Below, piece by piece: positions 1 to 49,921 of a DNA stretch of 49,921 nt. The notes beneath the pieces were generated by a model, which was not told the origin of the DNA, ran no database searches, and saw nothing but the letters and a program-made list of their open reading frames with translations. Position numbers and translations under genes: made by a program. Position 1 is the first letter of the stretch; the number at the start of each line of letters is the position of its first letter. The stretch is from a virus. Location of the stretch: the IMG/VR virus record IMGVR_UViG_3300036768_000572, positions 1 through 49,921 of that record; one strand, given 5' to 3'.

Positions 1-150
1 CCAGGGGACTGGGACCAGGGGACCAGGGGACCAGGGGACTGGGACCAGGGGACCAGGGGACCAGGGGACTGGGACCAGGGGACCAGGGGACCAGGGGACT
101 GGGACCAGGGGACTGGGACCAGGGGACTGGGGGGCTGGGGGGCTGGGGGA
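1..150. repeat. GC-rich tandem minisatellite at left edge
   Basis: Units of CCAGGGGA and CCAGGGGACTGGGA repeat from the first base; a 30-bp higher-order unit is seen about three times, then decays into CTGGGGGG runs. No gene is seen here. It may continue beyond the window. Confidence 0.9.
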
Positions 151-162
151 CCGAGCGGCGGT

Positions 163-222
163 GACGTTGCAAGTGACCGGACGTTGCAAGTGACGTTGCA
201 AGTGACCGGACGTTGCAAGTGA
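163..222 (+). repeat. Iteron array I (4 copies)
   Basis: The 14-mer GACGTTGCAAGTGA starts at 163, 180, 192 and 209, so spacings are 17, 12 and 17 bp. The same motif forms two further arrays at 1253-1317 and 3559-3731. It has the look of a protein-binding iteron (replication, partition or repression); which of these is not shown. Confidence 0.85.
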
Positions 223-233
223 GCATAAATGAA

Positions 234-267
234 ACAAACCCAGTTAGAGCAGTCTAACTGGGTTTGT
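234..267 (-). terminator. Rho-independent terminator for the 917-290 operon
   Basis: A perfect 15-bp stem (234-248 with 253-267) with a GCAG tetraloop. Read on the minus strand the stem is followed by a T-rich stretch (GTTTCATTTATG), so it ends the leftward operon of the two small genes at 290-917. Its core (AAACCCAG-TTAGA) is nearly identical to the terminator at 3049-3080. Confidence 0.8.
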
Positions 268-289
268 GTCGGTCTTTGGGCAATGTCGT

Positions 290-625
290 CTAGTGCCGCT
301 GCCGCTTGTCGAATGCCGCTGCTTCCTTGAGTAAGTAGCGGAAAGTCTCTTCCGTGGCCGGCTCGGCGTCGAATTGGGCGGTCATGCCGTATGTACAGCC
401 TACGGCAATGAAGACTTCGTTATCAGTTTCCTGTTTCCAAGCCTTGGCAACTTCGATTGCCGCTTCGACAGCCGCCGTCAATCCCTCATATTCATCCCCT
501 TCCCCCGGATATCGGGGGATTAACATATCCGGGTTGGTGTACTCAATGCCGCCTTGCGAAATCTCGACAATGTTCAAACCGTCCGGCCACCGCAACTGCC
601 GAGTTACCGTGAAGACACTGGCCAT
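290..625 (-). CDS. Hypothetical protein (111 aa)
   Basis: Not recognised. The start at 625 has a strong SD (AAGGAAGG). The product is acidic and soluble, without membrane segment or signal peptide; a central helix (around AAVEAAIEVAKAWK) is followed by a short beta/Gly segment. It is the second gene of a two-gene leftward operon with 696-917, driven by the promoter at 977-1005 and closed by the terminator at 234-267. Its position among operator-bearing small genes at the genome edge suggests an early or host-interaction role, but this is inference only. Confidence 0.75.
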   Translation of the reverse strand: MASVFTVTRQLRWPDGLNIVEISQGGIEYTNPDMLIPRYPGEGDEYEGLTAAVEAAIEVAKAWKQETDNEVFIAVGCTYGMTAQFDAEPATEETFRYLLKEAAAFDKRQRH

Positions 626-695
626 TGATATTCCTTCCTTTCATGTTGGAGTAAAGCGCCCCGCCACTGTGGCGGGGCGCGGAATCGCGGTGAGT

Positions 696-917
696 TCACA
701 ACTTCTCGGCAAGGGCAATCACTTCGTCGGGAGCATTGTCCAAGTCGAAGTGAACGCCCCGGGGAATGACGCCGAAAATTTCGACTTCGGCGTCATAGGT
801 GAACACGGCAACTTCGTCGTTGGCATCGGACAGCCAGCTATCCACTGCGTCGCAGCGATCGAGAAAGGACTGAGTTGCCGCAGTCAGTTTAGCCCAACCA
901 ATTTCAAGTGTCGTCAT
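696..917 (-). CDS. Hypothetical protein (73 aa)
   Basis: Not recognised. I chose ATG at 917 because it sits behind GGGGGAG at good spacing; an upstream in-frame start at 986 would place the promoter and operator inside the coding region. The protein is small, acidic and probably alpha/beta, with no cysteine motif beyond one Cys and no membrane segment. First gene of the leftward operon that continues into 290-625 after a 70-bp gap. Confidence 0.7.
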   Translation of the reverse strand: MTTLEIGWAKLTAATQSFLDRCDAVDSWLSDANDEVAVFTYDAEVEIFGVIPRGVHFDLDNAPDEVIALAEKL

Positions 918-948
918 CGTCTCCCCCTTTCGATTGGACTGGATGGTA

Positions 949-1005
949 AGTGTCCCGACCGTCGGGACGCTGAGTGATTCTCCCATTTGGTCGACACGTT
1001 GTCAA
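949..1005 (-). promoter_or_regulatory. Leftward promoter with palindromic operator
   Basis: On the minus strand TTGACA (1000-1005), a 17-nt spacer and GAGAAT (977-982). Immediately downstream, covering the expected start point, is a palindrome with arms AGCGTCCCGAC and GTCGGGACACT (949-971; one mismatch). It drives 917-696 and 625-290. The palindrome could be a repressor site or a 5' mRNA hairpin. Confidence 0.7.
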
Positions 1006-1099
1006 CCCACAAAATACGATTTTTTTGTTTTTGGTCAGGGGGCGATACGTAAGTCCTTCCACGTCAATACGTTGCCGCGTCGAATTTTTTTTGGCAGGC
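1006..1099. other. Non-coding interval upstream of divergent promoters
   Basis: AT-richer stretch with two poly-T runs (around 1020 and 1085) between the leftward promoter and the 13-bp repeat array. No gene or further motif is seen. Confidence 0.5.
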
Positions 1100-1250
1100 A
1101 CTGGTCAGGGACTGGTCAGAGTGACTGGTCAGAGTGACTGGTCAGAGTGACTGGTCAGAGTGACTGGTCAGAGTGATTGGTCAGAGTGACTGGTCAGGGG
1201 GATCGGTCAGAGTGACTGGTCAAGGGTAGGTCAGAGTGACTGGTCAGGGA
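1100..1250 (+). repeat. 13-bp tandem repeat array
   Basis: About eleven units of ACTGGTCAGAGTG, seven of them contiguous (1111-1199), the rest slightly degenerate. One unit is found in reverse orientation at 1314-1326, just after iteron array II. It lies between the divergent promoters of the left margin, a usual place for binding-site clusters. Not a CRISPR: there are no unique spacers. Confidence 0.85.
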
Positions 1251-1252
1251 TG

Positions 1253-1317
1253 GACGTTGCAAGTGACCGGACGTTGGAAATGACCGGACGTTGGAAATGA
1301 CCGGACGTAACAAGTGA
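1253..1317 (+). repeat. Iteron array II (4 copies)
   Basis: Variants of GACGTTGCAAGTGA start at 1253, 1270, 1287 and 1304: exactly 17-bp period. Copies 2-3 read GACGTTGGAAATGA, copy 4 GACGTAACAAGTGA. Same family as arrays at 163-222 and 3559-3731. Confidence 0.85.
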
Positions 1318-1398
1318 CCAGTCACTCTGTTCCGGCGAATTGGACACTGACGGTGGCGACTATTTCCAGAATTTTGTCCGCTCCGGGCAATTTTCCAG

Positions 1399-1459
1399 TT
1401 GACAGGTGCCGATACGGTACGTATACTCTTCAGCGACAGTTCCACTACAGTAGTGGAAC
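1399..1459 (+). promoter_or_regulatory. Strong rightward promoter with 10-1-10 palindrome
   Basis: TTGACA (1399-1404), 17-nt spacer, TATACT (1422-1427): near-consensus sigma-70 promoter. A perfect palindrome with arms GTTCCACTAC and GTAGTGGAAC and one central base lies at 1439-1459, about +6 to +26. It serves 1493-1882, 1932-2903 and 2916-3032. The geometry is the same as at 49171-49231. Confidence 0.85.
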
Positions 1460-1492
1460 ACTTCCACGTATGCCAAGGTCGGAGAGCACAAA

Positions 1493-1882
1493 ATGGAACA
1501 GTGGATTGCGGATGCACGGAAAGCGTACGGTTTGCTGTCGAATAACCGCGACATCGACCATTTGGAAGCAGTGCGTTCCACTCTCGCTGCCTTTGTTGAC
1601 AGCGAGAGCGGCATTCGCCGCGATCAAGCGTGCAAGAGGCTTGCTGATGATTTGGCAAGCCTCTACCGCCAAGTCTGTGAGGAACTGGCACAAGGTCCGG
1701 GCAAGTTTGAAGGCGAGCCGGCCTACGTCGTTCCATTCTGGAATGCCCTGATGGAAGGGCTGGATGACGGCAACGGGCTGGTTGAAGTTGAACCAGTTGA
1801 CCGGTTCATTTGGTCTGCCCTCAAGGGCAAGCGATTTGTCCGGCTGGCGGAAGATGACCAAGGCTTCGTCTACATCAACTAG
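1493..1882 (+). CDS. Hypothetical protein (129 aa)
   Basis: Not recognised. ATG at 1493 follows GGAG at suitable spacing, about 60 nt after the predicted transcription start. The product is mostly helical in its first 70 residues, then a short segment rich in Gly/Asp/Val. No membrane or metal motif is visible. First gene of a rightward operon (1493-3032) closed by the terminator at 3049-3080. Being under a palindrome-bearing promoter next to arrays of binding-site-like repeats, it may be an early gene. Confidence 0.75.
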   Translation: MEQWIADARKAYGLLSNNRDIDHLEAVRSTLAAFVDSESGIRRDQACKRLADDLASLYRQVCEELAQGPGKFEGEPAYVVPFWNALMEGLDDGNGLVEVEPVDRFIWSALKGKRFVRLAEDDQGFVYIN

Positions 1883-1931
1883 ATCGAATTGATTGTGTCC
1901 ACTATCCCTTCCTCTTTCTGAAGGAAACGCC

Positions 1932-2903
1932 ATGAAAACCGTCGTCAGTCTTCAGCAAGTTGCGCACCTGTGGGCAAACAAGGCCCAATGGGGCGCCCGG
2001 ACATCAAACGGAAGCCTTTTCTTTCGCGACAGCACGATCTATAGCTATGGACCACATTTCCCAATCGCTAAGTTTGCGCAAGGTCGCGACGGGGAAGAGT
2101 ACATCCTGTTTACCACCCGGCGGTACAGCGTCACAACCGCTCGGCATATCCTGACCGTCCGGCGGGCATTGTCTCGCGACCAAATGAACAGGGTCATCTA
2201 CTGCCACAATCCGGCCGCGAACTCGCCGAGTGACCATGCGGCGAACTTCGCGGAGATGACCTGCCGCTTCAACGCTGCCTTGGAAAAGGGGATGAATCCC
2301 CGCACTCGCAACAAGGCGGAACACCTTGAACTGGCGGAGACGATCCGCCAACAGGCAAACCGTTATCGGGACCTGTTCTGCGACCTGACGGAGTGTTGCG
2401 CAATTGAACCGACGCCTGAATACTTCGCGGCGTTGGAGACGGCACGGTGTCAGGAAGCCCAAAAGCGAGCGGAGCGGGAGCGGAAGCGGCGGGAACTCCA
2501 AGCCGCCAAGATCGCTCAATGGGAGAATGTGGAACTCCCGCTCTGGAAGCGGGGGGCGAATAGCTACCGTGGCGCCGATGGACAGGAATATGCCATTGAT
2601 CCGCCAGAGGGACACTTTGTCAACTTCCGCTTGGTTGGAGACGAAGTGGAAACGACGCTCGGTGCACGTTTCCCTGTGTCGCACTGCCAGAGGGTTTTCC
2701 GCTCACTCCAACGGATCGTGGAGAGCGGGAAGCCGTGGCGTCGGAACGGCGATAAGATTCCCGTTGGACTGTTCCAGATTGATAGTGTCGATCCGGCGAC
2801 CGGAATCATTCAGGCGGGCTGCCATCGTGTTCGGTGGCAAGAAATTTCCCAGTTCGCCGTTGAACTGGGAATTGTTGACAACATCCAGTCGCTCCCTCAG
2901 TGA
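1932..2903 (+). CDS. Conserved phage-type protein of unknown function (323 aa)
   Basis: ATG at 1932 follows AAGGA (CTGAAGGAAACGCC), which excludes an upstream in-frame start at 1893. The first ~90 residues carry the pattern HLWANKAQ ... GSLFF ... IYSYGPHFPIA ... LFTTRRYSVTT, which I recognise as a block recurring in phage-encoded proteins of unknown role. A basic coiled-coil (residues ~180-205, QEAQKRAERERKRRELQ) follows, and the C-terminal half (YRGADGQEYAI ... LGARFPVSHC) resembles a second copy of the N-terminal theme. Soluble, no signal peptide. Middle gene of the left rightward operon. Confidence 0.8.
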   Translation: MKTVVSLQQVAHLWANKAQWGARTSNGSLFFRDSTIYSYGPHFPIAKFAQGRDGEEYILFTTRRYSVTTARHILTVRRALSRDQMNRVIYCHNPAANSPSDHAANFAEMTCRFNAALEKGMNPRTRNKAEHLELAETIRQQANRYRDLFCDLTECCAIEPTPEYFAALETARCQEAQKRAERERKRRELQAAKIAQWENVELPLWKRGANSYRGADGQEYAIDPPEGHFVNFRLVGDEVETTLGARFPVSHCQRVFRSLQRIVESGKPWRRNGDKIPVGLFQIDSVDPATGIIQAGCHRVRWQEISQFAVELGIVDNIQSLPQ

Positions 2904-2915
2904 AGGGAGCTAGCG

Positions 2916-3032
2916 TTGAAACCGCCATCACTTGACAAACTCACGTTGTCAGAGTTTGTCGCTTATGTTGCGATGCAAACTCTGGCGATAATCCTCTTGG
3001 CAGTGTACGCCTTGGGGAAAGATTCCGACTGA
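2916..3032 (+). CDS. Predicted 38-aa small membrane protein
   Basis: Reading from TTG at 2916 gives 38 codons. AAGGGAG lies six bases before this TTG, only 12 nt after the stop of the preceding gene. The middle (about residues 14-33, VAYVAMQTLAIILLAVYALG) is one transmembrane helix, with a charged N-terminal part and a GKDSD tail. The terminator follows 16 nt later, so the gene sits neatly at the end of the operon. The TTG start and small size keep the call tentative. Confidence 0.45.
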   Translation: MKPPSLDKLTLSEFVAYVAMQTLAIILLAVYALGKDSD

Positions 3033-3048
3033 AGTTCACTGGTCAACC

Positions 3049-3080
3049 GAAACCCAGCTAGACCAGTCTAGCTGGGTTTC
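3049..3080 (+). terminator. Rho-independent terminator of the left rightward operon
   Basis: Perfect 14-bp stem (3049-3062 with 3067-3080), CCAG tetraloop, followed by TTTATG. Its sequence is almost the same as the terminator at 234-267 (AAACCCAGCTAGA versus AAACCCAGTTAGA), with compensatory change in the other arm. Confidence 0.85.
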
Positions 3081-3105
3081 TTTATGTCCACTGGCCAACA
3101 AACCA

Positions 3106-3273
3106 GTGTACATAGTACACTGAACGGATGCTATGGGCGCCAGATTGCCGTAAATGGGTCTAGGATCGACGATCCTTTGCGGACGACCAGTTGCCCGTAC
3201 TTTCAGTTACAGCGGCTCTGGCGCAATTCTGCGCAATCTGGCGCTAGGTCAGGCGGAGCGATCCGGGTTGACC
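3106..3273 (+). repeat. Element A: 168-bp element, inverted partner at 47300-47467
   Basis: Diverged copy, about three quarters or more identical by eye, of the minus strand of 47300-47467, with the same 168-bp span. It begins with the palindrome GTGTACATAGTACAC (3106-3120), holds long-range arms GCGCCAGATTG (3137-3147) and CAATCTGGCGC (3234-3244) enclosing a small hairpin (AGGATCG-A-CGATCCT), and ends in TTGACC (3268-3273). In element B this TTGACC is the -35 of the late promoter; here no -10 follows. An open frame crosses it (3084-3377) but lacks an SD. Confidence 0.8.
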
Positions 3274-3558
3274 TGGCGCCGAGTTCCCGCAACGTCACTC
3301 AATGGCCGGTGAACAGGTCGGCGAACTGGTCGGCGGTCAGGTCGGCGGAACGGATGCCTAGTGGACCAAGGCAGTGATGCGAGCGGATCGGTCGACCAAT
3401 CCGGCGGCATTCCCCGGATCGGTTTACGTATAAGCGGCTGTTGATAGGTCAGCCGGTGAACTGTACGCCCGCTCTCGGTGGGGGGCGGCCGCGGCGGCCG
3501 GGGCGGGCGCGGAGGGGGGTGTCATAGGGGGGTCAACCCGACGAAAATATTCCGGCCG
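3274..3558. other. Gene-free interval with short GGTCGGCG repeats and a GC-rich block
   Basis: Between element A and the third iteron array. It contains four or so GGTCGGCG/GAACTGGTCGG repeats (3310-3355) and a very GC-rich near-palindromic block (GCGGCCGCGGCGGCCG around 3485-3502). No ORF with an SD is seen on either strand. Confidence 0.6.
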
Positions 3559-3731
3559 GACGTGGCAAGTGACCAGACGTGGCAAGTGATTGGACGTGGC
3601 AAATGATTGGACGTGGCAAGTGACCGGACTGGGCTGGACGTGGCAAGTGACCATGCCCAGGTGGACGTGGCAAGTGACCACGCCCAACCGGACGTGGCAA
3701 GTGATCAGGTCCGGTTGGGCGTGGCAAGTGA
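3559..3731 (+). repeat. Iteron array III (8 copies, two phased periods)
   Basis: GACGTGGCAAGTGA (or a close variant) starts at 3559, 3576, 3593, 3610, 3637, 3664, 3691 and 3718. The first three intervals are 17 bp and the next four are 27 bp, a difference of about one helical turn. The array abuts the stop of the helix-turn-helix gene 3739-4065. Likely a protein-DNA assembly site such as an origin or partition/regulatory locus. Confidence 0.9.
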
Positions 3732-3738
3732 TTGGGGG

Positions 3739-4065
3739 TTATGGTCGCGATCCCTTCTTGCCACCAAGAACGGGAGGCGTGGGACAGGAACGGACGCGGC
3801 GGATCGCCCGGCGGACCGTTTCGACGCTACAGCCCAGCCGGTCGGCAATGGACCGAGGGGTTCCTCCTCGTCGAACCAGGTCGTATACCTCGCGGTAGTC
3901 GAACTTGATCGGACGCCCTCGGCGTAGCTGGGTGCCCGCGAGGCGTCGGGCTTCGATCAGTACCTTCCGCCACATGAACCGGGTTCGGGTCGACAGGCGG
4001 CTGTCATCCACAACCGCTTCCAACGCCTTGATAGCCTTGGAAACAGAATCCTGCTGTTCGGTCAT
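3739..4065 (-). CDS. Small helix-turn-helix DNA-binding protein (108 aa)
   Basis: The C-terminal third shows a homeodomain/resolvase-type helix-turn-helix: GTPRSIADRLGCSVETVRRA (roughly residues 67-86), followed by a basic tail ending GGKKGSRP. The N-terminal half is helical. ATG at 4065 follows AAAGG. Last gene of the leftward operon from the promoter at 6487-6514, and its stop lies 8 bp from the 8-copy iteron array, so the iterons are an attractive target for this protein; that is inference. No nuclease or recombinase catalytic motif is visible, so it is not a resolvase. Confidence 0.75.
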   Translation of the reverse strand: MTEQQDSVSKAIKALEAVVDDSRLSTRTRFMWRKVLIEARRLAGTQLRRGRPIKFDYREVYDLVRRGGTPRSIADRLGCSVETVRRAIRRVRSCPTPPVLGGKKGSRP

Positions 4066-4111
4066 GTAATTGCCTTTCGTTTTGGGAAAATCGGCTGTTC
4101 CGAAGGGGAGG

Positions 4112-4420
4112 CTAGTTCCACATCGCCGCGGCGAATATGGTGTTGATTTCCTTGAGCATCAAGGACATGTCTCCACCGCAAGCGTCGGAGATTGAATCCA
4201 ACGCCGAGGATGAGAACACCAGGTCAAGGTAGATGAACTTGACGGCGGTATCGAGGGGATTGGCCGGCGGCGCGATCAACAGGGTTGACGGATCGCACAA
4301 GACCGCCGGCAATTCCGCTCCGGGGAGTTTCAGTAGCACGGGAACCAAGGTCAAATCTTCCCGGTTCGCGATAACGGGCAGTTCCCGTTCCAGCACCGAC
4401 CAAAGCAGCTTCGCGGGCAT
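4112..4420 (-). CDS. Hypothetical protein (102 aa)
   Basis: Not recognised. I place the start at ATG 4420 because it overlaps the stop of the upstream gene as TAATG, the usual translational-coupling arrangement; the frame is open to 4450. The protein has a hydrophobic beta-rich middle (LTLVPVLLKLPG, STLLIAPPANP) and a helical C-terminus, with no predicted membrane span or metal site. Third gene of the 6425-3739 operon. Confidence 0.7.
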   Translation of the reverse strand: MPAKLLWSVLERELPVIANREDLTLVPVLLKLPGAELPAVLCDPSTLLIAPPANPLDTAVKFIYLDLVFSSSALDSISDACGGDMSLMLKEINTIFAAAMWN

Positions 4421-5139
4421 TAGATGCCATCGCATGTTGACTGGGTGCATTCTTCCATCCTCGGTTCGGCTTGCTGGAGTTCATCCGTGATGCTGTTAAC
4501 CACCTTGCTCCAGCGGACAAGCGTTTCCGGACCATCCTCCATTGGAACCACGCAAATCATCGGTTCCAACCCAGCGGCCCGTCGCAACCCCTCCCTCGCG
4601 AGCGTGAGCCGCCACGCGGCGGGGCCATGAACCGACTCAACGGACACGTCAACCGTCGTTGCCCGAAACGACATGTGCCCGTCCTCGTGGGCGGTGAACC
4701 TGTAGGCAAAGCGAATGTTGTCCGTGATCGTGAGGTCGTCAATTGCCGAGTTCCACGCCTCTCCATCAGTGGCTCGCTTGCGGCCCTTCCCGCAGCGTTC
4801 AAATGCCGGGTGACGGATGGTGGAACTGCCAGTGACTCCGCCGAAGTGCCCGCCGATTCCACAGATGTCCAAGTAGACGATGATCGCGACGTGGACGTTC
4901 AGGGTTTCGGGGGTCAGATCGTCGCGGGTCAGCTTTGCCTGTTCGAGGTAGTAGTCCTCGGCGGCTTGTCGGGCGAGCTTCACGCGGTGTGCATGTCGCA
5001 GGTGAGCGGACTCATTCAAGACGGCTTCGAGGGCATGTCCCTCGACACCCGCCGCGAGGAGCAGTTGTTCCGCCCAATCACGACGAGTTCGCAGTGCTTC
5101 CGTGAGACTCACGGAATCCAGGTTGATTTTCCTTGGCAT
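4420..5139 (-). CDS. Hypothetical protein (239 aa)
   Basis: Not recognised. ATG at 5139 follows CCTCAGAAGG, which supplies the SD; a longer frame to 5241 would overlap the previous gene. N-terminal ~70 residues are helical (SVSLTEALRTRRDWAEQLLLA); the middle (ICGIGGHFGGVTGSSTIRH) is Gly-rich, then a beta-rich region with FTAHEDGHMSFRATTVDVSV and a helical C-terminus. Coupled by a TAATG overlap to 4112-4420. No signal peptide or catalytic motif is recognised. Confidence 0.7.
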   Translation of the reverse strand: MPRKINLDSVSLTEALRTRRDWAEQLLLAAGVEGHALEAVLNESAHLRHAHRVKLARQAAEDYYLEQAKLTRDDLTPETLNVHVAIIVYLDICGIGGHFGGVTGSSTIRHPAFERCGKGRKRATDGEAWNSAIDDLTITDNIRFAYRFTAHEDGHMSFRATTVDVSVESVHGPAAWRLTLAREGLRRAAGLEPMICVVPMEDGPETLVRWSKVVNSITDELQQAEPRMEECTQSTCDGI

Positions 5140-5240
5140 GGGCTGGCTGGCCTTCTGAGGAAAAGTGGAACGGAAGTGGAAAGGGCGGGGCCAGCGAGTA
5201 TTGGGGTTACTTGCCAACCCCGCCCGACCGGGGGTGTGCA

Positions 5241-6425
5241 CTAGGCCACGGCCTTCTTGGTTGTCTTCCTTGTCGCACGCTCCTCGCCTTTCGCCGACTT
5301 CCGGGGAGCGGTCGGTGGAGGCGACGGAACAGCCGGGGCTTCGGGTTCAACGACCGCGACGGGGGCCGGCTCAGGCTCCGGTTCGGGTGGAGCGTAGCTG
5401 TCCAACCCGCCCATCATCGGCATCACCTCGGCGTTGTAGGCGAACGGCTGTTTTGCCTTCAAGGGTTCCCTTGGACCGTTCACGGCGTTCCAAGCGAGCA
5501 CGAGGGCATCGAACATCTGATTGTAGAACTCGTTCCCCCGCTGCGTCTGCTTCTGCTGGGTGATGAGCCAGTTCCTCAGACGGATGTACGGGTGGTTCTC
5601 CAAGTCCTCGACGCCCGGCAGGGTGCCGGTCGCCAGGGCCTTGATGAAGGCGTCGGCTCGCGACTGGAGCTTACCCGTGCCGTCCTCGTTCTGCTGACTG
5701 TGCCACGCCAAGTAGTGGAACGCGGCCAGATAGGGCAGTTGCACGAGCGAGGACAGACAGCCTTCCTTGTCCTTCTTCGTGTTCATGGCGAACACGAAAT
5801 CGACGCTGTAGGGCAGGGGAGCATTCTGCTCGACCGTGGCAATGGCGTCGGCATTCTCGAACTTGATGCTGGCCCGTGGACGCTGACCGTGGTTGAGGCG
5901 GAAGTAGACGATCTTCGCGGCCGTGGCCAAGATCGAGGACAGCTTCTTCCGCACGTCGCTATTGCGGTCAATGGGCCTGCCCTTCTCGTCTTCCTGAGGG
6001 AAGAGGTGGGCGAACTTGCGGTACAGCACGTCGGCCTGCGTGCGAGCCTTCACGTCGTCGATCAGATCGGCGTCTTCCGGGGCAATGCCCTCGACGATGA
6101 CTGCGGCGATCTCGATGGGTTCCCTCAGACAGGGTTCGCCGTAAATGTCGAGCACGTCGGCGTACTTCGTCGGATTGCTCGCCCGCTCCTCCTCGGCCTG
6201 AATGAAGGCGGTGAGGGCATGTTGACCGTTCTGGAGTTTGCCCTCGGTGTCGATGATGATGAACACTGGGTTGCGACGACGCCACAGACCACGAAGGTGT
6301 TGCGACTTGAAGCGGGCAACCCGACTGGCCTGCTTGGGGCGGTTGTTGATGTTCCGCTCCATCAGTTCCTTGGCGTCCTTGTAGGTGAGGACGACGGGTT
6401 TCACGGAGAGTTCGAGTTTCTTCAC
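5241..6425 (-). CDS. Hypothetical protein with ParB/DGQHR-like N-terminal motif (394 aa)
   Basis: Start chosen at GTG 6425 (SD AGGA eight bases before). A longer frame to 6488 is unlikely because it would contain the promoter's -10 and its palindrome. Residues ~10-70 hold LMERNINNRP ... LRGLWRRRNPV.III ... LQNGQHALTAFI, resembling the 'DGQHR' loop of ParB/sulfiredoxin-fold proteins, with Ala replacing the usual Arg. The C-terminus is Pro/Glu-rich and then basic (RKSAKGEERATRKTTKKAVA). First gene of the 6425-3739 operon. The ParB-like link is weak; no CTPase or nuclease residues could be confirmed. Confidence 0.7.
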   Translation of the reverse strand: MKKLELSVKPVVLTYKDAKELMERNINNRPKQASRVARFKSQHLRGLWRRRNPVFIIIDTEGKLQNGQHALTAFIQAEEERASNPTKYADVLDIYGEPCLREPIEIAAVIVEGIAPEDADLIDDVKARTQADVLYRKFAHLFPQEDEKGRPIDRNSDVRKKLSSILATAAKIVYFRLNHGQRPRASIKFENADAIATVEQNAPLPYSVDFVFAMNTKKDKEGCLSSLVQLPYLAAFHYLAWHSQQNEDGTGKLQSRADAFIKALATGTLPGVEDLENHPYIRLRNWLITQQKQTQRGNEFYNQMFDALVLAWNAVNGPREPLKAKQPFAYNAEVMPMMGGLDSYAPPEPEPEPAPVAVVEPEAPAVPSPPPTAPRKSAKGEERATRKTTKKAVA

Positions 6426-6458
6426 GGCGGGGTTCCTGTTACAGGGGATTGGAAATCG

Positions 6459-6514
6459 GATGCTCACGTTGAGCATCACGACAGACATCCTACAGCCTGT
6501 ATCGGTAAAGTCAA
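6459..6514 (-). promoter_or_regulatory. Leftward promoter with palindrome at +1
   Basis: Minus strand: TTGACT (6509-6514), 16-nt spacer, TAGGAT (6487-6492). Downstream palindrome with arms GATGCTCA and TGAGCATC, three-base centre (6459-6477), about +4 to +22. Drives the 6425-3739 operon and decides the GTG start of that operon's first gene. Confidence 0.7.
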
Positions 6515-6581
6515 GCGAGTGATGCAGAAATTTGTGGGGACTGTATCAGGATTGTGCCGTAAGTGGTTGGGCGACACGGAA

Positions 6582-7010
6582 TTAGATTTTCTTCCGCTCA
6601 CGACCAAATGCCCCATCCTGCAAGACTGTCTTGCGGGAATGGTGCCGATGGCACAAACCCTGATGCCACTGCTCGATCCAGAACAGATCGGGGTAGAACC
6701 GCCAAGGCTTGATGTGGTCGACGTTCGTGGCGGCTTCCATGCGGCCCTCGGTCTTGCACTCAACGCAGAAGCGGTGCTCTGAGAGGAATGACTGGCGGTA
6801 CAGCCGCCAGCGATTGGATTGCAGGATGCGGCGGAACTTGAGCACGCATCCGTCACATAACCCAGCGGGGCCAGGGCGACGACCGTAAAGGCACCAGTTA
6901 CACTCCGAGGTCTGGTTGGGCTGATATCGCCTTCCCTGTCGCTTGGTCCAGCCGGGCTTGTACCGCTTGCGCTGAGAGTCTGGACGACGACGATGCAGTG
7001 AGCGGGGCAT
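6582..7010 (-). CDS. HNH endonuclease (142 aa)
   Basis: The C-terminal half carries an HNH nuclease core: FCVECKTEGRMEAATNVDHI, KPWRF, then GLCHRHHSRKT (residues ~80-127). Two CxxC pairs (CNWC, CDGC) around residues 37-55 may bind zinc. The N-terminus is very basic (RRRPDSQRKRYKPGWTKRQGRR). Such free-standing HNH genes in phages are often homing endonucleases, or help terminase when next to packaging genes; here it lies far from terminase, between an operon promoter and the sulfotransferase, with no convincing SD at 7010, which favours a mobile insertion. Confidence 0.85.
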   Translation of the reverse strand: MPRSLHRRRPDSQRKRYKPGWTKRQGRRYQPNQTSECNWCLYGRRPGPAGLCDGCVLKFRRILQSNRWRLYRQSFLSEHRFCVECKTEGRMEAATNVDHIKPWRFYPDLFWIEQWHQGLCHRHHSRKTVLQDGAFGRERKKI

Positions 7011-7052
7011 GGTAATTGATTGCGGGAATGGTAAATGGGACGCGACAAATGG

Positions 7053-7613
7053 CTATAGCCTCGGAATCAGGTAGCCGAATCGGCGGAAGTCCTCGCGATA
7101 GAACCCCACCACGGCGTCGAAGGCTTCACGGGTCCAGAGGACGTAGGGGCCGGGTGCCTTGTTCAGCACGGGCAACGTGGGGATCGCCGAGCCGTATCCA
7201 AGCTGAGCCAGACCGTCCGTCAGTTCCTCGTACTTGATCCAGAACGTGCCGTGCTCCTGATACTCGCATTGAAGTGGCTGACATCCAAGACGAGTAGTAC
7301 TGTACTCGGTGAACGTCATTTGCCGCTCCTCCGGCAAGGCGATGTTCCTCAGCCAGTAGCGATAACCACTCACCCATCGCTCCAGCGGATGTCGTACAAC
7401 GAACCACGAGAATGTATCGGGCGGAGGAACCCAAGCGTGCATCCAGATCACGCCGGAGGGGTTCATGCCATTGGGATGCTCGTCCCACGGTGCCCGGACG
7501 TTCGGAACAATGTCCTCGTAACCGAGGCTGTTCCGCAACCAAACTCGCAGCGAGGTACCGGCCGTCTTCGGGTTGTGCATGAATACGCGGTTCGTGGTGC
7601 GGTTAATCATCAT
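7053..7613 (-). CDS. Sulfotransferase-family protein (186 aa)
   Basis: It shows both PAPS-binding motifs of the sulfotransferase family: the 5'-phosphosulfate loop FMHNPKTAGTSLRVWL (residues ~11-26) and the 3'-phosphate motif FVVRHPLERWVSGYRYWL (~70-87). It should transfer sulfate from PAPS to a hydroxyl, typically on a sugar. At 186 residues it is short for the family but both motifs are intact. ATG at 7613 (or the next ATG at 7610) overlaps the previous gene's end by 11 bp. The substrate is unknown; with the glycosyltransferase at 23784-25322 it could modify surface glycans of host or virion. Confidence 0.85.
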   Translation of the reverse strand: MMINRTTNRVFMHNPKTAGTSLRVWLRNSLGYEDIVPNVRAPWDEHPNGMNPSGVIWMHAWVPPPDTFSWFVVRHPLERWVSGYRYWLRNIALPEERQMTFTEYSTTRLGCQPLQCEYQEHGTFWIKYEELTDGLAQLGYGSAIPTLPVLNKAPGPYVLWTREAFDAVVGFYREDFRRFGYLIPRL

Positions 7614-8028
7614 GGCTATCGCGATTCCTTTGCACGAGCCAGAGGATCATGTATCCAATGGCGTCACGAATGGAATCTTCCAGCGACTCCGCCACTTCGG
7701 GCTTGTTCGACTTGAGGAGGTTCTGGATGCGAGCAATCTTGTCGGACAGCCTCACGCGGATGCCGGCGTCGGCCGACAGTTCCGGGGCGAGCATCGGGGG
7801 CGTGAACGCGGTGTTGCCGTAGTCGTTGTTCTTCTGCATCAGCATCGACACGATCTCGACACCGACCTTGGCGATCTGTTGCTGATCGACACCACGCATT
7901 CCCCTCAGAGCACAGGAGAGCCGGCCGAGATTCGGGTCCACGGGACCGTCGCCCTCGGATACGGCATCAGCCTTGAGTCGCTGGACAATGGCCTCGGTTT
8001 CACGTTCGATCAGGGATGGATTGGGCAT
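7603..8028 (-). CDS. DUF1599/Nmad1-like all-alpha protein (141 aa)
   Basis: The motif MLMQKNNDYGNTAF ... RLSDKIARIQNLL ... VAESLEDSIRDAIGYMILWL (residues ~60-132) matches the pattern of DUF1599, the 'nucleotide modification associated domain 1', an all-helical family related in fold to MazG-type NTP pyrophosphohydrolases. Members occur in phages, sometimes with base-modification genes; none are seen here. ATG at 8028 follows GAGG. Downstream it overlaps the sulfotransferase start by 11 bp. A role in nucleotide-pool handling is inference. Confidence 0.7.
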   Translation of the reverse strand: MPNPSLIERETEAIVQRLKADAVSEGDGPVDPNLGRLSCALRGMRGVDQQQIAKVGVEIVSMLMQKNNDYGNTAFTPPMLAPELSADAGIRVRLSDKIARIQNLLKSNKPEVAESLEDSIRDAIGYMILWLVQRNRDSHDD

Positions 8029-8069
8029 GGCGGGAACCTCGTGCGGGATTTACTCGTGGACGTGCCGGC

Positions 8070-8282
8070 TTACTTTCGCCTTGCGAGAGCGGTCTTGGAC
8101 AGCTTTCGGTCGGCGTGTTCCATGCGAATGAGGGCATCCATTGCCCCGCTCAGCAAGAGCAACCTGGCCTGTTCCTTCTTCACCAAGTCCGAGGAGATAA
8201 TCCGCTCAATTGTCTCGGTGACTTCCAGGGAGTTCGCCAGCCGCTTGAGCCGAACCGCGGGGGTCATTACCGATGGGTCCAT
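8070..8282 (-). CDS. Small helical protein (70 aa)
   Basis: Not recognised. ATG 8282 lies directly after GAGGAATAAC and one base after the stop of 8284-9156, so translation is coupled; longer frames upstream lie inside the neighbour. The product is almost wholly helical and charged (RLKRLANSLEVTETIERIIS, then MDALIRMEHADRKLS). No DNA-binding motif is clear. Confidence 0.65.
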   Translation of the reverse strand: MDPSVMTPAVRLKRLANSLEVTETIERIISSDLVKKEQARLLLLSGAMDALIRMEHADRKLSKTALARRK

Positions 8283-8283
8283 G

Positions 8284-9156
8284 TTATTCCTCGGCGATAA
8301 ATTGAATGTCCCAGAAGTTGGGCAACACGAAGGTAATGGTGCGTCCATTGTACGTGATCCGGTCGATGGGCTGGTCGAATCCCATGATACGGACCATTGG
8401 AAACGGCTTCTTGAACGCCAGCGTCTTCACGCTGCCGGATAGCCGCCATTCAAGGCCGGAGGACGCGGGCAGGTTGATTTCACAGTTCTCACCAAGGGGC
8501 CAGTGAAGGTTCTTGCGGAGCTTCACGTCGATTTCGCCAGTCTCCGCGGCGGACTGGATCGCGGCGATCATCCGGTCGAGTTGAGCCTTGCCCTTGATCT
8601 TCCCCACCGACAATCGACTCGGCATTTGCGATTGCGTGAGTCGATTGTTTTGAGGGACGATCTTGTTCTTCAAGGCATCCCACGTTTGATAGCCGACATA
8701 CTGGAGGTTGCGCTGCGGGTCGTGGAGCGTGGGAACTGAGGTCAACCAGTACGGCTTCTTCTCAGGGTGCTCATTGATGTCGATGATGTCGAGCAGCAGG
8801 TCGTTGTCGCCGTGGCAGACGCCTTGCTCGTCGAACTCCTTCAGCATTCGGATGCACGGCGGACAGTTCAGGTGATCGACGAACAAGGTAGCCCTGGCCC
8901 GTTGCCGGGTTCTCTGAGGGAGAGACGTGAAGGCTTTCGGCTCGACGGAAAGCGAGAACGCGGCGTCCTCGGTCCGATTGATTACGGTGACTTGTTGAGG
9001 GATGTCGGTCCCGAACCATCCCTTCAGAATCGGGAGCGGGGACAGGTCTTGTCGAGGAGGAGCGGTTGAGCCTTGTGCGGCGGCGGAATTGATCAGACAG
9101 CCGAGGACCAACGGGATCGCCGGACCAACCTTGCCGAGGCGGGCGACTTGGAGCAT
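8284..9156 (-). CDS. Exported thioredoxin-like protein (290 aa)
   Basis: The start at ATG 9156 (SD GGAGAG) yields a signal peptide: positively charged MLQVARLGK, hydrophobic PAIPLVLGCLINSAAA, cleavage near AAAQG. Around residues 88-110 is RATLFVDHLNCPPCIRMLKEF, a thioredoxin-fold strand followed by a CPPC active site, and later SVPTLHD supplies the expected cis-proline. It is therefore probably a periplasmic or envelope thiol-disulfide protein; the C-terminal ~120 residues are an unassigned beta-rich domain. It could form or break disulfides in envelope or virion proteins. Next gene upstream is the papain-like protease, itself thiol-dependent. Confidence 0.7.
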   Translation of the reverse strand: MLQVARLGKVGPAIPLVLGCLINSAAAQGSTAPPRQDLSPLPILKGWFGTDIPQQVTVINRTEDAAFSLSVEPKAFTSLPQRTRQRARATLFVDHLNCPPCIRMLKEFDEQGVCHGDNDLLLDIIDINEHPEKKPYWLTSVPTLHDPQRNLQYVGYQTWDALKNKIVPQNNRLTQSQMPSRLSVGKIKGKAQLDRMIAAIQSAAETGEIDVKLRKNLHWPLGENCEINLPASSGLEWRLSGSVKTLAFKKPFPMVRIMGFDQPIDRITYNGRTITFVLPNFWDIQFIAEE

Positions 9157-9232
9157 GGATACTCTCCGGCTTGACGAGGGAAATGGGACGGAAGGGGACG
9201 GCGGGATTCCCGTCCCACACGAGTACATTGAG

Positions 9233-10075
9233 CTATCGGGTGAAGGCGGAACGCTTGACCCAGTTCACCTCACGCGGAGCAAGCTCGGCCATGTGGCTGA
9301 TGCCGGCGAACACGGTCCAGCGGTCGGCCAGGGCGGCCTCGACGGCTGAACGACGCCAGAATGCCCTGCCGTTCTTGCCCCAGTTCTTTCCCCACGAGTT
9401 GTCCATCGTGAGCCAGTCGGGGAGGCCGTCCGAGGACCAGGTTGTCCAGCGGGGCCATCCGGTCCAAGCCGTGGCGTGTCCTCCGCGTCCACCCCGGAAG
9501 GTGTAAATCTTCCCTTGGCTGTCCGGCTCGACACCCCACGACATGCCGCTCCAGACGCCCCCGAATCCGCCGGCCAGGAACATCACAATGTCCCGGTAGG
9601 TTTCGAGGATCACGCCAGTCTTGCAGCGGTAAGGTGCCGCGGCCTTGATCATCTCTTGAGTCACGTCACGGGGGTTGTACTTCGGGGTATATGGCAGCAT
9701 TTCCTCTGGAATGCCGCCTTCGTTGGTGGCGACGTACAGTCCGCCGCTGACCGTGCTGCCCACGTCGCCATGAAGGCCGTCGTGGGCTTGGGAGCGGTAG
9801 TAGTTGAAGTCGGGCGAGAAGTCCATGTACTCGCCAGTTTCGGCGTGGTACGCCATGCACTGGGCGGTACGGAGGGCATGGCCCTGGCAGCTACCCTCTT
9901 GCGACTGATTACGGATTTCCAGCCACGAGCTAACGTCGATCTCGCGAGGCAAGGGCTTGTCCTCGGCCGTCACGAGCTTGAGGGCCGACATGAGGCTTTG
10001 CCGGTTGAGAGCATAGGCTTGGAGCTTTTCCCGATTCTCCAAGTCAAACCGGTATCCGCCAATGGGGTAGGGCAT
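9233..10075 (-). CDS. Papain-like (C1 family) cysteine protease (280 aa)
   Basis: All three papain signatures are visible: NQSQEGSCQGHALRTAQ (active-site Cys at about residue 63, Gln oxyanion-hole residue before it), GGHATAWTGW (catalytic His) and DNSWGKNWGKNGRAFW (catalytic Asn, Asn-Ser-Trp). A ~50-residue N-terminal segment ends in PREIDVSSW, the usual start of the mature domain, so it may be a propeptide. No signal peptide is seen. The SD (AAAGAGG) lies before ATG 10075. It neighbours a lipoprotein and two membrane proteins; I infer a lysis or virion-entry role because no peptidoglycan hydrolase is apparent. Confidence 0.85.
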   Translation of the reverse strand: MPYPIGGYRFDLENREKLQAYALNRQSLMSALKLVTAEDKPLPREIDVSSWLEIRNQSQEGSCQGHALRTAQCMAYHAETGEYMDFSPDFNYYRSQAHDGLHGDVGSTVSGGLYVATNEGGIPEEMLPYTPKYNPRDVTQEMIKAAAPYRCKTGVILETYRDIVMFLAGGFGGVWSGMSWGVEPDSQGKIYTFRGGRGGHATAWTGWPRWTTWSSDGLPDWLTMDNSWGKNWGKNGRAFWRRSAVEAALADRWTVFAGISHMAELAPREVNWVKRSAFTR

Positions 10076-10141
10076 CGTGCCTCTTTCTCTATCTGAGGGA
10101 GCGGCCTGCCTCGATCCGACCGGATTCGAGGTGGATGCCGT

Positions 10142-10570
10142 TCACGGGGACTTGATGTCCTTGGACACCTTGCGGAAGGCCGTATTCAGTTCGGAGAACG
10201 TTGACTGAGCCTTCCTCGACGACCACTTCTTGCCGCCCACCTGTTTCTCCAAGTACTGGTCGAGCGGAACGAACGCCTCCTTCCAGTGCTCGTAGTTGCG
10301 GTCGTTCAGGTTCTTGTTGACCGAGGATGCCGAGGCGTCGTTTTCGGCTTCCGTGCTTGCCTCCTCGGCCGAATCGGCCAGACGTTCGCAGTAGTCGGCG
10401 AAGACCTGACGAACAATGGCCTCGGCGGACGTGGCAGCGGGGTTGTCGTCATCGTCCGGGTCGGGCGGAGGCTTCGGCCTTTCGATCTTGACGCAGCCGT
10501 TCACCAGCACCACGCTCGCGAACAGCAGAGGGACCAGTGCATAGGGGGGTAGAACGGTGAATTTATTCAT
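10142..10570 (-). CDS. Predicted lipoprotein (142 aa)
   Basis: ATG 10570 opens a signal peptide (MNKF, then a hydrophobic stretch to VVLVNG) ending in the lipobox LVNG-C, Cys at residue 26. The mature part starts Pro-rich and acidic (PKPPPDPDDDD) and continues as a helical, Ser/Ala/Glu-rich domain. Size and layout resemble an outer-membrane spanin subunit, but no partner is proven. Notably its first 13 codons are written by the 29-nt repeat (10540-10568) that elsewhere lies upstream of genes. SD GGAAAG precedes the start. Confidence 0.75.
   Translation of the reverse strand: MNKFTVLPPYALVPLLFASVVLVNGCVKIERPKPPPDPDDDDNPAATSAEAIVRQVFADYCERLADSAEEASTEAENDASASSVNKNLNDRNYEHWKEAFVPLDQYLEKQVGGKKWSSRKAQSTFSELNTAFRKVSKDIKSP
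10540..10568 (-). repeat. 29-nt start-associated repeat, copy 1 (inside a gene start)
   Basis: Minus strand reads GAATAAATTCACCG then TTCTACCCCCCTATG. Unlike the other internal copies it lies within coding sequence: the A of the start codon is one base before it, and it encodes most of MNKFTVLPPYA in the lipoprotein signal peptide. Confidence 0.85.
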
Positions 10571-10607
10571 GGGATGCTTTCCGAGGGAGAGGCTGGGGCG
10601 GACGGGA

Positions 10608-11057
10608 CTACTTGCTCGCGGGTTCAACGCCGTAGTCGATCTTCTGCTGGGTACCGTCCTTCCACCCGAACTGTGCTCTGAAGAACGTGGGGAATCCGAG
10701 CTTCTTGAAGGTCTCCACCAGCGTCTTGGCCTCGTTGCCGAGGTCGCTGTCCTTCAGCATGTTGTAGATAACCAGAAGCGACTTCAGCTTCTCGATATCC
10801 ACGTTGTTCCCCCCAGAGAGCTTGATGAGCGAGGAAAGGACGCCAAAGACCAGACTGCCGATTCCCGACAGGATGCCGCCGAGAGCCGGCAGGCCCACGT
10901 TGATGACGGCCTCGCTTGGGGAGAGGTTCTGGTCGAGCAGCACCCCACGAGTCTGAAGGGAACCGGCGTTGTACGCCGTGAAGGCGAACAGGAACATTGC
11001 CATGAGCACGAAGACCACGGCGACTCCAGCCAAACCGTACTTCCCAAACTTGGCCAT
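10608..11057 (-). CDS. Membrane protein with two transmembrane helices, holin-like (149 aa)
   Basis: Two hydrophobic segments: residues ~9-30 (LAGVAVVFVLMAMFLFAFTAY) and ~53-77 (VGLPALGGILSGIGSLVFGVL), followed by a soluble helical tail with a Lys-rich patch and GFPTFFRAQFGWKDG. ATG 11057 follows AAAGAG. Two-helix topology and position beside the lipoprotein and protease fit a holin-type lysis protein or membrane anchor, but there is no family signature, so function is inferred only from context. Confidence 0.65.
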   Translation of the reverse strand: MAKFGKYGLAGVAVVFVLMAMFLFAFTAYNAGSLQTRGVLLDQNLSPSEAVINVGLPALGGILSGIGSLVFGVLSSLIKLSGGNNVDIEKLKSLLVIYNMLKDSDLGNEAKTLVETFKKLGFPTFFRAQFGWKDGTQQKIDYGVEPASK

Positions 11058-11102
11058 GATGGGGTCTCTTTCAGAGCAAGGGGGGCGAACGGGGTTGTCA
11101 GT

Positions 11103-11606
11103 CTACTCGGCTGACTTGAGCAAACTTTGCAAGCGATTACGGTGGCGATCAATGAGGCTCTTGTCGCAACCTGTCTGTTCCATCGAGTCCAGTAGAACCT
11201 GAGTCAGGTGGACGAGAGTGCGATGGATTTTGACGTTATTGGTCTGATCGAGGGCCTTGAGCCGTCCCTCGATCACGATCATCAACTGTTCCATCCGTTG
11301 CGTGTGGTCCCTGGTGTCTTTTGCGTTTGTTGCCAGCAGTTCCGTGGCGTCCCGCATCGCCTCGACCATTATCTCCGTGCGACGGAATACGCCAAGGTGG
11401 GCGTTGATGAACGGGATCAGCAAACCCTTCGGGTTGCCATTCTGATCGCAGTCCGTGTCGAACAGCAGCCGGACAACGTACTTGACTCCCTGCACGACCG
11501 TGATGAACAGCCCCGCGAATCCCATGAGAAAGAATCCGACGAGAACCCATACGGGACCGTAGGACTTGAAACTCTCTGGGAAGTCGACTTGACCGAACAG
11601 GCCCAT
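11103..11606 (-). CDS. Membrane-anchored helical protein (167 aa)
   Basis: ATG 11606 follows GAAGGA at nine bases; the frame is open further upstream but without an SD. One strong transmembrane helix at residues ~18-42 (VWVLVGFFLMGFAGLFITVVQG) is followed by a long, charged, helical domain (RRTEIMVEAMRDATELLATNA and onward) likely to form a coiled coil. Not recognised. The N-in anchor plus coiled coil could suit an inner-membrane spanin or a phage envelope factor next to the lipoprotein. Confidence 0.65.
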   Translation of the reverse strand: MGLFGQVDFPESFKSYGPVWVLVGFFLMGFAGLFITVVQGVKYVVRLLFDTDCDQNGNPKGLLIPFINAHLGVFRRTEIMVEAMRDATELLATNAKDTRDHTQRMEQLMIVIEGRLKALDQTNNVKIHRTLVHLTQVLLDSMEQTGCDKSLIDRHRNRLQSLLKSAE

Positions 11607-11619
11607 CGACGTGAATCCT

Positions 11620-11877
11620 TCACTGGTAGAACCCGGAATCGACCGGAACAACCTTGTCCCAGTAGGGAGAAGTCATGCCAATTACCATACCGGTTTCCGC
11701 ATCTCTGAGCAATCGGATTCCGTAGGTTTTCATGGCGTTCTCCGCGGCCCTGTAGTCTGGTGATGAACGTTCGTCGTCCACTTCGAGCACCAAGGCGTAG
11801 TACAGGCAGGCGAAGCGAACAGCACAACAGGGTTTGTCGAGCTTCAGGGCTTCAATTTCCTCCCTGAACTCCGACAT
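11620..11877 (-). CDS. Hypothetical protein (85 aa)
   Basis: Not recognised. A frame is open to 11964, where GGGAGAGG precedes an ATG, but that start would overlap the upstream gene (11852-12160) by 113 bp; the next in-frame ATG at 11877 overlaps by only 26 bp although its SD is weak. Which is used cannot be settled here. The protein starts helical (MSEFREEIEALK), has a short hydrophobic Cys-containing part (CCAVRFACLYYALVLEV) and ends with SPYWDKVVPVDSGFYQ. Confidence 0.55.
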   Translation of the reverse strand: MSEFREEIEALKLDKPCCAVRFACLYYALVLEVDDERSSPDYRAAENAMKTYGIRLLRDAETGMVIGMTSPYWDKVVPVDSGFYQ

Positions 11878-12160
11878 GCTGCCCGCCAGCAACGCACCCG
11901 CGACACGAGAATTGATCTTGCAGGGCTGCCTGAATGGTGTCGGAGATGGAGCATCCGTAGACATAGCCTCTCCCGTGAAGCCGGATGCGGTAGCAGCGAC
12001 CCGCCTTGATCCACTCCGCGATCTTGCGACGCCGCGAAAGGGGAATCCCTCGGTGACGGTTCAGTATATCAGGCGGATGGGTCTTGCTGCTGATCTTTTC
12101 GAGTTTGAACGAATCGAGCTTCAGCAGTTGCGACAACAGGTTCGCGGCGTTCTTCTTCAT
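11852..12160 (-). CDS. Small basic protein coupled to the primase gene (102 aa)
   Basis: ATG 12160 overlaps the primase stop as ATGA and has GGAG seven bases before it, so it is translated with the primase gene. The product is basic and helical at first (MKKNAANLLSQLLKLDSFKL), then RRRKIAEWIKAGRCYRIRLHG; the last ~20 residues, Gly/Cys-rich, overlap the next gene. Not recognised. A helper in replication is possible from position alone. Confidence 0.6.
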   Translation of the reverse strand: MKKNAANLLSQLLKLDSFKLEKISSKTHPPDILNRHRGIPLSRRRKIAEWIKAGRCYRIRLHGRGYVYGCSISDTIQAALQDQFSCRGCVAGGQHVGVQGGN

Positions 12161-14376
12161 GCGTTCTCTCCAGTAGCGGGAGCATCGGGAATCAGGAAAC
12201 CGAGACTGGACGCCAGGTCCGATGTTTCGGGGGACAGGACGTAGGAGAACTGAGGGCGGCCAGAGGCGCCAATCTTGACTGGCTTTGCCCGCACCACTCC
12301 CAGTTCCATCAAGTCCTTCATGCGGTAGCTGACGGTGGTGGGGTGCAGCCCGGTCGCGGAGGCAATCTGCTCCCGATTGGCCCCCGCTCGATGGGCAATG
12401 GCCATGATGATGTCCATGAGGAACGAGTTGCCGGTGTCGAGGGACACCTTGCGGACGATCCTCCAGACTCGTTCATCCGGTTCGGTGATGTTGAACAGGA
12501 TGCACAGGGAGACGCACAACTTGGTCAACTGGGCCGACAGACGCAGACCAAGTTCGAGCCGTGGACGGTAGAGCAGTTGCCTGTCCTTGTCCCGCTTCAC
12601 TTCCGACCGGGCAATGGCCACCCATCGACCGAGGTGGGAAATGTACCGCTTCAGGTCGTGGGCGGATGCGATGCTCTCGGTGATCTGGCGGACAAATGCC
12701 CGATTGGCCGAGCGGCCGTGACATTCCTGAAGGAAACCCCACGTCCATTTCTTCTGAGGGAGGAGCCAGTCGCTATTGTTGTCGTCGGACGCGATGTTGG
12801 CCAGTTCATTGTCGATGGCCCGGATGCAGTGATCATCCTGCCCCGTCTCATCCCTCAGAAGGCGGCCGTGCTCGTCCCACTGACTGTCGATTTCGCATTG
12901 CAGGAACCGCTCGCCGAGGGTTGTGTGATTGTGGGCACGGATGGCGTCGGTCACGCAGGCAATGAGGTTGAACCTGACGCCGTGATGGACTCGCTGGATT
13001 CGATTGCGGTAATGGACGTTGGCGTAGCCGTCGTAGATGTCCCGGAGTTCGCCCATGATGTTCTCTTGGATGGCTGGCGGCAAGTTGAGAACGGTGGTGA
13101 AGTCCTTGATGATCACGGTACGGTTCTGGAAGTGAGGCAAAAGCCCGGCGTCCTGTCCCGCCATGCCGGAATGAATGCCCGTGAACTTCGACAGGGAATA
13201 GCAGTACGGATGGGCCGCGGACTGACATTCGGCCAGACTTGTCTTCCCCGACGATGGCGGACCAATCACATACATCCAAATACCCTTGCTGCCGAGGCTG
13301 ACAGCCAGGTTGATCGCCAGCATGGTCGCGAGAGTGTCCTCGATGCCGGAGGTCATGTAGAACTTGTCGCTGTAGCAGTCGAGCAAGTCCTCGAACGTGG
13401 CGCACACTTCGGGCTGGATGGCGGGGTCGTAGCCATCGTTCGAGGCGGTCTTCACGTCGATGGGGACGCTGACCACCATGCGGGTAATGGAATCGAACAT
13501 GCCTTGCCAGGTGTCGGTGTCGGGGAATTTGTCGGGGCAGCGGCCAGCCACGATGTCCCGGATGTCGAAGCCCTGTGGCAATCCCTCTGGCCATTTCACC
13601 CTCGACAGGGACGCGGGAATGGTCCCCTTCTCCACGACCTTCTGGATGAGCTTCTTCAATCCCGCCTCGCCGGAGTCGTCATTGTCACCCATCCAAATGA
13701 CGTTGCGGCCGGAGAGGATCGTCAGGTACTCATCCGGGAACGTCTTTGCTCCGGGCACGGCCACGAAGTCCACTTCGTCCAACAGCCCATTCCCCCAGAG
13801 AATTCCGTGGAAGGCCAGGGCGTCCCAGTGTCCCTCGCAGATGTAGAGCGGCTTGCTCCTGCCCCCCTTCATGGAAATGCGATGGACTCCGTATAGCAGT
13901 TGCCGCATGATGGGGCTGGACAGGACGGAGCGATAGTGCTCCCCGGCCTTGTCGTCGTAGAGCCACCGCCATGAATAGAGGTTGACCAGTTTGCTGTGCT
14001 GCTGGGACCAAGCCGGCAGCATCCAAATGTCGTGCTTGCGGATGTAGGCAAGCTGCCACTCCTCGCACACTTCCGGGAGCAGGCCGGCCCGGCCAAACCG
14101 CTGATCGGGATCGTTGCAAAGGGCCACGTAGTCCTCTGGTCTGGTGTCGGCCAGGTAGGAGGCGTGGAGCAGTCTAAGGAAGTCGTAGGCATTGCCGTCG
14201 CGGCCGCACCGCTTGCAGTCCCACTGCCCCGTGCCGGGGTTGGCGTAGAAATGAGCATGTGGGTTCGGACAGTCCGGGAACGGGCAGTCTCCCCGCAACT
14301 GTCGATTCTCCGGCCTGACCTCGGTATGCCAGAACCGAAAGAACCGCATCCATTCGGTACCTTCATGGCTCGCCAT
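12157..14376 (-). CDS. Primase-helicase fusion (739 aa)
   Basis: N-terminal zinc ribbon CPFPDC ... WDCKRCGRDG (residues ~31-60), as in DnaG/gp4-type primases. A Toprim-type domain follows: PLYICEGHWDAL (~176) and IWMGDNDDSGEAG (~227) give the metal-binding Glu and Asp residues. The second half holds a P-loop, GPPSSGKTSLAE (~374), and a probable Walker B, RTVIIKDF (~421). The C-terminus has a winged helix-turn-helix (REQIASATGLHPTTVSYRMK). It would lay primers and may unwind at the fork with the polymerase at 14420-16414. ATG 14376 follows a GGAG and the 29-nt repeat at 14393-14421. Confidence 0.88.
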   Translation of the reverse strand: MASHEGTEWMRFFRFWHTEVRPENRQLRGDCPFPDCPNPHAHFYANPGTGQWDCKRCGRDGNAYDFLRLLHASYLADTRPEDYVALCNDPDQRFGRAGLLPEVCEEWQLAYIRKHDIWMLPAWSQQHSKLVNLYSWRWLYDDKAGEHYRSVLSSPIMRQLLYGVHRISMKGGRSKPLYICEGHWDALAFHGILWGNGLLDEVDFVAVPGAKTFPDEYLTILSGRNVIWMGDNDDSGEAGLKKLIQKVVEKGTIPASLSRVKWPEGLPQGFDIRDIVAGRCPDKFPDTDTWQGMFDSITRMVVSVPIDVKTASNDGYDPAIQPEVCATFEDLLDCYSDKFYMTSGIEDTLATMLAINLAVSLGSKGIWMYVIGPPSSGKTSLAECQSAAHPYCYSLSKFTGIHSGMAGQDAGLLPHFQNRTVIIKDFTTVLNLPPAIQENIMGELRDIYDGYANVHYRNRIQRVHHGVRFNLIACVTDAIRAHNHTTLGERFLQCEIDSQWDEHGRLLRDETGQDDHCIRAIDNELANIASDDNNSDWLLPQKKWTWGFLQECHGRSANRAFVRQITESIASAHDLKRYISHLGRWVAIARSEVKRDKDRQLLYRPRLELGLRLSAQLTKLCVSLCILFNITEPDERVWRIVRKVSLDTGNSFLMDIIMAIAHRAGANREQIASATGLHPTTVSYRMKDLMELGVVRAKPVKIGASGRPQFSYVLSPETSDLASSLGFLIPDAPATGENA

Positions 14377-14392
14377 CGAAAGTCGTCTCCTG

Positions 14393-14421
14393 CATAGGGG
14401 GGTAAAGTCGTGAATTTATTC
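14393..14421 (-). repeat. 29-nt start-associated repeat, copy 2
   Basis: Fills nearly the whole gap between polymerase stop and primase start; its 5' end overlaps the polymerase TGA (CCCTGAATAAATTCAC) and its CCCTATG end is 16 nt before ATG 14376, followed by CAGGAG, the SD. Confidence 0.9.
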
Positions 14422-16414
14422 AGGGTTCAGTCTTGCCGGCGGCACACTCAAGTCCTTCCGACCGGTCCCATTCAATCTCCACCGGAATGCCCTCGGACCA
14501 CCGCTTGCTGATGTACTTGGCTTCCACCCGGTACGGAATGCCGAGTTGCTTGCCCGCGTCCTCCATCAGCATCATCAGGGACGCAATGTGGGCATCTCCC
14601 TCGCCCTTGGGGAAGTCGAACACGAGTTCGTCATGCACGTTCATGGCGATGTAGGCGTCTGGACAGTGAGCCAGCAGGTATTCCTCGCAGAGAATCATGG
14701 CAAGCTGGATGATCTCCCCCTCGGTTCCCTGGATGATGTAGTTCGTGGCGGCGTGGGGCTTGTCGTTGCCGAGGGTGAGCTTGTATCCGCCCGCCGTGTA
14801 AACGCAGCCTTCCTTGCTGGCCTTCCTCTTGTTCGATTCGATGTACTTGATGGCCGACGGGAACAGTTCCTTCAGGAGCTTCCAGAGGCCGGGACGCTTG
14901 GCGGTGGTTTCGATCTTCTTGGGTTGTGCCCCGAAGATGAAGCCGAAGTTCACGTTCTTGGCAACACGCTTCTGTCCGTCGTCGCCCTTGATGTACTTGT
15001 CGCCGAATATCTGCTCCTGCATGAATACGTGGAACTTCATGCCCCGCTGGATCGCGTCGATCATGCTCTGTTCCCCGCAGAGATAGGCGAAGATCACGAG
15101 TTGAAGCTGCTGACCATCCACGGCCCACCACTCACGTCCGGGGGCGGGGCCGAACATCTTCCTGAGGGAGACATCGAAGTGCTTCAGTTCCTCGACAAAT
15201 GCTTCTTGATCCTTGCCGATGTTCTGCGTGCTGGGGTTCGACATGGAGAAGCGAAGCGTGGCGGTCCCAGTGATGTTCGTGTCGGGGTAGAGCTTGCCAT
15301 TGATGGCCGCCCGCTTGTACCGGTCCAGGTCCGTCACCGCCTTGGCGAGCTTCTTCGATGACAGGTGGGCCACGGCGAATCGGTACACGGGACTGTCGGG
15401 TTCGTTTGCCTGCATGATCTCCAGCACGGCGTCCCGATTGGTCGCGGGCTGGGGGACGCCCTTCTGTCCTCCGTCCGTCCAGTGATTGATGGGCTGTTGA
15501 AAGTGCTCGTAGAAAGCCTTGGCGGAGTCTATCGGGGAATTTGGGTTATAGTGATCCCAGCCGAGAATGTTTTGAGCCTCCTGTCGGAACTGCTCGGAGA
15601 GGGCCTTGCACCGCTTCATTTCGCCGGGAATTTCGTGCTCCAGCAGGCCGATACCGTGCTTGCGCCCACGGAAGATGATCGGCAGGAGCTTCAGGCGTTT
15701 GCGGTAGTGCCGGGTGAGTTCCTGCTGTTCGAGGGCCAGCATCAGGGACTTATGGGCGACCAGGGTGCGGAGTGTGTCCCCTTCGCAGTACCGTTGCACC
15801 AAGTACAGCCAGTCGTGATCGTCCCACTGACCGGGTTCTCGCTCTTGCAGGTAGTGGATGTAGGCGGCGGGCAGAAACATATCGGCCACCCACCAGCCAT
15901 CGCCTTTCTCGTCCTTCGGAGACTTGCGTGCCCACGGGAAGGTCTGAAGGCTGGCGATCCTCCAGCCGAGACGTTCGGCATAGCCCCTGACAGTCTGCAC
16001 GGCTTCCCGAAGCTCGGACTGATCGGTGTCCCCAATACCCAGCATGATGCCGATGTCCTTGAGGCCGTGCCTGCCGCCGGAGTCGATGGCGTGGTGGGCG
16101 AGCATGGTGTCCTCGATGCGGTCCCATAGGGACTCAACATCGAGGTCGATGCCACAGTCCCTCATCGCCGTCCACAGGGCGGTGAGGTCGAAAATCGCGT
16201 TGTGGAAGACCAGTCTGTGATTGGCGTCTTCCAGCAGCGTCTTGATGAGGTGGAGATCGTCTGGTTCGTAGAGTACCTGCCGGTTGACGGGGTTCACTCT
16301 CCACTCGAACCAGAGCTTTCGTCCGGTATCAAATCGGAGGGAAACCGCAAAGGGGCGGCAGCCATGAAACAGTTCCGCACCCGTGGCTTCAGTGTCAATG
16401 CCAAGGCAAAGCAT
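14420..16414 (-). CDS. Family A DNA polymerase with 3'-5' exonuclease (664 aa)
   Basis: Exonuclease motifs: LGIDTEATG (residues ~4-12), FHNAIFDLTAL (~95) and YCEGDTL (~210). Polymerase motifs: RFSMSNPSTQN, motif A VDGQQLQLVIFAYLCGE (~432, with Leu where most members have Arg), motif B KRVAKNVNFGFIFG (~487, Phe in place of the common Tyr) and motif C NVHDELVFDF (~610). There is no 5'-nuclease domain, as usual for phage replicative enzymes of this class. ATG 16414 follows AAGAGG. It lies with primase, uracil glycosylase and recombination genes and is presumably the replicase. Confidence 0.95.
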   Translation of the reverse strand: MLCLGIDTEATGAELFHGCRPFAVSLRFDTGRKLWFEWRVNPVNRQVLYEPDDLHLIKTLLEDANHRLVFHNAIFDLTALWTAMRDCGIDLDVESLWDRIEDTMLAHHAIDSGGRHGLKDIGIMLGIGDTDQSELREAVQTVRGYAERLGWRIASLQTFPWARKSPKDEKGDGWWVADMFLPAAYIHYLQEREPGQWDDHDWLYLVQRYCEGDTLRTLVAHKSLMLALEQQELTRHYRKRLKLLPIIFRGRKHGIGLLEHEIPGEMKRCKALSEQFRQEAQNILGWDHYNPNSPIDSAKAFYEHFQQPINHWTDGGQKGVPQPATNRDAVLEIMQANEPDSPVYRFAVAHLSSKKLAKAVTDLDRYKRAAINGKLYPDTNITGTATLRFSMSNPSTQNIGKDQEAFVEELKHFDVSLRKMFGPAPGREWWAVDGQQLQLVIFAYLCGEQSMIDAIQRGMKFHVFMQEQIFGDKYIKGDDGQKRVAKNVNFGFIFGAQPKKIETTAKRPGLWKLLKELFPSAIKYIESNKRKASKEGCVYTAGGYKLTLGNDKPHAATNYIIQGTEGEIIQLAMILCEEYLLAHCPDAYIAMNVHDELVFDFPKGEGDAHIASLMMLMEDAGKQLGIPYRVEAKYISKRWSEGIPVEIEWDRSEGLECAAGKTEP

Positions 16415-16471
16415 CGTGCAGCCTCTTGCGGAGGTTTGGTGTACCGGCGTAACGCCAAGCCCCAGTAACGT

Positions 16472-16831
16472 TCAAGCAACTTGCTGCAAGATGCCCTTTA
16501 TCAACCTCTTATCGCAGTCCAGCAATCGAACGGAGTACAACAGCACCGGTTGATTCAGTGTGTGGGACCATGTAAACAATAGAACGAGGCGGTCGTCCCT
16601 TAGAGGGTCTTTCTCTGGCGGCTCGAACTCGACTAGCTGCAACAGGCCGGTTGCCCGTGGGTCGGTCGTGAACGCCTGATGTGCCTGTTGATAGACCACG
16701 ACCCATTGATCGGGGGTCAGGTGGCGGTGAGTCGGGTCCGTGAAGTTCGGGTAGCGGTAATCGTCCGGCTTGTGCTCGGTCGACAGGGCGGGCATCGGCC
16801 AGTTCCGCGGCAGGTTGTTGGAGGTTGTCAT
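16472..16831 (-). CDS. Hypothetical protein (119 aa)
   Basis: Not recognised. ATG 16831 follows GGAAAAGGA at six bases. The composition is natural for a soluble alpha/beta protein (YRYPNFTDPTHRHLTPDQWV, then RLVLLFTWSHTLNQPVLLYS). It overlaps by 323 bp, in another frame, the 3' part of the Vsr-like frame 16509-17177; since the overlapping tail of that protein looks unnatural while this one does not, I take this to be the genuine gene in the shared stretch. Confidence 0.65.
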   Translation of the reverse strand: MTTSNNLPRNWPMPALSTEHKPDDYRYPNFTDPTHRHLTPDQWVVVYQQAHQAFTTDPRATGLLQLVEFEPPEKDPLRDDRLVLLFTWSHTLNQPVLLYSVRLLDCDKRLIKGILQQVA

Positions 16832-17177
16832 ACCCGGTCCTTTTCCGCTGGAGTTCCGCGGCCGCGATGATGAGGTCATATACCTTATCCCGGTTCTCAG
16901 GCTTCAGGTCGTTGGCGTTGATTTGAAGCACCAACCATCCGAGCACTTGAGCGGTATTGATCTTCTCGTGATCCCTGATCAGACCAATCGGGGAACTATG
17001 TCCCGACTTGCCTCGGAAGAATACGCCGCCCTGAATTTCCACGGCGAGCTTTATGTCCGTCCAAGCGAAGTCCAACCGCCACCGGCGAACGGGATGGAAC
17101 TTATGCTCCCTCTCGGGAATGTCGATGCCCATTTCGGAGAGCAGGTCCAGGAACTTGTCGGACAGCGACTTCGCCAC
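16509..17177 (-). CDS. Vsr/DUF559-like PD-(D/E)XK nuclease, with out-of-place C-terminal extension
   Basis: The first ~115 residues carry the very-short-patch-repair-like fold: FLDLLSEMGIDIPEREHKFH, RRWRLDFAWTDIKLAVEIQG (acidic active-site Asp and Glu-x-Gln), GHSSPIGLIRDHEKINTAQV, LGWLVLQINAN. Homologous domains normally stop here; the remaining ~105 residues are Arg/Pro-rich and overlap 16472-16831, so the stop may have been lost or a frameshift is present. Start chosen at GTG 17177, six bases after GAAGGGA. That SD is locked in a long inverted repeat (17182-17278). Likely a DNA mismatch/recombination or free-standing nuclease. Confidence 0.7.
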   Translation of the reverse strand: MAKSLSDKFLDLLSEMGIDIPEREHKFHPVRRWRLDFAWTDIKLAVEIQGGVFFRGKSGHSSPIGLIRDHEKINTAQVLGWLVLQINANDLKPENRDKVYDLIIAAAELQRKRTGYDNLQQPAAELADARPVDRAQAGRLPLPELHGPDSPPPDPRSMGRGLSTGTSGVHDRPTGNRPVAASRVRAARERPSKGRPPRSIVYMVPHTESTGAVVLRSIAGLR

Positions 17178-17181
17178 GGGT

Positions 17182-17280
17182 GATCCCTTCGCTGCGTCCA
17201 CGGCCGGTTTCACGGCTCACTGAGATTGGGTCCAGCCCAATCGCCGGGGGCATGTTACAGGGGACGCAGCGAAGGATCAA
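17182..17280 (-). promoter_or_regulatory. Nested promoter and ribosome-site-sequestering stem for the Vsr-like gene
   Basis: On the minus strand GATCCTTCGCTGCGTCC (17262-17278) is complementary to GGACGCAGCGAAGGGATC (17182-17199), with one extra base. The second arm contains the SD GAAGGGA of GTG 17177, so a read-through mRNA would hide it. A promoter, TTGATC (17275-17280), 17-nt spacer, TAACAT (17252-17257), overlaps the first arm, so mRNA starting there would lack that arm. Between the arms is a further hairpin (arms GATTGGG/CCCAATC, 17224-17242). Confidence 0.7.
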
Positions 17281-17290
17281 CACCCATCAA

Positions 17291-18169
17291 CTACCGGCGA
17301 GCCGGCGGTGGCGGCGGAACACGACGAGTTGAAGCGGCACTGGCTGGGGCTTGAGCCTTGGGAGCCGCCGGGGCCGTCGGTCGAGGGGGAGCGGGTGCCG
17401 CCGACCTGGGCGAGGCCGATGGGGTGGTCGGACGTGCGGGCGGGGCCGGCGGAGCAGAGGAAGGAGCAGGCTCGGTATACTCCTGATAGCCATCGGCTGA
17501 ACCCGCATCGGCACTGGCAACGTTGCCATCGGCATCCAACAACTGACCATCGCTGTTGTACCAATTGCCAGCGGCGTCATACCAAAGACCAGCCTCCTCG
17601 GAGTAGTGAAGCTGATTTCCCGATGCAGTCACGCCCGATTCAACGGGAGGGCCGTCGAGCACCGCCCCAAGCACCTCCTCGATCTTCTCCTTGGCAACGA
17701 TGCCCCGGAGATTGACGTACTTCTTGCTTGGGTCCTTCGTGCCACGGGTGATTGCGATGTGGACATAAGCCCGGCCCGCCTTCACCTCTTCGAGCTTCTT
17801 CTTGATGTCGCGAATGTCCATGTTGGACGTGGAGATGTTCAGCTTCTCCAAGTCCCACACGAACCGCTCCATGATGCGGATCATGGGATTGTCATCGGTG
17901 GGCTTGAAGTAGTGGAACAGCTTGGCGTTCTCGCCAGCGAACGTCTGATCCCCCTTCGTGTTGCAGATGATGGGGATGTTGATGGTCGCCATCGGAGTGC
18001 CGTCCGAGGAACTGATCTTGAGGGTTGCGTCCGACACCTGACCGTAGTACTCGTCCGGCTCGGCATTGCAGTCGGACATGGGGTCCTTTGTTCCCCGCAC
18101 GGTGTTCCAAGCCGCCGAGTGGGCCATCAGTGCCGCCACCGCTGGGTCTTGCTGCTCGCGAACTGCCAT
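17291..18169 (-). CDS. Probable ssDNA-binding protein, DUF669-like, with disordered tail (292 aa)
   Basis: Start at ATG 18169, seven bases after AAAGG; an ATG two codons upstream is too close to the SD. The N-terminal ~180 residues (YYGQVSDATLKISSSDGTP, INIPIICNTKGDQTFAGENA, LFHYFKP) look like the DUF669-type phage proteins that act as single-strand binding proteins and pair with Sak4-like ATPases, which is the neighbour here. Next come aromatic repeats (LHYSEEAGLWYDAAGNWYNS) and a ~70-residue Pro/Ala-rich tail ending PPPPPARR. The fold assignment is moderate; SSB C-terminal acidic tips are absent. Confidence 0.65.
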   Translation of the reverse strand: MAVREQQDPAVAALMAHSAAWNTVRGTKDPMSDCNAEPDEYYGQVSDATLKISSSDGTPMATINIPIICNTKGDQTFAGENAKLFHYFKPTDDNPMIRIMERFVWDLEKLNISTSNMDIRDIKKKLEEVKAGRAYVHIAITRGTKDPSKKYVNLRGIVAKEKIEEVLGAVLDGPPVESGVTASGNQLHYSEEAGLWYDAAGNWYNSDGQLLDADGNVASADAGSADGYQEYTEPAPSSAPPAPPARPTTPSASPRSAAPAPPRPTAPAAPKAQAPASAASTRRVPPPPPARR

Positions 18170-18220
18170 CGACATACCTTTCTGAGAGAGGGACGGAATG
18201 CCTGACTACGCTGTCAGTGC

Positions 18221-19183
18221 TCACTTGAAGTAGAACGTTTGCGGATCGAAGCCGCAGGTTTCACAGAAGGCGAGCCAAGTGGCGTCTGGCCCGCCGGACA
18301 TCGGAATAACAGTGCCATCGGGAATTGCCCAGCGATTCTTGCCGGTATAAATCGGGGACGTGGCAACATGGATCATGCGGGTACCGGTCAGAGCCGCCTT
18401 GCCGGCACCCATTACACCCTTCTTTTCAACGACGGCACTTTGCACCATGAAGCACACGGCTTCCATCTGTGCGTGGGTTTGTTGCCAGACATCGCGATTG
18501 CAGTACGGCATCTCGCCCGTGAAGTTCTCGCCCTCCGGGTTGTCCTTCGGCTTGGGCTGGGAGTGGGCGGTTATGGCGACATGGTAGCCTTGATTCCGCA
18601 GCACCTTCAGCCGATCCAGGAACTCGTCCGACCAATACCGCTTGGCGGCGGCAATCGGTCCCTTGGAGTAATCCATGAACCGGTCGTAGTTCCCGCCCCA
18701 GTCCTTTTCGCAGGCATACCGCATCATCATTCGCTCGAATCCGGTAATGGACTCGACAAGCAGGGACTGACGGCCAGTGAACTGAGGTCCGCCGGCCGCA
18801 ATCAGGTCGTCGAGGGCCTTCATCGTTTCGATCCACGTAGACAGCGGCTTGCCGTACTGCACGTCTGGCGGAATCGCTCCCGGCACCTGCATGAGGTCGA
18901 GCACGCCGGTTTCCCGGTCATCCATGATGACCAGAACCTTGGGCATTCGAGTCAACAGCGACGTTTTGCCGAGACCGCTGCCGCCGACCATCACGAAGAA
19001 CCGCGACCGCTGTTCCTCCAAGTCACTCCGAATCGTCGCCAGCCAGGAATTCCTCGTGGGCGTAACCATAGGGTGTGACTGGGCTGCTGGGGCTGCTTGG
19101 GTTGCTTGGGTTGCTTGAGGCGTCCGAGGCTGGTCTGTTCTCGGAGCATTCCTTGGTGCGGTCCTTGGCGGAGTAGGGGGCAT
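18221..19183 (-). CDS. Sak4/RecA-like P-loop ATPase (320 aa)
   Basis: Walker A VMVGGSGLGKTSLL (residues ~63-76) and a Walker B-like strand QSLLVESITGFE (~139), plus VAITAHSQPKPKD (~205) are typical of the AAA_24/Sak4 single-strand-annealing family that works with a phage SSB. ATG 19183 follows GAGGAA. The first ~45 residues are Pro/Thr/Ala-rich low complexity and overlap the CsrA reading frame by 161 bp, so the true start may lie downstream (ATG at MVTPTRNSW), though that ATG has no SD. Confidence 0.8.
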   Translation of the reverse strand: MPPTPPRTAPRNAPRTDQPRTPQATQATQAAPAAQSHPMVTPTRNSWLATIRSDLEEQRSRFFVMVGGSGLGKTSLLTRMPKVLVIMDDRETGVLDLMQVPGAIPPDVQYGKPLSTWIETMKALDDLIAAGGPQFTGRQSLLVESITGFERMMMRYACEKDWGGNYDRFMDYSKGPIAAAKRYWSDEFLDRLKVLRNQGYHVAITAHSQPKPKDNPEGENFTGEMPYCNRDVWQQTHAQMEAVCFMVQSAVVEKKGVMGAGKAALTGTRMIHVATSPIYTGKNRWAIPDGTVIPMSGGPDATWLAFCETCGFDPQTFYFK

Positions 19184-19340
19184 GAAGCAATTCCTCGCGA
19201 GCGATGTTGTAACTTGACGGAGCGTCAATACCGAGCCATGCGGAATAGGGACTGATACGGATAAGCGTCAGGGTGATTGCGTCTCCATTGGGACACTCGA
19301 TGATGATCTTTCCTCCAGGTTTTCGACCAAGTACAAGCAT
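19023..19340 (-). CDS. csrA: CsrA-family RNA-binding translational regulator with C-terminal extension (105 aa)
   Basis: MLVLGRKPGGKIIIECPNG, DAITLTLIRISPYSAWLGID, APSSYNIAREELL aligns end to end with CsrA/RsmA, including MLVLxRK (Arg6) and the xxREEx motif (Arg44) that contact GGA-containing RNA. CsrA acts as a dimer that binds GGA in hairpin loops and usually blocks ribosome sites. After ~55 residues comes an unusual Ser/Pro/Asn-rich extension of ~50 residues that overlaps the downstream ATPase start. ATG 19340 follows GAAGGA. A likely target is the capsid gene leader (42555-42570). Confidence 0.88.
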   Translation of the reverse strand: MLVLGRKPGGKIIIECPNGDAITLTLIRISPYSAWLGIDAPSSYNIAREELLHAPYSAKDRTKECSENRPASDASSNPSNPSSPSSPVTPYGYAHEEFLAGDDSE

Positions 19341-19376
19341 TGCAATCCTTCGCGAAAAGAGGGGAAAAGCGGGGGT

Positions 19377-20213
19377 TCACTTCTCCATATGCCGCCCCCG
19401 CGGAACCGGATGATGGAGTGGACCATGTAGCCGTGTCGAGGCACGGAACGGGATCAGCTTGGGCAATACGGACTGGATCACTAGCTTCGCCCTTTGCTTC
19501 TCCAGTTCGAGTCCCTGCTTGCCCTGCCGCAGCATCCAAGCAGGATGCTTGATCGAGGCGTAGGTCACGGGCCAGGACTGATCGTAGTGCCTGCGTCCGG
19601 CCAGGGTTGCAATCGCTTCCCTGTCGAATTCCGATACCGCCCACGGTGGGTAGTCGTCGCCGAGGTACTTCAGGGCATATTCCGGGGGGAACGTGGGCAT
19701 TCGGTCGATGCGAGGACAGAACTTATCGGCCACGGAACCCACGGTGATGATGATGTGAGGCTGAGCCAAGTAGAGGAACTGAGCCAATCGGGATTTGCAG
19801 GCCTCGGCGTGCTCGGCTCTTGGCGGGGTCTGTTTTCCAGCGGCATCACGAGGCGGCTGACAGAGAACCGTGTTCGTCACGGCGTAGGTGTAGTTGTGGA
19901 CCCGCTCGGTGGCGATCTCCGACCACTCGTTCATGGACAGGTCAATGATCTCGTCCAGTATCTTCCCGGCCCGTCCCACGAACGGACGGCGAACCACGGA
20001 TTCCGAGTCGCCCGGAGCCTCGCCCACGAACAGCACCTCGCAGGGGATGTGTCCCCGGAAGAAGACCTTGGGAACGCCAGTTTGCCCAAGCTCGCACCTT
20101 GAGCAATTGGCAAAATGGGAACAGTGGTAGTTCAGGGCGGGCCGGAGTTGCGGCTTGGCGAACTGCCCCAACCGGTCGGCGGGAATGGACGGTTTCGCTG
20201 TGGTATGGGTCAT
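19377..20213 (-). CDS. Family 4 uracil-DNA glycosylase (278 aa)
   Basis: Diagnostic motifs: VLFVGEAPGDSE followed by RRPFVGRAGKILDEII (residues ~60-88), TNTVLCQPP (~115), IIITVGSVA and IKHPAWML (~230). N-terminal cysteines CSHFANCSRC (~31-40) plus later Cys residues would hold the 4Fe-4S cluster of this family. It excises uracil from DNA, or restrains uracil incorporation during phage replication. ATG 20213 is preceded by GGGGAGGG and the 29-nt repeat. A C-terminal tail of ~25 residues is basic and probably disordered. Confidence 0.9.
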   Translation of the reverse strand: MTHTTAKPSIPADRLGQFAKPQLRPALNYHCSHFANCSRCELGQTGVPKVFFRGHIPCEVLFVGEAPGDSESVVRRPFVGRAGKILDEIIDLSMNEWSEIATERVHNYTYAVTNTVLCQPPRDAAGKQTPPRAEHAEACKSRLAQFLYLAQPHIIITVGSVADKFCPRIDRMPTFPPEYALKYLGDDYPPWAVSEFDREAIATLAGRRHYDQSWPVTYASIKHPAWMLRQGKQGLELEKQRAKLVIQSVLPKLIPFRASTRLHGPLHHPVPRGRHMEK

Positions 20214-20227
20214 TCTGCCCTCCCCTG

Positions 20228-20256
20228 CATAGGGGGGTTATCCGGTGAATTTATTC
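20228..20256 (-). repeat. 29-nt start-associated repeat, copy 3
   Basis: Minus strand GAATAAATTCACCGG then ATAACCCCCCTATG, 14 nt before ATG 20213 and followed by CAGGGGAGG, the SD. It starts 4 nt after the stop of 20261-20725. Confidence 0.9.
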
Positions 20257-20260
20257 CCTG

Positions 20261-20725
20261 TCACCGAGCCTTGGCGTAACGAGGGTCGTCAATGCCATAG
20301 TGCTCGGCCCGTTCCTTGCACTTCTGAGGGGAGAGTGGTTCGCCGGTGTACGAATCTATGGCCTGACCCTGGCTGTTGTACCGCAGGGAGACATAGACGG
20401 GCTTACCGCCCATGCGTCCCGTGTTGTAGTTCGACCGCCAAATGGCGACGCGGTTCCGGCCGGAGTTCAGGGAGTTCATCACGTCGGGATAATCGCCGAA
20501 CTCAGCCCTCACGAGGCTGGCGATCTCGGCGTCGGTCAGTCGCTCGTTTTCGTTCAGTTCGTTCTGCTCGAACACGTAACGTAGAAAAGCGAACAGCCGC
20601 AGACCACTCACCTTCCCGGTCGGGTGCTTGGTCGTAATGTCACTACTCTCGGTAACGGTCAGGGTTCGCTGACCAATCCTCAGTTGTTTCTGTCGTGGTG
20701 ACGATTCATTGACGGTCGTTTGCAT
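20261..20725 (-). CDS. Hypothetical protein (154 aa)
   Basis: Not recognised. ATG 20725 follows AAAGG and lies about 45 nt after the predicted start point of the promoter at 20775-20803. A helical middle (LRLFAFLRYVFEQNELNENE, LTDAEIASLVRAEFGDYPDV) suggests a small DNA-binding fold of the winged type, followed by a beta segment (RMGGKPVYVSLRYNSQGQ). It heads the leftward replication operon, opposite the helicase gene, so a regulatory role is possible. Confidence 0.7.
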   Translation of the reverse strand: MQTTVNESSPRQKQLRIGQRTLTVTESSDITTKHPTGKVSGLRLFAFLRYVFEQNELNENERLTDAEIASLVRAEFGDYPDVMNSLNSGRNRVAIWRSNYNTGRMGGKPVYVSLRYNSQGQAIDSYTGEPLSPQKCKERAEHYGIDDPRYAKAR

Positions 20726-20774
20726 AATGGCGCCTTTGCAGCAATGTATCAGCAGTGTCGCCGACGTGTAGGGA

Positions 20775-20803
20775 AGTGTAAGGGACGGGAGCCAGGTTGT
20801 CAA
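20775..20803 (-). promoter_or_regulatory. Leftward promoter of the replication block
   Basis: Minus strand TTGACA (20798-20803), 17-nt spacer, TACACT (20775-20780). It directs 20725-20261 and, by read-through, the genes below. It is back to back with the rightward promoter at 20857-20885. Confidence 0.8.
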
Positions 20804-20856
20804 TCCCTTTTGCCAACATTCCGTGAAGCGCTTGACCGCTCCCATCCGACAATGAC

Positions 20857-20885
20857 TTGACAGTGATCGCTACTGTTTGCATACT
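20857..20885 (+). promoter_or_regulatory. Rightward promoter of the helicase operon
   Basis: TTGACA (20857-20862), 17-nt spacer, CATACT (20880-20885). The following GGTACTGTTTGGGTACACC has a weak GTAC/GTAC dyad. About 55 nt to ATG 20940. Confidence 0.8.
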
Positions 20886-20939
20886 GTCGCGGTACTGTTT
20901 GGGTACACCAGACCAGCGCCAGCCCAAGGGAGAGAAGTC

Positions 20940-22685
20940 ATGGTTGAGTTCGGACGTGCGACGCGGAAGATTCCCAAGCCCACGAGGAGCATTACACGGA
21001 TCGAGGAGCCATCCTCCTCTGAAGGGAGCGTAGTAGCCTTCCCCTCAGAACCAGTACCCGTCAGTCCCGTCATCCCTGATCCGCCTCCGGCTCGTCCCAC
21101 CCAGAAATTAGTGCAAACGATCAAGGGCCAGTTCGGAAGCCACCTGTGCTGCTCGGCCAGGGCGGGAACCGGCAAGACATTCATCCTGGTCGAGGGAGCG
21201 TGCCGAACGCTGGGCAAGCCGACGCCGGGGATTACTCCGTCCGAGGAGCAGGCGGCGATCTTCGAGGCGATGGCTGACGGCAACACTCCACGAAAGATTG
21301 TCCAGATTGCCTTCAATCGCTCGGTGAAGCAGGAACTGGCCAAGCGGATCAAGCAGGCCGGACTGAACAAGCAGGTGGTCGTGATGACGGCTCACGGCTT
21401 TGGGCTGATGGTTCTGAAGAGACACCGCTTGGCCCGCACCATTGAGCGAAACAAGACGTACATCATTCTGGAACGCATCCACGGCACGGACCTGCGGACA
21501 CTGCTCAAGAACTCGCCGGGTTATGCACAGGCCGTGGATAAGATCGTGGAACTCTGCAAGGTCAATCTGATCGGCTTGGGCATCCGGGGAATGAACGATG
21601 CCGACCCCGAAACGATTGATTGGGTCATTGGTCACTACGGCGTGGACGTGCCGGACGAGAACATGGACACCATCTATAACGTGGTCCCCATGATCCTCGA
21701 TGAGTCGAGACAAATGGTCGATGTCGTTGACTACCCCGACATGGTGTCGCTGCCATTGGCCCTCGATCTCTATACCGACAACTACGCGATGGCAATGGTG
21801 GACGAGGCCCAGGACTTGACCGTGGCGGCTCGATACCTCGGCCTGCGAGCCGGGCAACGTACCATCATCGTCGGTGATCCGTATCAGGCGATCTACGGGT
21901 TCGCCGGAGCGGATTGCGAGAGTTTCAACAAGTTTCAGGCTGAACTCCTCGGCAGCCCGCGACGGTGCGGGATTTACCCCCTGACCCGGACTCGCCGCTG
22001 CGGGGAAGCCATCGTGCGATTGGCCCAGACCATCGTACCGGACATCCAGGGATTGGGAACGCACGAGGGTCGGATCATCAATACGTCCGAGGACAACTAC
22101 CTCGCCCGGATTGATCCCAATGCCCGCGACATGGTGATCTGCCGGACGAATGCCCCATTGGTGTCCGGCGTGATGCGAATGCTCCAGCAACGGCAGCCGG
22201 CGTGGATCGAGGGTCGGGAGTTCGGAGACGATCTGAAGGGATTGGTCAAGCGACTGGCACCATCGGACATCCCGGACCTGGCCGGCAAGCTCGACGACTG
22301 GTACGGCATGGAAATGGCCAAGCTGGAGCGAAGGAAGTACGTCAGCGAGGACGCCAAGACAGCCATAGCCGACAAGCGGGAGTGTCTGGGGTCGTTCATG
22401 CAGGGAGTCGAAACGGTGCGGGAGCTTGTGGAAGCCATCGACGCCGTGTTCCAGGACACGACCGACTCCGAGGGGAATATCGTGGAGAGGCGCGGAACCC
22501 GGTTTTCCTCCATTCACCGAGCTAAGGGATTGGAGGCTGACACCGTTCACTACCTTCGACACGATACGTCAATCATGGCGAAGGCATCGGGCTGGCAGCT
22601 TCAGCAAGAGTACAACCTGAAGTATGTCGGCTTTACCCGTGCCCGGCACACCCTCAACTTGATTGATTCAGGAAAGCGACGATGA
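20940..22685 (+). CDS. UvrD/Rep-like superfamily 1 helicase (581 aa)
   Basis: Motifs in order: I CSARAGTGKTFIL (residues ~70-82), II MVDEAQDLT (~285), III GDPYQAIYGFAGAD (~310), IV ICRTNAP, V SSIHRAKGLEADTVHYL (~530), VI NLKYVGFTRARHTLNLI (~560-577). It should translocate 3' to 5' on single-stranded DNA using ATP. ATG 20940 follows GGGAGAG. The first ~55 residues are Pro/Ser-rich and likely flexible. It is the head of the only rightward operon in the core, with its own promoter; its end overlaps the next gene as ATGA. Confidence 0.92.
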   Translation: MVEFGRATRKIPKPTRSITRIEEPSSSEGSVVAFPSEPVPVSPVIPDPPPARPTQKLVQTIKGQFGSHLCCSARAGTGKTFILVEGACRTLGKPTPGITPSEEQAAIFEAMADGNTPRKIVQIAFNRSVKQELAKRIKQAGLNKQVVVMTAHGFGLMVLKRHRLARTIERNKTYIILERIHGTDLRTLLKNSPGYAQAVDKIVELCKVNLIGLGIRGMNDADPETIDWVIGHYGVDVPDENMDTIYNVVPMILDESRQMVDVVDYPDMVSLPLALDLYTDNYAMAMVDEAQDLTVAARYLGLRAGQRTIIVGDPYQAIYGFAGADCESFNKFQAELLGSPRRCGIYPLTRTRRCGEAIVRLAQTIVPDIQGLGTHEGRIINTSEDNYLARIDPNARDMVICRTNAPLVSGVMRMLQQRQPAWIEGREFGDDLKGLVKRLAPSDIPDLAGKLDDWYGMEMAKLERRKYVSEDAKTAIADKRECLGSFMQGVETVRELVEAIDAVFQDTTDSEGNIVERRGTRFSSIHRAKGLEADTVHYLRHDTSIMAKASGWQLQQEYNLKYVGFTRARHTLNLIDSGKRR

Positions 22686-23047
22686 CTCAACCCATTTCCA
22701 GGAGACCCGACCATGCCACCAACCCCGCCTCCCCTCAGAACATCGCCCCCGAAACCAGCGTCGACACCGGTACCCCAACCTCCGGCGGTACCCCCAGTTC
22801 CCCGTCGCCCGCCTCCGCCAGTGAAACGGCCGGTGATCGAGAGCAACGAGACACGAATGGCGACAGTGGACGGGGAAAGCTCGACGCCAGTGAACTCCTC
22901 CGTCGAATCGCCGGACGCCGGGCACGTCGAAGGGAGCGGATCATCGCGATCATCGACAAAATCCTCGACACCTGGGCCGAGGAAGACGCGAGAGGCCAGC
23001 AGGGAGACCAACGTGGACGGGAAGCCGGTCAGGATTCCATTCCATGA
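22682..23047 (+). CDS. Hypothetical protein coupled to the helicase gene (121 aa)
   Basis: Not recognised. ATG 22682 overlaps the helicase stop as ATGA, with AGGAAAG before it. N-terminal ~65 residues are low complexity (Ser/Thr/Pro), then a basic amphipathic helix (LLRRIAGRRARRRERIIAII). A second frame from ATG 22713, also with an SD (AGGAG), stays open through to 23342 and overlaps this one; the two cannot be told apart by composition. I favour this frame here plus a GTG start at 23013 for the second protein. Confidence 0.5.
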   Translation: MTQPISRRPDHATNPASPQNIAPETSVDTGTPTSGGTPSSPSPASASETAGDREQRDTNGDSGRGKLDASELLRRIAGRRARRRERIIAIIDKILDTWAEEDARGQQGDQRGREAGQDSIP

Positions 23048-23342
23048 CCGTGCCCTGCATGTCGCCTACGTTGACTTGACAATGGCACAGGAACGACTGA
23101 GGCACGTCGAGGCGGTTCTGCAAACCCACCCTTCCCTGCCAATCGACTCCAGCACGCTCGCCACGATCACGAGGACCATTGGCGGCATGATGGATGCCTT
23201 GTTCCTCGAAATGGGGATGGACCGGGAGTTCAACCAGTCTTTTCTGGTCAGGATGCCTGAGAGGGCGCACGCATCCTCGGACTCCTTTATTGCCGCCCTC
23301 GGTGAAAGCGCTACTCGTCACGCCAGGGGAAAGGGATCATAG
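23013..23342 (+). CDS. Hypothetical helical protein (109 aa, longer form possible from 22713)
   Basis: Not recognised. GTG 23013 follows AGGGAG at six bases and avoids a 335-bp overlap with the preceding gene; the same frame is open from ATG 22713 and would then add a 100-residue Pro/Ser-rich extension. The conserved-looking part is helical (RALHVAYVDLTMAQERLRHV, IGGMMDALFLEMGMDREFNQ). No catalytic motif is visible. Operon partner of the helicase. Confidence 0.6.
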   Translation: MDGKPVRIPFHDRALHVAYVDLTMAQERLRHVEAVLQTHPSLPIDSSTLATITRTIGGMMDALFLEMGMDREFNQSFLVRMPERAHASSDSFIAALGESATRHARGKGS

Positions 23343-23344
23343 CC

Positions 23345-23563
23345 ATGCGGTGTCCGTGGTGCGGGAAGGGTTTGGAGGAAGCACGGGTGAATTACATCTT
23401 GAAGCACGGAAGCGATCGCGTAAGGGACTCGCTGCTCAAGGTGTTTCCGTTCTGGTCAGTGAGTAATCCTGTCTTGACCTGTTTCAATTGCGATGCCAGC
23501 AACACGCGGGACCAGTGGCGGAAGGTCCGTCGCTGTGAACGCGGATGTCCCAGGGGAGACTGA
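23345..23563 (+). CDS. Small zinc-ribbon protein (72 aa)
   Basis: Two CxxC knuckles, MRCPWCGKG at the N-terminus and LTCFNCDAS near residue 45, make a zinc ribbon; the tail is basic (RDQWRKVRRCERGC). ATG 23345 follows AAAGGGA, two bases after the previous stop. Possibly a nucleic-acid-binding accessory of the helicase operon; family not identified. Confidence 0.7.
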   Translation: MRCPWCGKGLEEARVNYILKHGSDRVRDSLLKVFPFWSVSNPVLTCFNCDASNTRDQWRKVRRCERGCPRGD

Positions 23564-23565
23564 AC

Positions 23566-23838
23566 ATGTTCGTGATGGTGACATGTCTGAGTCCGTGCAC
23601 GCAAGACGACAACGAATACGGCGACTACGAACAGCCATATCGAACCCTCATCAACCCCTCGGCCGTCGCGTTCATCGAGGACAACAGCGACGATAACAAG
23701 CCCGTGCAGATCACGTTCATTAGCGGGGAGACGCTGTTCGTGCAGGAGAGCTTCGATACCCTGCGGTCTCTCCTGTCGGACGATCACCACCGATATGATC
23801 CAGCCGCCGGAGGAGACGCGGCCAGCCCCTTGAAGTAG
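23566..23838 (+). CDS. Hypothetical protein (90 aa)
   Basis: Not recognised. ATG 23566 follows AGGGGAG, two bases after the preceding stop. The protein looks small and beta-rich (TLINPSAVAFIED, PVQITFISGETLFVQES), ending in a helical and Ala/Gly tail. Its last 55 bp overlap, tail to tail, the 3' end of the glycosyltransferase gene on the other strand; no terminator is visible between the two convergent transcripts. Confidence 0.65.
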   Translation: MFVMVTCLSPCTQDDNEYGDYEQPYRTLINPSAVAFIEDNSDDNKPVQITFISGETLFVQESFDTLRSLLSDDHHRYDPAAGGDAASPLK

Positions 23839-25322
23839 TCAGTCCACTGACGGGCCTTCAAGTACGGATTGAACCGCCGGGTGACGAGCCAGGAGATTTG
23901 CAGCTTCTCCTGCTCCCACTCGGCGGTTCTGCTTTCCACCAGGGCCGCGGCGATCTGCTCGGCGATTGTGGACTGACCGGTAATGATCCTGGCCATTGTC
24001 CGGTTCAAACCAGTGCGGGTCGTGTACCGCAAGTCGGTCGTCAGTCCAACCGGCGTGGACAGGACCAACACGCCATTCATCAGGGCTTCCACGGTCGTCA
24101 TGGGACCGCCCTCGGAATCGGACAGGCACACAAACAGGTCACTCGCCTCAAGGACATTGCCCACGTTGTCCGTCCAAGGCAGGTAGACGCTCCGTGTCGG
24201 CAGGGTATCCCTCAGAATGCGTAGTTGATTGACGGCATCCCAGCCATCTCCCACGACCAACAGGATCGCACGGGACAACCACTGCTGGATGTCCGGCTCG
24301 TAGGGCAGCCTGAACTCACTGGCCAAGTCAATCATCTGATCAATGCTCGCCGCCAGGGTATGCAGTCCCTTCTCCGGCGACAGGCGACCGTAGAACAGCA
24401 GCCAAGGCGCCTGCATGATCGCGTACTGAATGTTCATGTCGGCTTCGACGAACTGGTTCGCCTCCCTCAGAAACTTGGTCCGCGCATCATCATAATCCAG
24501 CGTGGGCAGAATGCGGGTTCGATTGATGCCCGCCTCGATCACGGTAATGTCATCCAGGGGTATTCCGTGGTTCTTGTTTAGGTGCAGGGCCACGGCGTTC
24601 GACACGGCGTGGTAGTGATCGCTACGTCCCCGGTTGTACCGGATGCACTGATCGGTCCAACCACAGCAGCCGTGGCACTGAAAAACGAACCGAGTCGGGT
24701 TTCCAGAGGCCGTGGGATTTGTCCTCACGATGTCGGGAATCTTGCAAACCGGAGCCAGGGCCACGAGGTTCACGATATCCACGGCATCGAAGCACTGCTG
24801 GTACAAGTCGGGACCGGATCGAACGGCATACCGCCAGAGTTCAGGCGGAGCCTTGGCAAGCTCGGCTGGATCATCGGCGGTGCAGTAGAGCTTGACGTGT
24901 GGGGCAAGCTCTCGAACTGACTGCATGTCGACATGATAGCAGAAGCGGAACAGAATCGAATCCGGCTTTACCAGCGGGTCGTGCATGTACGGAATCGAGT
25001 CCGCCATGTACCGGGTCAGTCCCCCCTGAGCCAGGTCGTTCATCCACCACGACACGCGCAGGGGCCGCTTGGGTTCCCCCTGAGGGGAAGGCTGAATGGG
25101 GGCGGGGGGTGGCGTAACGGGGGTCATCAGTTCCGGGTGGTGCCAGTAGTCACGGGGACACTTTCCCGCCTCGAACCGCTGCTGGAGAATAACGTTCTTG
25201 TCGCCGCCGGTGCAAATCTGGGAGTCCCGTCGCAGGAACTCGCACTGGTCGCAGACGTGCCGGTACTTGCGGAAGTGAGCGGCCGCTGGCGTACTCAAGC
25301 CGGGAAGGGTTTGAGGGAACAT
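23784..25322 (-). CDS. GT4-like glycosyltransferase with N-terminal Cys cluster (512 aa)
   Basis: The second half is a GT-B glycosyltransferase: LLFYGRLSPEKGLHTLAASI (residues ~310-330), ILLVVGDG, and the EX7E-type motif DSEGGPMTTVEALMNGVLVL (~425-445). The first ~60 residues contain HVCDQCEFLRRDSQIC and KCPRDYW, a probable metal-binding cluster unusual for this family. It should use a nucleotide-sugar to glycosylate a sugar, protein or modified DNA; as last gene of the late region, virion decoration or host-surface change are the likelier roles. ATG 25322 follows AGGA. Confidence 0.88.
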   Translation of the reverse strand: MFPQTLPGLSTPAAAHFRKYRHVCDQCEFLRRDSQICTGGDKNVILQQRFEAGKCPRDYWHHPELMTPVTPPPAPIQPSPQGEPKRPLRVSWWMNDLAQGGLTRYMADSIPYMHDPLVKPDSILFRFCYHVDMQSVRELAPHVKLYCTADDPAELAKAPPELWRYAVRSGPDLYQQCFDAVDIVNLVALAPVCKIPDIVRTNPTASGNPTRFVFQCHGCCGWTDQCIRYNRGRSDHYHAVSNAVALHLNKNHGIPLDDITVIEAGINRTRILPTLDYDDARTKFLREANQFVEADMNIQYAIMQAPWLLFYGRLSPEKGLHTLAASIDQMIDLASEFRLPYEPDIQQWLSRAILLVVGDGWDAVNQLRILRDTLPTRSVYLPWTDNVGNVLEASDLFVCLSDSEGGPMTTVEALMNGVLVLSTPVGLTTDLRYTTRTGLNRTMARIITGQSTIAEQIAAALVESRTAEWEQEKLQISWLVTRRFNPYLKARQWTDYFKGLAASPPAAGSYRW

Positions 25323-25334
25323 GGCGTCCTGGGG

Positions 25335-26312
25335 TCAAGGGTAGAAGGGCGTCAGGATTGCAATGGATCGGGGAATGGCCCCGGTGAGATTGTTCTCGTA
25401 CTGCTCGAAGGTATTGGTACCCAAGCAGCGGAAGGGAGTCTGACGGTCCGTATCATCGTCCGGCTCATAGGGCCTTCGGGTCCGGGGAACGAGGCGGTAG
25501 CTCACCAGCGGGGAGTAGCTATTGTCCCATGTCGTCCCGCCCTCGCCAGTGGCGACGGTACGCTCGTTCTCGATCAGGGTCAGTATCCAGCCGGGCGACC
25601 CAGGGGCACCATTGTCGCGGCTATCGGTTTTCATGTTCGGTTCCTCGATCAATGGCGGGTCCGAGCCGGGTTGCGGCATGAACCCGTAGAACAGGAACCA
25701 AGCCACGTTCTTGGACGGCAGGGGCGGGGGTGGTCCCTTTGGTGGCGGGGGGAAGGTACCGGGGTTGCGGGACAGCTTCCAGTAGCAGAACGAGTATTCC
25801 GACTCGTGCCGCTGTTGAACCGCCTCGTTGAAGTCGCCCGCCGGATCGCCGGAAATGGAGACTGGCGGCAGAATCATTGGTCCCCGCTTAAGGATGATCG
25901 ACGGAGTGGCGTCGCGTGGGTCTCCGAACCAATGGGCCGTATCCGGGTCGAAGTCCCTGGCCGGACCGGTGAAGACATCCGGCCAAGTGTGTCCGTCGGG
26001 AATCGCGAAGTCGAACGTCACTCGCCAGTAGCGGGGCGTGGCCGTGCAGCGTCCACAGACCGATCCCGCCAGCTTCCAGACGGCTCGCTGGATGCACTGG
26101 TCGGCATGAGGCGTAATAGGGTTCAGGCGGACATTGTGCGTCTGCCTGAATCCGTGCGGAGCTGGTCCCGACACAATGGATGGTCCGCCCGACTGCTCCT
26201 GCAATCCAGCCAGCCGATCCAGGATCGACAAGATCGCTCCGTAGTCGTTCCGGGCAATGGCCGTGTTCAAGGCATTGGCGATATTCCCGATCTCGGTGTC
26301 AGGATTCGGCAT
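25335..26312 (-). CDS. Hypothetical late protein (325 aa)
   Basis: Not recognised. ATG 26312 is the first ATG of the frame, with poor SD; a TTG seven codons upstream also lacks one. A short helical N-terminus (NIANALNTAIARNDYGAILS) precedes a Pro/Gly/Trp-rich, beta-type body with PPPPKGPPPPLP near residue 195. Gene-end position between tail genes and the glycosyltransferase suggests a virion appendage or tail-tip component. No membrane span. Confidence 0.6.
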   Translation of the reverse strand: MPNPDTEIGNIANALNTAIARNDYGAILSILDRLAGLQEQSGGPSIVSGPAPHGFRQTHNVRLNPITPHADQCIQRAVWKLAGSVCGRCTATPRYWRVTFDFAIPDGHTWPDVFTGPARDFDPDTAHWFGDPRDATPSIILKRGPMILPPVSISGDPAGDFNEAVQQRHESEYSFCYWKLSRNPGTFPPPPKGPPPPLPSKNVAWFLFYGFMPQPGSDPPLIEEPNMKTDSRDNGAPGSPGWILTLIENERTVATGEGGTTWDNSYSPLVSYRLVPRTRRPYEPDDDTDRQTPFRCLGTNTFEQYENNLTGAIPRSIAILTPFYP

Positions 26313-26380
26313 GGCAAGGCACGAGCTTAACAAGAGTCAGGGAATCGCGGACGTTCGGTGGGTGATCCCATTATCTCGGC

Positions 26381-27298
26381 TCACTCATCGTCGGGTTCCT
26401 CGAACTCCGTCACGTTGCTCAAGTCCAAGGTCAAGTCGCGGTGGCCAATGGCGATGACGCAGTACTGGTCGGCGTCGGGGAAGTAGATCGCGGCCACCTG
26501 CACGCCGGCCCTCGCGGGAGATTGCCGGGCCAAATGGAACCGGTCGCGAACCACCACCGTCTCCCCCGTGGGGGATTCATTGTATTGGGCCGACGCAATG
26601 ACCGACAAACCCCGCATGAACACTGGCGGGTCGGCATTCAGGTCTTCCTCGGCGTAAATAACAATCTGGGCGTCCGCCGAGGTCACGCCGCCTTGCGAGA
26701 TGACGGGCTGATCAAACTCGATGATCCAGGCACCGACGTAGCTTCGTCGATCCGGTTCGTCGTCGGTGGGCTTTGGCAGGTCGTCGTGCAAGTTCGGTTC
26801 GTCGTCGTTCGATACCAATCCCTCGTCGTAGTACGGATTGCCGATCCACACCCTCAGAGTGTCTCTCGTCCAAAGACCGCCGGCGGCCGCCAGGATCGCA
26901 TCCCGGACTTCATCCGCCCGACTGACAACCGACAGGGCCGATGTCACGAACAGGTCGGTCGACGAGGGCGTTCCCGCCGAGTCGTAGGTAATGGCGGCGA
27001 ACCGCAACTGGAACGTCGAATCGGGTACCGGATTCACGCCGATGACTTCCACGCGATAGCAGTTCAGGCTCTCCCGCCACTGAAGTTCCTCCGCCAACGC
27101 CGATCCGCCCCCGTGCAAGTCTTGGAGCAGCAGGAAGGACTTGGGCGGCGGGAAGTCCATCGAACGGGGCAAGTCCCTCGGCTGAACCGGTCCGGCACGA
27201 TCCGGGGTCAGATTGTTGATCCGCTCCCGCTTGCCCCATTCGAGGAGTTCGTTGATTTTCGCCTCGGACGCCGGCGTCAGGTAGATTTCCTCGTGCAT
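26381..27298 (-). CDS. Hypothetical late protein, probable virion component (305 aa)
   Basis: Not recognised. ATG 27298 is 38 nt after the end of the 29-nt repeat; the SD is weak (AGG). The N-terminal ~40 residues are helical, the rest beta-rich, and a central acidic stretch (NDDEPNLHDDLPKPTDDEPD) separates two domains. Phrases such as GRIRVEV-like strands are absent; there is no lysin, protease or glycosidase motif. It follows the giant tail protein and a structured 290-bp intergenic region, so it is probably a separately controlled tail or adhesion protein. Confidence 0.6.
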   Translation of the reverse strand: MHEEIYLTPASEAKINELLEWGKRERINNLTPDRAGPVQPRDLPRSMDFPPPKSFLLLQDLHGGGSALAEELQWRESLNCYRVEVIGVNPVPDSTFQLRFAAITYDSAGTPSSTDLFVTSALSVVSRADEVRDAILAAAGGLWTRDTLRVWIGNPYYDEGLVSNDDEPNLHDDLPKPTDDEPDRRSYVGAWIIEFDQPVISQGGVTSADAQIVIYAEEDLNADPPVFMRGLSVIASAQYNESPTGETVVVRDRFHLARQSPARAGVQVAAIYFPDADQYCVIAIGHRDLTLDLSNVTEFEEPDDE

Positions 27299-27312
27299 CG
27301 GAACCGGACCTG

Positions 27313-27365
27313 CATGGGGAGGTGCATAGGGGGGTACATAGGGTGGTCAAGCCGTGAATTTATTA
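27313..27365 (-). repeat. 29-nt start-associated repeat, copy 4, with reiterated 3' end
   Basis: The repeat proper is 27337-27365 (minus strand TAATAAATTCACGG then ACCACCCTATG). Its CCCTATG end is repeated twice more: TACCCCCCTATG (27325-27336) and CACCTCCCCATG (27313-27324), three 12-nt units leading to ATG 27298. Confidence 0.85.
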
Positions 27366-27464
27366 TCTGAACGGCTGTACTGTACAGTGAGGGCTTGGAG
27401 CGCTGCGGATGCTTTCTGAGGGGAAGCTGGTTGCTTGGAGGCCTCGGAAACCGGTCTGGTTGGC

Positions 27465-27572
27465 TCTGAGAGCGGCCGGAAGGGGGTTGGACGGGGTTTG
27501 GATCGTCCTGACCTGTTCCGCCGCTCTCAGACGATTCTGGAACGCTTGTCGCGATACCTGTACTATGTACAC
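27465..27572. other. Two-tier hairpin and TGTAC palindromes in the 27.3-27.6 kb intergenic region
   Basis: Arms TCTGAGAGCGGCCGGAA (27465-27481) and TTCCGCCGCTCTCAGA (27516-27531) pair with one bulge, with an inner stem GGACG/CGTCC. No T-run follows, so it may be an RNA-processing or Rho-type site after the tail gene. At 27558-27572 CTGTACTATGTACAC matches the palindrome at the start of elements A and B; a further CTGTACTGTACAG lies near 27374-27386. Confidence 0.7.
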
Positions 27573-27586
27573 TGAATCGGGTCGTC

Positions 27587-30500
27587 CTAGCCTTGCTGCT
27601 GGAGTCGCAGGTTGCCTCCCACCGATCCGATGAGGCCGTGCAGGGCATCCCGTGGGGCATCGAGGTTGCCAGTAACGGTCAGGTCGCCGTAGGCGAACGT
27701 GCCGCCGGTGATGGTGATGTTTCGTACCGTGCTGCTTTCGTCGGGATAGACGGCCATGCCGCAGTCCCCCTCGGCCTGATTGTACACGACCCCGTTCGGA
27801 GAGGCACTGCCATTGTTGCAGAGGAACTGCACGGCCGGCACTCCATTGACGGTGGAGGTCGAGGTCCGGTGAACGGTAATGGTCGTGGACGAGTTGCGGG
27901 TGTTGAAGCGACCGAGGCTCAGGGCGTCCCCTTCCTCGATTCCGAGTTCGATGCTGGCGAACCCCATTTCCAGGAATGTCGGCAAGTACTCCAGTTCCCC
28001 ATTGGTGCGGCGTCGAGGCAGTCCGATTTGCACCGTGCCAGAACGGGAGTAGTGCTTGAAGACGACTTCCCGAATCTCCATCGTGTGCGTACCGGTGCCG
28101 GCGTCGGTGATCTCCACCGGAGTCCCGCCTTCGGTCTCGGCCAGTTTGAATGTCGCGTCGGTCGCCGAGTTCACGATGTAGTAGTAGCCCTCCACGAGAC
28201 CATTGGGCAACGTGCCGCTGCTATAAACCCATACCTTCTGTCCATCGAGGAATACTCGACGGCGGTTCCGCCAGAGGAACCTGGTGTTGACGCCGAGGCT
28301 CACAACCAGGAAGTCCTGGGCTTGTTGGAGGCCGAAGCACAATGAGGACGTGCTATCGTCCACGATCACGGTGTCGCCGGAACTCGGCACCGAGTTGGTA
28401 TCGTAGTTCTCCGGGCAGTCGTAGTACCGGGGACCAGCACCGCGGACTGTCTCCACGATCACCAGTCCCTTGTCGCTGTCGATTCCGCCCCTCGTCGTTT
28501 CAGTAATCGTCACGGTCCCGTTCCTCAGACTCGTGGCGCCGATCTGAATGAGGGTGTCGGGCAGGTTGCCAAGGCTGGTGAGGAACACCACTGTTACGGG
28601 AGAAGTCGGCAAGGGACCGCCGGACACAATGGCATTCCCGGCGGGCATACCCATTGCTTGCAAGGCGGCGTCGATGTTCGCGGCCGAGGCGTTCCATTGG
28701 ATCGTTTGAGGCGGTTGCCCATTGTAGATCAACTGGAAGGTACCGCCCCATGTCGAATTGGTGACGGAAATCACCACGGTTTCGCTGCGGGGAGCAACGC
28801 CCTCGGTCACGGTCGTCAAGGTCATCAGTTCCCCGGAGAGCAGGGCTAACTTCACGCTTCCCACGTTGCTGAACTGGTAGCCCATTCCGTTGAACTCGAC
28901 ATCCAGACCGCTTGCAACGTCGGTGCCGTAGACAGTGACCGCCTTCGCCATTTTCGACGGCAGCCAGCGATGGCTTGGTGCGGAACTACCGGTGTTGGGC
29001 AACGTGCCGAGGACGCCGTTCAGCAGTGCTTCCACCTCGGCGGCGGTGCTGTTCTTTTCCACCCGCACAAAGTGGTCGCTGTAGCCGATGTAGATGTCGC
29101 TGGTAATCCCGTTCGTTTTGAGGGTCAGGCTTTGCCGCTCGGACCGGAGCGGGGGCAATGGACGGCAGCAGTAGTGCTGCCAGACTTGGGGCAAGTTCGT
29201 CTGGTAGGTGTTGTTCGCTCCCGCCCCGGAATCCGCCGCCAGAAGCTCCATCTCAAGCTGGTACTCGAACATATCCAGCGGTTGCTGGCGGAGTCGGTTG
29301 ACGAGCTTGATACGGAGGTCGTTGTAGCTGTCGTCTTCCTCGGCCTCGATGGCGTCCTCGGACAGCCACGAGTTGTAGAGGCTGCCGGTGACTTCGATGT
29401 TTTCTGAGAGGAAGGGGAAGGCCGTGGTCAACAGCGTTTCAATCTGATCGGTCGTGGCGTCCCAATCAATCCAGTCCGTCGAGCCAAGCACAACGCGGGT
29501 ATCCGCGTTGCGATTGCCCTCACTGATGTCCTTCTTATTGATAAGCACCCATTTGAACCGCATCTTCATGTCCGGGTCGAACTCGGCGTGAACGGAGCGG
29601 TTCACTTCCGGTTGCACGGTGAAGTCGCCACTGCCGACATCACCGCCTACCTCGGTATCCAAGTTTTGATACCAGTCGCGAACGAACTTGTACCGCCATT
29701 GAATCGTCTGATCGGTGACGGACGACGGAGTAATCCTCCATCTGTGAATCGGCGTGCCATTGGCGTGCGCCTGAGCGAACAACTGATAGACGCGGTAGGA
29801 TTGCGACGTGTAATCGTCGTCGTTCAATCCGGGCGTGTTCGTGGAGAGCAGGAAGTCCCTGGGTTCAACGGCACGACTGGGGGTCGTGTCGATGGTGGGA
29901 AGCTCGTAGGTGAACTCGCTGATGGCACCTTCCTCGGCGTACTCGTTCACCCACACGATGCGGAACACGTCCCGATTGTACCATTGCTTCACCGAGCCGG
30001 TGCCCCCGTAGGCCGACACGGCTTCCACACGTTGATCATGGACGATCTGGTATACGACGACAGCTTGACAGCCCATTACCTCGTTGATGGCGTTTTCAAT
30101 GTCCGTGGCCGTGCAATCGGCCCACCGGAATCGAGCCTGACTGATCTCGCCGTCACGGGTAACGATCTTGAACCAACCCCAGTTGCAATCGCCAGCCGTG
30201 GTTCCCCAGTTCTGCTTGCGGTTCAGACCGAGCGTTCCACGACCGGGAACAATCTCGAAGTCGTAGCAATTGGCCGTGCTGGTTGGAGTCTTGGCCGTGC
30301 GAACAACTTCGTTGCTGTACGATCCACTGAAGGTACCACTGAGGGCAGTCCGAATGAGGGTTGGCCGCATGTTCGTGGCGGCGTAGGCACCCGTGAACGT
30401 AATGGTGATGAACGCCTCATGGAGAGGACCGCCAGCACACGTCACGGTCCCCGCACCGAGCACGGCCTCGATACGCGAGTCGAGGTCGGCGGCGGTCACG

Positions 30501-32863
30501 TTGTAGGGAATGTCGAGAACCCAGTGGACGATATTGGGGGCTGCCTCGGTGGCGAACCCAAGGTCGAATGTCCCCCCAGAAAGGTTGGGAACCGTTATCG
30601 TTCCACCGTCCTGAACCTCGTCGATCTCCACGCCGGGGGGAGTGCCCGGTGTCGAAAGGAATTCGATCAAGGGGGCATCCACGTCACCGCGGTACGGCCA
30701 GTCGGCAAAGGTGAACTGGAACTTGTCCGGCGTACCGGGAACGAATACCGCTTGAATGGGCGGCGCATCTGTTCCGCTCTTGAAATTCCGCTTGAACTGC
30801 GAATAGCCCAAGCCAGCCGCATAGGTTTCGGCGGCGGGGGCCGACAGGTAGTATCTGAGAACCTGATTGACGTTCTCCGCGAACTCCGCATAGGTCGTGG
30901 GGGCGGAGTAGAACAGCATGGAGTTTTCCGCCTTGGCGAACCCAAGTGCGGAAGCCCCGGCAGTTTTGTCACCCTGACCAACCCACGACACGTAAACCTG
31001 CCAGAACTGGGAACCCAAAGGCGGCGACCAAATGGAGGAGAGGTTCGCGTTACCGTAGGCCGCCTGCAACGCGGCAGCGGTAACTGGGTACTGACACACA
31101 ACGCCTCCATTTGTCGTACCGCCATTTGGACGGACATGCACGCGGATGTGGCCGTGAGTCGGTTCGTCGTGGAGTTCGCCGAAAGCATCGGCCAGGGCGT
31201 ACCCCATCCGCATGGCCACGTCCGACAGGTTGGTACCCGCCGCGATGGGGCCGGTCGTGGTGGTTCCGATCTTCAAGTAGAAGTTGCCGGAAATCGGGAA
31301 CGGTTCATTGATAACCGCCTCCTGTACTTCCGCGGTGCCCTTCACAAAGTGCGTGATTATACTGGGAGGGCATTCAATGACATTCTGGTTATTGACCTTT
31401 TCAATCAGATATGCCCTCACGCCGGGGCCGCCAGAACCCAATCCGTAAAGACCATCGCACCGCCGCTTGAACTGGACGGTGAAAGCGTTATCCCCGTCCG
31501 TCAGATCGCCGGTGACAGTGATATCCGCTGACTCGAAAATGATGCCGGGAGCATAGGCGTAGGTGGCGTTGCGGGTATCCCGATAAGTCTGGTCGGCGGG
31601 AACCGGGTGATTCCCTACGAACATGTAATTCCAGTCCCACTCATCGGTCAACAGGGCGGTAATGGCGGCGGCGTTCCCGTTACCGTCGCACGCATTCACC
31701 TTGGTCCAAGGACCGTTCGTATCCGACAAGGTTCCGTTGTTGTCGGTGATACGGAACACGAGGTAGTAGTTGCTCAAGTTTCCGACACTGATCCCAGACG
31801 GCTTGGTGTACTTGACCACGAGATCGGTGTCGGTCGTTGGGGCGGTCGTTTGCGTGACCGTTACGTCAATGTCCTCGCCCTCGTTGTCCAACCCAGCCGG
31901 ATCGGCGGTCATGTCGCCGATGTTCGTGCCCGCGAGGGAACCGATGAACTCCAAGGTCACGTCGTTCGAGGGAAGAGGACCGCCAGTGACCTTGATGTTG
32001 CCTAGGCCGACAAGGTTCTCCAGGATTTGCCGAATCTGAACGCGATTGGCGTTGTACGGAATTGGATCGGACGTACCGAATCCCGGCAGGGACAGCGTAA
32101 ACGTGCCCGCGTTCGGATGGCCGGTCAGTCGAAATGTCTTCTTCTCGTTCCGGCTCTTCTCGTGGGTACCGAGGAGTTCGGCGGCGTATTCCAACTTCTG
32201 GACTTCATTGGTGCCAGCATTGCCCTGCTGCGTCACGGTCGCGGTGGCCGTGGCGTTGCCCCCAGTCAAGCCGGAGTAGTTGACGGTAATGAGGTCCACG
32301 TTCAGACCAGCGTACTGACCGGGGCTGAAGTCGAGTTTGTACGTGGTACCCGACACCCACGTTACGGCCACGTCGCCCACCTGAATGTTCGGCAGGGCTT
32401 CCAAGGCGGTGGTGATATTGGCGGCAGTGGCGGTGGTATTGCCGGGGACGTAGGTAATTGGGTCCGTCGTATGCCCCATGAACGTGAGCGTGAACGTCCC
32501 TCCGGTCGGTGCATTGTTGAAGGTGATCCGCTGCTCCTCGGACACCATCGGAGTATCGACGTACTCCTCTCCATCAAGCGAAAGGATACGGATGTGGAAG
32601 TCTTCCCCCAGACGGTTATGCGTGAACAGCACTCCATTGCCGTCCACGGTCGGCGTCACGTCCGCCAAGGTCTTGTCATTCTGTGCCGCATTGAGCCAGG
32701 ACGACACGATATCCGCTGGAACCCACGAATCGAACTGGAGCAGCTTCGAGCCAAGTCCGATCTTGAATGGGGTGGACGGGCCAGAGCCATTGCCCGCTGG
32801 ACCAACGCGGAGCTTCTTGCGATTGGCAATGGCCGTATTGCGGAAGTAGTGCGTGGTCGGCAT
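27587..32863 (-). CDS. Giant modular tail protein (1758 aa), probable receptor-binding fibre or tail tip
   Basis: Largest gene, directly after tape measure and a distal-tail candidate, where siphophages keep their tail-tip and fibre genes. Start ATG 32863. At least three diverged beta modules share GGTFxL ... (I/L)xxxL ... GGPLPxxxVTxxF: near residues ~240-330 (TGGPLPSNDVTLEFIG), ~755-850 (CAGGPLHEAFITITFTG) and ~1370-1455 (SGGPLPTSPVTVVFLTS), with a weaker one near 105-190. The C-terminal ~300 residues are Gly/Thr/Asn-rich and suggest a beta-helix or other fibre domain. No lysozyme or protease motif is seen. Confidence 0.75.
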   Translation of the reverse strand: MPTTHYFRNTAIANRKKLRVGPAGNGSGPSTPFKIGLGSKLLQFDSWVPADIVSSWLNAAQNDKTLADVTPTVDGNGVLFTHNRLGEDFHIRILSLDGEEYVDTPMVSEEQRITFNNAPTGGTFTLTFMGHTTDPITYVPGNTTATAANITTALEALPNIQVGDVAVTWVSGTTYKLDFSPGQYAGLNVDLITVNYSGLTGGNATATATVTQQGNAGTNEVQKLEYAAELLGTHEKSRNEKKTFRLTGHPNAGTFTLSLPGFGTSDPIPYNANRVQIRQILENLVGLGNIKVTGGPLPSNDVTLEFIGSLAGTNIGDMTADPAGLDNEGEDIDVTVTQTTAPTTDTDLVVKYTKPSGISVGNLSNYYLVFRITDNNGTLSDTNGPWTKVNACDGNGNAAAITALLTDEWDWNYMFVGNHPVPADQTYRDTRNATYAYAPGIIFESADITVTGDLTDGDNAFTVQFKRRCDGLYGLGSGGPGVRAYLIEKVNNQNVIECPPSIITHFVKGTAEVQEAVINEPFPISGNFYLKIGTTTTGPIAAGTNLSDVAMRMGYALADAFGELHDEPTHGHIRVHVRPNGGTTNGGVVCQYPVTAAALQAAYGNANLSSIWSPPLGSQFWQVYVSWVGQGDKTAGASALGFAKAENSMLFYSAPTTYAEFAENVNQVLRYYLSAPAAETYAAGLGYSQFKRNFKSGTDAPPIQAVFVPGTPDKFQFTFADWPYRGDVDAPLIEFLSTPGTPPGVEIDEVQDGGTITVPNLSGGTFDLGFATEAAPNIVHWVLDIPYNVTAADLDSRIEAVLGAGTVTCAGGPLHEAFITITFTGAYAATNMRPTLIRTALSGTFSGSYSNEVVRTAKTPTSTANCYDFEIVPGRGTLGLNRKQNWGTTAGDCNWGWFKIVTRDGEISQARFRWADCTATDIENAINEVMGCQAVVVYQIVHDQRVEAVSAYGGTGSVKQWYNRDVFRIVWVNEYAEEGAISEFTYELPTIDTTPSRAVEPRDFLLSTNTPGLNDDDYTSQSYRVYQLFAQAHANGTPIHRWRITPSSVTDQTIQWRYKFVRDWYQNLDTEVGGDVGSGDFTVQPEVNRSVHAEFDPDMKMRFKWVLINKKDISEGNRNADTRVVLGSTDWIDWDATTDQIETLLTTAFPFLSENIEVTGSLYNSWLSEDAIEAEEDDSYNDLRIKLVNRLRQQPLDMFEYQLEMELLAADSGAGANNTYQTNLPQVWQHYCCRPLPPLRSERQSLTLKTNGITSDIYIGYSDHFVRVEKNSTAAEVEALLNGVLGTLPNTGSSAPSHRWLPSKMAKAVTVYGTDVASGLDVEFNGMGYQFSNVGSVKLALLSGELMTLTTVTEGVAPRSETVVISVTNSTWGGTFQLIYNGQPPQTIQWNASAANIDAALQAMGMPAGNAIVSGGPLPTSPVTVVFLTSLGNLPDTLIQIGATSLRNGTVTITETTRGGIDSDKGLVIVETVRGAGPRYYDCPENYDTNSVPSSGDTVIVDDSTSSLCFGLQQAQDFLVVSLGVNTRFLWRNRRRVFLDGQKVWVYSSGTLPNGLVEGYYYIVNSATDATFKLAETEGGTPVEITDAGTGTHTMEIREVVFKHYSRSGTVQIGLPRRRTNGELEYLPTFLEMGFASIELGIEEGDALSLGRFNTRNSSTTITVHRTSTSTVNGVPAVQFLCNNGSASPNGVVYNQAEGDCGMAVYPDESSTVRNITITGGTFAYGDLTVTGNLDAPRDALHGLIGSVGGNLRLQQQG

Positions 32864-32902
32864 AAGGCATCATGCCTCTCTGAGGGAGACGATTGCGTCT
32901 CG

Positions 32903-34027
32903 CTACTTGAGCGGAATCTTTCCGTTGAAGTTGATTTTGAGGCGTGTGCGGAAGTCGAGTTTCAGGTTTGACCAGACGGCATCCGGCAGTCCGGCGAAAC
33001 CTTCCTCCTCAGGAGACAAAATAATCCATTTCTTCGAGGAAGACAAGTAGGTACGGACGGCTCGTCCCACCTGGATGTACTTGTCGATTTCTTCTTGCGG
33101 AGCACCGGCGTTTTGAGCCATCTGTTGCAGGATACCCCGCTCCAGCAGCTTCTTCGTGATGATCGGCACGGGGGTTGCCGGATACTCTCCATTGTCCAGT
33201 TTGATTCGACGATAGACCCGAATGGGAGTTGCAACCGGAGGTCGAGGATCACGAGGGTTCCGCTTCACGAAGTGGAAGGACGGAATCGCCTCGTGGAAAC
33301 CAACGCTCTTGACTTCCCGTATCCAAGTTTCCTTGCGGTAGTACAACGCGAAGGACATCTGGTAGTAGGGAATGCGGTTCTCGACACGCAACCGGCTGAC
33401 CTTGATATCCGTCAACCAGAGGGTCATGGGGTTGAACGACTCCCCGCCAATCGTAACCGTGTCCTTGTTGATGAAGTCCGATTCCTTCGCGAAGATTTTG
33501 TCCACACGCTGAACGTTCTTCACGATGCGGATAACTCGGCGGGAGCACTGCTCCTCAAGGACCAAGGGTTCCCCGGCGGCGGTGCGAACGGGCACTTCAA
33601 GACGGTCACGGTCGTCGTAGCCGTACTCGAACAGTTCCTTCGTCTGGTAGGTATCCCAATCAATGTCGGCGGGCCGTTTCAGGGGGTTCTCGATCCATTG
33701 CCAGTTGAACCCGGTGCCGGCTAATCCGTGTGCACCCACACCGCTCGCCTCCCAGTTGTTCGACCAGACGAGCTTCAACCGCCAGAGGTTCGGGAGTTCC
33801 TTATCCTGCTCGGCGTGACGGCTGACGAGGAACAGGTTGCCGTTTTGAGGGTGCGGGTCGAAGTAGACGGGACAACGGGGATCGCCGTAAATGTCGATGG
33901 ACGTGTCGATGCCCGCCAGGGTGTCTTCCTTCGAGAACGTCACCCAGTATTCTTCTTCCCGCTGGTAGTTGTTCGGATCGCCTTGCTCGACGATCCCACT
34001 CTGCAAATTCCAGGTGAGGGCGGGCAT
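32903..34027 (-). CDS. Probable distal tail protein (374 aa)
   Basis: Not recognised by motif. ATG 34027 lies two bases after the tape measure stop. The sequence is beta-rich with many aromatic residues (WNLQSGIVEQ, EEYWVTFSK, FALYYRKETWIREVKSVGFH) and a late helical segment. Siphophages place the distal tail protein between the tape measure and the tail-tip/fibre gene, which is exactly this slot, and the size fits. Assignment therefore rests on gene order. Confidence 0.6.
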   Translation of the reverse strand: MPALTWNLQSGIVEQGDPNNYQREEEYWVTFSKEDTLAGIDTSIDIYGDPRCPVYFDPHPQNGNLFLVSRHAEQDKELPNLWRLKLVWSNNWEASGVGAHGLAGTGFNWQWIENPLKRPADIDWDTYQTKELFEYGYDDRDRLEVPVRTAAGEPLVLEEQCSRRVIRIVKNVQRVDKIFAKESDFINKDTVTIGGESFNPMTLWLTDIKVSRLRVENRIPYYQMSFALYYRKETWIREVKSVGFHEAIPSFHFVKRNPRDPRPPVATPIRVYRRIKLDNGEYPATPVPIITKKLLERGILQQMAQNAGAPQEEIDKYIQVGRAVRTYLSSSKKWIILSPEEEGFAGLPDAVWSNLKLDFRTRLKINFNGKIPLK

Positions 34028-34029
34028 GG

Positions 34030-36279
34030 TCAGTTGTTTCCGATATTGGCGGGCCGCCTGTTAACGCGGCCACGGGCGATCTCCTCCTTGACTTCCTGCA
34101 TCTTGGCGATGAGCCGTTCCCGCTGCTGCTCGGCCTTGTCTGTTATGTTCGGACTCATGTACTTGCGGCGAAGCTCAAAGTCGGCCCGGCTGCCCGTCTC
34201 GAAGGTGTCCAAGCTGTCTCCGTGGAAGTGGGGGCTGCTGGGCTTCTTGCGGTCGGCCGCGTCCTCCAATGCCTTTTGCATGACTTTCTCGTTCAAGTCC
34301 AGCAATTCATCCTTGCGGGCCTGATCAATGTGGAGCTTGAGGATGTTTTCCCTCAGCTTCTGTGCTTCGAGTCGAATCCTCTGCTGGGGATCAAGGGTAC
34401 CGAGAAACCGCTGTTGCAGGGCTTCGGCCTTGTCGGCGTCTTCCTTGGCTCGACGGGCGTAGTTTTCTTGCTGGCTTTCAACGGCTTCCCGGACTTCCTG
34501 ATCTCGTTCACGAGGCAACGAGTCCAACAGCCGCTTGCGGTCTTGCGGCCGGAACCTGGTATCGTTGCGAATGGCCGCGATCTGCTGGTCGTAGATGTTC
34601 TGGAGGCGTCGCCCCACCTCTTCTGGGGCAATGAGGTTATCCGTGAGGGTCTGCTCCAGAGACAGATCGCGACGGAACTTACTTGTGCGAGCCTGTCTCA
34701 TCCGATCTTCGATGTCCTCTAGCTCACGGACCTTGTAGAAGGCGTCCTTGGATTCCTTGATGGCCTGCTCAAGGGCACTATTCTGAGTCGCCAGTAGGGC
34801 GTCATGCTCGTCGTACTCCTTGATCTTCTCTTGTAAAGCCTTGATCTCTTCGTCAATGATTTGGATGGCCCCACCGAACCCGAAAATACTCTTATTCGCG
34901 TAGCTCCAAGCCTCGCTCCGGTACTTCTTGAACTCCTCTTCCGAAAAGCCCATCTTCTTTCTGAATACTTCCGAGCCGTGGGGGTCCTCGCTTGTTCTCT
35001 CCAGATCCATGTACTCAAGGACCATCCGCAGCTTCTTCTTGTCGGCGATCTTCTGCTCGGCCTCGGAACGCCACGCCTGATTCTGCTTCATCGCGGCGAT
35101 GCTCTTGCCCAGTTTGTCCTCATCGGAGTACATACCGGCCTCGATGGTTCCAGACGAGCCGCGGGCCAAGCGGTTTTGCAGTTCGACTTGGGCCTCCAGA
35201 AGGTTCAGAACCTCCTTCTCGTATTGGATTCGCCGCTTGGCGGCTTCCTCGGCCTTCTCCGTGCTCCCCAGAAGCCTGTCGACGATTGGACCAACAGACG
35301 CCGTGATAACGGCAATGCCGGCAATGGCCGCGGCCGATGTCACTGGGTTGCTGATGCCCGCCGCGGCAATCGCGGACAGGTTGTTGCCGACGGCACGAGC
35401 CGCACCGCGAGCACCGCCAACCTGATAGCTCACCAAGGCGTCTTCAAACCCGAAGGCCAGGTTCTGCGTCATGTAACGGAAACGGCGAACGTTGGAACCT
35501 GCTCCCGTTCCGCCACTACCCCTGCCGCCACCGTCACCATCATCATCACTCCAATCCCCCCAGAGAATACGGGGTCCACCACCTGGCGGAATAGCTCCGC
35601 CCGACCCTCCAGGGCCACTCGGCATACCCCGCAAGACGTAACGAACAGTCCGCAACTGGGATTCCAGCCGCCTGCCCTCCGCAACCATTCGCTCGAAATG
35701 CCGCTCGATCTCACGCAGCTTGTCGACTGGCAGCGTGCTCAACCGCTCCCGGAAGCGGTCCATAGCCGGGTCGAGCTTAATCATCAGTTGACGGATATTG
35801 GTACCGGCGAAATCTTCCTCGTCGATTCGGAAGTCCCTTGCTCGCCTGCGGGCGGCTATTTCGCGTTCCGAGTCGATCTTGAGTTGCGTGCTGATGCGAC
35901 GCAAGTTGGCCTCGACGATTTTCTCTTCTTCATAGGCCTGAGCTTCACGCCAAAGGCGAGTTCTGTGACGCTCCTCGGCGAGTTCGGCTCGTTCGTTGAA
36001 CTGGGCATAGCGAACTTCAGGGTCGGCCCAGTTCATCTCGGCCCGGTACTCCATGATCTTCTTCATGTTGGAGGCGTGGCGTTCCGCTGCCCGCTCCGCC
36101 TCCTGCATGGAACGAATGGAGTTGACCACCCACACGCCGAAACTGTCCCTGATCTCGACGTCACCGAGGCTCAACGCGGCCCTCCGAATCCTGTTCTGGA
36201 GTTCGGGCAGAGCACGATCAACCATCGTTGTGTCGATGGCGTAGACGAGATTCAGAGGACCAATTCCCTGATCGCTCAC
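34030..36279 (-). CDS. Tape measure protein (749 aa)
   Basis: Long, charged coiled-coil protein with a hydrophobic patch in the middle (around residues 300-335: NNLSAIAAAGISNPVTSAAA then IAGIAVITASVGPIVDRLL) and a flexible Gly/Pro-rich stretch at ~225-262, typical of tail length rulers. It follows the frameshifted chaperone pair, the classical place. GTG 36279 overlaps the chaperone stop as GTGA. It would set the tail length and thread through the tail tube. Confidence 0.85.
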   Translation of the reverse strand: MSDQGIGPLNLVYAIDTTMVDRALPELQNRIRRAALSLGDVEIRDSFGVWVVNSIRSMQEAERAAERHASNMKKIMEYRAEMNWADPEVRYAQFNERAELAEERHRTRLWREAQAYEEEKIVEANLRRISTQLKIDSEREIAARRRARDFRIDEEDFAGTNIRQLMIKLDPAMDRFRERLSTLPVDKLREIERHFERMVAEGRRLESQLRTVRYVLRGMPSGPGGSGGAIPPGGGPRILWGDWSDDDGDGGGRGSGGTGAGSNVRRFRYMTQNLAFGFEDALVSYQVGGARGAARAVGNNLSAIAAAGISNPVTSAAAIAGIAVITASVGPIVDRLLGSTEKAEEAAKRRIQYEKEVLNLLEAQVELQNRLARGSSGTIEAGMYSDEDKLGKSIAAMKQNQAWRSEAEQKIADKKKLRMVLEYMDLERTSEDPHGSEVFRKKMGFSEEEFKKYRSEAWSYANKSIFGFGGAIQIIDEEIKALQEKIKEYDEHDALLATQNSALEQAIKESKDAFYKVRELEDIEDRMRQARTSKFRRDLSLEQTLTDNLIAPEEVGRRLQNIYDQQIAAIRNDTRFRPQDRKRLLDSLPRERDQEVREAVESQQENYARRAKEDADKAEALQQRFLGTLDPQQRIRLEAQKLRENILKLHIDQARKDELLDLNEKVMQKALEDAADRKKPSSPHFHGDSLDTFETGSRADFELRRKYMSPNITDKAEQQRERLIAKMQEVKEEIARGRVNRRPANIGNN

Positions 36280-37072
36280 TTCTTCCGTTTCCTCACTTGG
36301 CTTTCAGCCCAAGCCTGCATTCGATGAGCCAGGGCCAGGGACATTTCGTCTTCCATCATCAGCATTTGCTCGTACCGATTGTCGAGCCGCTGGCATTCCT
36401 CCGACCGGTGCAACTGCCACTCGGCATCCCTCAGAGTGGCGGCCAGGAGCATCGTCAGGTAGTTGACTTCATTGTTCTGAGGGCGGATTGCGTAGTACGC
36501 CCTCATCAGCATCAACTCCCAAGGGAGCCAGATTCTCCGTTTCCCGTGCTTGAGTTTTCGGAGCTTGCGGACGGGAACTCCGATTCTGTCCGCGAGGGTA
36601 CAGAGGAAGATGAGTTCTCCGTCCCGCTTGAGTTTTTTACCAGCACCTTGAGCAGTTGTTCGTCTTCGATCATGCCGTTGACGTGGTACACGACACGGGC
36701 CATGTTGTTCAGCATGAACCCGGCTGATTCCTCGATCAGTAGCGGAGCATCGGTGGGCTTGAACACCGGTTTGCCCTCGGCGTCGAGCAAGCCGATGATG
36801 CAAGCCCATGCCATTGAGTTCGGATCGTAGAATTTGCCGTTGCCAACTCTCGCGATCTTGTCGTACAGATCACGAAAGTCTGGCCCGTCCAGCACCTTCG
36901 AGAACAGCCTTTCTCCGCCGGGGCAACAGTCGGATGGCAGGGGTACGCCAGGGTCGCTGTCCGTGCCGCCCAGGTCGTTGCGGATTTTCCCCCGGCTCAA
37001 CGCGGAAAGAACCTTTTCCCGGATCGCGGAATAGGTTCTGTTACCCTGTTCGATCTTCTCGGACTTGGCCAC
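36276..37072 (-). CDS. Tail assembly chaperone, -1 frameshift fusion product (about 265 aa)
   Basis: Two overlapping frames immediately before the tape measure gene: the first from GTG 37072, the second ending at 36276 in the -1 frame. Shifting at A AAA AAC (36632-36638) would join ...EQLLKVLVKK to LKRDGELIFLCTLADRIGVP, giving about 147 + 118 residues. The downstream part is helical and basic (ends ESQVRKRKK). This copies the gpG/gpGT scheme of lambda and many siphophages, in which the fusion assists tail tube assembly around the tape measure. Confidence 0.82.
36512..37072 (-). CDS. Tail assembly chaperone, unshifted product (186 aa)
   Basis: GTG 37072 follows AAGGGA and the 29-nt repeat. 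Core region: SKVLDGPDFRDLYDKIARVG, YDPNSMAWACIIGLLDAEGK, MLNNMARVVYHVNG, all helical. Without frameshifting translation continues into a Ser/Thr/Glu-rich tail and stops at 36512. Usually the unshifted form is in large excess over the fusion. Confidence 0.8.
   Translation of the reverse strand: MAKSEKIEQGNRTYSAIREKVLSALSRGKIRNDLGGTDSDPGVPLPSDCCPGGERLFSKVLDGPDFRDLYDKIARVGNGKFYDPNSMAWACIIGLLDAEGKPVFKPTDAPLLIEESAGFMLNNMARVVYHVNGMIEDEQLLKVLVKNSSGTENSSSSVPSRTESEFPSASSENSSTGNGESGSLGS
36570..36638 (-). promoter_or_regulatory. Programmed -1 frameshift signal
   Basis: Slippery heptamer A AAA AAC in the correct frame (36632-36638), a 7-nt spacer, and a stem of GGACGG-(A)-GAACTC (36612-36624) with GAGTTCCCGTCC (36570-36581): 12 pairs with a single bulged A. 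All three parts of a classical bacterial -1 frameshift site are present. Confidence 0.85.
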
Positions 37073-37086
37073 GGGATGGTCCCTTG

Positions 37087-37115
37087 CATAGGGAGGTCAA
37101 GCGGTGAATTTATTC
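37087..37115 (-). repeat. 29-nt start-associated repeat, copy 5
   Basis: Minus strand GAATAAATTCACCGC then TTGACCTCCCTATG, 14 nt before GTG 37072, followed by CAAGGGA (SD). Its 5' end overlaps the hairpin 37112-37150. Confidence 0.9.
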
Positions 37116-37150
37116 CCCCGCAGCCGGTGGGGTCCGAACCGCGGGGGAAT
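37112..37150 (-). terminator. Hairpin after the tail tube gene
   Basis: Perfect 10-bp stem, ATTCCCCCGC (37112-37121) with GCGGGGGAAT (37141-37150), 19-nt loop, 10 nt beyond the tail tube stop. No T-run follows, so more likely an attenuator or mRNA 3'-end stabiliser than a complete terminator. Confidence 0.6.
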
Positions 37151-37160
37151 GCGGAAAGGA

Positions 37161-37580
37161 TTATACGTGGGTTCCGGGGGTGATGGTCGGCTCCCCGCTC
37201 GGCGTGATCGTGCAGACCTGAACCATCCGGTCTTCCAGCGAACCACGAGTGGCAATGCGGGTTGCCGCCCCACGGAAGGACACGGTTCCAGGGGTTGTGT
37301 AGTTGCCGGGAATCGACCAGGTAATGGTGATGGTTTCCGGGTCAGCTTCGAGGACCGACTTCCAATCACCGTTCGGGTCGAAGGCGATGGTGCATTGCAT
37401 CGGCGTCATCCGCTTGATGCAGCTATAGATCACTTCGGCCCATTCGGTGCCGGAGTGGCTGGCGTCAACGGTTCGTCGCTCACCGCCAAGTTCGGAGAGT
37501 TCGAGGAGCTTCCCGAAGAATCCAGACTGGAAGGTGATGGCGGTCCCGCAGAGCATGATCTGGTCGTTGGCACCGGACAT
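37161..37580 (-). CDS. Major tail tube protein (139 aa)
   Basis: Between the tail terminator candidate and the tail chaperones, the standard slot for the tube protein. The sequence is a compact beta-sandwich type (GTAITFQSGFFGKLLELSEL, GERRTVDASHSGTEWAEVI, MQCTIAFDPNG, ETITITWSIPG), size typical of siphophage tube subunits. ATG 37580 follows AAAGGAT. A hairpin lies just downstream, consistent with high expression. Assignment from order and style rather than a sharp motif. Confidence 0.75.
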   Translation of the reverse strand: MSGANDQIMLCGTAITFQSGFFGKLLELSELGGERRTVDASHSGTEWAEVIYSCIKRMTPMQCTIAFDPNGDWKSVLEADPETITITWSIPGNYTTPGTVSFRGAATRIATRGSLEDRMVQVCTITPSGEPTITPGTHV

Positions 37581-37816
37581 TCTTCTATCCTTTCGCTAGT
37601 AGGGTCGTCGTGACCTGTCAAGTCGGCCAGCAAATGTCTCAGTGTACCATCTATCTGCATCACCGCAAGTTCGAGACACTGCAATCTCGCGAGCACCTGA
37701 TTGGGATCGACCGGCAGGTTGTTGAAGTCGATTTTCTGTCCGTCAATCGCCAACAGTTCCATGCACTTTAGGTCCATCACCTGACCTGATGGGGTTTTCA
37801 GAGTCAGTGTCACCAC
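37430..37816 (-). CDS. Small tail-region protein, overlapping the tail tube gene (128 aa)
   Basis: GTG 37816 follows GAGG at eight bases and is 16 bp past the stop of 37833-38321. Residues 1-75 look genuine (MVTLTLKTPSGQVMDLKCME, LLAIDGQKIDFNNLPVDPNQ, LQCLELAVMQIDGTLRHLLA). The last ~50 residues overlap the tail tube gene in another frame and are Ser/Pro-rich, so the natural end is unclear. Not recognised. Confidence 0.5.
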   Translation of the reverse strand: MVTLTLKTPSGQVMDLKCMELLAIDGQKIDFNNLPVDPNQVLARLQCLELAVMQIDGTLRHLLADLTGHDDPTSERIEECPVPTTRSCSAGPPSPSSLDSSGSSSNSPNLAVSDEPLTPATPAPNGPK

Positions 37817-37832
37817 GGCGATTTCCTCAAGG

Positions 37833-38321
37833 TTATGAGGTGGCGTAGGGCGGGTAGAAGTACCCCACCTCGTAGGGGATGACGTAGCCAATCAAGCCTT
37901 GCTCGTCGGAAGCAATCACGTCCTCGCCGTCCGACTCGGACACGTCCTGCTCGTGAAGCATGTTGATCCGCCAGGTACACCCGCCTCCAGTGAGCAGGGA
38001 CCGATTGGGATCGGCGGCCAAGGGGTTCAGGGATTGGGTGGCGGAAATGATCCAACCCACAATGGGGGTCAGTTCCTTTGCCGTCTTGTCGCCGAGTACG
38101 TAGACGTTAAACCTCGCCGTCTTCAGGTTGACCGTACCTTCCGCGGCGTGGCCGGCGTTGTATCCAAATGGTCCCCCCACGACGACGTATGGCTTGGTAT
38201 TCTTCTGGGGAGCACGGCGGCGGTAAATCCGGGTTCCGATAGCGTCGGGGCGGTCGTCTCGCCCCACGAGAAAATCCACGAGGGCATCCCACGGTCCCGT
38301 GAATTCAGTGAAGCCGGGCAC
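37833..38321 (-). CDS. Tail terminator (gpU-like) candidate (162 aa)
   Basis: Located between the HK97 gp10-like protein and the tail tube gene, the place of the tail completion/terminator protein. Pattern YRRRAPQKNTKPYVVVGGPF, VNLKTARFNVYVLGDKTAKE, LTPIVGWIISATQSLN matches the alpha/beta layout of that class (short helix, beta pair, then a helix with VxxI). GTG 38321 follows GGAG. It would cap the tail and join the head-tail interface. Confidence 0.65.
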   Translation of the reverse strand: MPGFTEFTGPWDALVDFLVGRDDRPDAIGTRIYRRRAPQKNTKPYVVVGGPFGYNAGHAAEGTVNLKTARFNVYVLGDKTAKELTPIVGWIISATQSLNPLAADPNRSLLTGGGCTWRINMLHEQDVSESDGEDVIASDEQGLIGYVIPYEVGYFYPPYATS

Positions 38322-38350
38322 GGGAGTCTACTCCATTCAGCCTGACGTAC

Positions 38351-39001
38351 TCACACGGAGAGGTCCACGGACTCACTGGCACCGGCCATCCGCTCGGCCT
38401 TGCGCATGACTTTCTGAGAGAGGTACATGATGAAGGCCTGTCGCACGGTGGGGGACAACTCATCCCTCAGAGTCGCGACGATGTGGTAGGCCGGCATGAA
38501 CCCAGTGGAACGCTTGGCCGTGACCATGTTCCGCTTGAACCTCTCGTCCGGGGTCAGGGGTCGGGTGTCCTCGATTGTTCGCAGGTAATCGTAGCGGGAC
38601 AGGTAGCGTTCCATCCAAGCATACTTGCCGCCAATCCTCTTGCGAACACGCCACTTGGTCCCGAACTCAATCAAGTGAGCGTGCCGCTGATCGCTATCGG
38701 GACCGACAACAGCGTAGTAGCCTCGGCCATCCCGGTAGCGACGTACCTTACGCCTGATGGAATCGGCGATCCGCTTGCGGGGCGTGCCGTTCTTCTTGAT
38801 GGGAGGGTTCGTACCACGGGGGAATCGGAGACGCATGGCCCGGACGACGGGCAGGGTGGCTCGTGCCAGGGCTTCCTTGGTGAGGCGGGTTCGCAAGGAC
38901 TGTCGGAACTGCTCCAGTTCGCGAACAACATCGTCGATCAGGTGCACCTCCAGACTGACGAGGGTTCGGACACCGTGCCTGCGGTAGTAAATGGTCGACA
39001 T
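38351..39001 (-). CDS. HK97 gp10-like head-tail (neck) protein (216 aa)
   Basis: Contains AHLIEFGTKWR (residues ~108-118), the hallmark of HK97-gp10-family neck proteins, after a basic helical N-terminus (VVRELEQFRQSLRTRLTKEA) and RIADSIRRKVRRYR. ATG 39001 follows GGGGGAG, two bases after the preceding stop. It joins the head completion ring and tail. Confidence 0.8.
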   Translation of the reverse strand: MSTIYYRRHGVRTLVSLEVHLIDDVVRELEQFRQSLRTRLTKEALARATLPVVRAMRLRFPRGTNPPIKKNGTPRKRIADSIRRKVRRYRDGRGYYAVVGPDSDQRHAHLIEFGTKWRVRKRIGGKYAWMERYLSRYDYLRTIEDTRPLTPDERFKRNMVTAKRSTGFMPAYHIVATLRDELSPTVRQAFIMYLSQKVMRKAERMAGASESVDLSV

Positions 39002-39003
39002 GA

Positions 39004-39378
39004 CTACTCCCCCGGTTCAATGGGCGGGTTCAGTCTTTCCGCGACGAATTGCACCTCGTCCAGAGCATAGTCGATTTGGTCGACGCCGGTAATGTTCCAC
39101 ACTTGGCCCCGCCACTCCACGCGGGCGGTCGGAGGGATGGCTTCCGTCTTCACGTCCCGCCGCATACGGAACACGATGATGTCCGTGGACTGTTGGGCGT
39201 GCTGACTGAAAACTTCCCGGTTGCCGTCCTTGTTGGCCTTCGGCATGAACCGCAGATGCCGGCGACAGAACTCAACGTACTCATCGGTGGTCGGCTCTCC
39301 ATTGGCGGTCGAGGCCCGTTGCGGCGTCTTGACGACGGCTTGCACGGGGTCATACATGCCAGCGGCAGGTCCACTCAC
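39004..39378 (-). CDS. Head closure protein (gp16-like) candidate (124 aa)
   Basis: Start GTG 39378 follows GGAG and lies two bases after the upstream stop; the frame also reads from TTG 39396. The C-terminal half, MRRDVKTEAIPPTARVEWRG, QVWNITGVDQID, then ALDEVQFVAERL, is the beta pattern of SPP1 gp16-type head closure proteins, which sit between connector and tail. Order (connector, closure, gp10-like) supports it. Confidence 0.75.
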   Translation of the reverse strand: MSGPAAGMYDPVQAVVKTPQRASTANGEPTTDEYVEFCRRHLRFMPKANKDGNREVFSQHAQQSTDIIVFRMRRDVKTEAIPPTARVEWRGQVWNITGVDQIDYALDEVQFVAERLNPPIEPGE

Positions 39379-39380
39379 TC

Positions 39381-40016
39381 TCAGATTCTCCAGCAAAGGT
39401 CGGCGAGCAAGGAGTCGGCCAGGAGCTTCACCGAACCGGACTCGGAACCGGGCAACGAACCAATGGCCTCACGGAAGCGATACCAATGCCCCACGAGCAG
39501 CATGGCGAGTTCCTTGGCCTGATTGGGAACGTCGTCCAGGGACTCGTAGCCCGCCAGGAAGTTGATTTGCCAAGGCAGGGGACGCAGGCTGGAAACGCAG
39601 GCTTCGGTGTCCGCCGGCAGAAGGACGCAGCCAGGGATCGCCCCATCGACCAAGGCGTAGTCCGAGGGGTCGAGAGTCTGTTGATTGCCCTCGGAGTCGT
39701 AGTACTTGACTGAAACGACTTCCGTGACGGGGACGACTTCGAGTCGAACCCCGATGTGAGTGTCGGTGTAGAACTCAGGCTGCGTGGGCAGGGACCGGAG
39801 GTTCAGGGTGTACGGCGAGGATCGCAAGCTGATTTCGGCCCACGATTCGATCTTCTGCTCGGCCGTCTTGAGCAGGTGGATCAGGTAGTCGTCGTCGGCG
39901 GTCAGGTCGGTGGGCAGGCGACAGTGGTTCTTCAGCAGGTCGAGCGGAATAAGTGGCTCGGAGCGATCCGGTTCCTGCGTCCGGCTGAACACCTTGCGGA
40001 TGTTCTGGAACTTCAT
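39381..40016 (-). CDS. Head-tail connector, gp6-like (211 aa)
   Basis: LDLLKNHCRLPTDLTADDDY, LIHLLKTAEQKIESWAEISL (residues ~25-64) is the signature of the gp6/gp15-like connector family. The following beta region (VRLEVVPVTEVVSVKYYDSE) and final helices are also as expected. ATG 40016 follows AAGGAG; the frame is open to 40064. It forms the ring under the portal. Confidence 0.85.
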   Translation of the reverse strand: MKFQNIRKVFSRTQEPDRSEPLIPLDLLKNHCRLPTDLTADDDYLIHLLKTAEQKIESWAEISLRSSPYTLNLRSLPTQPEFYTDTHIGVRLEVVPVTEVVSVKYYDSEGNQQTLDPSDYALVDGAIPGCVLLPADTEACVSSLRPLPWQINFLAGYESLDDVPNQAKELAMLLVGHWYRFREAIGSLPGSESGSVKLLADSLLADLCWRI

Positions 40017-40073
40017 GTTCACCGCTCCTTGCACACTTTCCGCCAGCCAGCGGTATTCCATCAACGAGGGCTG

Positions 40074-40406
40074 CTACTCCTCGTCGTTGTCCGGCTCGTC
40101 TCCGTAATCGACGAGTTCATCGCCCTCGTCGACCACCGGCTCGTCCTCCGTCCTCTGAGGGTCGGGGAAGCCCTTGCCGAACTCGATGACGCCTTGCTCG
40201 TACCACGCTTGCAACGTGGTTTCATCGAACGAGCCGGGCGGGATTTCCTGCCCTTCCATAAACCGTCCCTTGTAAGTCGCCAGAACCTTGGCGGCTCGAA
40301 TGGGCCGGCGACCGATACGAACGGGTTGGGCAACACGAATAGGAGCGGGAGCGGCAACAGCCGCCGAGGAAACCGGGGGGTTAATTTTCGTCACTCGCTT
40401 TGCCAC
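40074..40406 (-). CDS. Hypothetical small head-region protein (110 aa)
   Basis: Not recognised. GTG 40406 follows AGAAGGA, and the complete upstream string is CCCCTCAGAAGGA, one copy of the dispersed octamer overlapping an SD. N-terminal Ala/Pro/Val-rich and basic segment; then TYKGRFMEGQEIPPGSFDET and an acidic C-terminus (DEGDELVDYGDEPDNDEE). Position between capsid and connector suggests a head accessory protein. Confidence 0.6.
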   Translation of the reverse strand: MAKRVTKINPPVSSAAVAAPAPIRVAQPVRIGRRPIRAAKVLATYKGRFMEGQEIPPGSFDETTLQAWYEQGVIEFGKGFPDPQRTEDEPVVDEGDELVDYGDEPDNDEE

Positions 40407-40440
40407 GGGATAATTCCTTCTGAGGGGAACCAGGTACGGA

Positions 40441-40478
40441 CAGGCCGGGCGGAAAGTAAATCTTATCCGCCCGGCCTG
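40441..40478 (-). terminator. Perfect 12-bp hairpin after 40526-40999
   Basis: CAGGCCGGGCGG (40441-40452) pairs perfectly with CCGCCCGGCCTG (40467-40478). On the minus strand it lies about 47 nt after the stop at 40526; no T-run, so probably an attenuator or a 3'-end stabiliser. Confidence 0.65.
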
Positions 40479-40525
40479 CTTTGTCACGAAGGGTTGATGG
40501 CGTGCAATGTCAATTGCATCGAGTA

Positions 40526-40999
40526 TCAAGCGTCGGGATCGCCGTAAACGGGAGAGTTGTACCGGGAGTAGGTCGAGACGTTGGTGCTCGATTGCGACAC
40601 CGGAAGATCACGACCGTTGTACTGAATGGCCAAGACAGCATCCACGGCGGCGTTCTGCGTGGCCCGATTGATGTAGGTCAGGAGGTAACGATTTCGGGGA
40701 CGGATGATGTCCATCGCAACCCACTTGTTGTCGTAGGTATCGAGGACAGTCTTGACGACATTGTTGCCGCTGTCGTCGACCAGCGTACCGAACCCGGAAC
40801 CGCTGGTGTTGCTGCCTTGGATGGTCACGTCGGTCACGGCACCCGCCGTGATCGCACCGAAGCGGACCAGGATCAGCACGCAATCCCAGTTCGCCATGTC
40901 GATCTGGGCGCAATCGGTAATGTCCGACGTGCCCGCCGCCACCGGGGCGTGCAGGTCGATGATGTTGATTTTGTCGAGCAGGGAAAGGCCGGAGAGCAT
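40526..40999 (-). CDS. Head protein, decoration or minor capsid candidate (157 aa)
   Basis: ATG 40999 follows AGGAAC. The sequence is beta-rich and Thr/Ser/Val/Asn-rich (MLSGLSLLDKINIIDLHAPV, AVTDVTIQGSNTSGSGFGTL, VLAIQYNGRDLPVSQS) and of typical size for a capsid-decorating or head-fibre protein. It follows the major capsid gene after two strong hairpins. No specific family was recognised. Confidence 0.6.
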   Translation of the reverse strand: MLSGLSLLDKINIIDLHAPVAAGTSDITDCAQIDMANWDCVLILVRFGAITAGAVTDVTIQGSNTSGSGFGTLVDDSGNNVVKTVLDTYDNKWVAMDIIRPRNRYLLTYINRATQNAAVDAVLAIQYNGRDLPVSQSSTNVSTYSRYNSPVYGDPDA

Positions 41000-41035
41000 G
41001 ATTGAGTTCCTGTAAGGCTAAGGGTCGGAGTAGGA

Positions 41036-41103
41036 CCCCGGCCCCGTGTGGAGGCTGACACAGGGCCGGGGCGACAAGTCCGGGTTGGAGTAGCACAACC
41101 CGG
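41036..41103 (-). terminator. Two hairpins between capsid gene and 40526-40999
   Basis: First after the capsid stop on the minus strand: CCGGGTTG/CAACCCGG (41080-41087, 41096-41103). Second: a 9-bp G+C stem CCCCGGCCC/GGGCCGGGG (41036-41044, 41063-41071) extended by GTGT/ACAC. Neither has a T-run; they probably reduce read-through or protect the capsid mRNA. Confidence 0.65.
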
Positions 41104-41113
41104 CGAGCAGCTA

Positions 41114-42553
41114 CTAGCCGAGCTTCAGGCGAACGAACGCTTCTTCGAGCACGGGCATTGCATCCACCTTCAGACGCATCAGGTACTCGTACTCGTTGTT
41201 GCGAGCACGCATTTCCTCAAGCCGCTGAATCTCAAGCTCCAGACCAAAGACAATCCAGTAGTAGGACCAGTCGGCCAGGATGCCGTAGTACAGCCCCGTG
41301 GCGAAGGTGTTCGGCATCCATTCGGACTCGTCCGCGGGCAGGCCAAGGATCGTGTCCGGGTCGCCAACAACCTTCGAGGGCTGCCAGATGTACTGGCCGT
41401 TGGCGTCACGGATCATGCTGATGCGGCTCATCGTGTCGCGGTGGAACATCCACCGGGCACGATTGCGGTAGCGGAGCTTCAGCATGTACTTCGCACGGAT
41501 CAGGCTGTTGAACCCGAAGTGCGTGGTCGGGGATTCGCCGGAAGCAACGTCACTGGCGATAACCGTCGTGTCGCGGGCAGCACTGATGCCATTGACGGAC
41601 GGCACCATCACGCCGAGCGGCTTTTGAACGCCGTTACCGTAGAGGTAGGCGTCTTCGAGCGTTTCGGACAAGTCGATTCCAGCCTCCTCGATGACCATTT
41701 GCTCGACCGGCATGGCGGCCGTGCGAAGCAGGTCGCGAGAGATGCGGAACGCACCCATCATGTAGTGAGGGGTGAGTGCCCGCTTGCCGTACTTCAGGTT
41801 GGAATCGAGGGCGGTGGAAACGTCGGCCAGTTCCGATCCCCAAGTCCAAGCACGGAACTTCGAGGTCCGCTTGCGGACACCGAGACTGCGGGCGTTGCGA
41901 ACGGTAAGGACGCGGGAGAGCCGCTGCACGAACGTCATGTCATCGACGTTCTTCAGAAGCTCGCCAAGGAATTCCTCGCTGGCCACGAAGTAGCCACCGC
42001 GTTCCTCGTCGTCCGCCCGCATCGAGGCGTTCATGTCCGCGTTCTCGGTCGGACGGAAAGCCTTCTCCGAGAAGCCGGCCCTCGTGAACGCACTGGCGTT
42101 GCCGGTGAGCAGGTAGCGGTTGAACGCCTCGTTGTACTTGGCCGAGGCCCGGTCCCCACGAGTCACGATCTTGCGAGCGGTATGCTTCGCCCGGAACTGC
42201 GGGGACATGGAGTCGAGGGAGTTCCACGAGATTTCCTTGACCGCCTTGCGATCCATGCCGGCGTCATCGCCAGCGTGGTCTTCGGGCGGGGTACGACGGC
42301 CACCCAGCGGCTCGTCCAGGTTCTTCTCCTGCTCGGCCAGCCAGTCGAGGCGTTCCTGATCCCTCTGGTTCTTGTCCAGCTTGGCCTTCGCCTCCTTGGC
42401 TTCCTTCTCCCACTTGGCAAAGGCTGCTTCCTGCTCGGCAGTGAGCGGATTACCTTTCGCCTCATCAATGATCTTCCGGCACTCGGCAATCGCTTTGTTG
42501 CGAGTATCGAGGAGCCTCTGCTGCTCCTCCTGGAATGCAGCACTCTTCGCCAT
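41114..42553 (-). CDS. Major capsid protein, HK97 fold (479 aa)
   Basis: Start ATG 42553. The first ~90 residues form a coiled coil (EEQQRLLDTRNKAIAECRKI ... LDWLAEQEKNL) like the HK97 delta/scaffold domain that is cleaved during maturation. The body has the HK97-type elements: GGYFVASEEFLGELLKNVDD, VQRLSRVLTV, AGIDLSETLEDAYLYGNGVQ, KPLGVM, and RWMFHRDTMSRI. The ClpP-like protease just upstream would remove the N-terminal domain. Own promoter at 42608-42636 and SD in a hairpin loop (42555-42570) allow separate control of this most abundant product. Confidence 0.92.
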   Translation of the reverse strand: MAKSAAFQEEQQRLLDTRNKAIAECRKIIDEAKGNPLTAEQEAAFAKWEKEAKEAKAKLDKNQRDQERLDWLAEQEKNLDEPLGGRRTPPEDHAGDDAGMDRKAVKEISWNSLDSMSPQFRAKHTARKIVTRGDRASAKYNEAFNRYLLTGNASAFTRAGFSEKAFRPTENADMNASMRADDEERGGYFVASEEFLGELLKNVDDMTFVQRLSRVLTVRNARSLGVRKRTSKFRAWTWGSELADVSTALDSNLKYGKRALTPHYMMGAFRISRDLLRTAAMPVEQMVIEEAGIDLSETLEDAYLYGNGVQKPLGVMVPSVNGISAARDTTVIASDVASGESPTTHFGFNSLIRAKYMLKLRYRNRARWMFHRDTMSRISMIRDANGQYIWQPSKVVGDPDTILGLPADESEWMPNTFATGLYYGILADWSYYWIVFGLELEIQRLEEMRARNNEYEYLMRLKVDAMPVLEEAFVRLKLG

Positions 42554-42554
42554 T

Positions 42555-42570
42555 GTTCGTCTCCACGAAC
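42555..42570 (-). promoter_or_regulatory. SD-presenting hairpin of the capsid gene, CsrA-site-like
   Basis: Minus strand GTTCGT-GGAG-ACGAAC, then A and ATG 42553: a perfect 6-bp stem with the SD GGAG as its whole loop. CsrA proteins bind GGA in such loops. The phage encodes CsrA at 19023-19340. Confidence 0.6.
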
Positions 42571-42607
42571 GGGTTAATCGTAGGTCATCTCGACCGAAGT
42601 GTGATTT

Positions 42608-42636
42608 ATTAAAGCGGGTTGATACCCGGTTTGCAA
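42608..42636 (-). promoter_or_regulatory. Promoter of the major capsid gene
   Basis: Minus strand TTGCAA (42631-42636), 17-nt spacer, TTTAAT (42608-42613), about 48 nt of leader to ATG 42553. The -10 differs from TATAAT at one base. Confidence 0.7.
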
Positions 42637-42656
42637 GAATGGAATCCCACAAATTT

Positions 42657-43361
42657 TCAGGCAGCGGTTTCAAGCTCCAACAGGGCCAGACGCCGGGCAG
42701 CGGCGGCGAGAGTCGTGCCGTTCCTCTCGGCCACTTTCCTTGCCCGGTCCCGCATGAATTCGATGTAGTTGTTCGGCTTGAACGCCTTGAAGGCCGCCGT
42801 GGCTTCCGGGAAGCGGTTCATGTCCGCCTCGGAAGTCTCGTCCACCAGGTCGGCGAACCCGGCCTTGACGGCTTCCTCGGCGTTCATGTAGGTCTCGGCG
42901 TCGAGCAGGTCGAAGATGTCGGCTTCACTCTTGCCCGTCCGCCTTGCGTAAATTTGAACCAGGTTGGCATCGGACTGATCAAGCCGGTCCGCGATCTTCC
43001 GCAGTTCCCTGGCATTACCCATGCCGAGCGTCCATACGCGGTGAACCATCTGCATCGAGCCACGGTTCATCACGATCTTGTCGCACGCCATCAGCAGCAC
43101 CGAGGCCGCGGAGAAGGCGTACCCGTCCACGATACCCGTGACCACGTAGTCCTTGTTGAAGGCCCTCTGCTGCGTGGCGAAGCGGCGAATCTGGTTGAAC
43201 ATCGTAATGCCATCCGCGACCGAGCCGCCGAGGCTGTTGACGTAGATGTTCAATGGATCGCTGCTTGGAACCTTGGCGAGCATTTCACCGAACCGGCTCG
43301 GCGTCATGCCGTCGAAGTATTCCCCGATGTCCTCGTAGATTTGAATGTCGGCCACGGTCAC
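42657..43361 (-). CDS. ClpP-like prohead protease (234 aa)
   Basis: Crotonase/ClpP fold: YVNSLGGSVADGITMFNQIR (residues ~40-59), GYAFSAASVLLMACDKIVM with the nucleophile Ser (~80), MVHRVW with the catalytic His (~105), and YMNAEEAVKAGFADLVDE (~157). ClpP-type head maturation proteases lie between portal and capsid genes exactly like this. GTG 43361 overlaps the portal stop as GTGA; GTG 43355, better spaced from GGGAGA, is an alternative start. Confidence 0.9.
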   Translation of the reverse strand: MTVADIQIYEDIGEYFDGMTPSRFGEMLAKVPSSDPLNIYVNSLGGSVADGITMFNQIRRFATQQRAFNKDYVVTGIVDGYAFSAASVLLMACDKIVMNRGSMQMVHRVWTLGMGNARELRKIADRLDQSDANLVQIYARRTGKSEADIFDLLDAETYMNAEEAVKAGFADLVDETSEADMNRFPEATAAFKAFKPNNYIEFMRDRARKVAERNGTTLAAAARRLALLELETAA

Positions 43362-44782
43362 TCTCCCTTCCTCGGCTTGGGTTTGGGCTTGGCTTTTTTC
43401 TGAGGGGAAGGCACGTCCTCGGTGTCGGACGCGGCCGGGTTGCGGATCATGGCCACGCCATTGGCAACGTCCTCAAGCGTCATCAACTGCGAGGCCATGA
43501 TGAGGGGTTTCGCTCCGATGCCTCCGGGGTAGGCTGGTCGATTCTGCTTGGCCCGCCATTCATCCGGGGTGAGAGCACCATTGCGAAGTTCCCGTTCGAG
43601 GGCTTCGGCACGGGACACGGAGTCGCCACGGAGCAGGGAGTCCATGTCGAACTCGACGTAGTAGTTGAACTGCTCGTCCGGCGTGAACAGTTTCATGTTG
43701 CACTCGGACTCCCAACGCTTCACCCACGGGAGCATGGTGAAGGTCACGAACTCGATCAGCATGTGTTCGATGTTATCGAACGTGGACTTGGAAAGGTCGG
43801 CCAGCATGTGGGGCGGCACTCCGAACCAGCGGGCCACCTCCGACACCTGGAACAGGCGGAGTTGGACAAACTCCATGTCCTTGAGCGACATGCCGGTGGG
43901 CTTCCAGTCCCATCCCCCAGAAAGCACGCCTACTCGGTGGGCATTCTCCAGTCCGGCGTGCATTTCCTCCCACTCACGCTGAATCTGCTTGCGTTCCTTC
44001 TCTCCGATCCGGTTGGGACGGGTCAGGAAGCCGGGAGGAGTGCCGCCCTGCGAGAAGTAGCGGCTGATATGCTCCTCGGACGCCAAGGCGACTCCGATGG
44101 ACTCACGGGCACGAGTTATCGGGGCCTTGCCGATCAGGCCGTCCCACGAGGGAGCACGCAGATGGAAGATGTCGCGGGCACCGAGTTCAATTCCTCGTTC
44201 CCGACTCGGACTGTAGATGTAATACTGCGGGCGACCGGTCTTGCGGTCGATCCTCACGCTCACGTTGGACGGTTCGAGCAGGTGAAGCTCGACAGCCCGT
44301 CCTCGGCCATCCCTCACGATTTCCGCGTAACCATTGCCCACCAGCAGGGCGTGCTGAGTTAGCGACTCGAAGAAGGAAAACGACGAGCGGATGCCATCCG
44401 GGCTGACGTTGAGCAGGCGGTAGCTTGGGTGCTTGCGGGCTGTTTCCCGGTCGTTGTTGTCCGTGGCGTCGGCCCGGCGGTATGTCTTCTTCGAGAGCAG
44501 GGCGGCACACTCGCTGATGATCGACACCGCCCGATAGATGGCCGCGAACGTCAGGGCGGTGTCGGGCGTGACATCGACACCGGAGCGGGTTGGCTGGCGG
44601 ACGCCCCATACCTCGGCCAAGCGGGGATTCGATGGGTGCAAGCCCTCGTTCCGGTCTTGCTGTCTCCGCTTGCCCCTCGGCTTGGACTTGCCGCTCTTGC
44701 CGCGACCAGACGGGGTGGCACTGCCCCGATGTGGTCGAGGGATCGTGCGAACATTGGGTCGGGAAGCAGGCGTCCTGGGCAT
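43358..44782 (-). CDS. Portal protein, HK97 type (474 aa)
   Basis: Core portal features: VTPDTALTFAAIYRAVSIIS (residues ~71-90), FFESLTQHALLVGNGYAEIV, LHLLEPSNVSVRIDRKTGRP, FHLRAPSWDGLIGKAPITRA, SQGGTPPGFLTRPN, and VSEVARWFGVPPHMLADLSK (~315). Basic N-terminal 45 residues and a Lys/Pro-rich tail (QKKAKPKPKPRKGE). ATG 44782 follows AGGA just after the terminase stop. It forms the dodecameric DNA gate of the head and docks terminase. Confidence 0.92.
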   Translation of the reverse strand: MPRTPASRPNVRTIPRPHRGSATPSGRGKSGKSKPRGKRRQQDRNEGLHPSNPRLAEVWGVRQPTRSGVDVTPDTALTFAAIYRAVSIISECAALLSKKTYRRADATDNNDRETARKHPSYRLLNVSPDGIRSSFSFFESLTQHALLVGNGYAEIVRDGRGRAVELHLLEPSNVSVRIDRKTGRPQYYIYSPSRERGIELGARDIFHLRAPSWDGLIGKAPITRARESIGVALASEEHISRYFSQGGTPPGFLTRPNRIGEKERKQIQREWEEMHAGLENAHRVGVLSGGWDWKPTGMSLKDMEFVQLRLFQVSEVARWFGVPPHMLADLSKSTFDNIEHMLIEFVTFTMLPWVKRWESECNMKLFTPDEQFNYYVEFDMDSLLRGDSVSRAEALERELRNGALTPDEWRAKQNRPAYPGGIGAKPLIMASQLMTLEDVANGVAMIRNPAASDTEDVPSPQKKAKPKPKPRKGE

Positions 44783-44786
44783 GTGG

Positions 44787-47225
44787 TCATCCTGACCGTC
44801 GTGTCTTCACCTTGGCGGTCTTCTCGGTCGTTGTGTCCGAGGGCGGGAACAAGGCAATGCTGTTGAACCCGTGGTATTCGCTGCGAATCGTTGGGTCGTC
44901 CAACATCATAGCAACCGCCATGATCATTGCAATAACGCCGTCGACTTTTCGGTAGTCCTGTCCTTCCGGCTTCATGGGTTTCTTGTTGCCGTTCTTGTCT
45001 TCCTGCACGACAACGTGCGACATCTGCCAATTCAGTACGGCATTGTCCTCGTGCATCAAGTGTTGATTCAAAATCAGGCGTTCGGTGTCGGCGGTGGGCG
45101 GGGCCATGTTGGGCATGTTCTGCCGGACTTCCACCATCTGATCCTCGGACCACCCGTAGTCGTTGTAGAGGATGTCCATGAGCGTGTCGGAGTTGTACGG
45201 GTCGTAGCCAATGGTCCGCAGGTCGAAGTTCTCCACGAGGTCGTCCAGCCGCTTCGCCAGCATGTCGTAGTCGATGGTCCGACCCTTCACGATGGTCAGG
45301 TACGGACGGAACGTGTCCTTGAAGAAGTCGATCTTGTTCGCATACATGACGGCGGTGCGTTCAGGCAGCCAGAACTCCACATGCAGGTAGGGCCGCACGC
45401 CGATGTCGTCGTCCGGCATGGCGAACAGCAAGGCCAAGGCAGTCATGTCGCGAGTCTTGGAGAGGTCCAACCCGCCAAAGCACGGGTACTCGGCCAAGTC
45501 GGCGAGATTGTATTTCTTGGGGGCCTTGCAGGCCATCCAGTCCGGGTAGGCGATCCAGTTGGCGGACGCGGACATCCAGCGATTGAGGCGGTACATGGCG
45601 AACTTGTTCAGTTCGGTCTGGGAACCGACTGACTGCCGCCAATCCGACTTGAACTCACTGAGGAGGATGATCCGGCCCATCGAGGGATTGCACTCTTGCC
45701 CCAGGGCCATGACGGTCTTCTCGTCGTACAGCCTCTCGATGGGAGTGTCATTCGGGATCGAGAAGTTCAGGACGTAGTGCTCCGGGTCGTAGAGTTCGCC
45801 GGAGAGCAATCGCATACAGTGCTCGTAGCGTTCGTACCCGTACCCATCGCCGGAGTCGCCGGCCGTGGACATCTCGATGTGGAGCGGTTCCGAGCGGCTG
45901 ATGCCAGCCCGCTTGACCCGATCCATGATCTTGTGGTCGACGACGTGCACCTCGTCCACGAGCAGCGAGCCATTGTAACCCTCGGCCGAACCGAGCTTGG
46001 CGTTCTCCGACGAGACGAGAATGTACTTGGATCGGGTTGGCTTGTGGAAGATGTCGTAGTTGGTCATGTAAATCTGGCACTCACGAGACAACGGCTCGGA
46101 GAACCGGACCATCTCCATTGCGTGCGTGTGGCTGATGAGTCCTTGCTTGCTGTCCTTGGCGATGGAGTAGCACTTCTGCCCGTACTCACCGTCGCCGCAG
46201 AGCAGGTACAAGCCATTGGCGGCAAGAGTGGGGCTGTTGTGCGTGGCCACCATTGATGTGCCGGCCAGGAACAACTCGGATGGACTGTCCACCTTGATGC
46301 AACGGGTTGGAACAGTCTCCACCCGCTCGACGGAGGCTATGTGCCGATAGCAGCCGTGGATAGCTGGAATGCGATGATTGCTCGCCCACGAAGCACCAGT
46401 TGCCTTTCGATGCAGCGTGCAGTTCCGGGCAAGCTCCTCCGTGGTCATAATCCTCGGCTTGTAGTCCGAAGTGTATGACTCAACCCGCCAGAGGTGATTA
46501 CCGCTGGCCACAATCGAGCTGTGGTCGGAGAACGTCACCCGGTAGCACGGCTCGTGGAAGATTTCCGACACGGCAAGGACGGTACAGGGTTTGCCTTGCT
46601 CGTCGAACAGCGTATCTCCGACAACCAATTCCCCCATCGTCTTCCAGCCATGCAGCGTGGGGATCGGAGTGTCGAGAGCCAGTGCCTTGGCGTTCTTCTT
46701 CGGAATCCAAGCGTTAGCCCGCCGGAAGCGGCGAATCCATCGACCACGTTCCTCGGAGTAGCGGACCCAGCCGTAAACCTGCATGTCCCACTCGTACTGC
46801 CAGTCCTCGATGTCCATCGGCATTCCGGCCTTGTCGCCCTCGTACAGGTAGCAATACTCCTGCATCCAGTCCACGACGAACTGGCCACGGGCCTCGTCGA
46901 ACCGGCAGCCTTCCTGGGCGGCCCGCTCGTCGTTCGCGTTCCTGATCCAGCGGCGGGTCACTCGGTCGATGCAACAGGCGGGCTTCAGCTTGGCGATGTG
47001 GAAGGGTGCCCGCTGGATCATCGCGGCCCATCGAGGAGGGCCGTTGAATTCCTTCACCAACTCGGAAACGGGCTGTGGTGTCTCCCGCCGCGGCTTGGGC
47101 GGTGGCGGCGTGGTGACGGTGCGGGGGCGGTCGACCTTGACCTCCCCGTCAAACGGCTGACCAGTAGCGTCCAGAATCGCCTTCACACGACCGACAGCGG
47201 GTTTCGGTGGGGTTTTCGTCAACAT
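44787..47225 (-). CDS. terL: Terminase large subunit interrupted by a mini-intein (812 aa)
   Basis: Terminase ATPase and nuclease: Walker A IPKKNAK|SPTLAANG, split by a 150-residue intein (residues 181-330); Walker B SLLVDEVHVV (~432); nuclease motifs FGGLDLSKTRDMTALALLF (~590) and DGVIAMIMAVAMM near the end. Spliced, it would be 662 residues, the normal size. ATG 47225 is the first ATG after the late promoter; its SD is weak. The enzyme packages and cuts phage DNA with TerS (48060-48584). The small and large genes are, unusually, 834 bp apart. Confidence 0.93.
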   Translation of the reverse strand: MLTKTPPKPAVGRVKAILDATGQPFDGEVKVDRPRTVTTPPPPKPRRETPQPVSELVKEFNGPPRWAAMIQRAPFHIAKLKPACCIDRVTRRWIRNANDERAAQEGCRFDEARGQFVVDWMQEYCYLYEGDKAGMPMDIEDWQYEWDMQVYGWVRYSEERGRWIRRFRRANAWIPKKNAKALALDTPIPTLHGWKTMGELVVGDTLFDEQGKPCTVLAVSEIFHEPCYRVTFSDHSSIVASGNHLWRVESYTSDYKPRIMTTEELARNCTLHRKATGASWASNHRIPAIHGCYRHIASVERVETVPTRCIKVDSPSELFLAGTSMVATHNSPTLAANGLYLLCGDGEYGQKCYSIAKDSKQGLISHTHAMEMVRFSEPLSRECQIYMTNYDIFHKPTRSKYILVSSENAKLGSAEGYNGSLLVDEVHVVDHKIMDRVKRAGISRSEPLHIEMSTAGDSGDGYGYERYEHCMRLLSGELYDPEHYVLNFSIPNDTPIERLYDEKTVMALGQECNPSMGRIILLSEFKSDWRQSVGSQTELNKFAMYRLNRWMSASANWIAYPDWMACKAPKKYNLADLAEYPCFGGLDLSKTRDMTALALLFAMPDDDIGVRPYLHVEFWLPERTAVMYANKIDFFKDTFRPYLTIVKGRTIDYDMLAKRLDDLVENFDLRTIGYDPYNSDTLMDILYNDYGWSEDQMVEVRQNMPNMAPPTADTERLILNQHLMHEDNAVLNWQMSHVVVQEDKNGNKKPMKPEGQDYRKVDGVIAMIMAVAMMLDDPTIRSEYHGFNSIALFPPSDTTTEKTAKVKTRRSG
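46236..46685 (-). other. Class 3-like mini-intein in the TerL P-loop (150 aa, no endonuclease)
   Basis: It starts ALALDTPIPTLHGW, with Ala where most inteins have the nucleophilic Cys1, and ends GTSMVATHN before the +1 Ser. Block B reads VASGNHLWRV (Trp), block F TRCIKVDSPSELFL (Cys), block G contains THN (Thr). This Trp-Cys-Thr set with a non-nucleophilic residue 1 defines class 3 inteins, in which the block F Cys starts splicing. There is no homing endonuclease domain. Splicing restores PKKNAKSPT, so terminase is inactive until it occurs. Confidence 0.85.
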
Positions 47226-47275
47226 CGTGCCTGTCTCAATACATTCGACAAGCGTCCAGTACTTCGCAACTGTAC

Positions 47276-47305
47276 ACTATATTGGGACTCGGTAGCGCTG
47301 GTCAA
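47276..47305 (-). promoter_or_regulatory. Late promoter upstream of terL
   Basis: Minus strand TTGACC (47300-47305), 18-nt spacer, TATAGT (47276-47281), about 44 nt of leader to ATG 47225. The -35 is the last part of element B. Confidence 0.7.
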
Positions 47306-47467
47306 CCCGGACCATTTCCAGCCAACCTAGCGCCAAATTGCGTAGGATTGCGCCAGAGGCACGATCCTCGAAAAGACGGGTCAATGGTCGTCCGCGAGGA
47401 TCGTCGATTCTAGGGCCATTTACGGCGATTTGGCGCCCATAGCGTCTGTTCAGTGTACTGTGTACAC
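47300..47467 (-). repeat. Element B: 168-bp element, partner of 3106-3273
   Basis: Read on the minus strand it starts with palindrome GTGTACACAGTACAC (47453-47467), contains arms GCGCCAAATCG and CAATTTGGCGC (47426-47436, 47330-47340), and ends in TTGACC. Relative to element A the stem change G to A is matched by C to T in the other arm. A second dyad (GTACAC-N4-GTGTAC, 47462-47477) overlaps the first. Its place between terS and terL also fits a packaging (cos/pac) or late-control site. Confidence 0.8.
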
Positions 47468-47477
47468 TTATGTGTAC

Positions 47478-47700
47478 AATGTTCACTGGTTTACCGATTC
47501 GAGCCAAGCGAACTGGCCACGGACCCCTGGGCAGGGAGTTGGCGAACTGGTCGCGGACCCCTGGGCAGGGAGCTCTCGCCAACGGGCAAGGAAACCCCCG
47601 CCCCTATCGCTAGAGGCGGGGGCCATCCCGCTGGAGTCCGCCGTGACCCCAACACAGCGAACTCCCGAGCCATTGTGGCTCGCCGGGGCGGCCCGGTCAA
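47478..47700. other. Gene-free interval: 34-bp direct repeat and G+C hairpin
   Basis: Two 34-bp repeats beginning GCGAACTGG and containing GGACCCCTGGGCAGGGAG (47508-47575), then a hairpin CCCCCGCC/GGCGGGGG (47595-47602, 47615-47622) followed on the minus strand by GTTTCC, which may end the terS transcript. No gene is supported. Confidence 0.6.
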
Positions 47701-47712
47701 CTGGCCCTCCGG

Positions 47713-48040
47713 GAATAAATTCACGGCCTGACCAGGGTATGGCACTTTCCCCCCGATCCCCCCCACTATTCCCCCCCTATTCCCCCCTTTTATTCTCTGA
47801 GAGAGATATATTATTTATTTATCTATTCTGCGCATGCGCAAGAGATACTGTACAGATGTAGATACATGTACTGATCAGGTGGACAGATTTGTTCTTTCTG
47901 AGGGTGGTACATACCCTGGTCAGTTGGTGAATTTATTCTTTCTGAGGGTGGTACATACCCTGGTCAGTTGGTGAATTTATTCTCTCTGGGGGGGAATAGT
48001 GGGGGGGAGGGGAATAAATTCACCGGCTAACCAGGGTATG
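47713..48040. repeat. Cluster of four 29-nt repeats around G/C tracts and an AT-rich core
   Basis: Copies at 47713-47741 (plus), 47910-47938 and 47954-47982 (minus, inside a 44-bp tandem duplication) and 48012-48040 (plus), all of the variant ending ACCAGGGTATG or its ACC(C/T) equivalent. Between them: C-tracts with CACTATTCCCC (47742-47787) and mirror G-tracts (47987-48010), an AT-rich core (47806-47826) and the palindrome TGCGCATGCGCA (47829-47840). Could be origin, packaging site or operator hub. No gene is seen. Confidence 0.8.
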
Positions 48041-48059
48041 TATACCTCCCTCCGACAGG

Positions 48060-48584
48060 TCAACTGAAGCTGGCGTACCGGTTGCGGGACACCACTCCCC
48101 GGCTCTTCCGCTGGTTCGCTCCCTCAGAAACCACGGGTGCGGCTCCCTTCGAGGAGGTCGGCGTCAGGCCGAGGTCGGTCAACAGCAGCCGGATGTTGTA
48201 ACACACCCGGCTCCGCTCAGGGATCAGGGGGTGCATCTTCTCTCCGTGCAGCCCTGGTACCATCAGCCGCCCCTGGAGTTCCATGTCCAGGGCGTGCAAC
48301 TGGTCGTGCAGGCGGCAGAGCATCTCGACGGAGGGCATGTAGTGCGGGGTCAGCATTCCCCTATCCCTCAGAAGGGAGCAATACTGCTCCCACCTGAGCT
48401 TCCCCTCCTTGCCCAGCGTGTGAGGAGCCTCCGGGATGATCTGGACGACCTCCTCCTCAGAAGGGGCGTCAATCATCGTCTCCTCGACCAACTTCGGTGA
48501 CGGAACTGGAACCTCAATGGGCTTCCAGCTTGCTTCCTTTCGTGACGGCTTGCGAGGTGTCTTCAGCTTGCTCGGTCGTCGCAT
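48060..48584 (-). CDS. terS: Terminase small subunit, P27-like (174 aa)
   Basis: The middle, EGKLRWEQYCSLLRDRGMLT, PHYMPSVEMLCRLHDQLHAL, then PLIPERSRVCYNIRLLLTDL, GLTPTS, follows the pattern of P27-family small terminases (W..Y...L...G.LT ... LGLTP.S). The N-terminal 25 residues are basic, the next 30 acidic. ATG 48584 follows GGAG and lies just after the promoter at 48626-48653. It recognises the packaging site and recruits TerL. It is transcribed separately from terL. Confidence 0.82.
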   Translation of the reverse strand: MRRPSKLKTPRKPSRKEASWKPIEVPVPSPKLVEETMIDAPSEEEVVQIIPEAPHTLGKEGKLRWEQYCSLLRDRGMLTPHYMPSVEMLCRLHDQLHALDMELQGRLMVPGLHGEKMHPLIPERSRVCYNIRLLLTDLGLTPTSSKGAAPVVSEGANQRKSRGVVSRNRYASFS

Positions 48585-48607
48585 CGAATTTCTCCAAATG
48601 GGGTGGG

Positions 48608-48653
48608 GAAAACGGCACGTTTTCGAGTGTACACCGTGCCGACCGAGCGTCAA
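48608..48653 (-). promoter_or_regulatory. Promoter and dyad upstream of terS
   Basis: Minus strand TTGACG (48648-48653), 16-nt spacer, TACACT (48626-48631). A dyad with arms GAAAACG and CGTTTTC (48608-48624) covers the transcription start, an operator position. Confidence 0.7.
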
Positions 48654-48789
48654 CGGGAAAACGACCCTTGCAATACTGTTGTCGTAAATTCTCGACGCCG
48701 AAGCCGGTTTCTTACGGGTGCCTGGTCCCTGGATACCCCCCCGTTCATGTTATGGCATAAGGGTTTACGGCGATTGGTCAATTATTAAG

Positions 48790-49130
48790 GTTAAGATGGT
48801 ATGGACGGGAAGGATTAGGCGGATTGGGAAGGATGCAACGGACGCAGCGGATTGGACGGATAGGATGGATAGGTAAGACCTAGGGATTGTAGGGATTGTA
48901 GGGATTGGATGGATTGTAGGGATTATAGGGATTGGATGGATTGGATGGATTGGATGGATTAGGCGGATTGGGTGAATTGGACGGATCGGGAAGGATGGGT
49001 GAACTGGATGGATTAGGCGGATTAGGCGGATTGGGAAGGATGGGAAGGATGGGACGGATACAACGGATAGGACGGATAGGTAAGACTTAGGGATTGGATG
49101 GATTGGGAAGGATTTGACGGCCGGTTCCCA
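48790..49130 (+). repeat. GGATTGGAT-type minisatellite
   Basis: Irregular tandem units of GGATTGGAT, GGATTAGGC, GGAAGGATG and TAGGGATTG across ~340 bp; a run of four perfect GGATTGGAT-like units lies near 48930-48960. No start codon with SD or other gene is seen between terS and the promoter at 49171. Confidence 0.85.
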
Positions 49131-49170
49131 ATACTTACGATAATTTAATGCTAGGGGAAGGATTTAACAG

Positions 49171-49231
49171 TTGACTGACGCTGCGACGATACGTCTAATC
49201 TTGGTAGACAGTCTCGACACGGTGTCGAGAC
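49171..49231 (+). promoter_or_regulatory. Strong rightward promoter with 10-1-10 palindrome
   Basis: TTGACT (49171-49176), 17-nt spacer, TCTAAT (49194-49199). A perfect palindrome with arms GTCTCGACAC and GTGTCGAGAC and one central base (49211-49231) lies at about +6 to +26, the same placement as at 1399-1459 but unrelated in sequence. Confidence 0.85.
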
Positions 49232-49261
49232 ACTGATAACTTTGATTGGGGAGTGTGAGTG

Positions 49262-49579
49262 ATGTTGGAATTGACTGGCAATGAATTCGTCGGTTTGTTC
49301 GGTGATGACTTTAGGGATGCGCTGCTGAATGCAATTCAAGCATACCCCGAAGCGGTTGGCATGGTGGCGTTCACCAATTGTGACCTTTCGTCACGCTACT
49401 GCGGTCGGCGTTTCGCGATCCTGTACGGACCTACCTGTACCATCACTCCGGAAGTCTTTGAGACGATCCGGACAACAGGTCAATGTCCCGTCCGTCCACC
49501 CGCCGGTCATGCGTGGCAATACCGTGTTGACGGGTATTGCCATCGCGATCAGTTGATTGCCGAGTTGACCACCAACTAA
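49262..49579 (+). CDS. Hypothetical protein (105 aa)
   Basis: Not recognised. ATG 49262 follows GGGGAG at eight bases. The product is soluble: a helical N-terminus (MLELTGNEFVGLFGDDFRDA, LLNAIQAYPEA), then a Cys-containing beta segment (NCDLSSRYCGRRFAILYGPT) and DGYCHRDQLIAEL. First gene of a two-gene operon under the palindrome-bearing promoter; similar in size and setting to the small genes at the left margin. Confidence 0.72.
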   Translation: MLELTGNEFVGLFGDDFRDALLNAIQAYPEAVGMVAFTNCDLSSRYCGRRFAILYGPTCTITPEVFETIRTTGQCPVRPPAGHAWQYRVDGYCHRDQLIAELTTN

Positions 49580-49591
49580 GGGGGAATGACG

Positions 49592-49873
49592 ATGCGAGAG
49601 TTTACCGAGTCCGACATCGAAGCCGATCCGCTGGGGCGCGATCGGTTGTACGTCTTCAAAGACGATCTAGTACACTCACCGTTGGGGTTCATGCGTCAGG
49701 GGCGGATGGAAACTGCGACAGGATATGGGAAGCGGCTGCGCACGCCGTACATGGTACGGTTTAACGGCCGTCTCTACCGGATCCGCTGCGCAGTGTTCGG
49801 GAATGTCGGAACGTGTTGGTTTACGTTCCGGTGTGACGGTGTAGAACGGACGGTCATTGTCGACATCCTGTGA
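49592..49873 (+). CDS. Hypothetical protein (93 aa)
   Basis: Not recognised. Of two adjacent in-frame ATGs, 49592 is seven bases from AGGGGG while 49586 is one base from it. The protein appears beta-rich (YMVRFNGRLYRIRCAVFGNV, CWFTFRCDGVERTVIVDIL) after a charged N-terminus. Second gene of the operon; a hairpin overlaps its stop. Confidence 0.7.
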   Translation: MREFTESDIEADPLGRDRLYVFKDDLVHSPLGFMRQGRMETATGYGKRLRTPYMVRFNGRLYRIRCAVFGNVGTCWFTFRCDGVERTVIVDIL

Positions 49874-49893
49874 CTACCTTTACAACGGTAGTC
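49872..49893 (+). terminator. Hairpin at end of the right-edge operon
   Basis: GACTACC (49872-49878) pairs with GGTAGTC (49887-49893), 8-nt loop, overlapping the stop codon; no T-run. Possibly part of a compound terminator with the palindrome that follows. Confidence 0.5.
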
Positions 49894-49901
49894 AGAGCGG
49901 C

Positions 49902-49921
49902 CGGCCAGGTGCACCTGGCCG
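49902..49921. repeat. Perfect 20-bp palindrome at the last base
   Basis: CGGCCAGGTGCACCTGGCCG reads the same on both strands and ends exactly at the window end. It may be a strong hairpin terminator, a physical or assembly break at a hairpin, or coincidence of the cut. Confidence 0.8.

Follow-up and report, generated by a model that had tools for sequence, protein, structure and literature searches.

An asymmetric 29-nt motif at gene heads and in an origin-like cluster of an uncultured HK97-type phage

The locus described here raises the question of why one and the same asymmetric sequence is found at the heads of scattered genes and, in several further copies, between the two terminase genes of a phage. 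The window, i.e. the whole stretch of DNA analyzed, is an entire IMG/VR virus record of 49,921 bases that is classed as linear and may be a fragment. It represents an uncultured HK97-type phage of 49.9 kb with most of its genes on the minus strand. On this strand the terminase genes terS and terL are followed by genes for the portal, head protease, major head protein, connectors and tail. DNA polymerase A (polA), a primase-helicase-like protein, a Sak4-like protein and uracil-DNA glycosylase are encoded as well, and a UvrD-like helicase gene is located on the plus strand. No close relative was present in the phage collection, and a TerL scan of genome contigs revealed no host or prophage. The positions of the relevant features are given in Table 1.

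Table 1. Motif copies, neighboring genes and candidate binding proteins in the window
Feature	Position	Strand	Remarks
Degenerate tenth copy	3523-3552	-	16 bits; spacer longer by 1 bp; away from gene starts
Third candidate binder, small HTH protein	3739-4065	-	
Internal copy 1, CCC	10540-10568	-	within a lipoprotein-like gene, close to its putative start at 10570
Primase-helicase-like protein	12157-14376	-	Toprim, P-loop, C-terminal winged HTH; leading candidate binder
Internal copy 2, CCC	14393-14421	-	shares bases with the polA stop codon; 16 nt from its end to the primase-helicase start
DNA polymerase A (polA)	14420-16414	-	
Internal copy 3, CCC	20228-20256	-	14 nt before a uracil-DNA-glycosylase-like gene
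Second candidate binder, small protein	20261-20725	-	low-confidence winged-helix-like model; putative start
Right half repeated twice more in tandem behind copy 4, 12-bp step	27313-27335	-	
Internal copy 4, TAATAAATTCAC	27337-27365	-	38 nt before gene 26381-27298
Internal copy 5, CCC	37087-37115	-	14 nt before a tail-assembly-chaperone-like gene; position conserved in G001
Large terminase (terL)	44787-47225	-	
Cluster copy A, GGG	47713-47741	+	3' end toward AT block
AT-richest, least stable block of the record	47778-47875	.	between copies A and B; candidate unwinding element
Cluster copy B, GGG	47910-47938	-	3' end toward AT block; in 44-bp tandem duplication
Cluster copy C, GGG	47954-47982	-	3' end toward AT block; second unit of 44-bp duplication
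Cluster copy D, GGG	48012-48040	+	points away from AT block, toward terS
Small terminase (terS)	48060-48653	-	

The motif reads GAATAAATTCAC-N6-ACC-N-SSS-TATG and occurs in exactly nine strong copies, compared with none expected from 100 dinucleotide shuffles. In a weight-matrix scan of the record these nine sites scored 39.6-41 bits and the noise reached at most 8.5 bits. A single site, the degenerate tenth copy at 16 bits, scored above this noise but far below the nine. A fifth degenerate cluster copy spotted by eye (47866-47895) fell under the weight-matrix threshold and was dropped. All nine copies share the left half AATAAATTCAC, which is also the most over-represented 11-mer of the record; a variable six-base spacer follows it. 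Positions 19-21 (ACC) and 26-29 (TATG) are invariant, and position 31 is A in 8 out of 9 copies. Positions 23-25 define two sub-types, CCC in 5/5 internal copies (NCCCTATG) and GGG in 4/4 cluster copies (AGGGTATG). An earlier note on this DNA had reported nine copies with their positions, an invariant 29-nt internal spacing and the division into an internal and a cluster sub-type, all of which proved exact; the four copies that it placed in both orientations at 47713-48040 are present, two on each strand. Since cluster copies 47910 and 47954 were produced by one 44-bp tandem duplication, the motif is represented by about eight independent copies.

All five internal copies lie on the transcribed minus strand and are co-directional with the genes they head. 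Counting from position alone, the chance of 5/5 copies falling near a minus-strand start is about 1e-6, based on gene starts from our own gene model and on a window of -40 to +30 that was chosen after viewing the sites and for which about 6% of positions qualify. The claim that the motif is always found at the head of a minus-strand gene holds for the four upstream copies, at distances of 14-38 nt, whereas copy 10540 is located within the gene, near its 5' end. For this gene the best start is the ATG at 10570, which is preceded by the Shine-Dalgarno (SD) sequence GGAAAG and opens a lipoprotein-like N terminus (MNKFTVLPPYALVPLLFASVVLVNGC); with this putative start the copy would spell the first codons of the gene. 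The distance of 14-16 nt to the start codon proposed for three copies applies to 14393, 20228 and 37087 (16, 14, and 14 nt), and is 38 nt for 27337, whose right half occurs three times at 12-bp steps. The motif had also been described as running into the SD sequence. It extends up to the SD, which itself lies outside. Consistent with the earlier note, the internal copies showed no sigma-70-like promoter. Predicted RNA folding around the starts was no better than that of shuffled sequences (z -0.5 to +1.6).

The other four copies occupy part of the 834 bp that separate terS from terL. This cluster flanks the AT-richest DNA of the record, a circumstance that had been overlooked earlier. The AT block contains 26% GC in its best 50-bp window versus 34% in the next window of the record, and 32% versus 40% at 75 bp. 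Its position amid the cluster suggests an element resembling an origin. Every gene in the vicinity of copies A and D is antisense to them, and a sigma-70-like promoter was found at 47305-47276 upstream of terL. Because of the antisense orientation of these two copies and the lack of RNA folding beyond that of shuffled sequences, recognition at the DNA level appears to be the simpler reading.

The nearest relative was found by alignment-based searches. It is a syntenic 17-kb sequence (G001, IMGVR_UViG_3300007072_000068, loci L080/L161), which shares 56% (TerL), 57% (major head protein), and 51% (portal) identity with the record in the aligned parts. The G001 sequence does not extend to the replication genes. 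AATAAATTCAC occurs in it once, at 9884-9894, where the orthologs of 37161-37580 and 36512-37072 are separated by 25 bp. This place is the exact counterpart of copy 37087 before the tail-chaperone gene. AATAAATTCAC appeared anywhere in only 5 out of 1000 shuffles of G001, and the 25-bp gap makes up less than 0.1% of its positions on both strands. At the one orthologous start that could be compared the site is therefore present rather than missing. The right half in G001 reads GGGGGTATAT, includes the ATG of the gene, and differs from the motif. At least the left half, and because of this difference only the left half, thus appears to be conserved. The 54-bp gap between terS and the next gene of G001 contains neither a copy nor a cluster.

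None of the other relatives found carries the motif, and de novo repeats in relatives were not comparable to it. A repeat in one of them (G007) looks like terminators. The full motif had no match in the other viral contigs or the GTDB genome contigs scanned, which argues against a host signal. A relaxed 15-base search returned 63 matches, about the chance level and none with the right half. A search with the motif as found in locus L161 returned 49 matches, among which only G001 encodes relatives of the record's proteins with the motif in place. An occurrence of AATAAATTCAC in locus L164 was rejected as a conserved site; the phage concerned is low in GC, and the word falls within one of its genes. 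A BLAST search of phages with the motif gave partial chance matches only. Single-protein scans with the primase and portal revealed no relative; alignments were required. The earlier proposal is supported insofar as the motif is real and asymmetric, specific to the phage and linked with the heads of genes. The motif appears to be a site that is conserved in its left half at one position and is unusually split between gene heads and an origin-like cluster.

Which protein may recognize such a site? At least three candidates are encoded in the record, and the choice among them is a guess. The most likely one is the primase-helicase-like protein. It matches the Toprim family with 27.5 bits (cut-off 22.1), contains the P-loop GPPSSGKTS, and shows a C-terminal winged HTH at residues 654-720 with 22.9 bits, narrowly over the Pfam cut-off of 21.9; no SF3 helicase family was recognized in it. 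According to a review, the alpha protein of phage P4 is a Toprim-type primase that uses a winged helix to bind origin repeats, followed by unwinding and priming (PMC4234260). The primase-helicase is put forward as the leading candidate because it combines Toprim and a C-terminal winged helix like P4 alpha and its own gene is headed by copy 14393. The second candidate (20261-20725) has a low-confidence model with the order helix-helix-helix-strand-strand. A fold search with the model of the third (3739-4065) gave no significant match.

We tentatively favor an explanation by which a single phage DNA-binding protein, possibly the primase-helicase, uses the motif both at the origin-like cluster and at operon heads. 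The 29-bp motif would be the recognition site of this protein. Several molecules may assemble at the cluster beside the AT block and open it. The same protein bound at the single copies heading gene blocks would tune their transcription or read-through, and these copies may additionally titrate it. With its gene headed by its own copy, the primase-helicase would resemble P4 alpha in layout. The nine copies are sharply defined with none intermediate in quality, and their occurrence on both strands in the cluster favors DNA-level over RNA-level recognition. The cluster flanks the AT-richest block, which the 3' ends of A, B and C face. Against this explanation stands that known iterons sit in origins, whereas five copies here are located at scattered genes. 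Furthermore, G001 lacks the terS-terL cluster and differs in the right half, so that the one conserved site found lies outside the origin-like part, the match to the C-terminal HTH of the primase-helicase is weak, and an intergenic AT-rich block can also be a promoter region. A more far-reaching and rather doubtful version is that the CCC and GGG sub-types let a primase-helicase initiator open the origin and switch gene blocks genome-wide, coupling replication to expression.

Alternatively, a separate regulator may sit at each copy and, similar to stoperators, block or modulate RNA polymerase during elongation where a gene block begins. Asymmetric sites in a single orientation along the transcribed strand, located in short intergenic gaps or at gene starts, speak for such a roadblock, and two small HTH-like proteins are encoded. 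Even the cluster could be a regulator cluster upstream of terL, given the sigma-70-like promoter mapped there. Its copies are present in both orientations, however, the nine copies contrast with the 20-30 reported for Cluster A, and no immunity repressor, integrase or parAB was recognized in the record. We regard such a mechanism as rather unlikely.

Somewhat less probable still is that the motif is a phage-specific promoter, whose single copies start operons and whose cluster transcripts prime replication into the AT block as in T7. At the primary origin of T7, promoter transcripts prime replication. The five internal copies have the same direction as their genes and lie at sites devoid of sigma-70-like promoters, and the three copies ending 14-16 nt before the start codon, with the SD in between, suit a transcript starting at the end of the motif. 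Three of the four cluster copies (A, B, and C) are directed into the AT block. But CCC or GGG rather than AT-rich bases directly precede the presumed start in all copies, copy 10540 is inside its gene, the G001 start codon follows within about 16 nt of the left half, and no plus-strand gene follows copies A and D. In the record, which is possibly incomplete, neither a T7-type RNA polymerase (PF00940; searched without a positive control) nor sigma region 2 (PF04542) was found.

An action in the mRNA, as a start-associated element at the level of translation, is improbable. The proximity to start codons would suit it and in copies 20228 and 37087 pairing between the C-run and the SD would be possible, but two copies of the cluster lie antisense to every gene in their vicinity, the starts fold no better than shuffles, the SD lies outside the motif, and copy 10540 follows its start codon. 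That the cluster is a packaging site (pac or cosB-like) bound by the small terminase, with the dispersed copies as secondary sites, is suggested by repeated sites in both orientations between terS and terL but is very improbable, as the 54-bp gap of G001 holds no copy and the copies at gene heads are left unexplained.

We know of no function assigned since 2011 to dispersed phage-specific signs at gene starts, such as the start-associated sequences (SAS) and the Corndog repeats. In the phage studied here, the sign found at gene starts recurs, as a base-swapped sub-type, around an origin-like block, and the record also encodes a protein that is a candidate for binding it. Thus, a direct binding test could decide the purpose of such signs.

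The stoperators of Cluster A (L5-type) mycobacteriophages are 13-bp sites in 20-30 copies that are bound by the immunity repressor (PMC6550527). They share with the motif that they are asymmetric, dispersed and phage-specific and mostly oriented with transcription, a rule to which the five internal copies adhere and the cluster does not. In contrast to them, the motif comprises 29 bp in nine copies, shares no sequence with them, and forms a two-orientation cluster at AT-rich DNA. Integrase or repressor families were not matched in the possibly incomplete record, which does encode small HTH proteins. Membership in this class is not supported, since there are too few copies and neither a repressor nor an integrase was recognized; a stoperator-like working is possible.

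The SAS of Cluster K mycobacteriophages are 13 bp long, contain the SD, precede starts by 3-7 bp, and occur among non-structural genes only (PMC3203893). SAS and ESAS resemble the motif in being asymmetric, mostly in one orientation, tied to gene starts, and absent from host genomes. The SAS carry the SD AGGAG, whereas the motif consists of a C- or G-run plus TATG with the SD after it. The spacing of 3-7 bp contrasts with 14, 14, 16, and 38 nt and one copy inside its gene, and two copies here head tail genes, with 37087 preceding the tail-chaperone-like gene. Since SD, spacing and gene classes all differ, membership in this class is not supported either.

Lambdoid origins contain iterons beside an AT-rich tract (PMC7466680). 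The origins recognized by P4 alpha and lambda O resemble our locus in that repeated sites adjoin the AT-richest DNA, and a Toprim primase-helicase is encoded whose C terminus has a predicted winged helix. Iterons occur in origins only, whereas here five copies with a different right half are found at gene heads. The T7 promoters and primary origin likewise have a single directional sign both at gene blocks and next to an origin-like AT-rich block, but here no polymerase was found in the record, GC-only runs precede the presumed start, and no sequence is shared. The 17-bp repeats of Cluster O mycobacteriophages (Corndog) are dispersed and phage-specific with unknown function, and many are intergenic or near gene 5'-ends in phages without an integrase (PMC4351075). 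Unlike the motif, these repeats are palindromic, number 34 copies and show no link to starts. The motif belongs among the dispersed phage control sites.

A short word, CCCTCAGAA, occurs 15 times in the window against about 0.4 expected, on either strand and in non-coding as well as coding DNA, usually with pyrimidines directly 5' of it. Larger repeats were also found. Two inverted repeats, each about 150 bp long and 77-86% complementary to one another, bracket the long minus-strand gene block; they contain GTGTAC palindromes. A perfect inverted repeat of 21 bp, TCCCCCCCACTATTCCCCCCC, which is rich in G-runs, lies within the cluster of four two-orientation copies of the 29-nt motif between terS and terL.

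Short tandem-repeat arrays with units of 8-17 bp and 27 bp are located in the early region close to both record ends. The last 20 bp of the record form a perfect palindrome, CGGCCAGGTGCACCTGGCCG, which may mark either a break in the assembly or a genuine end.

Coordinates of repeats and other features of the record
Feature	Position	Strand
CCCTCAGAA (among the 15 sites)	12752, 12852, 20322, 21042, 22732, 24209, 27414, 36475, 40418, 43398, 47896, 47940, 48121, 48365	both
Long inverted-repeat pair	3098-3249, 47325-47475	
TCCCCCCCACTATTCCCCCCC inverted repeat	47757-47777, 47988-48008	
Short tandem-repeat arrays	1-230, 1094-1318, 3557-3742, 48801-49123	
Palindrome CGGCCAGGTGCACCTGGCCG	49902-49921	
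Predicted divergent promoters	20726-20876	
Large terminase gene	44787-47225	minus
Putative early gene	1893-2903	plus

Divergent sigma-70-like promoters were predicted from the sequence between the small-protein gene 20261-20725 and the UvrD-like gene. Residues 181-330 of the large terminase form an insert of about 150 aa that has the look of a small intein; the syntenic relative IMGVR_UViG_3300007072_000068 is without it. The putative early gene is 28-32% identical to genes that phiCbK-type phages of Caulobacter carry in their terminal repeats and to others close to the left ends of other phages, and these locations of its relatives suggest that it is expressed early.
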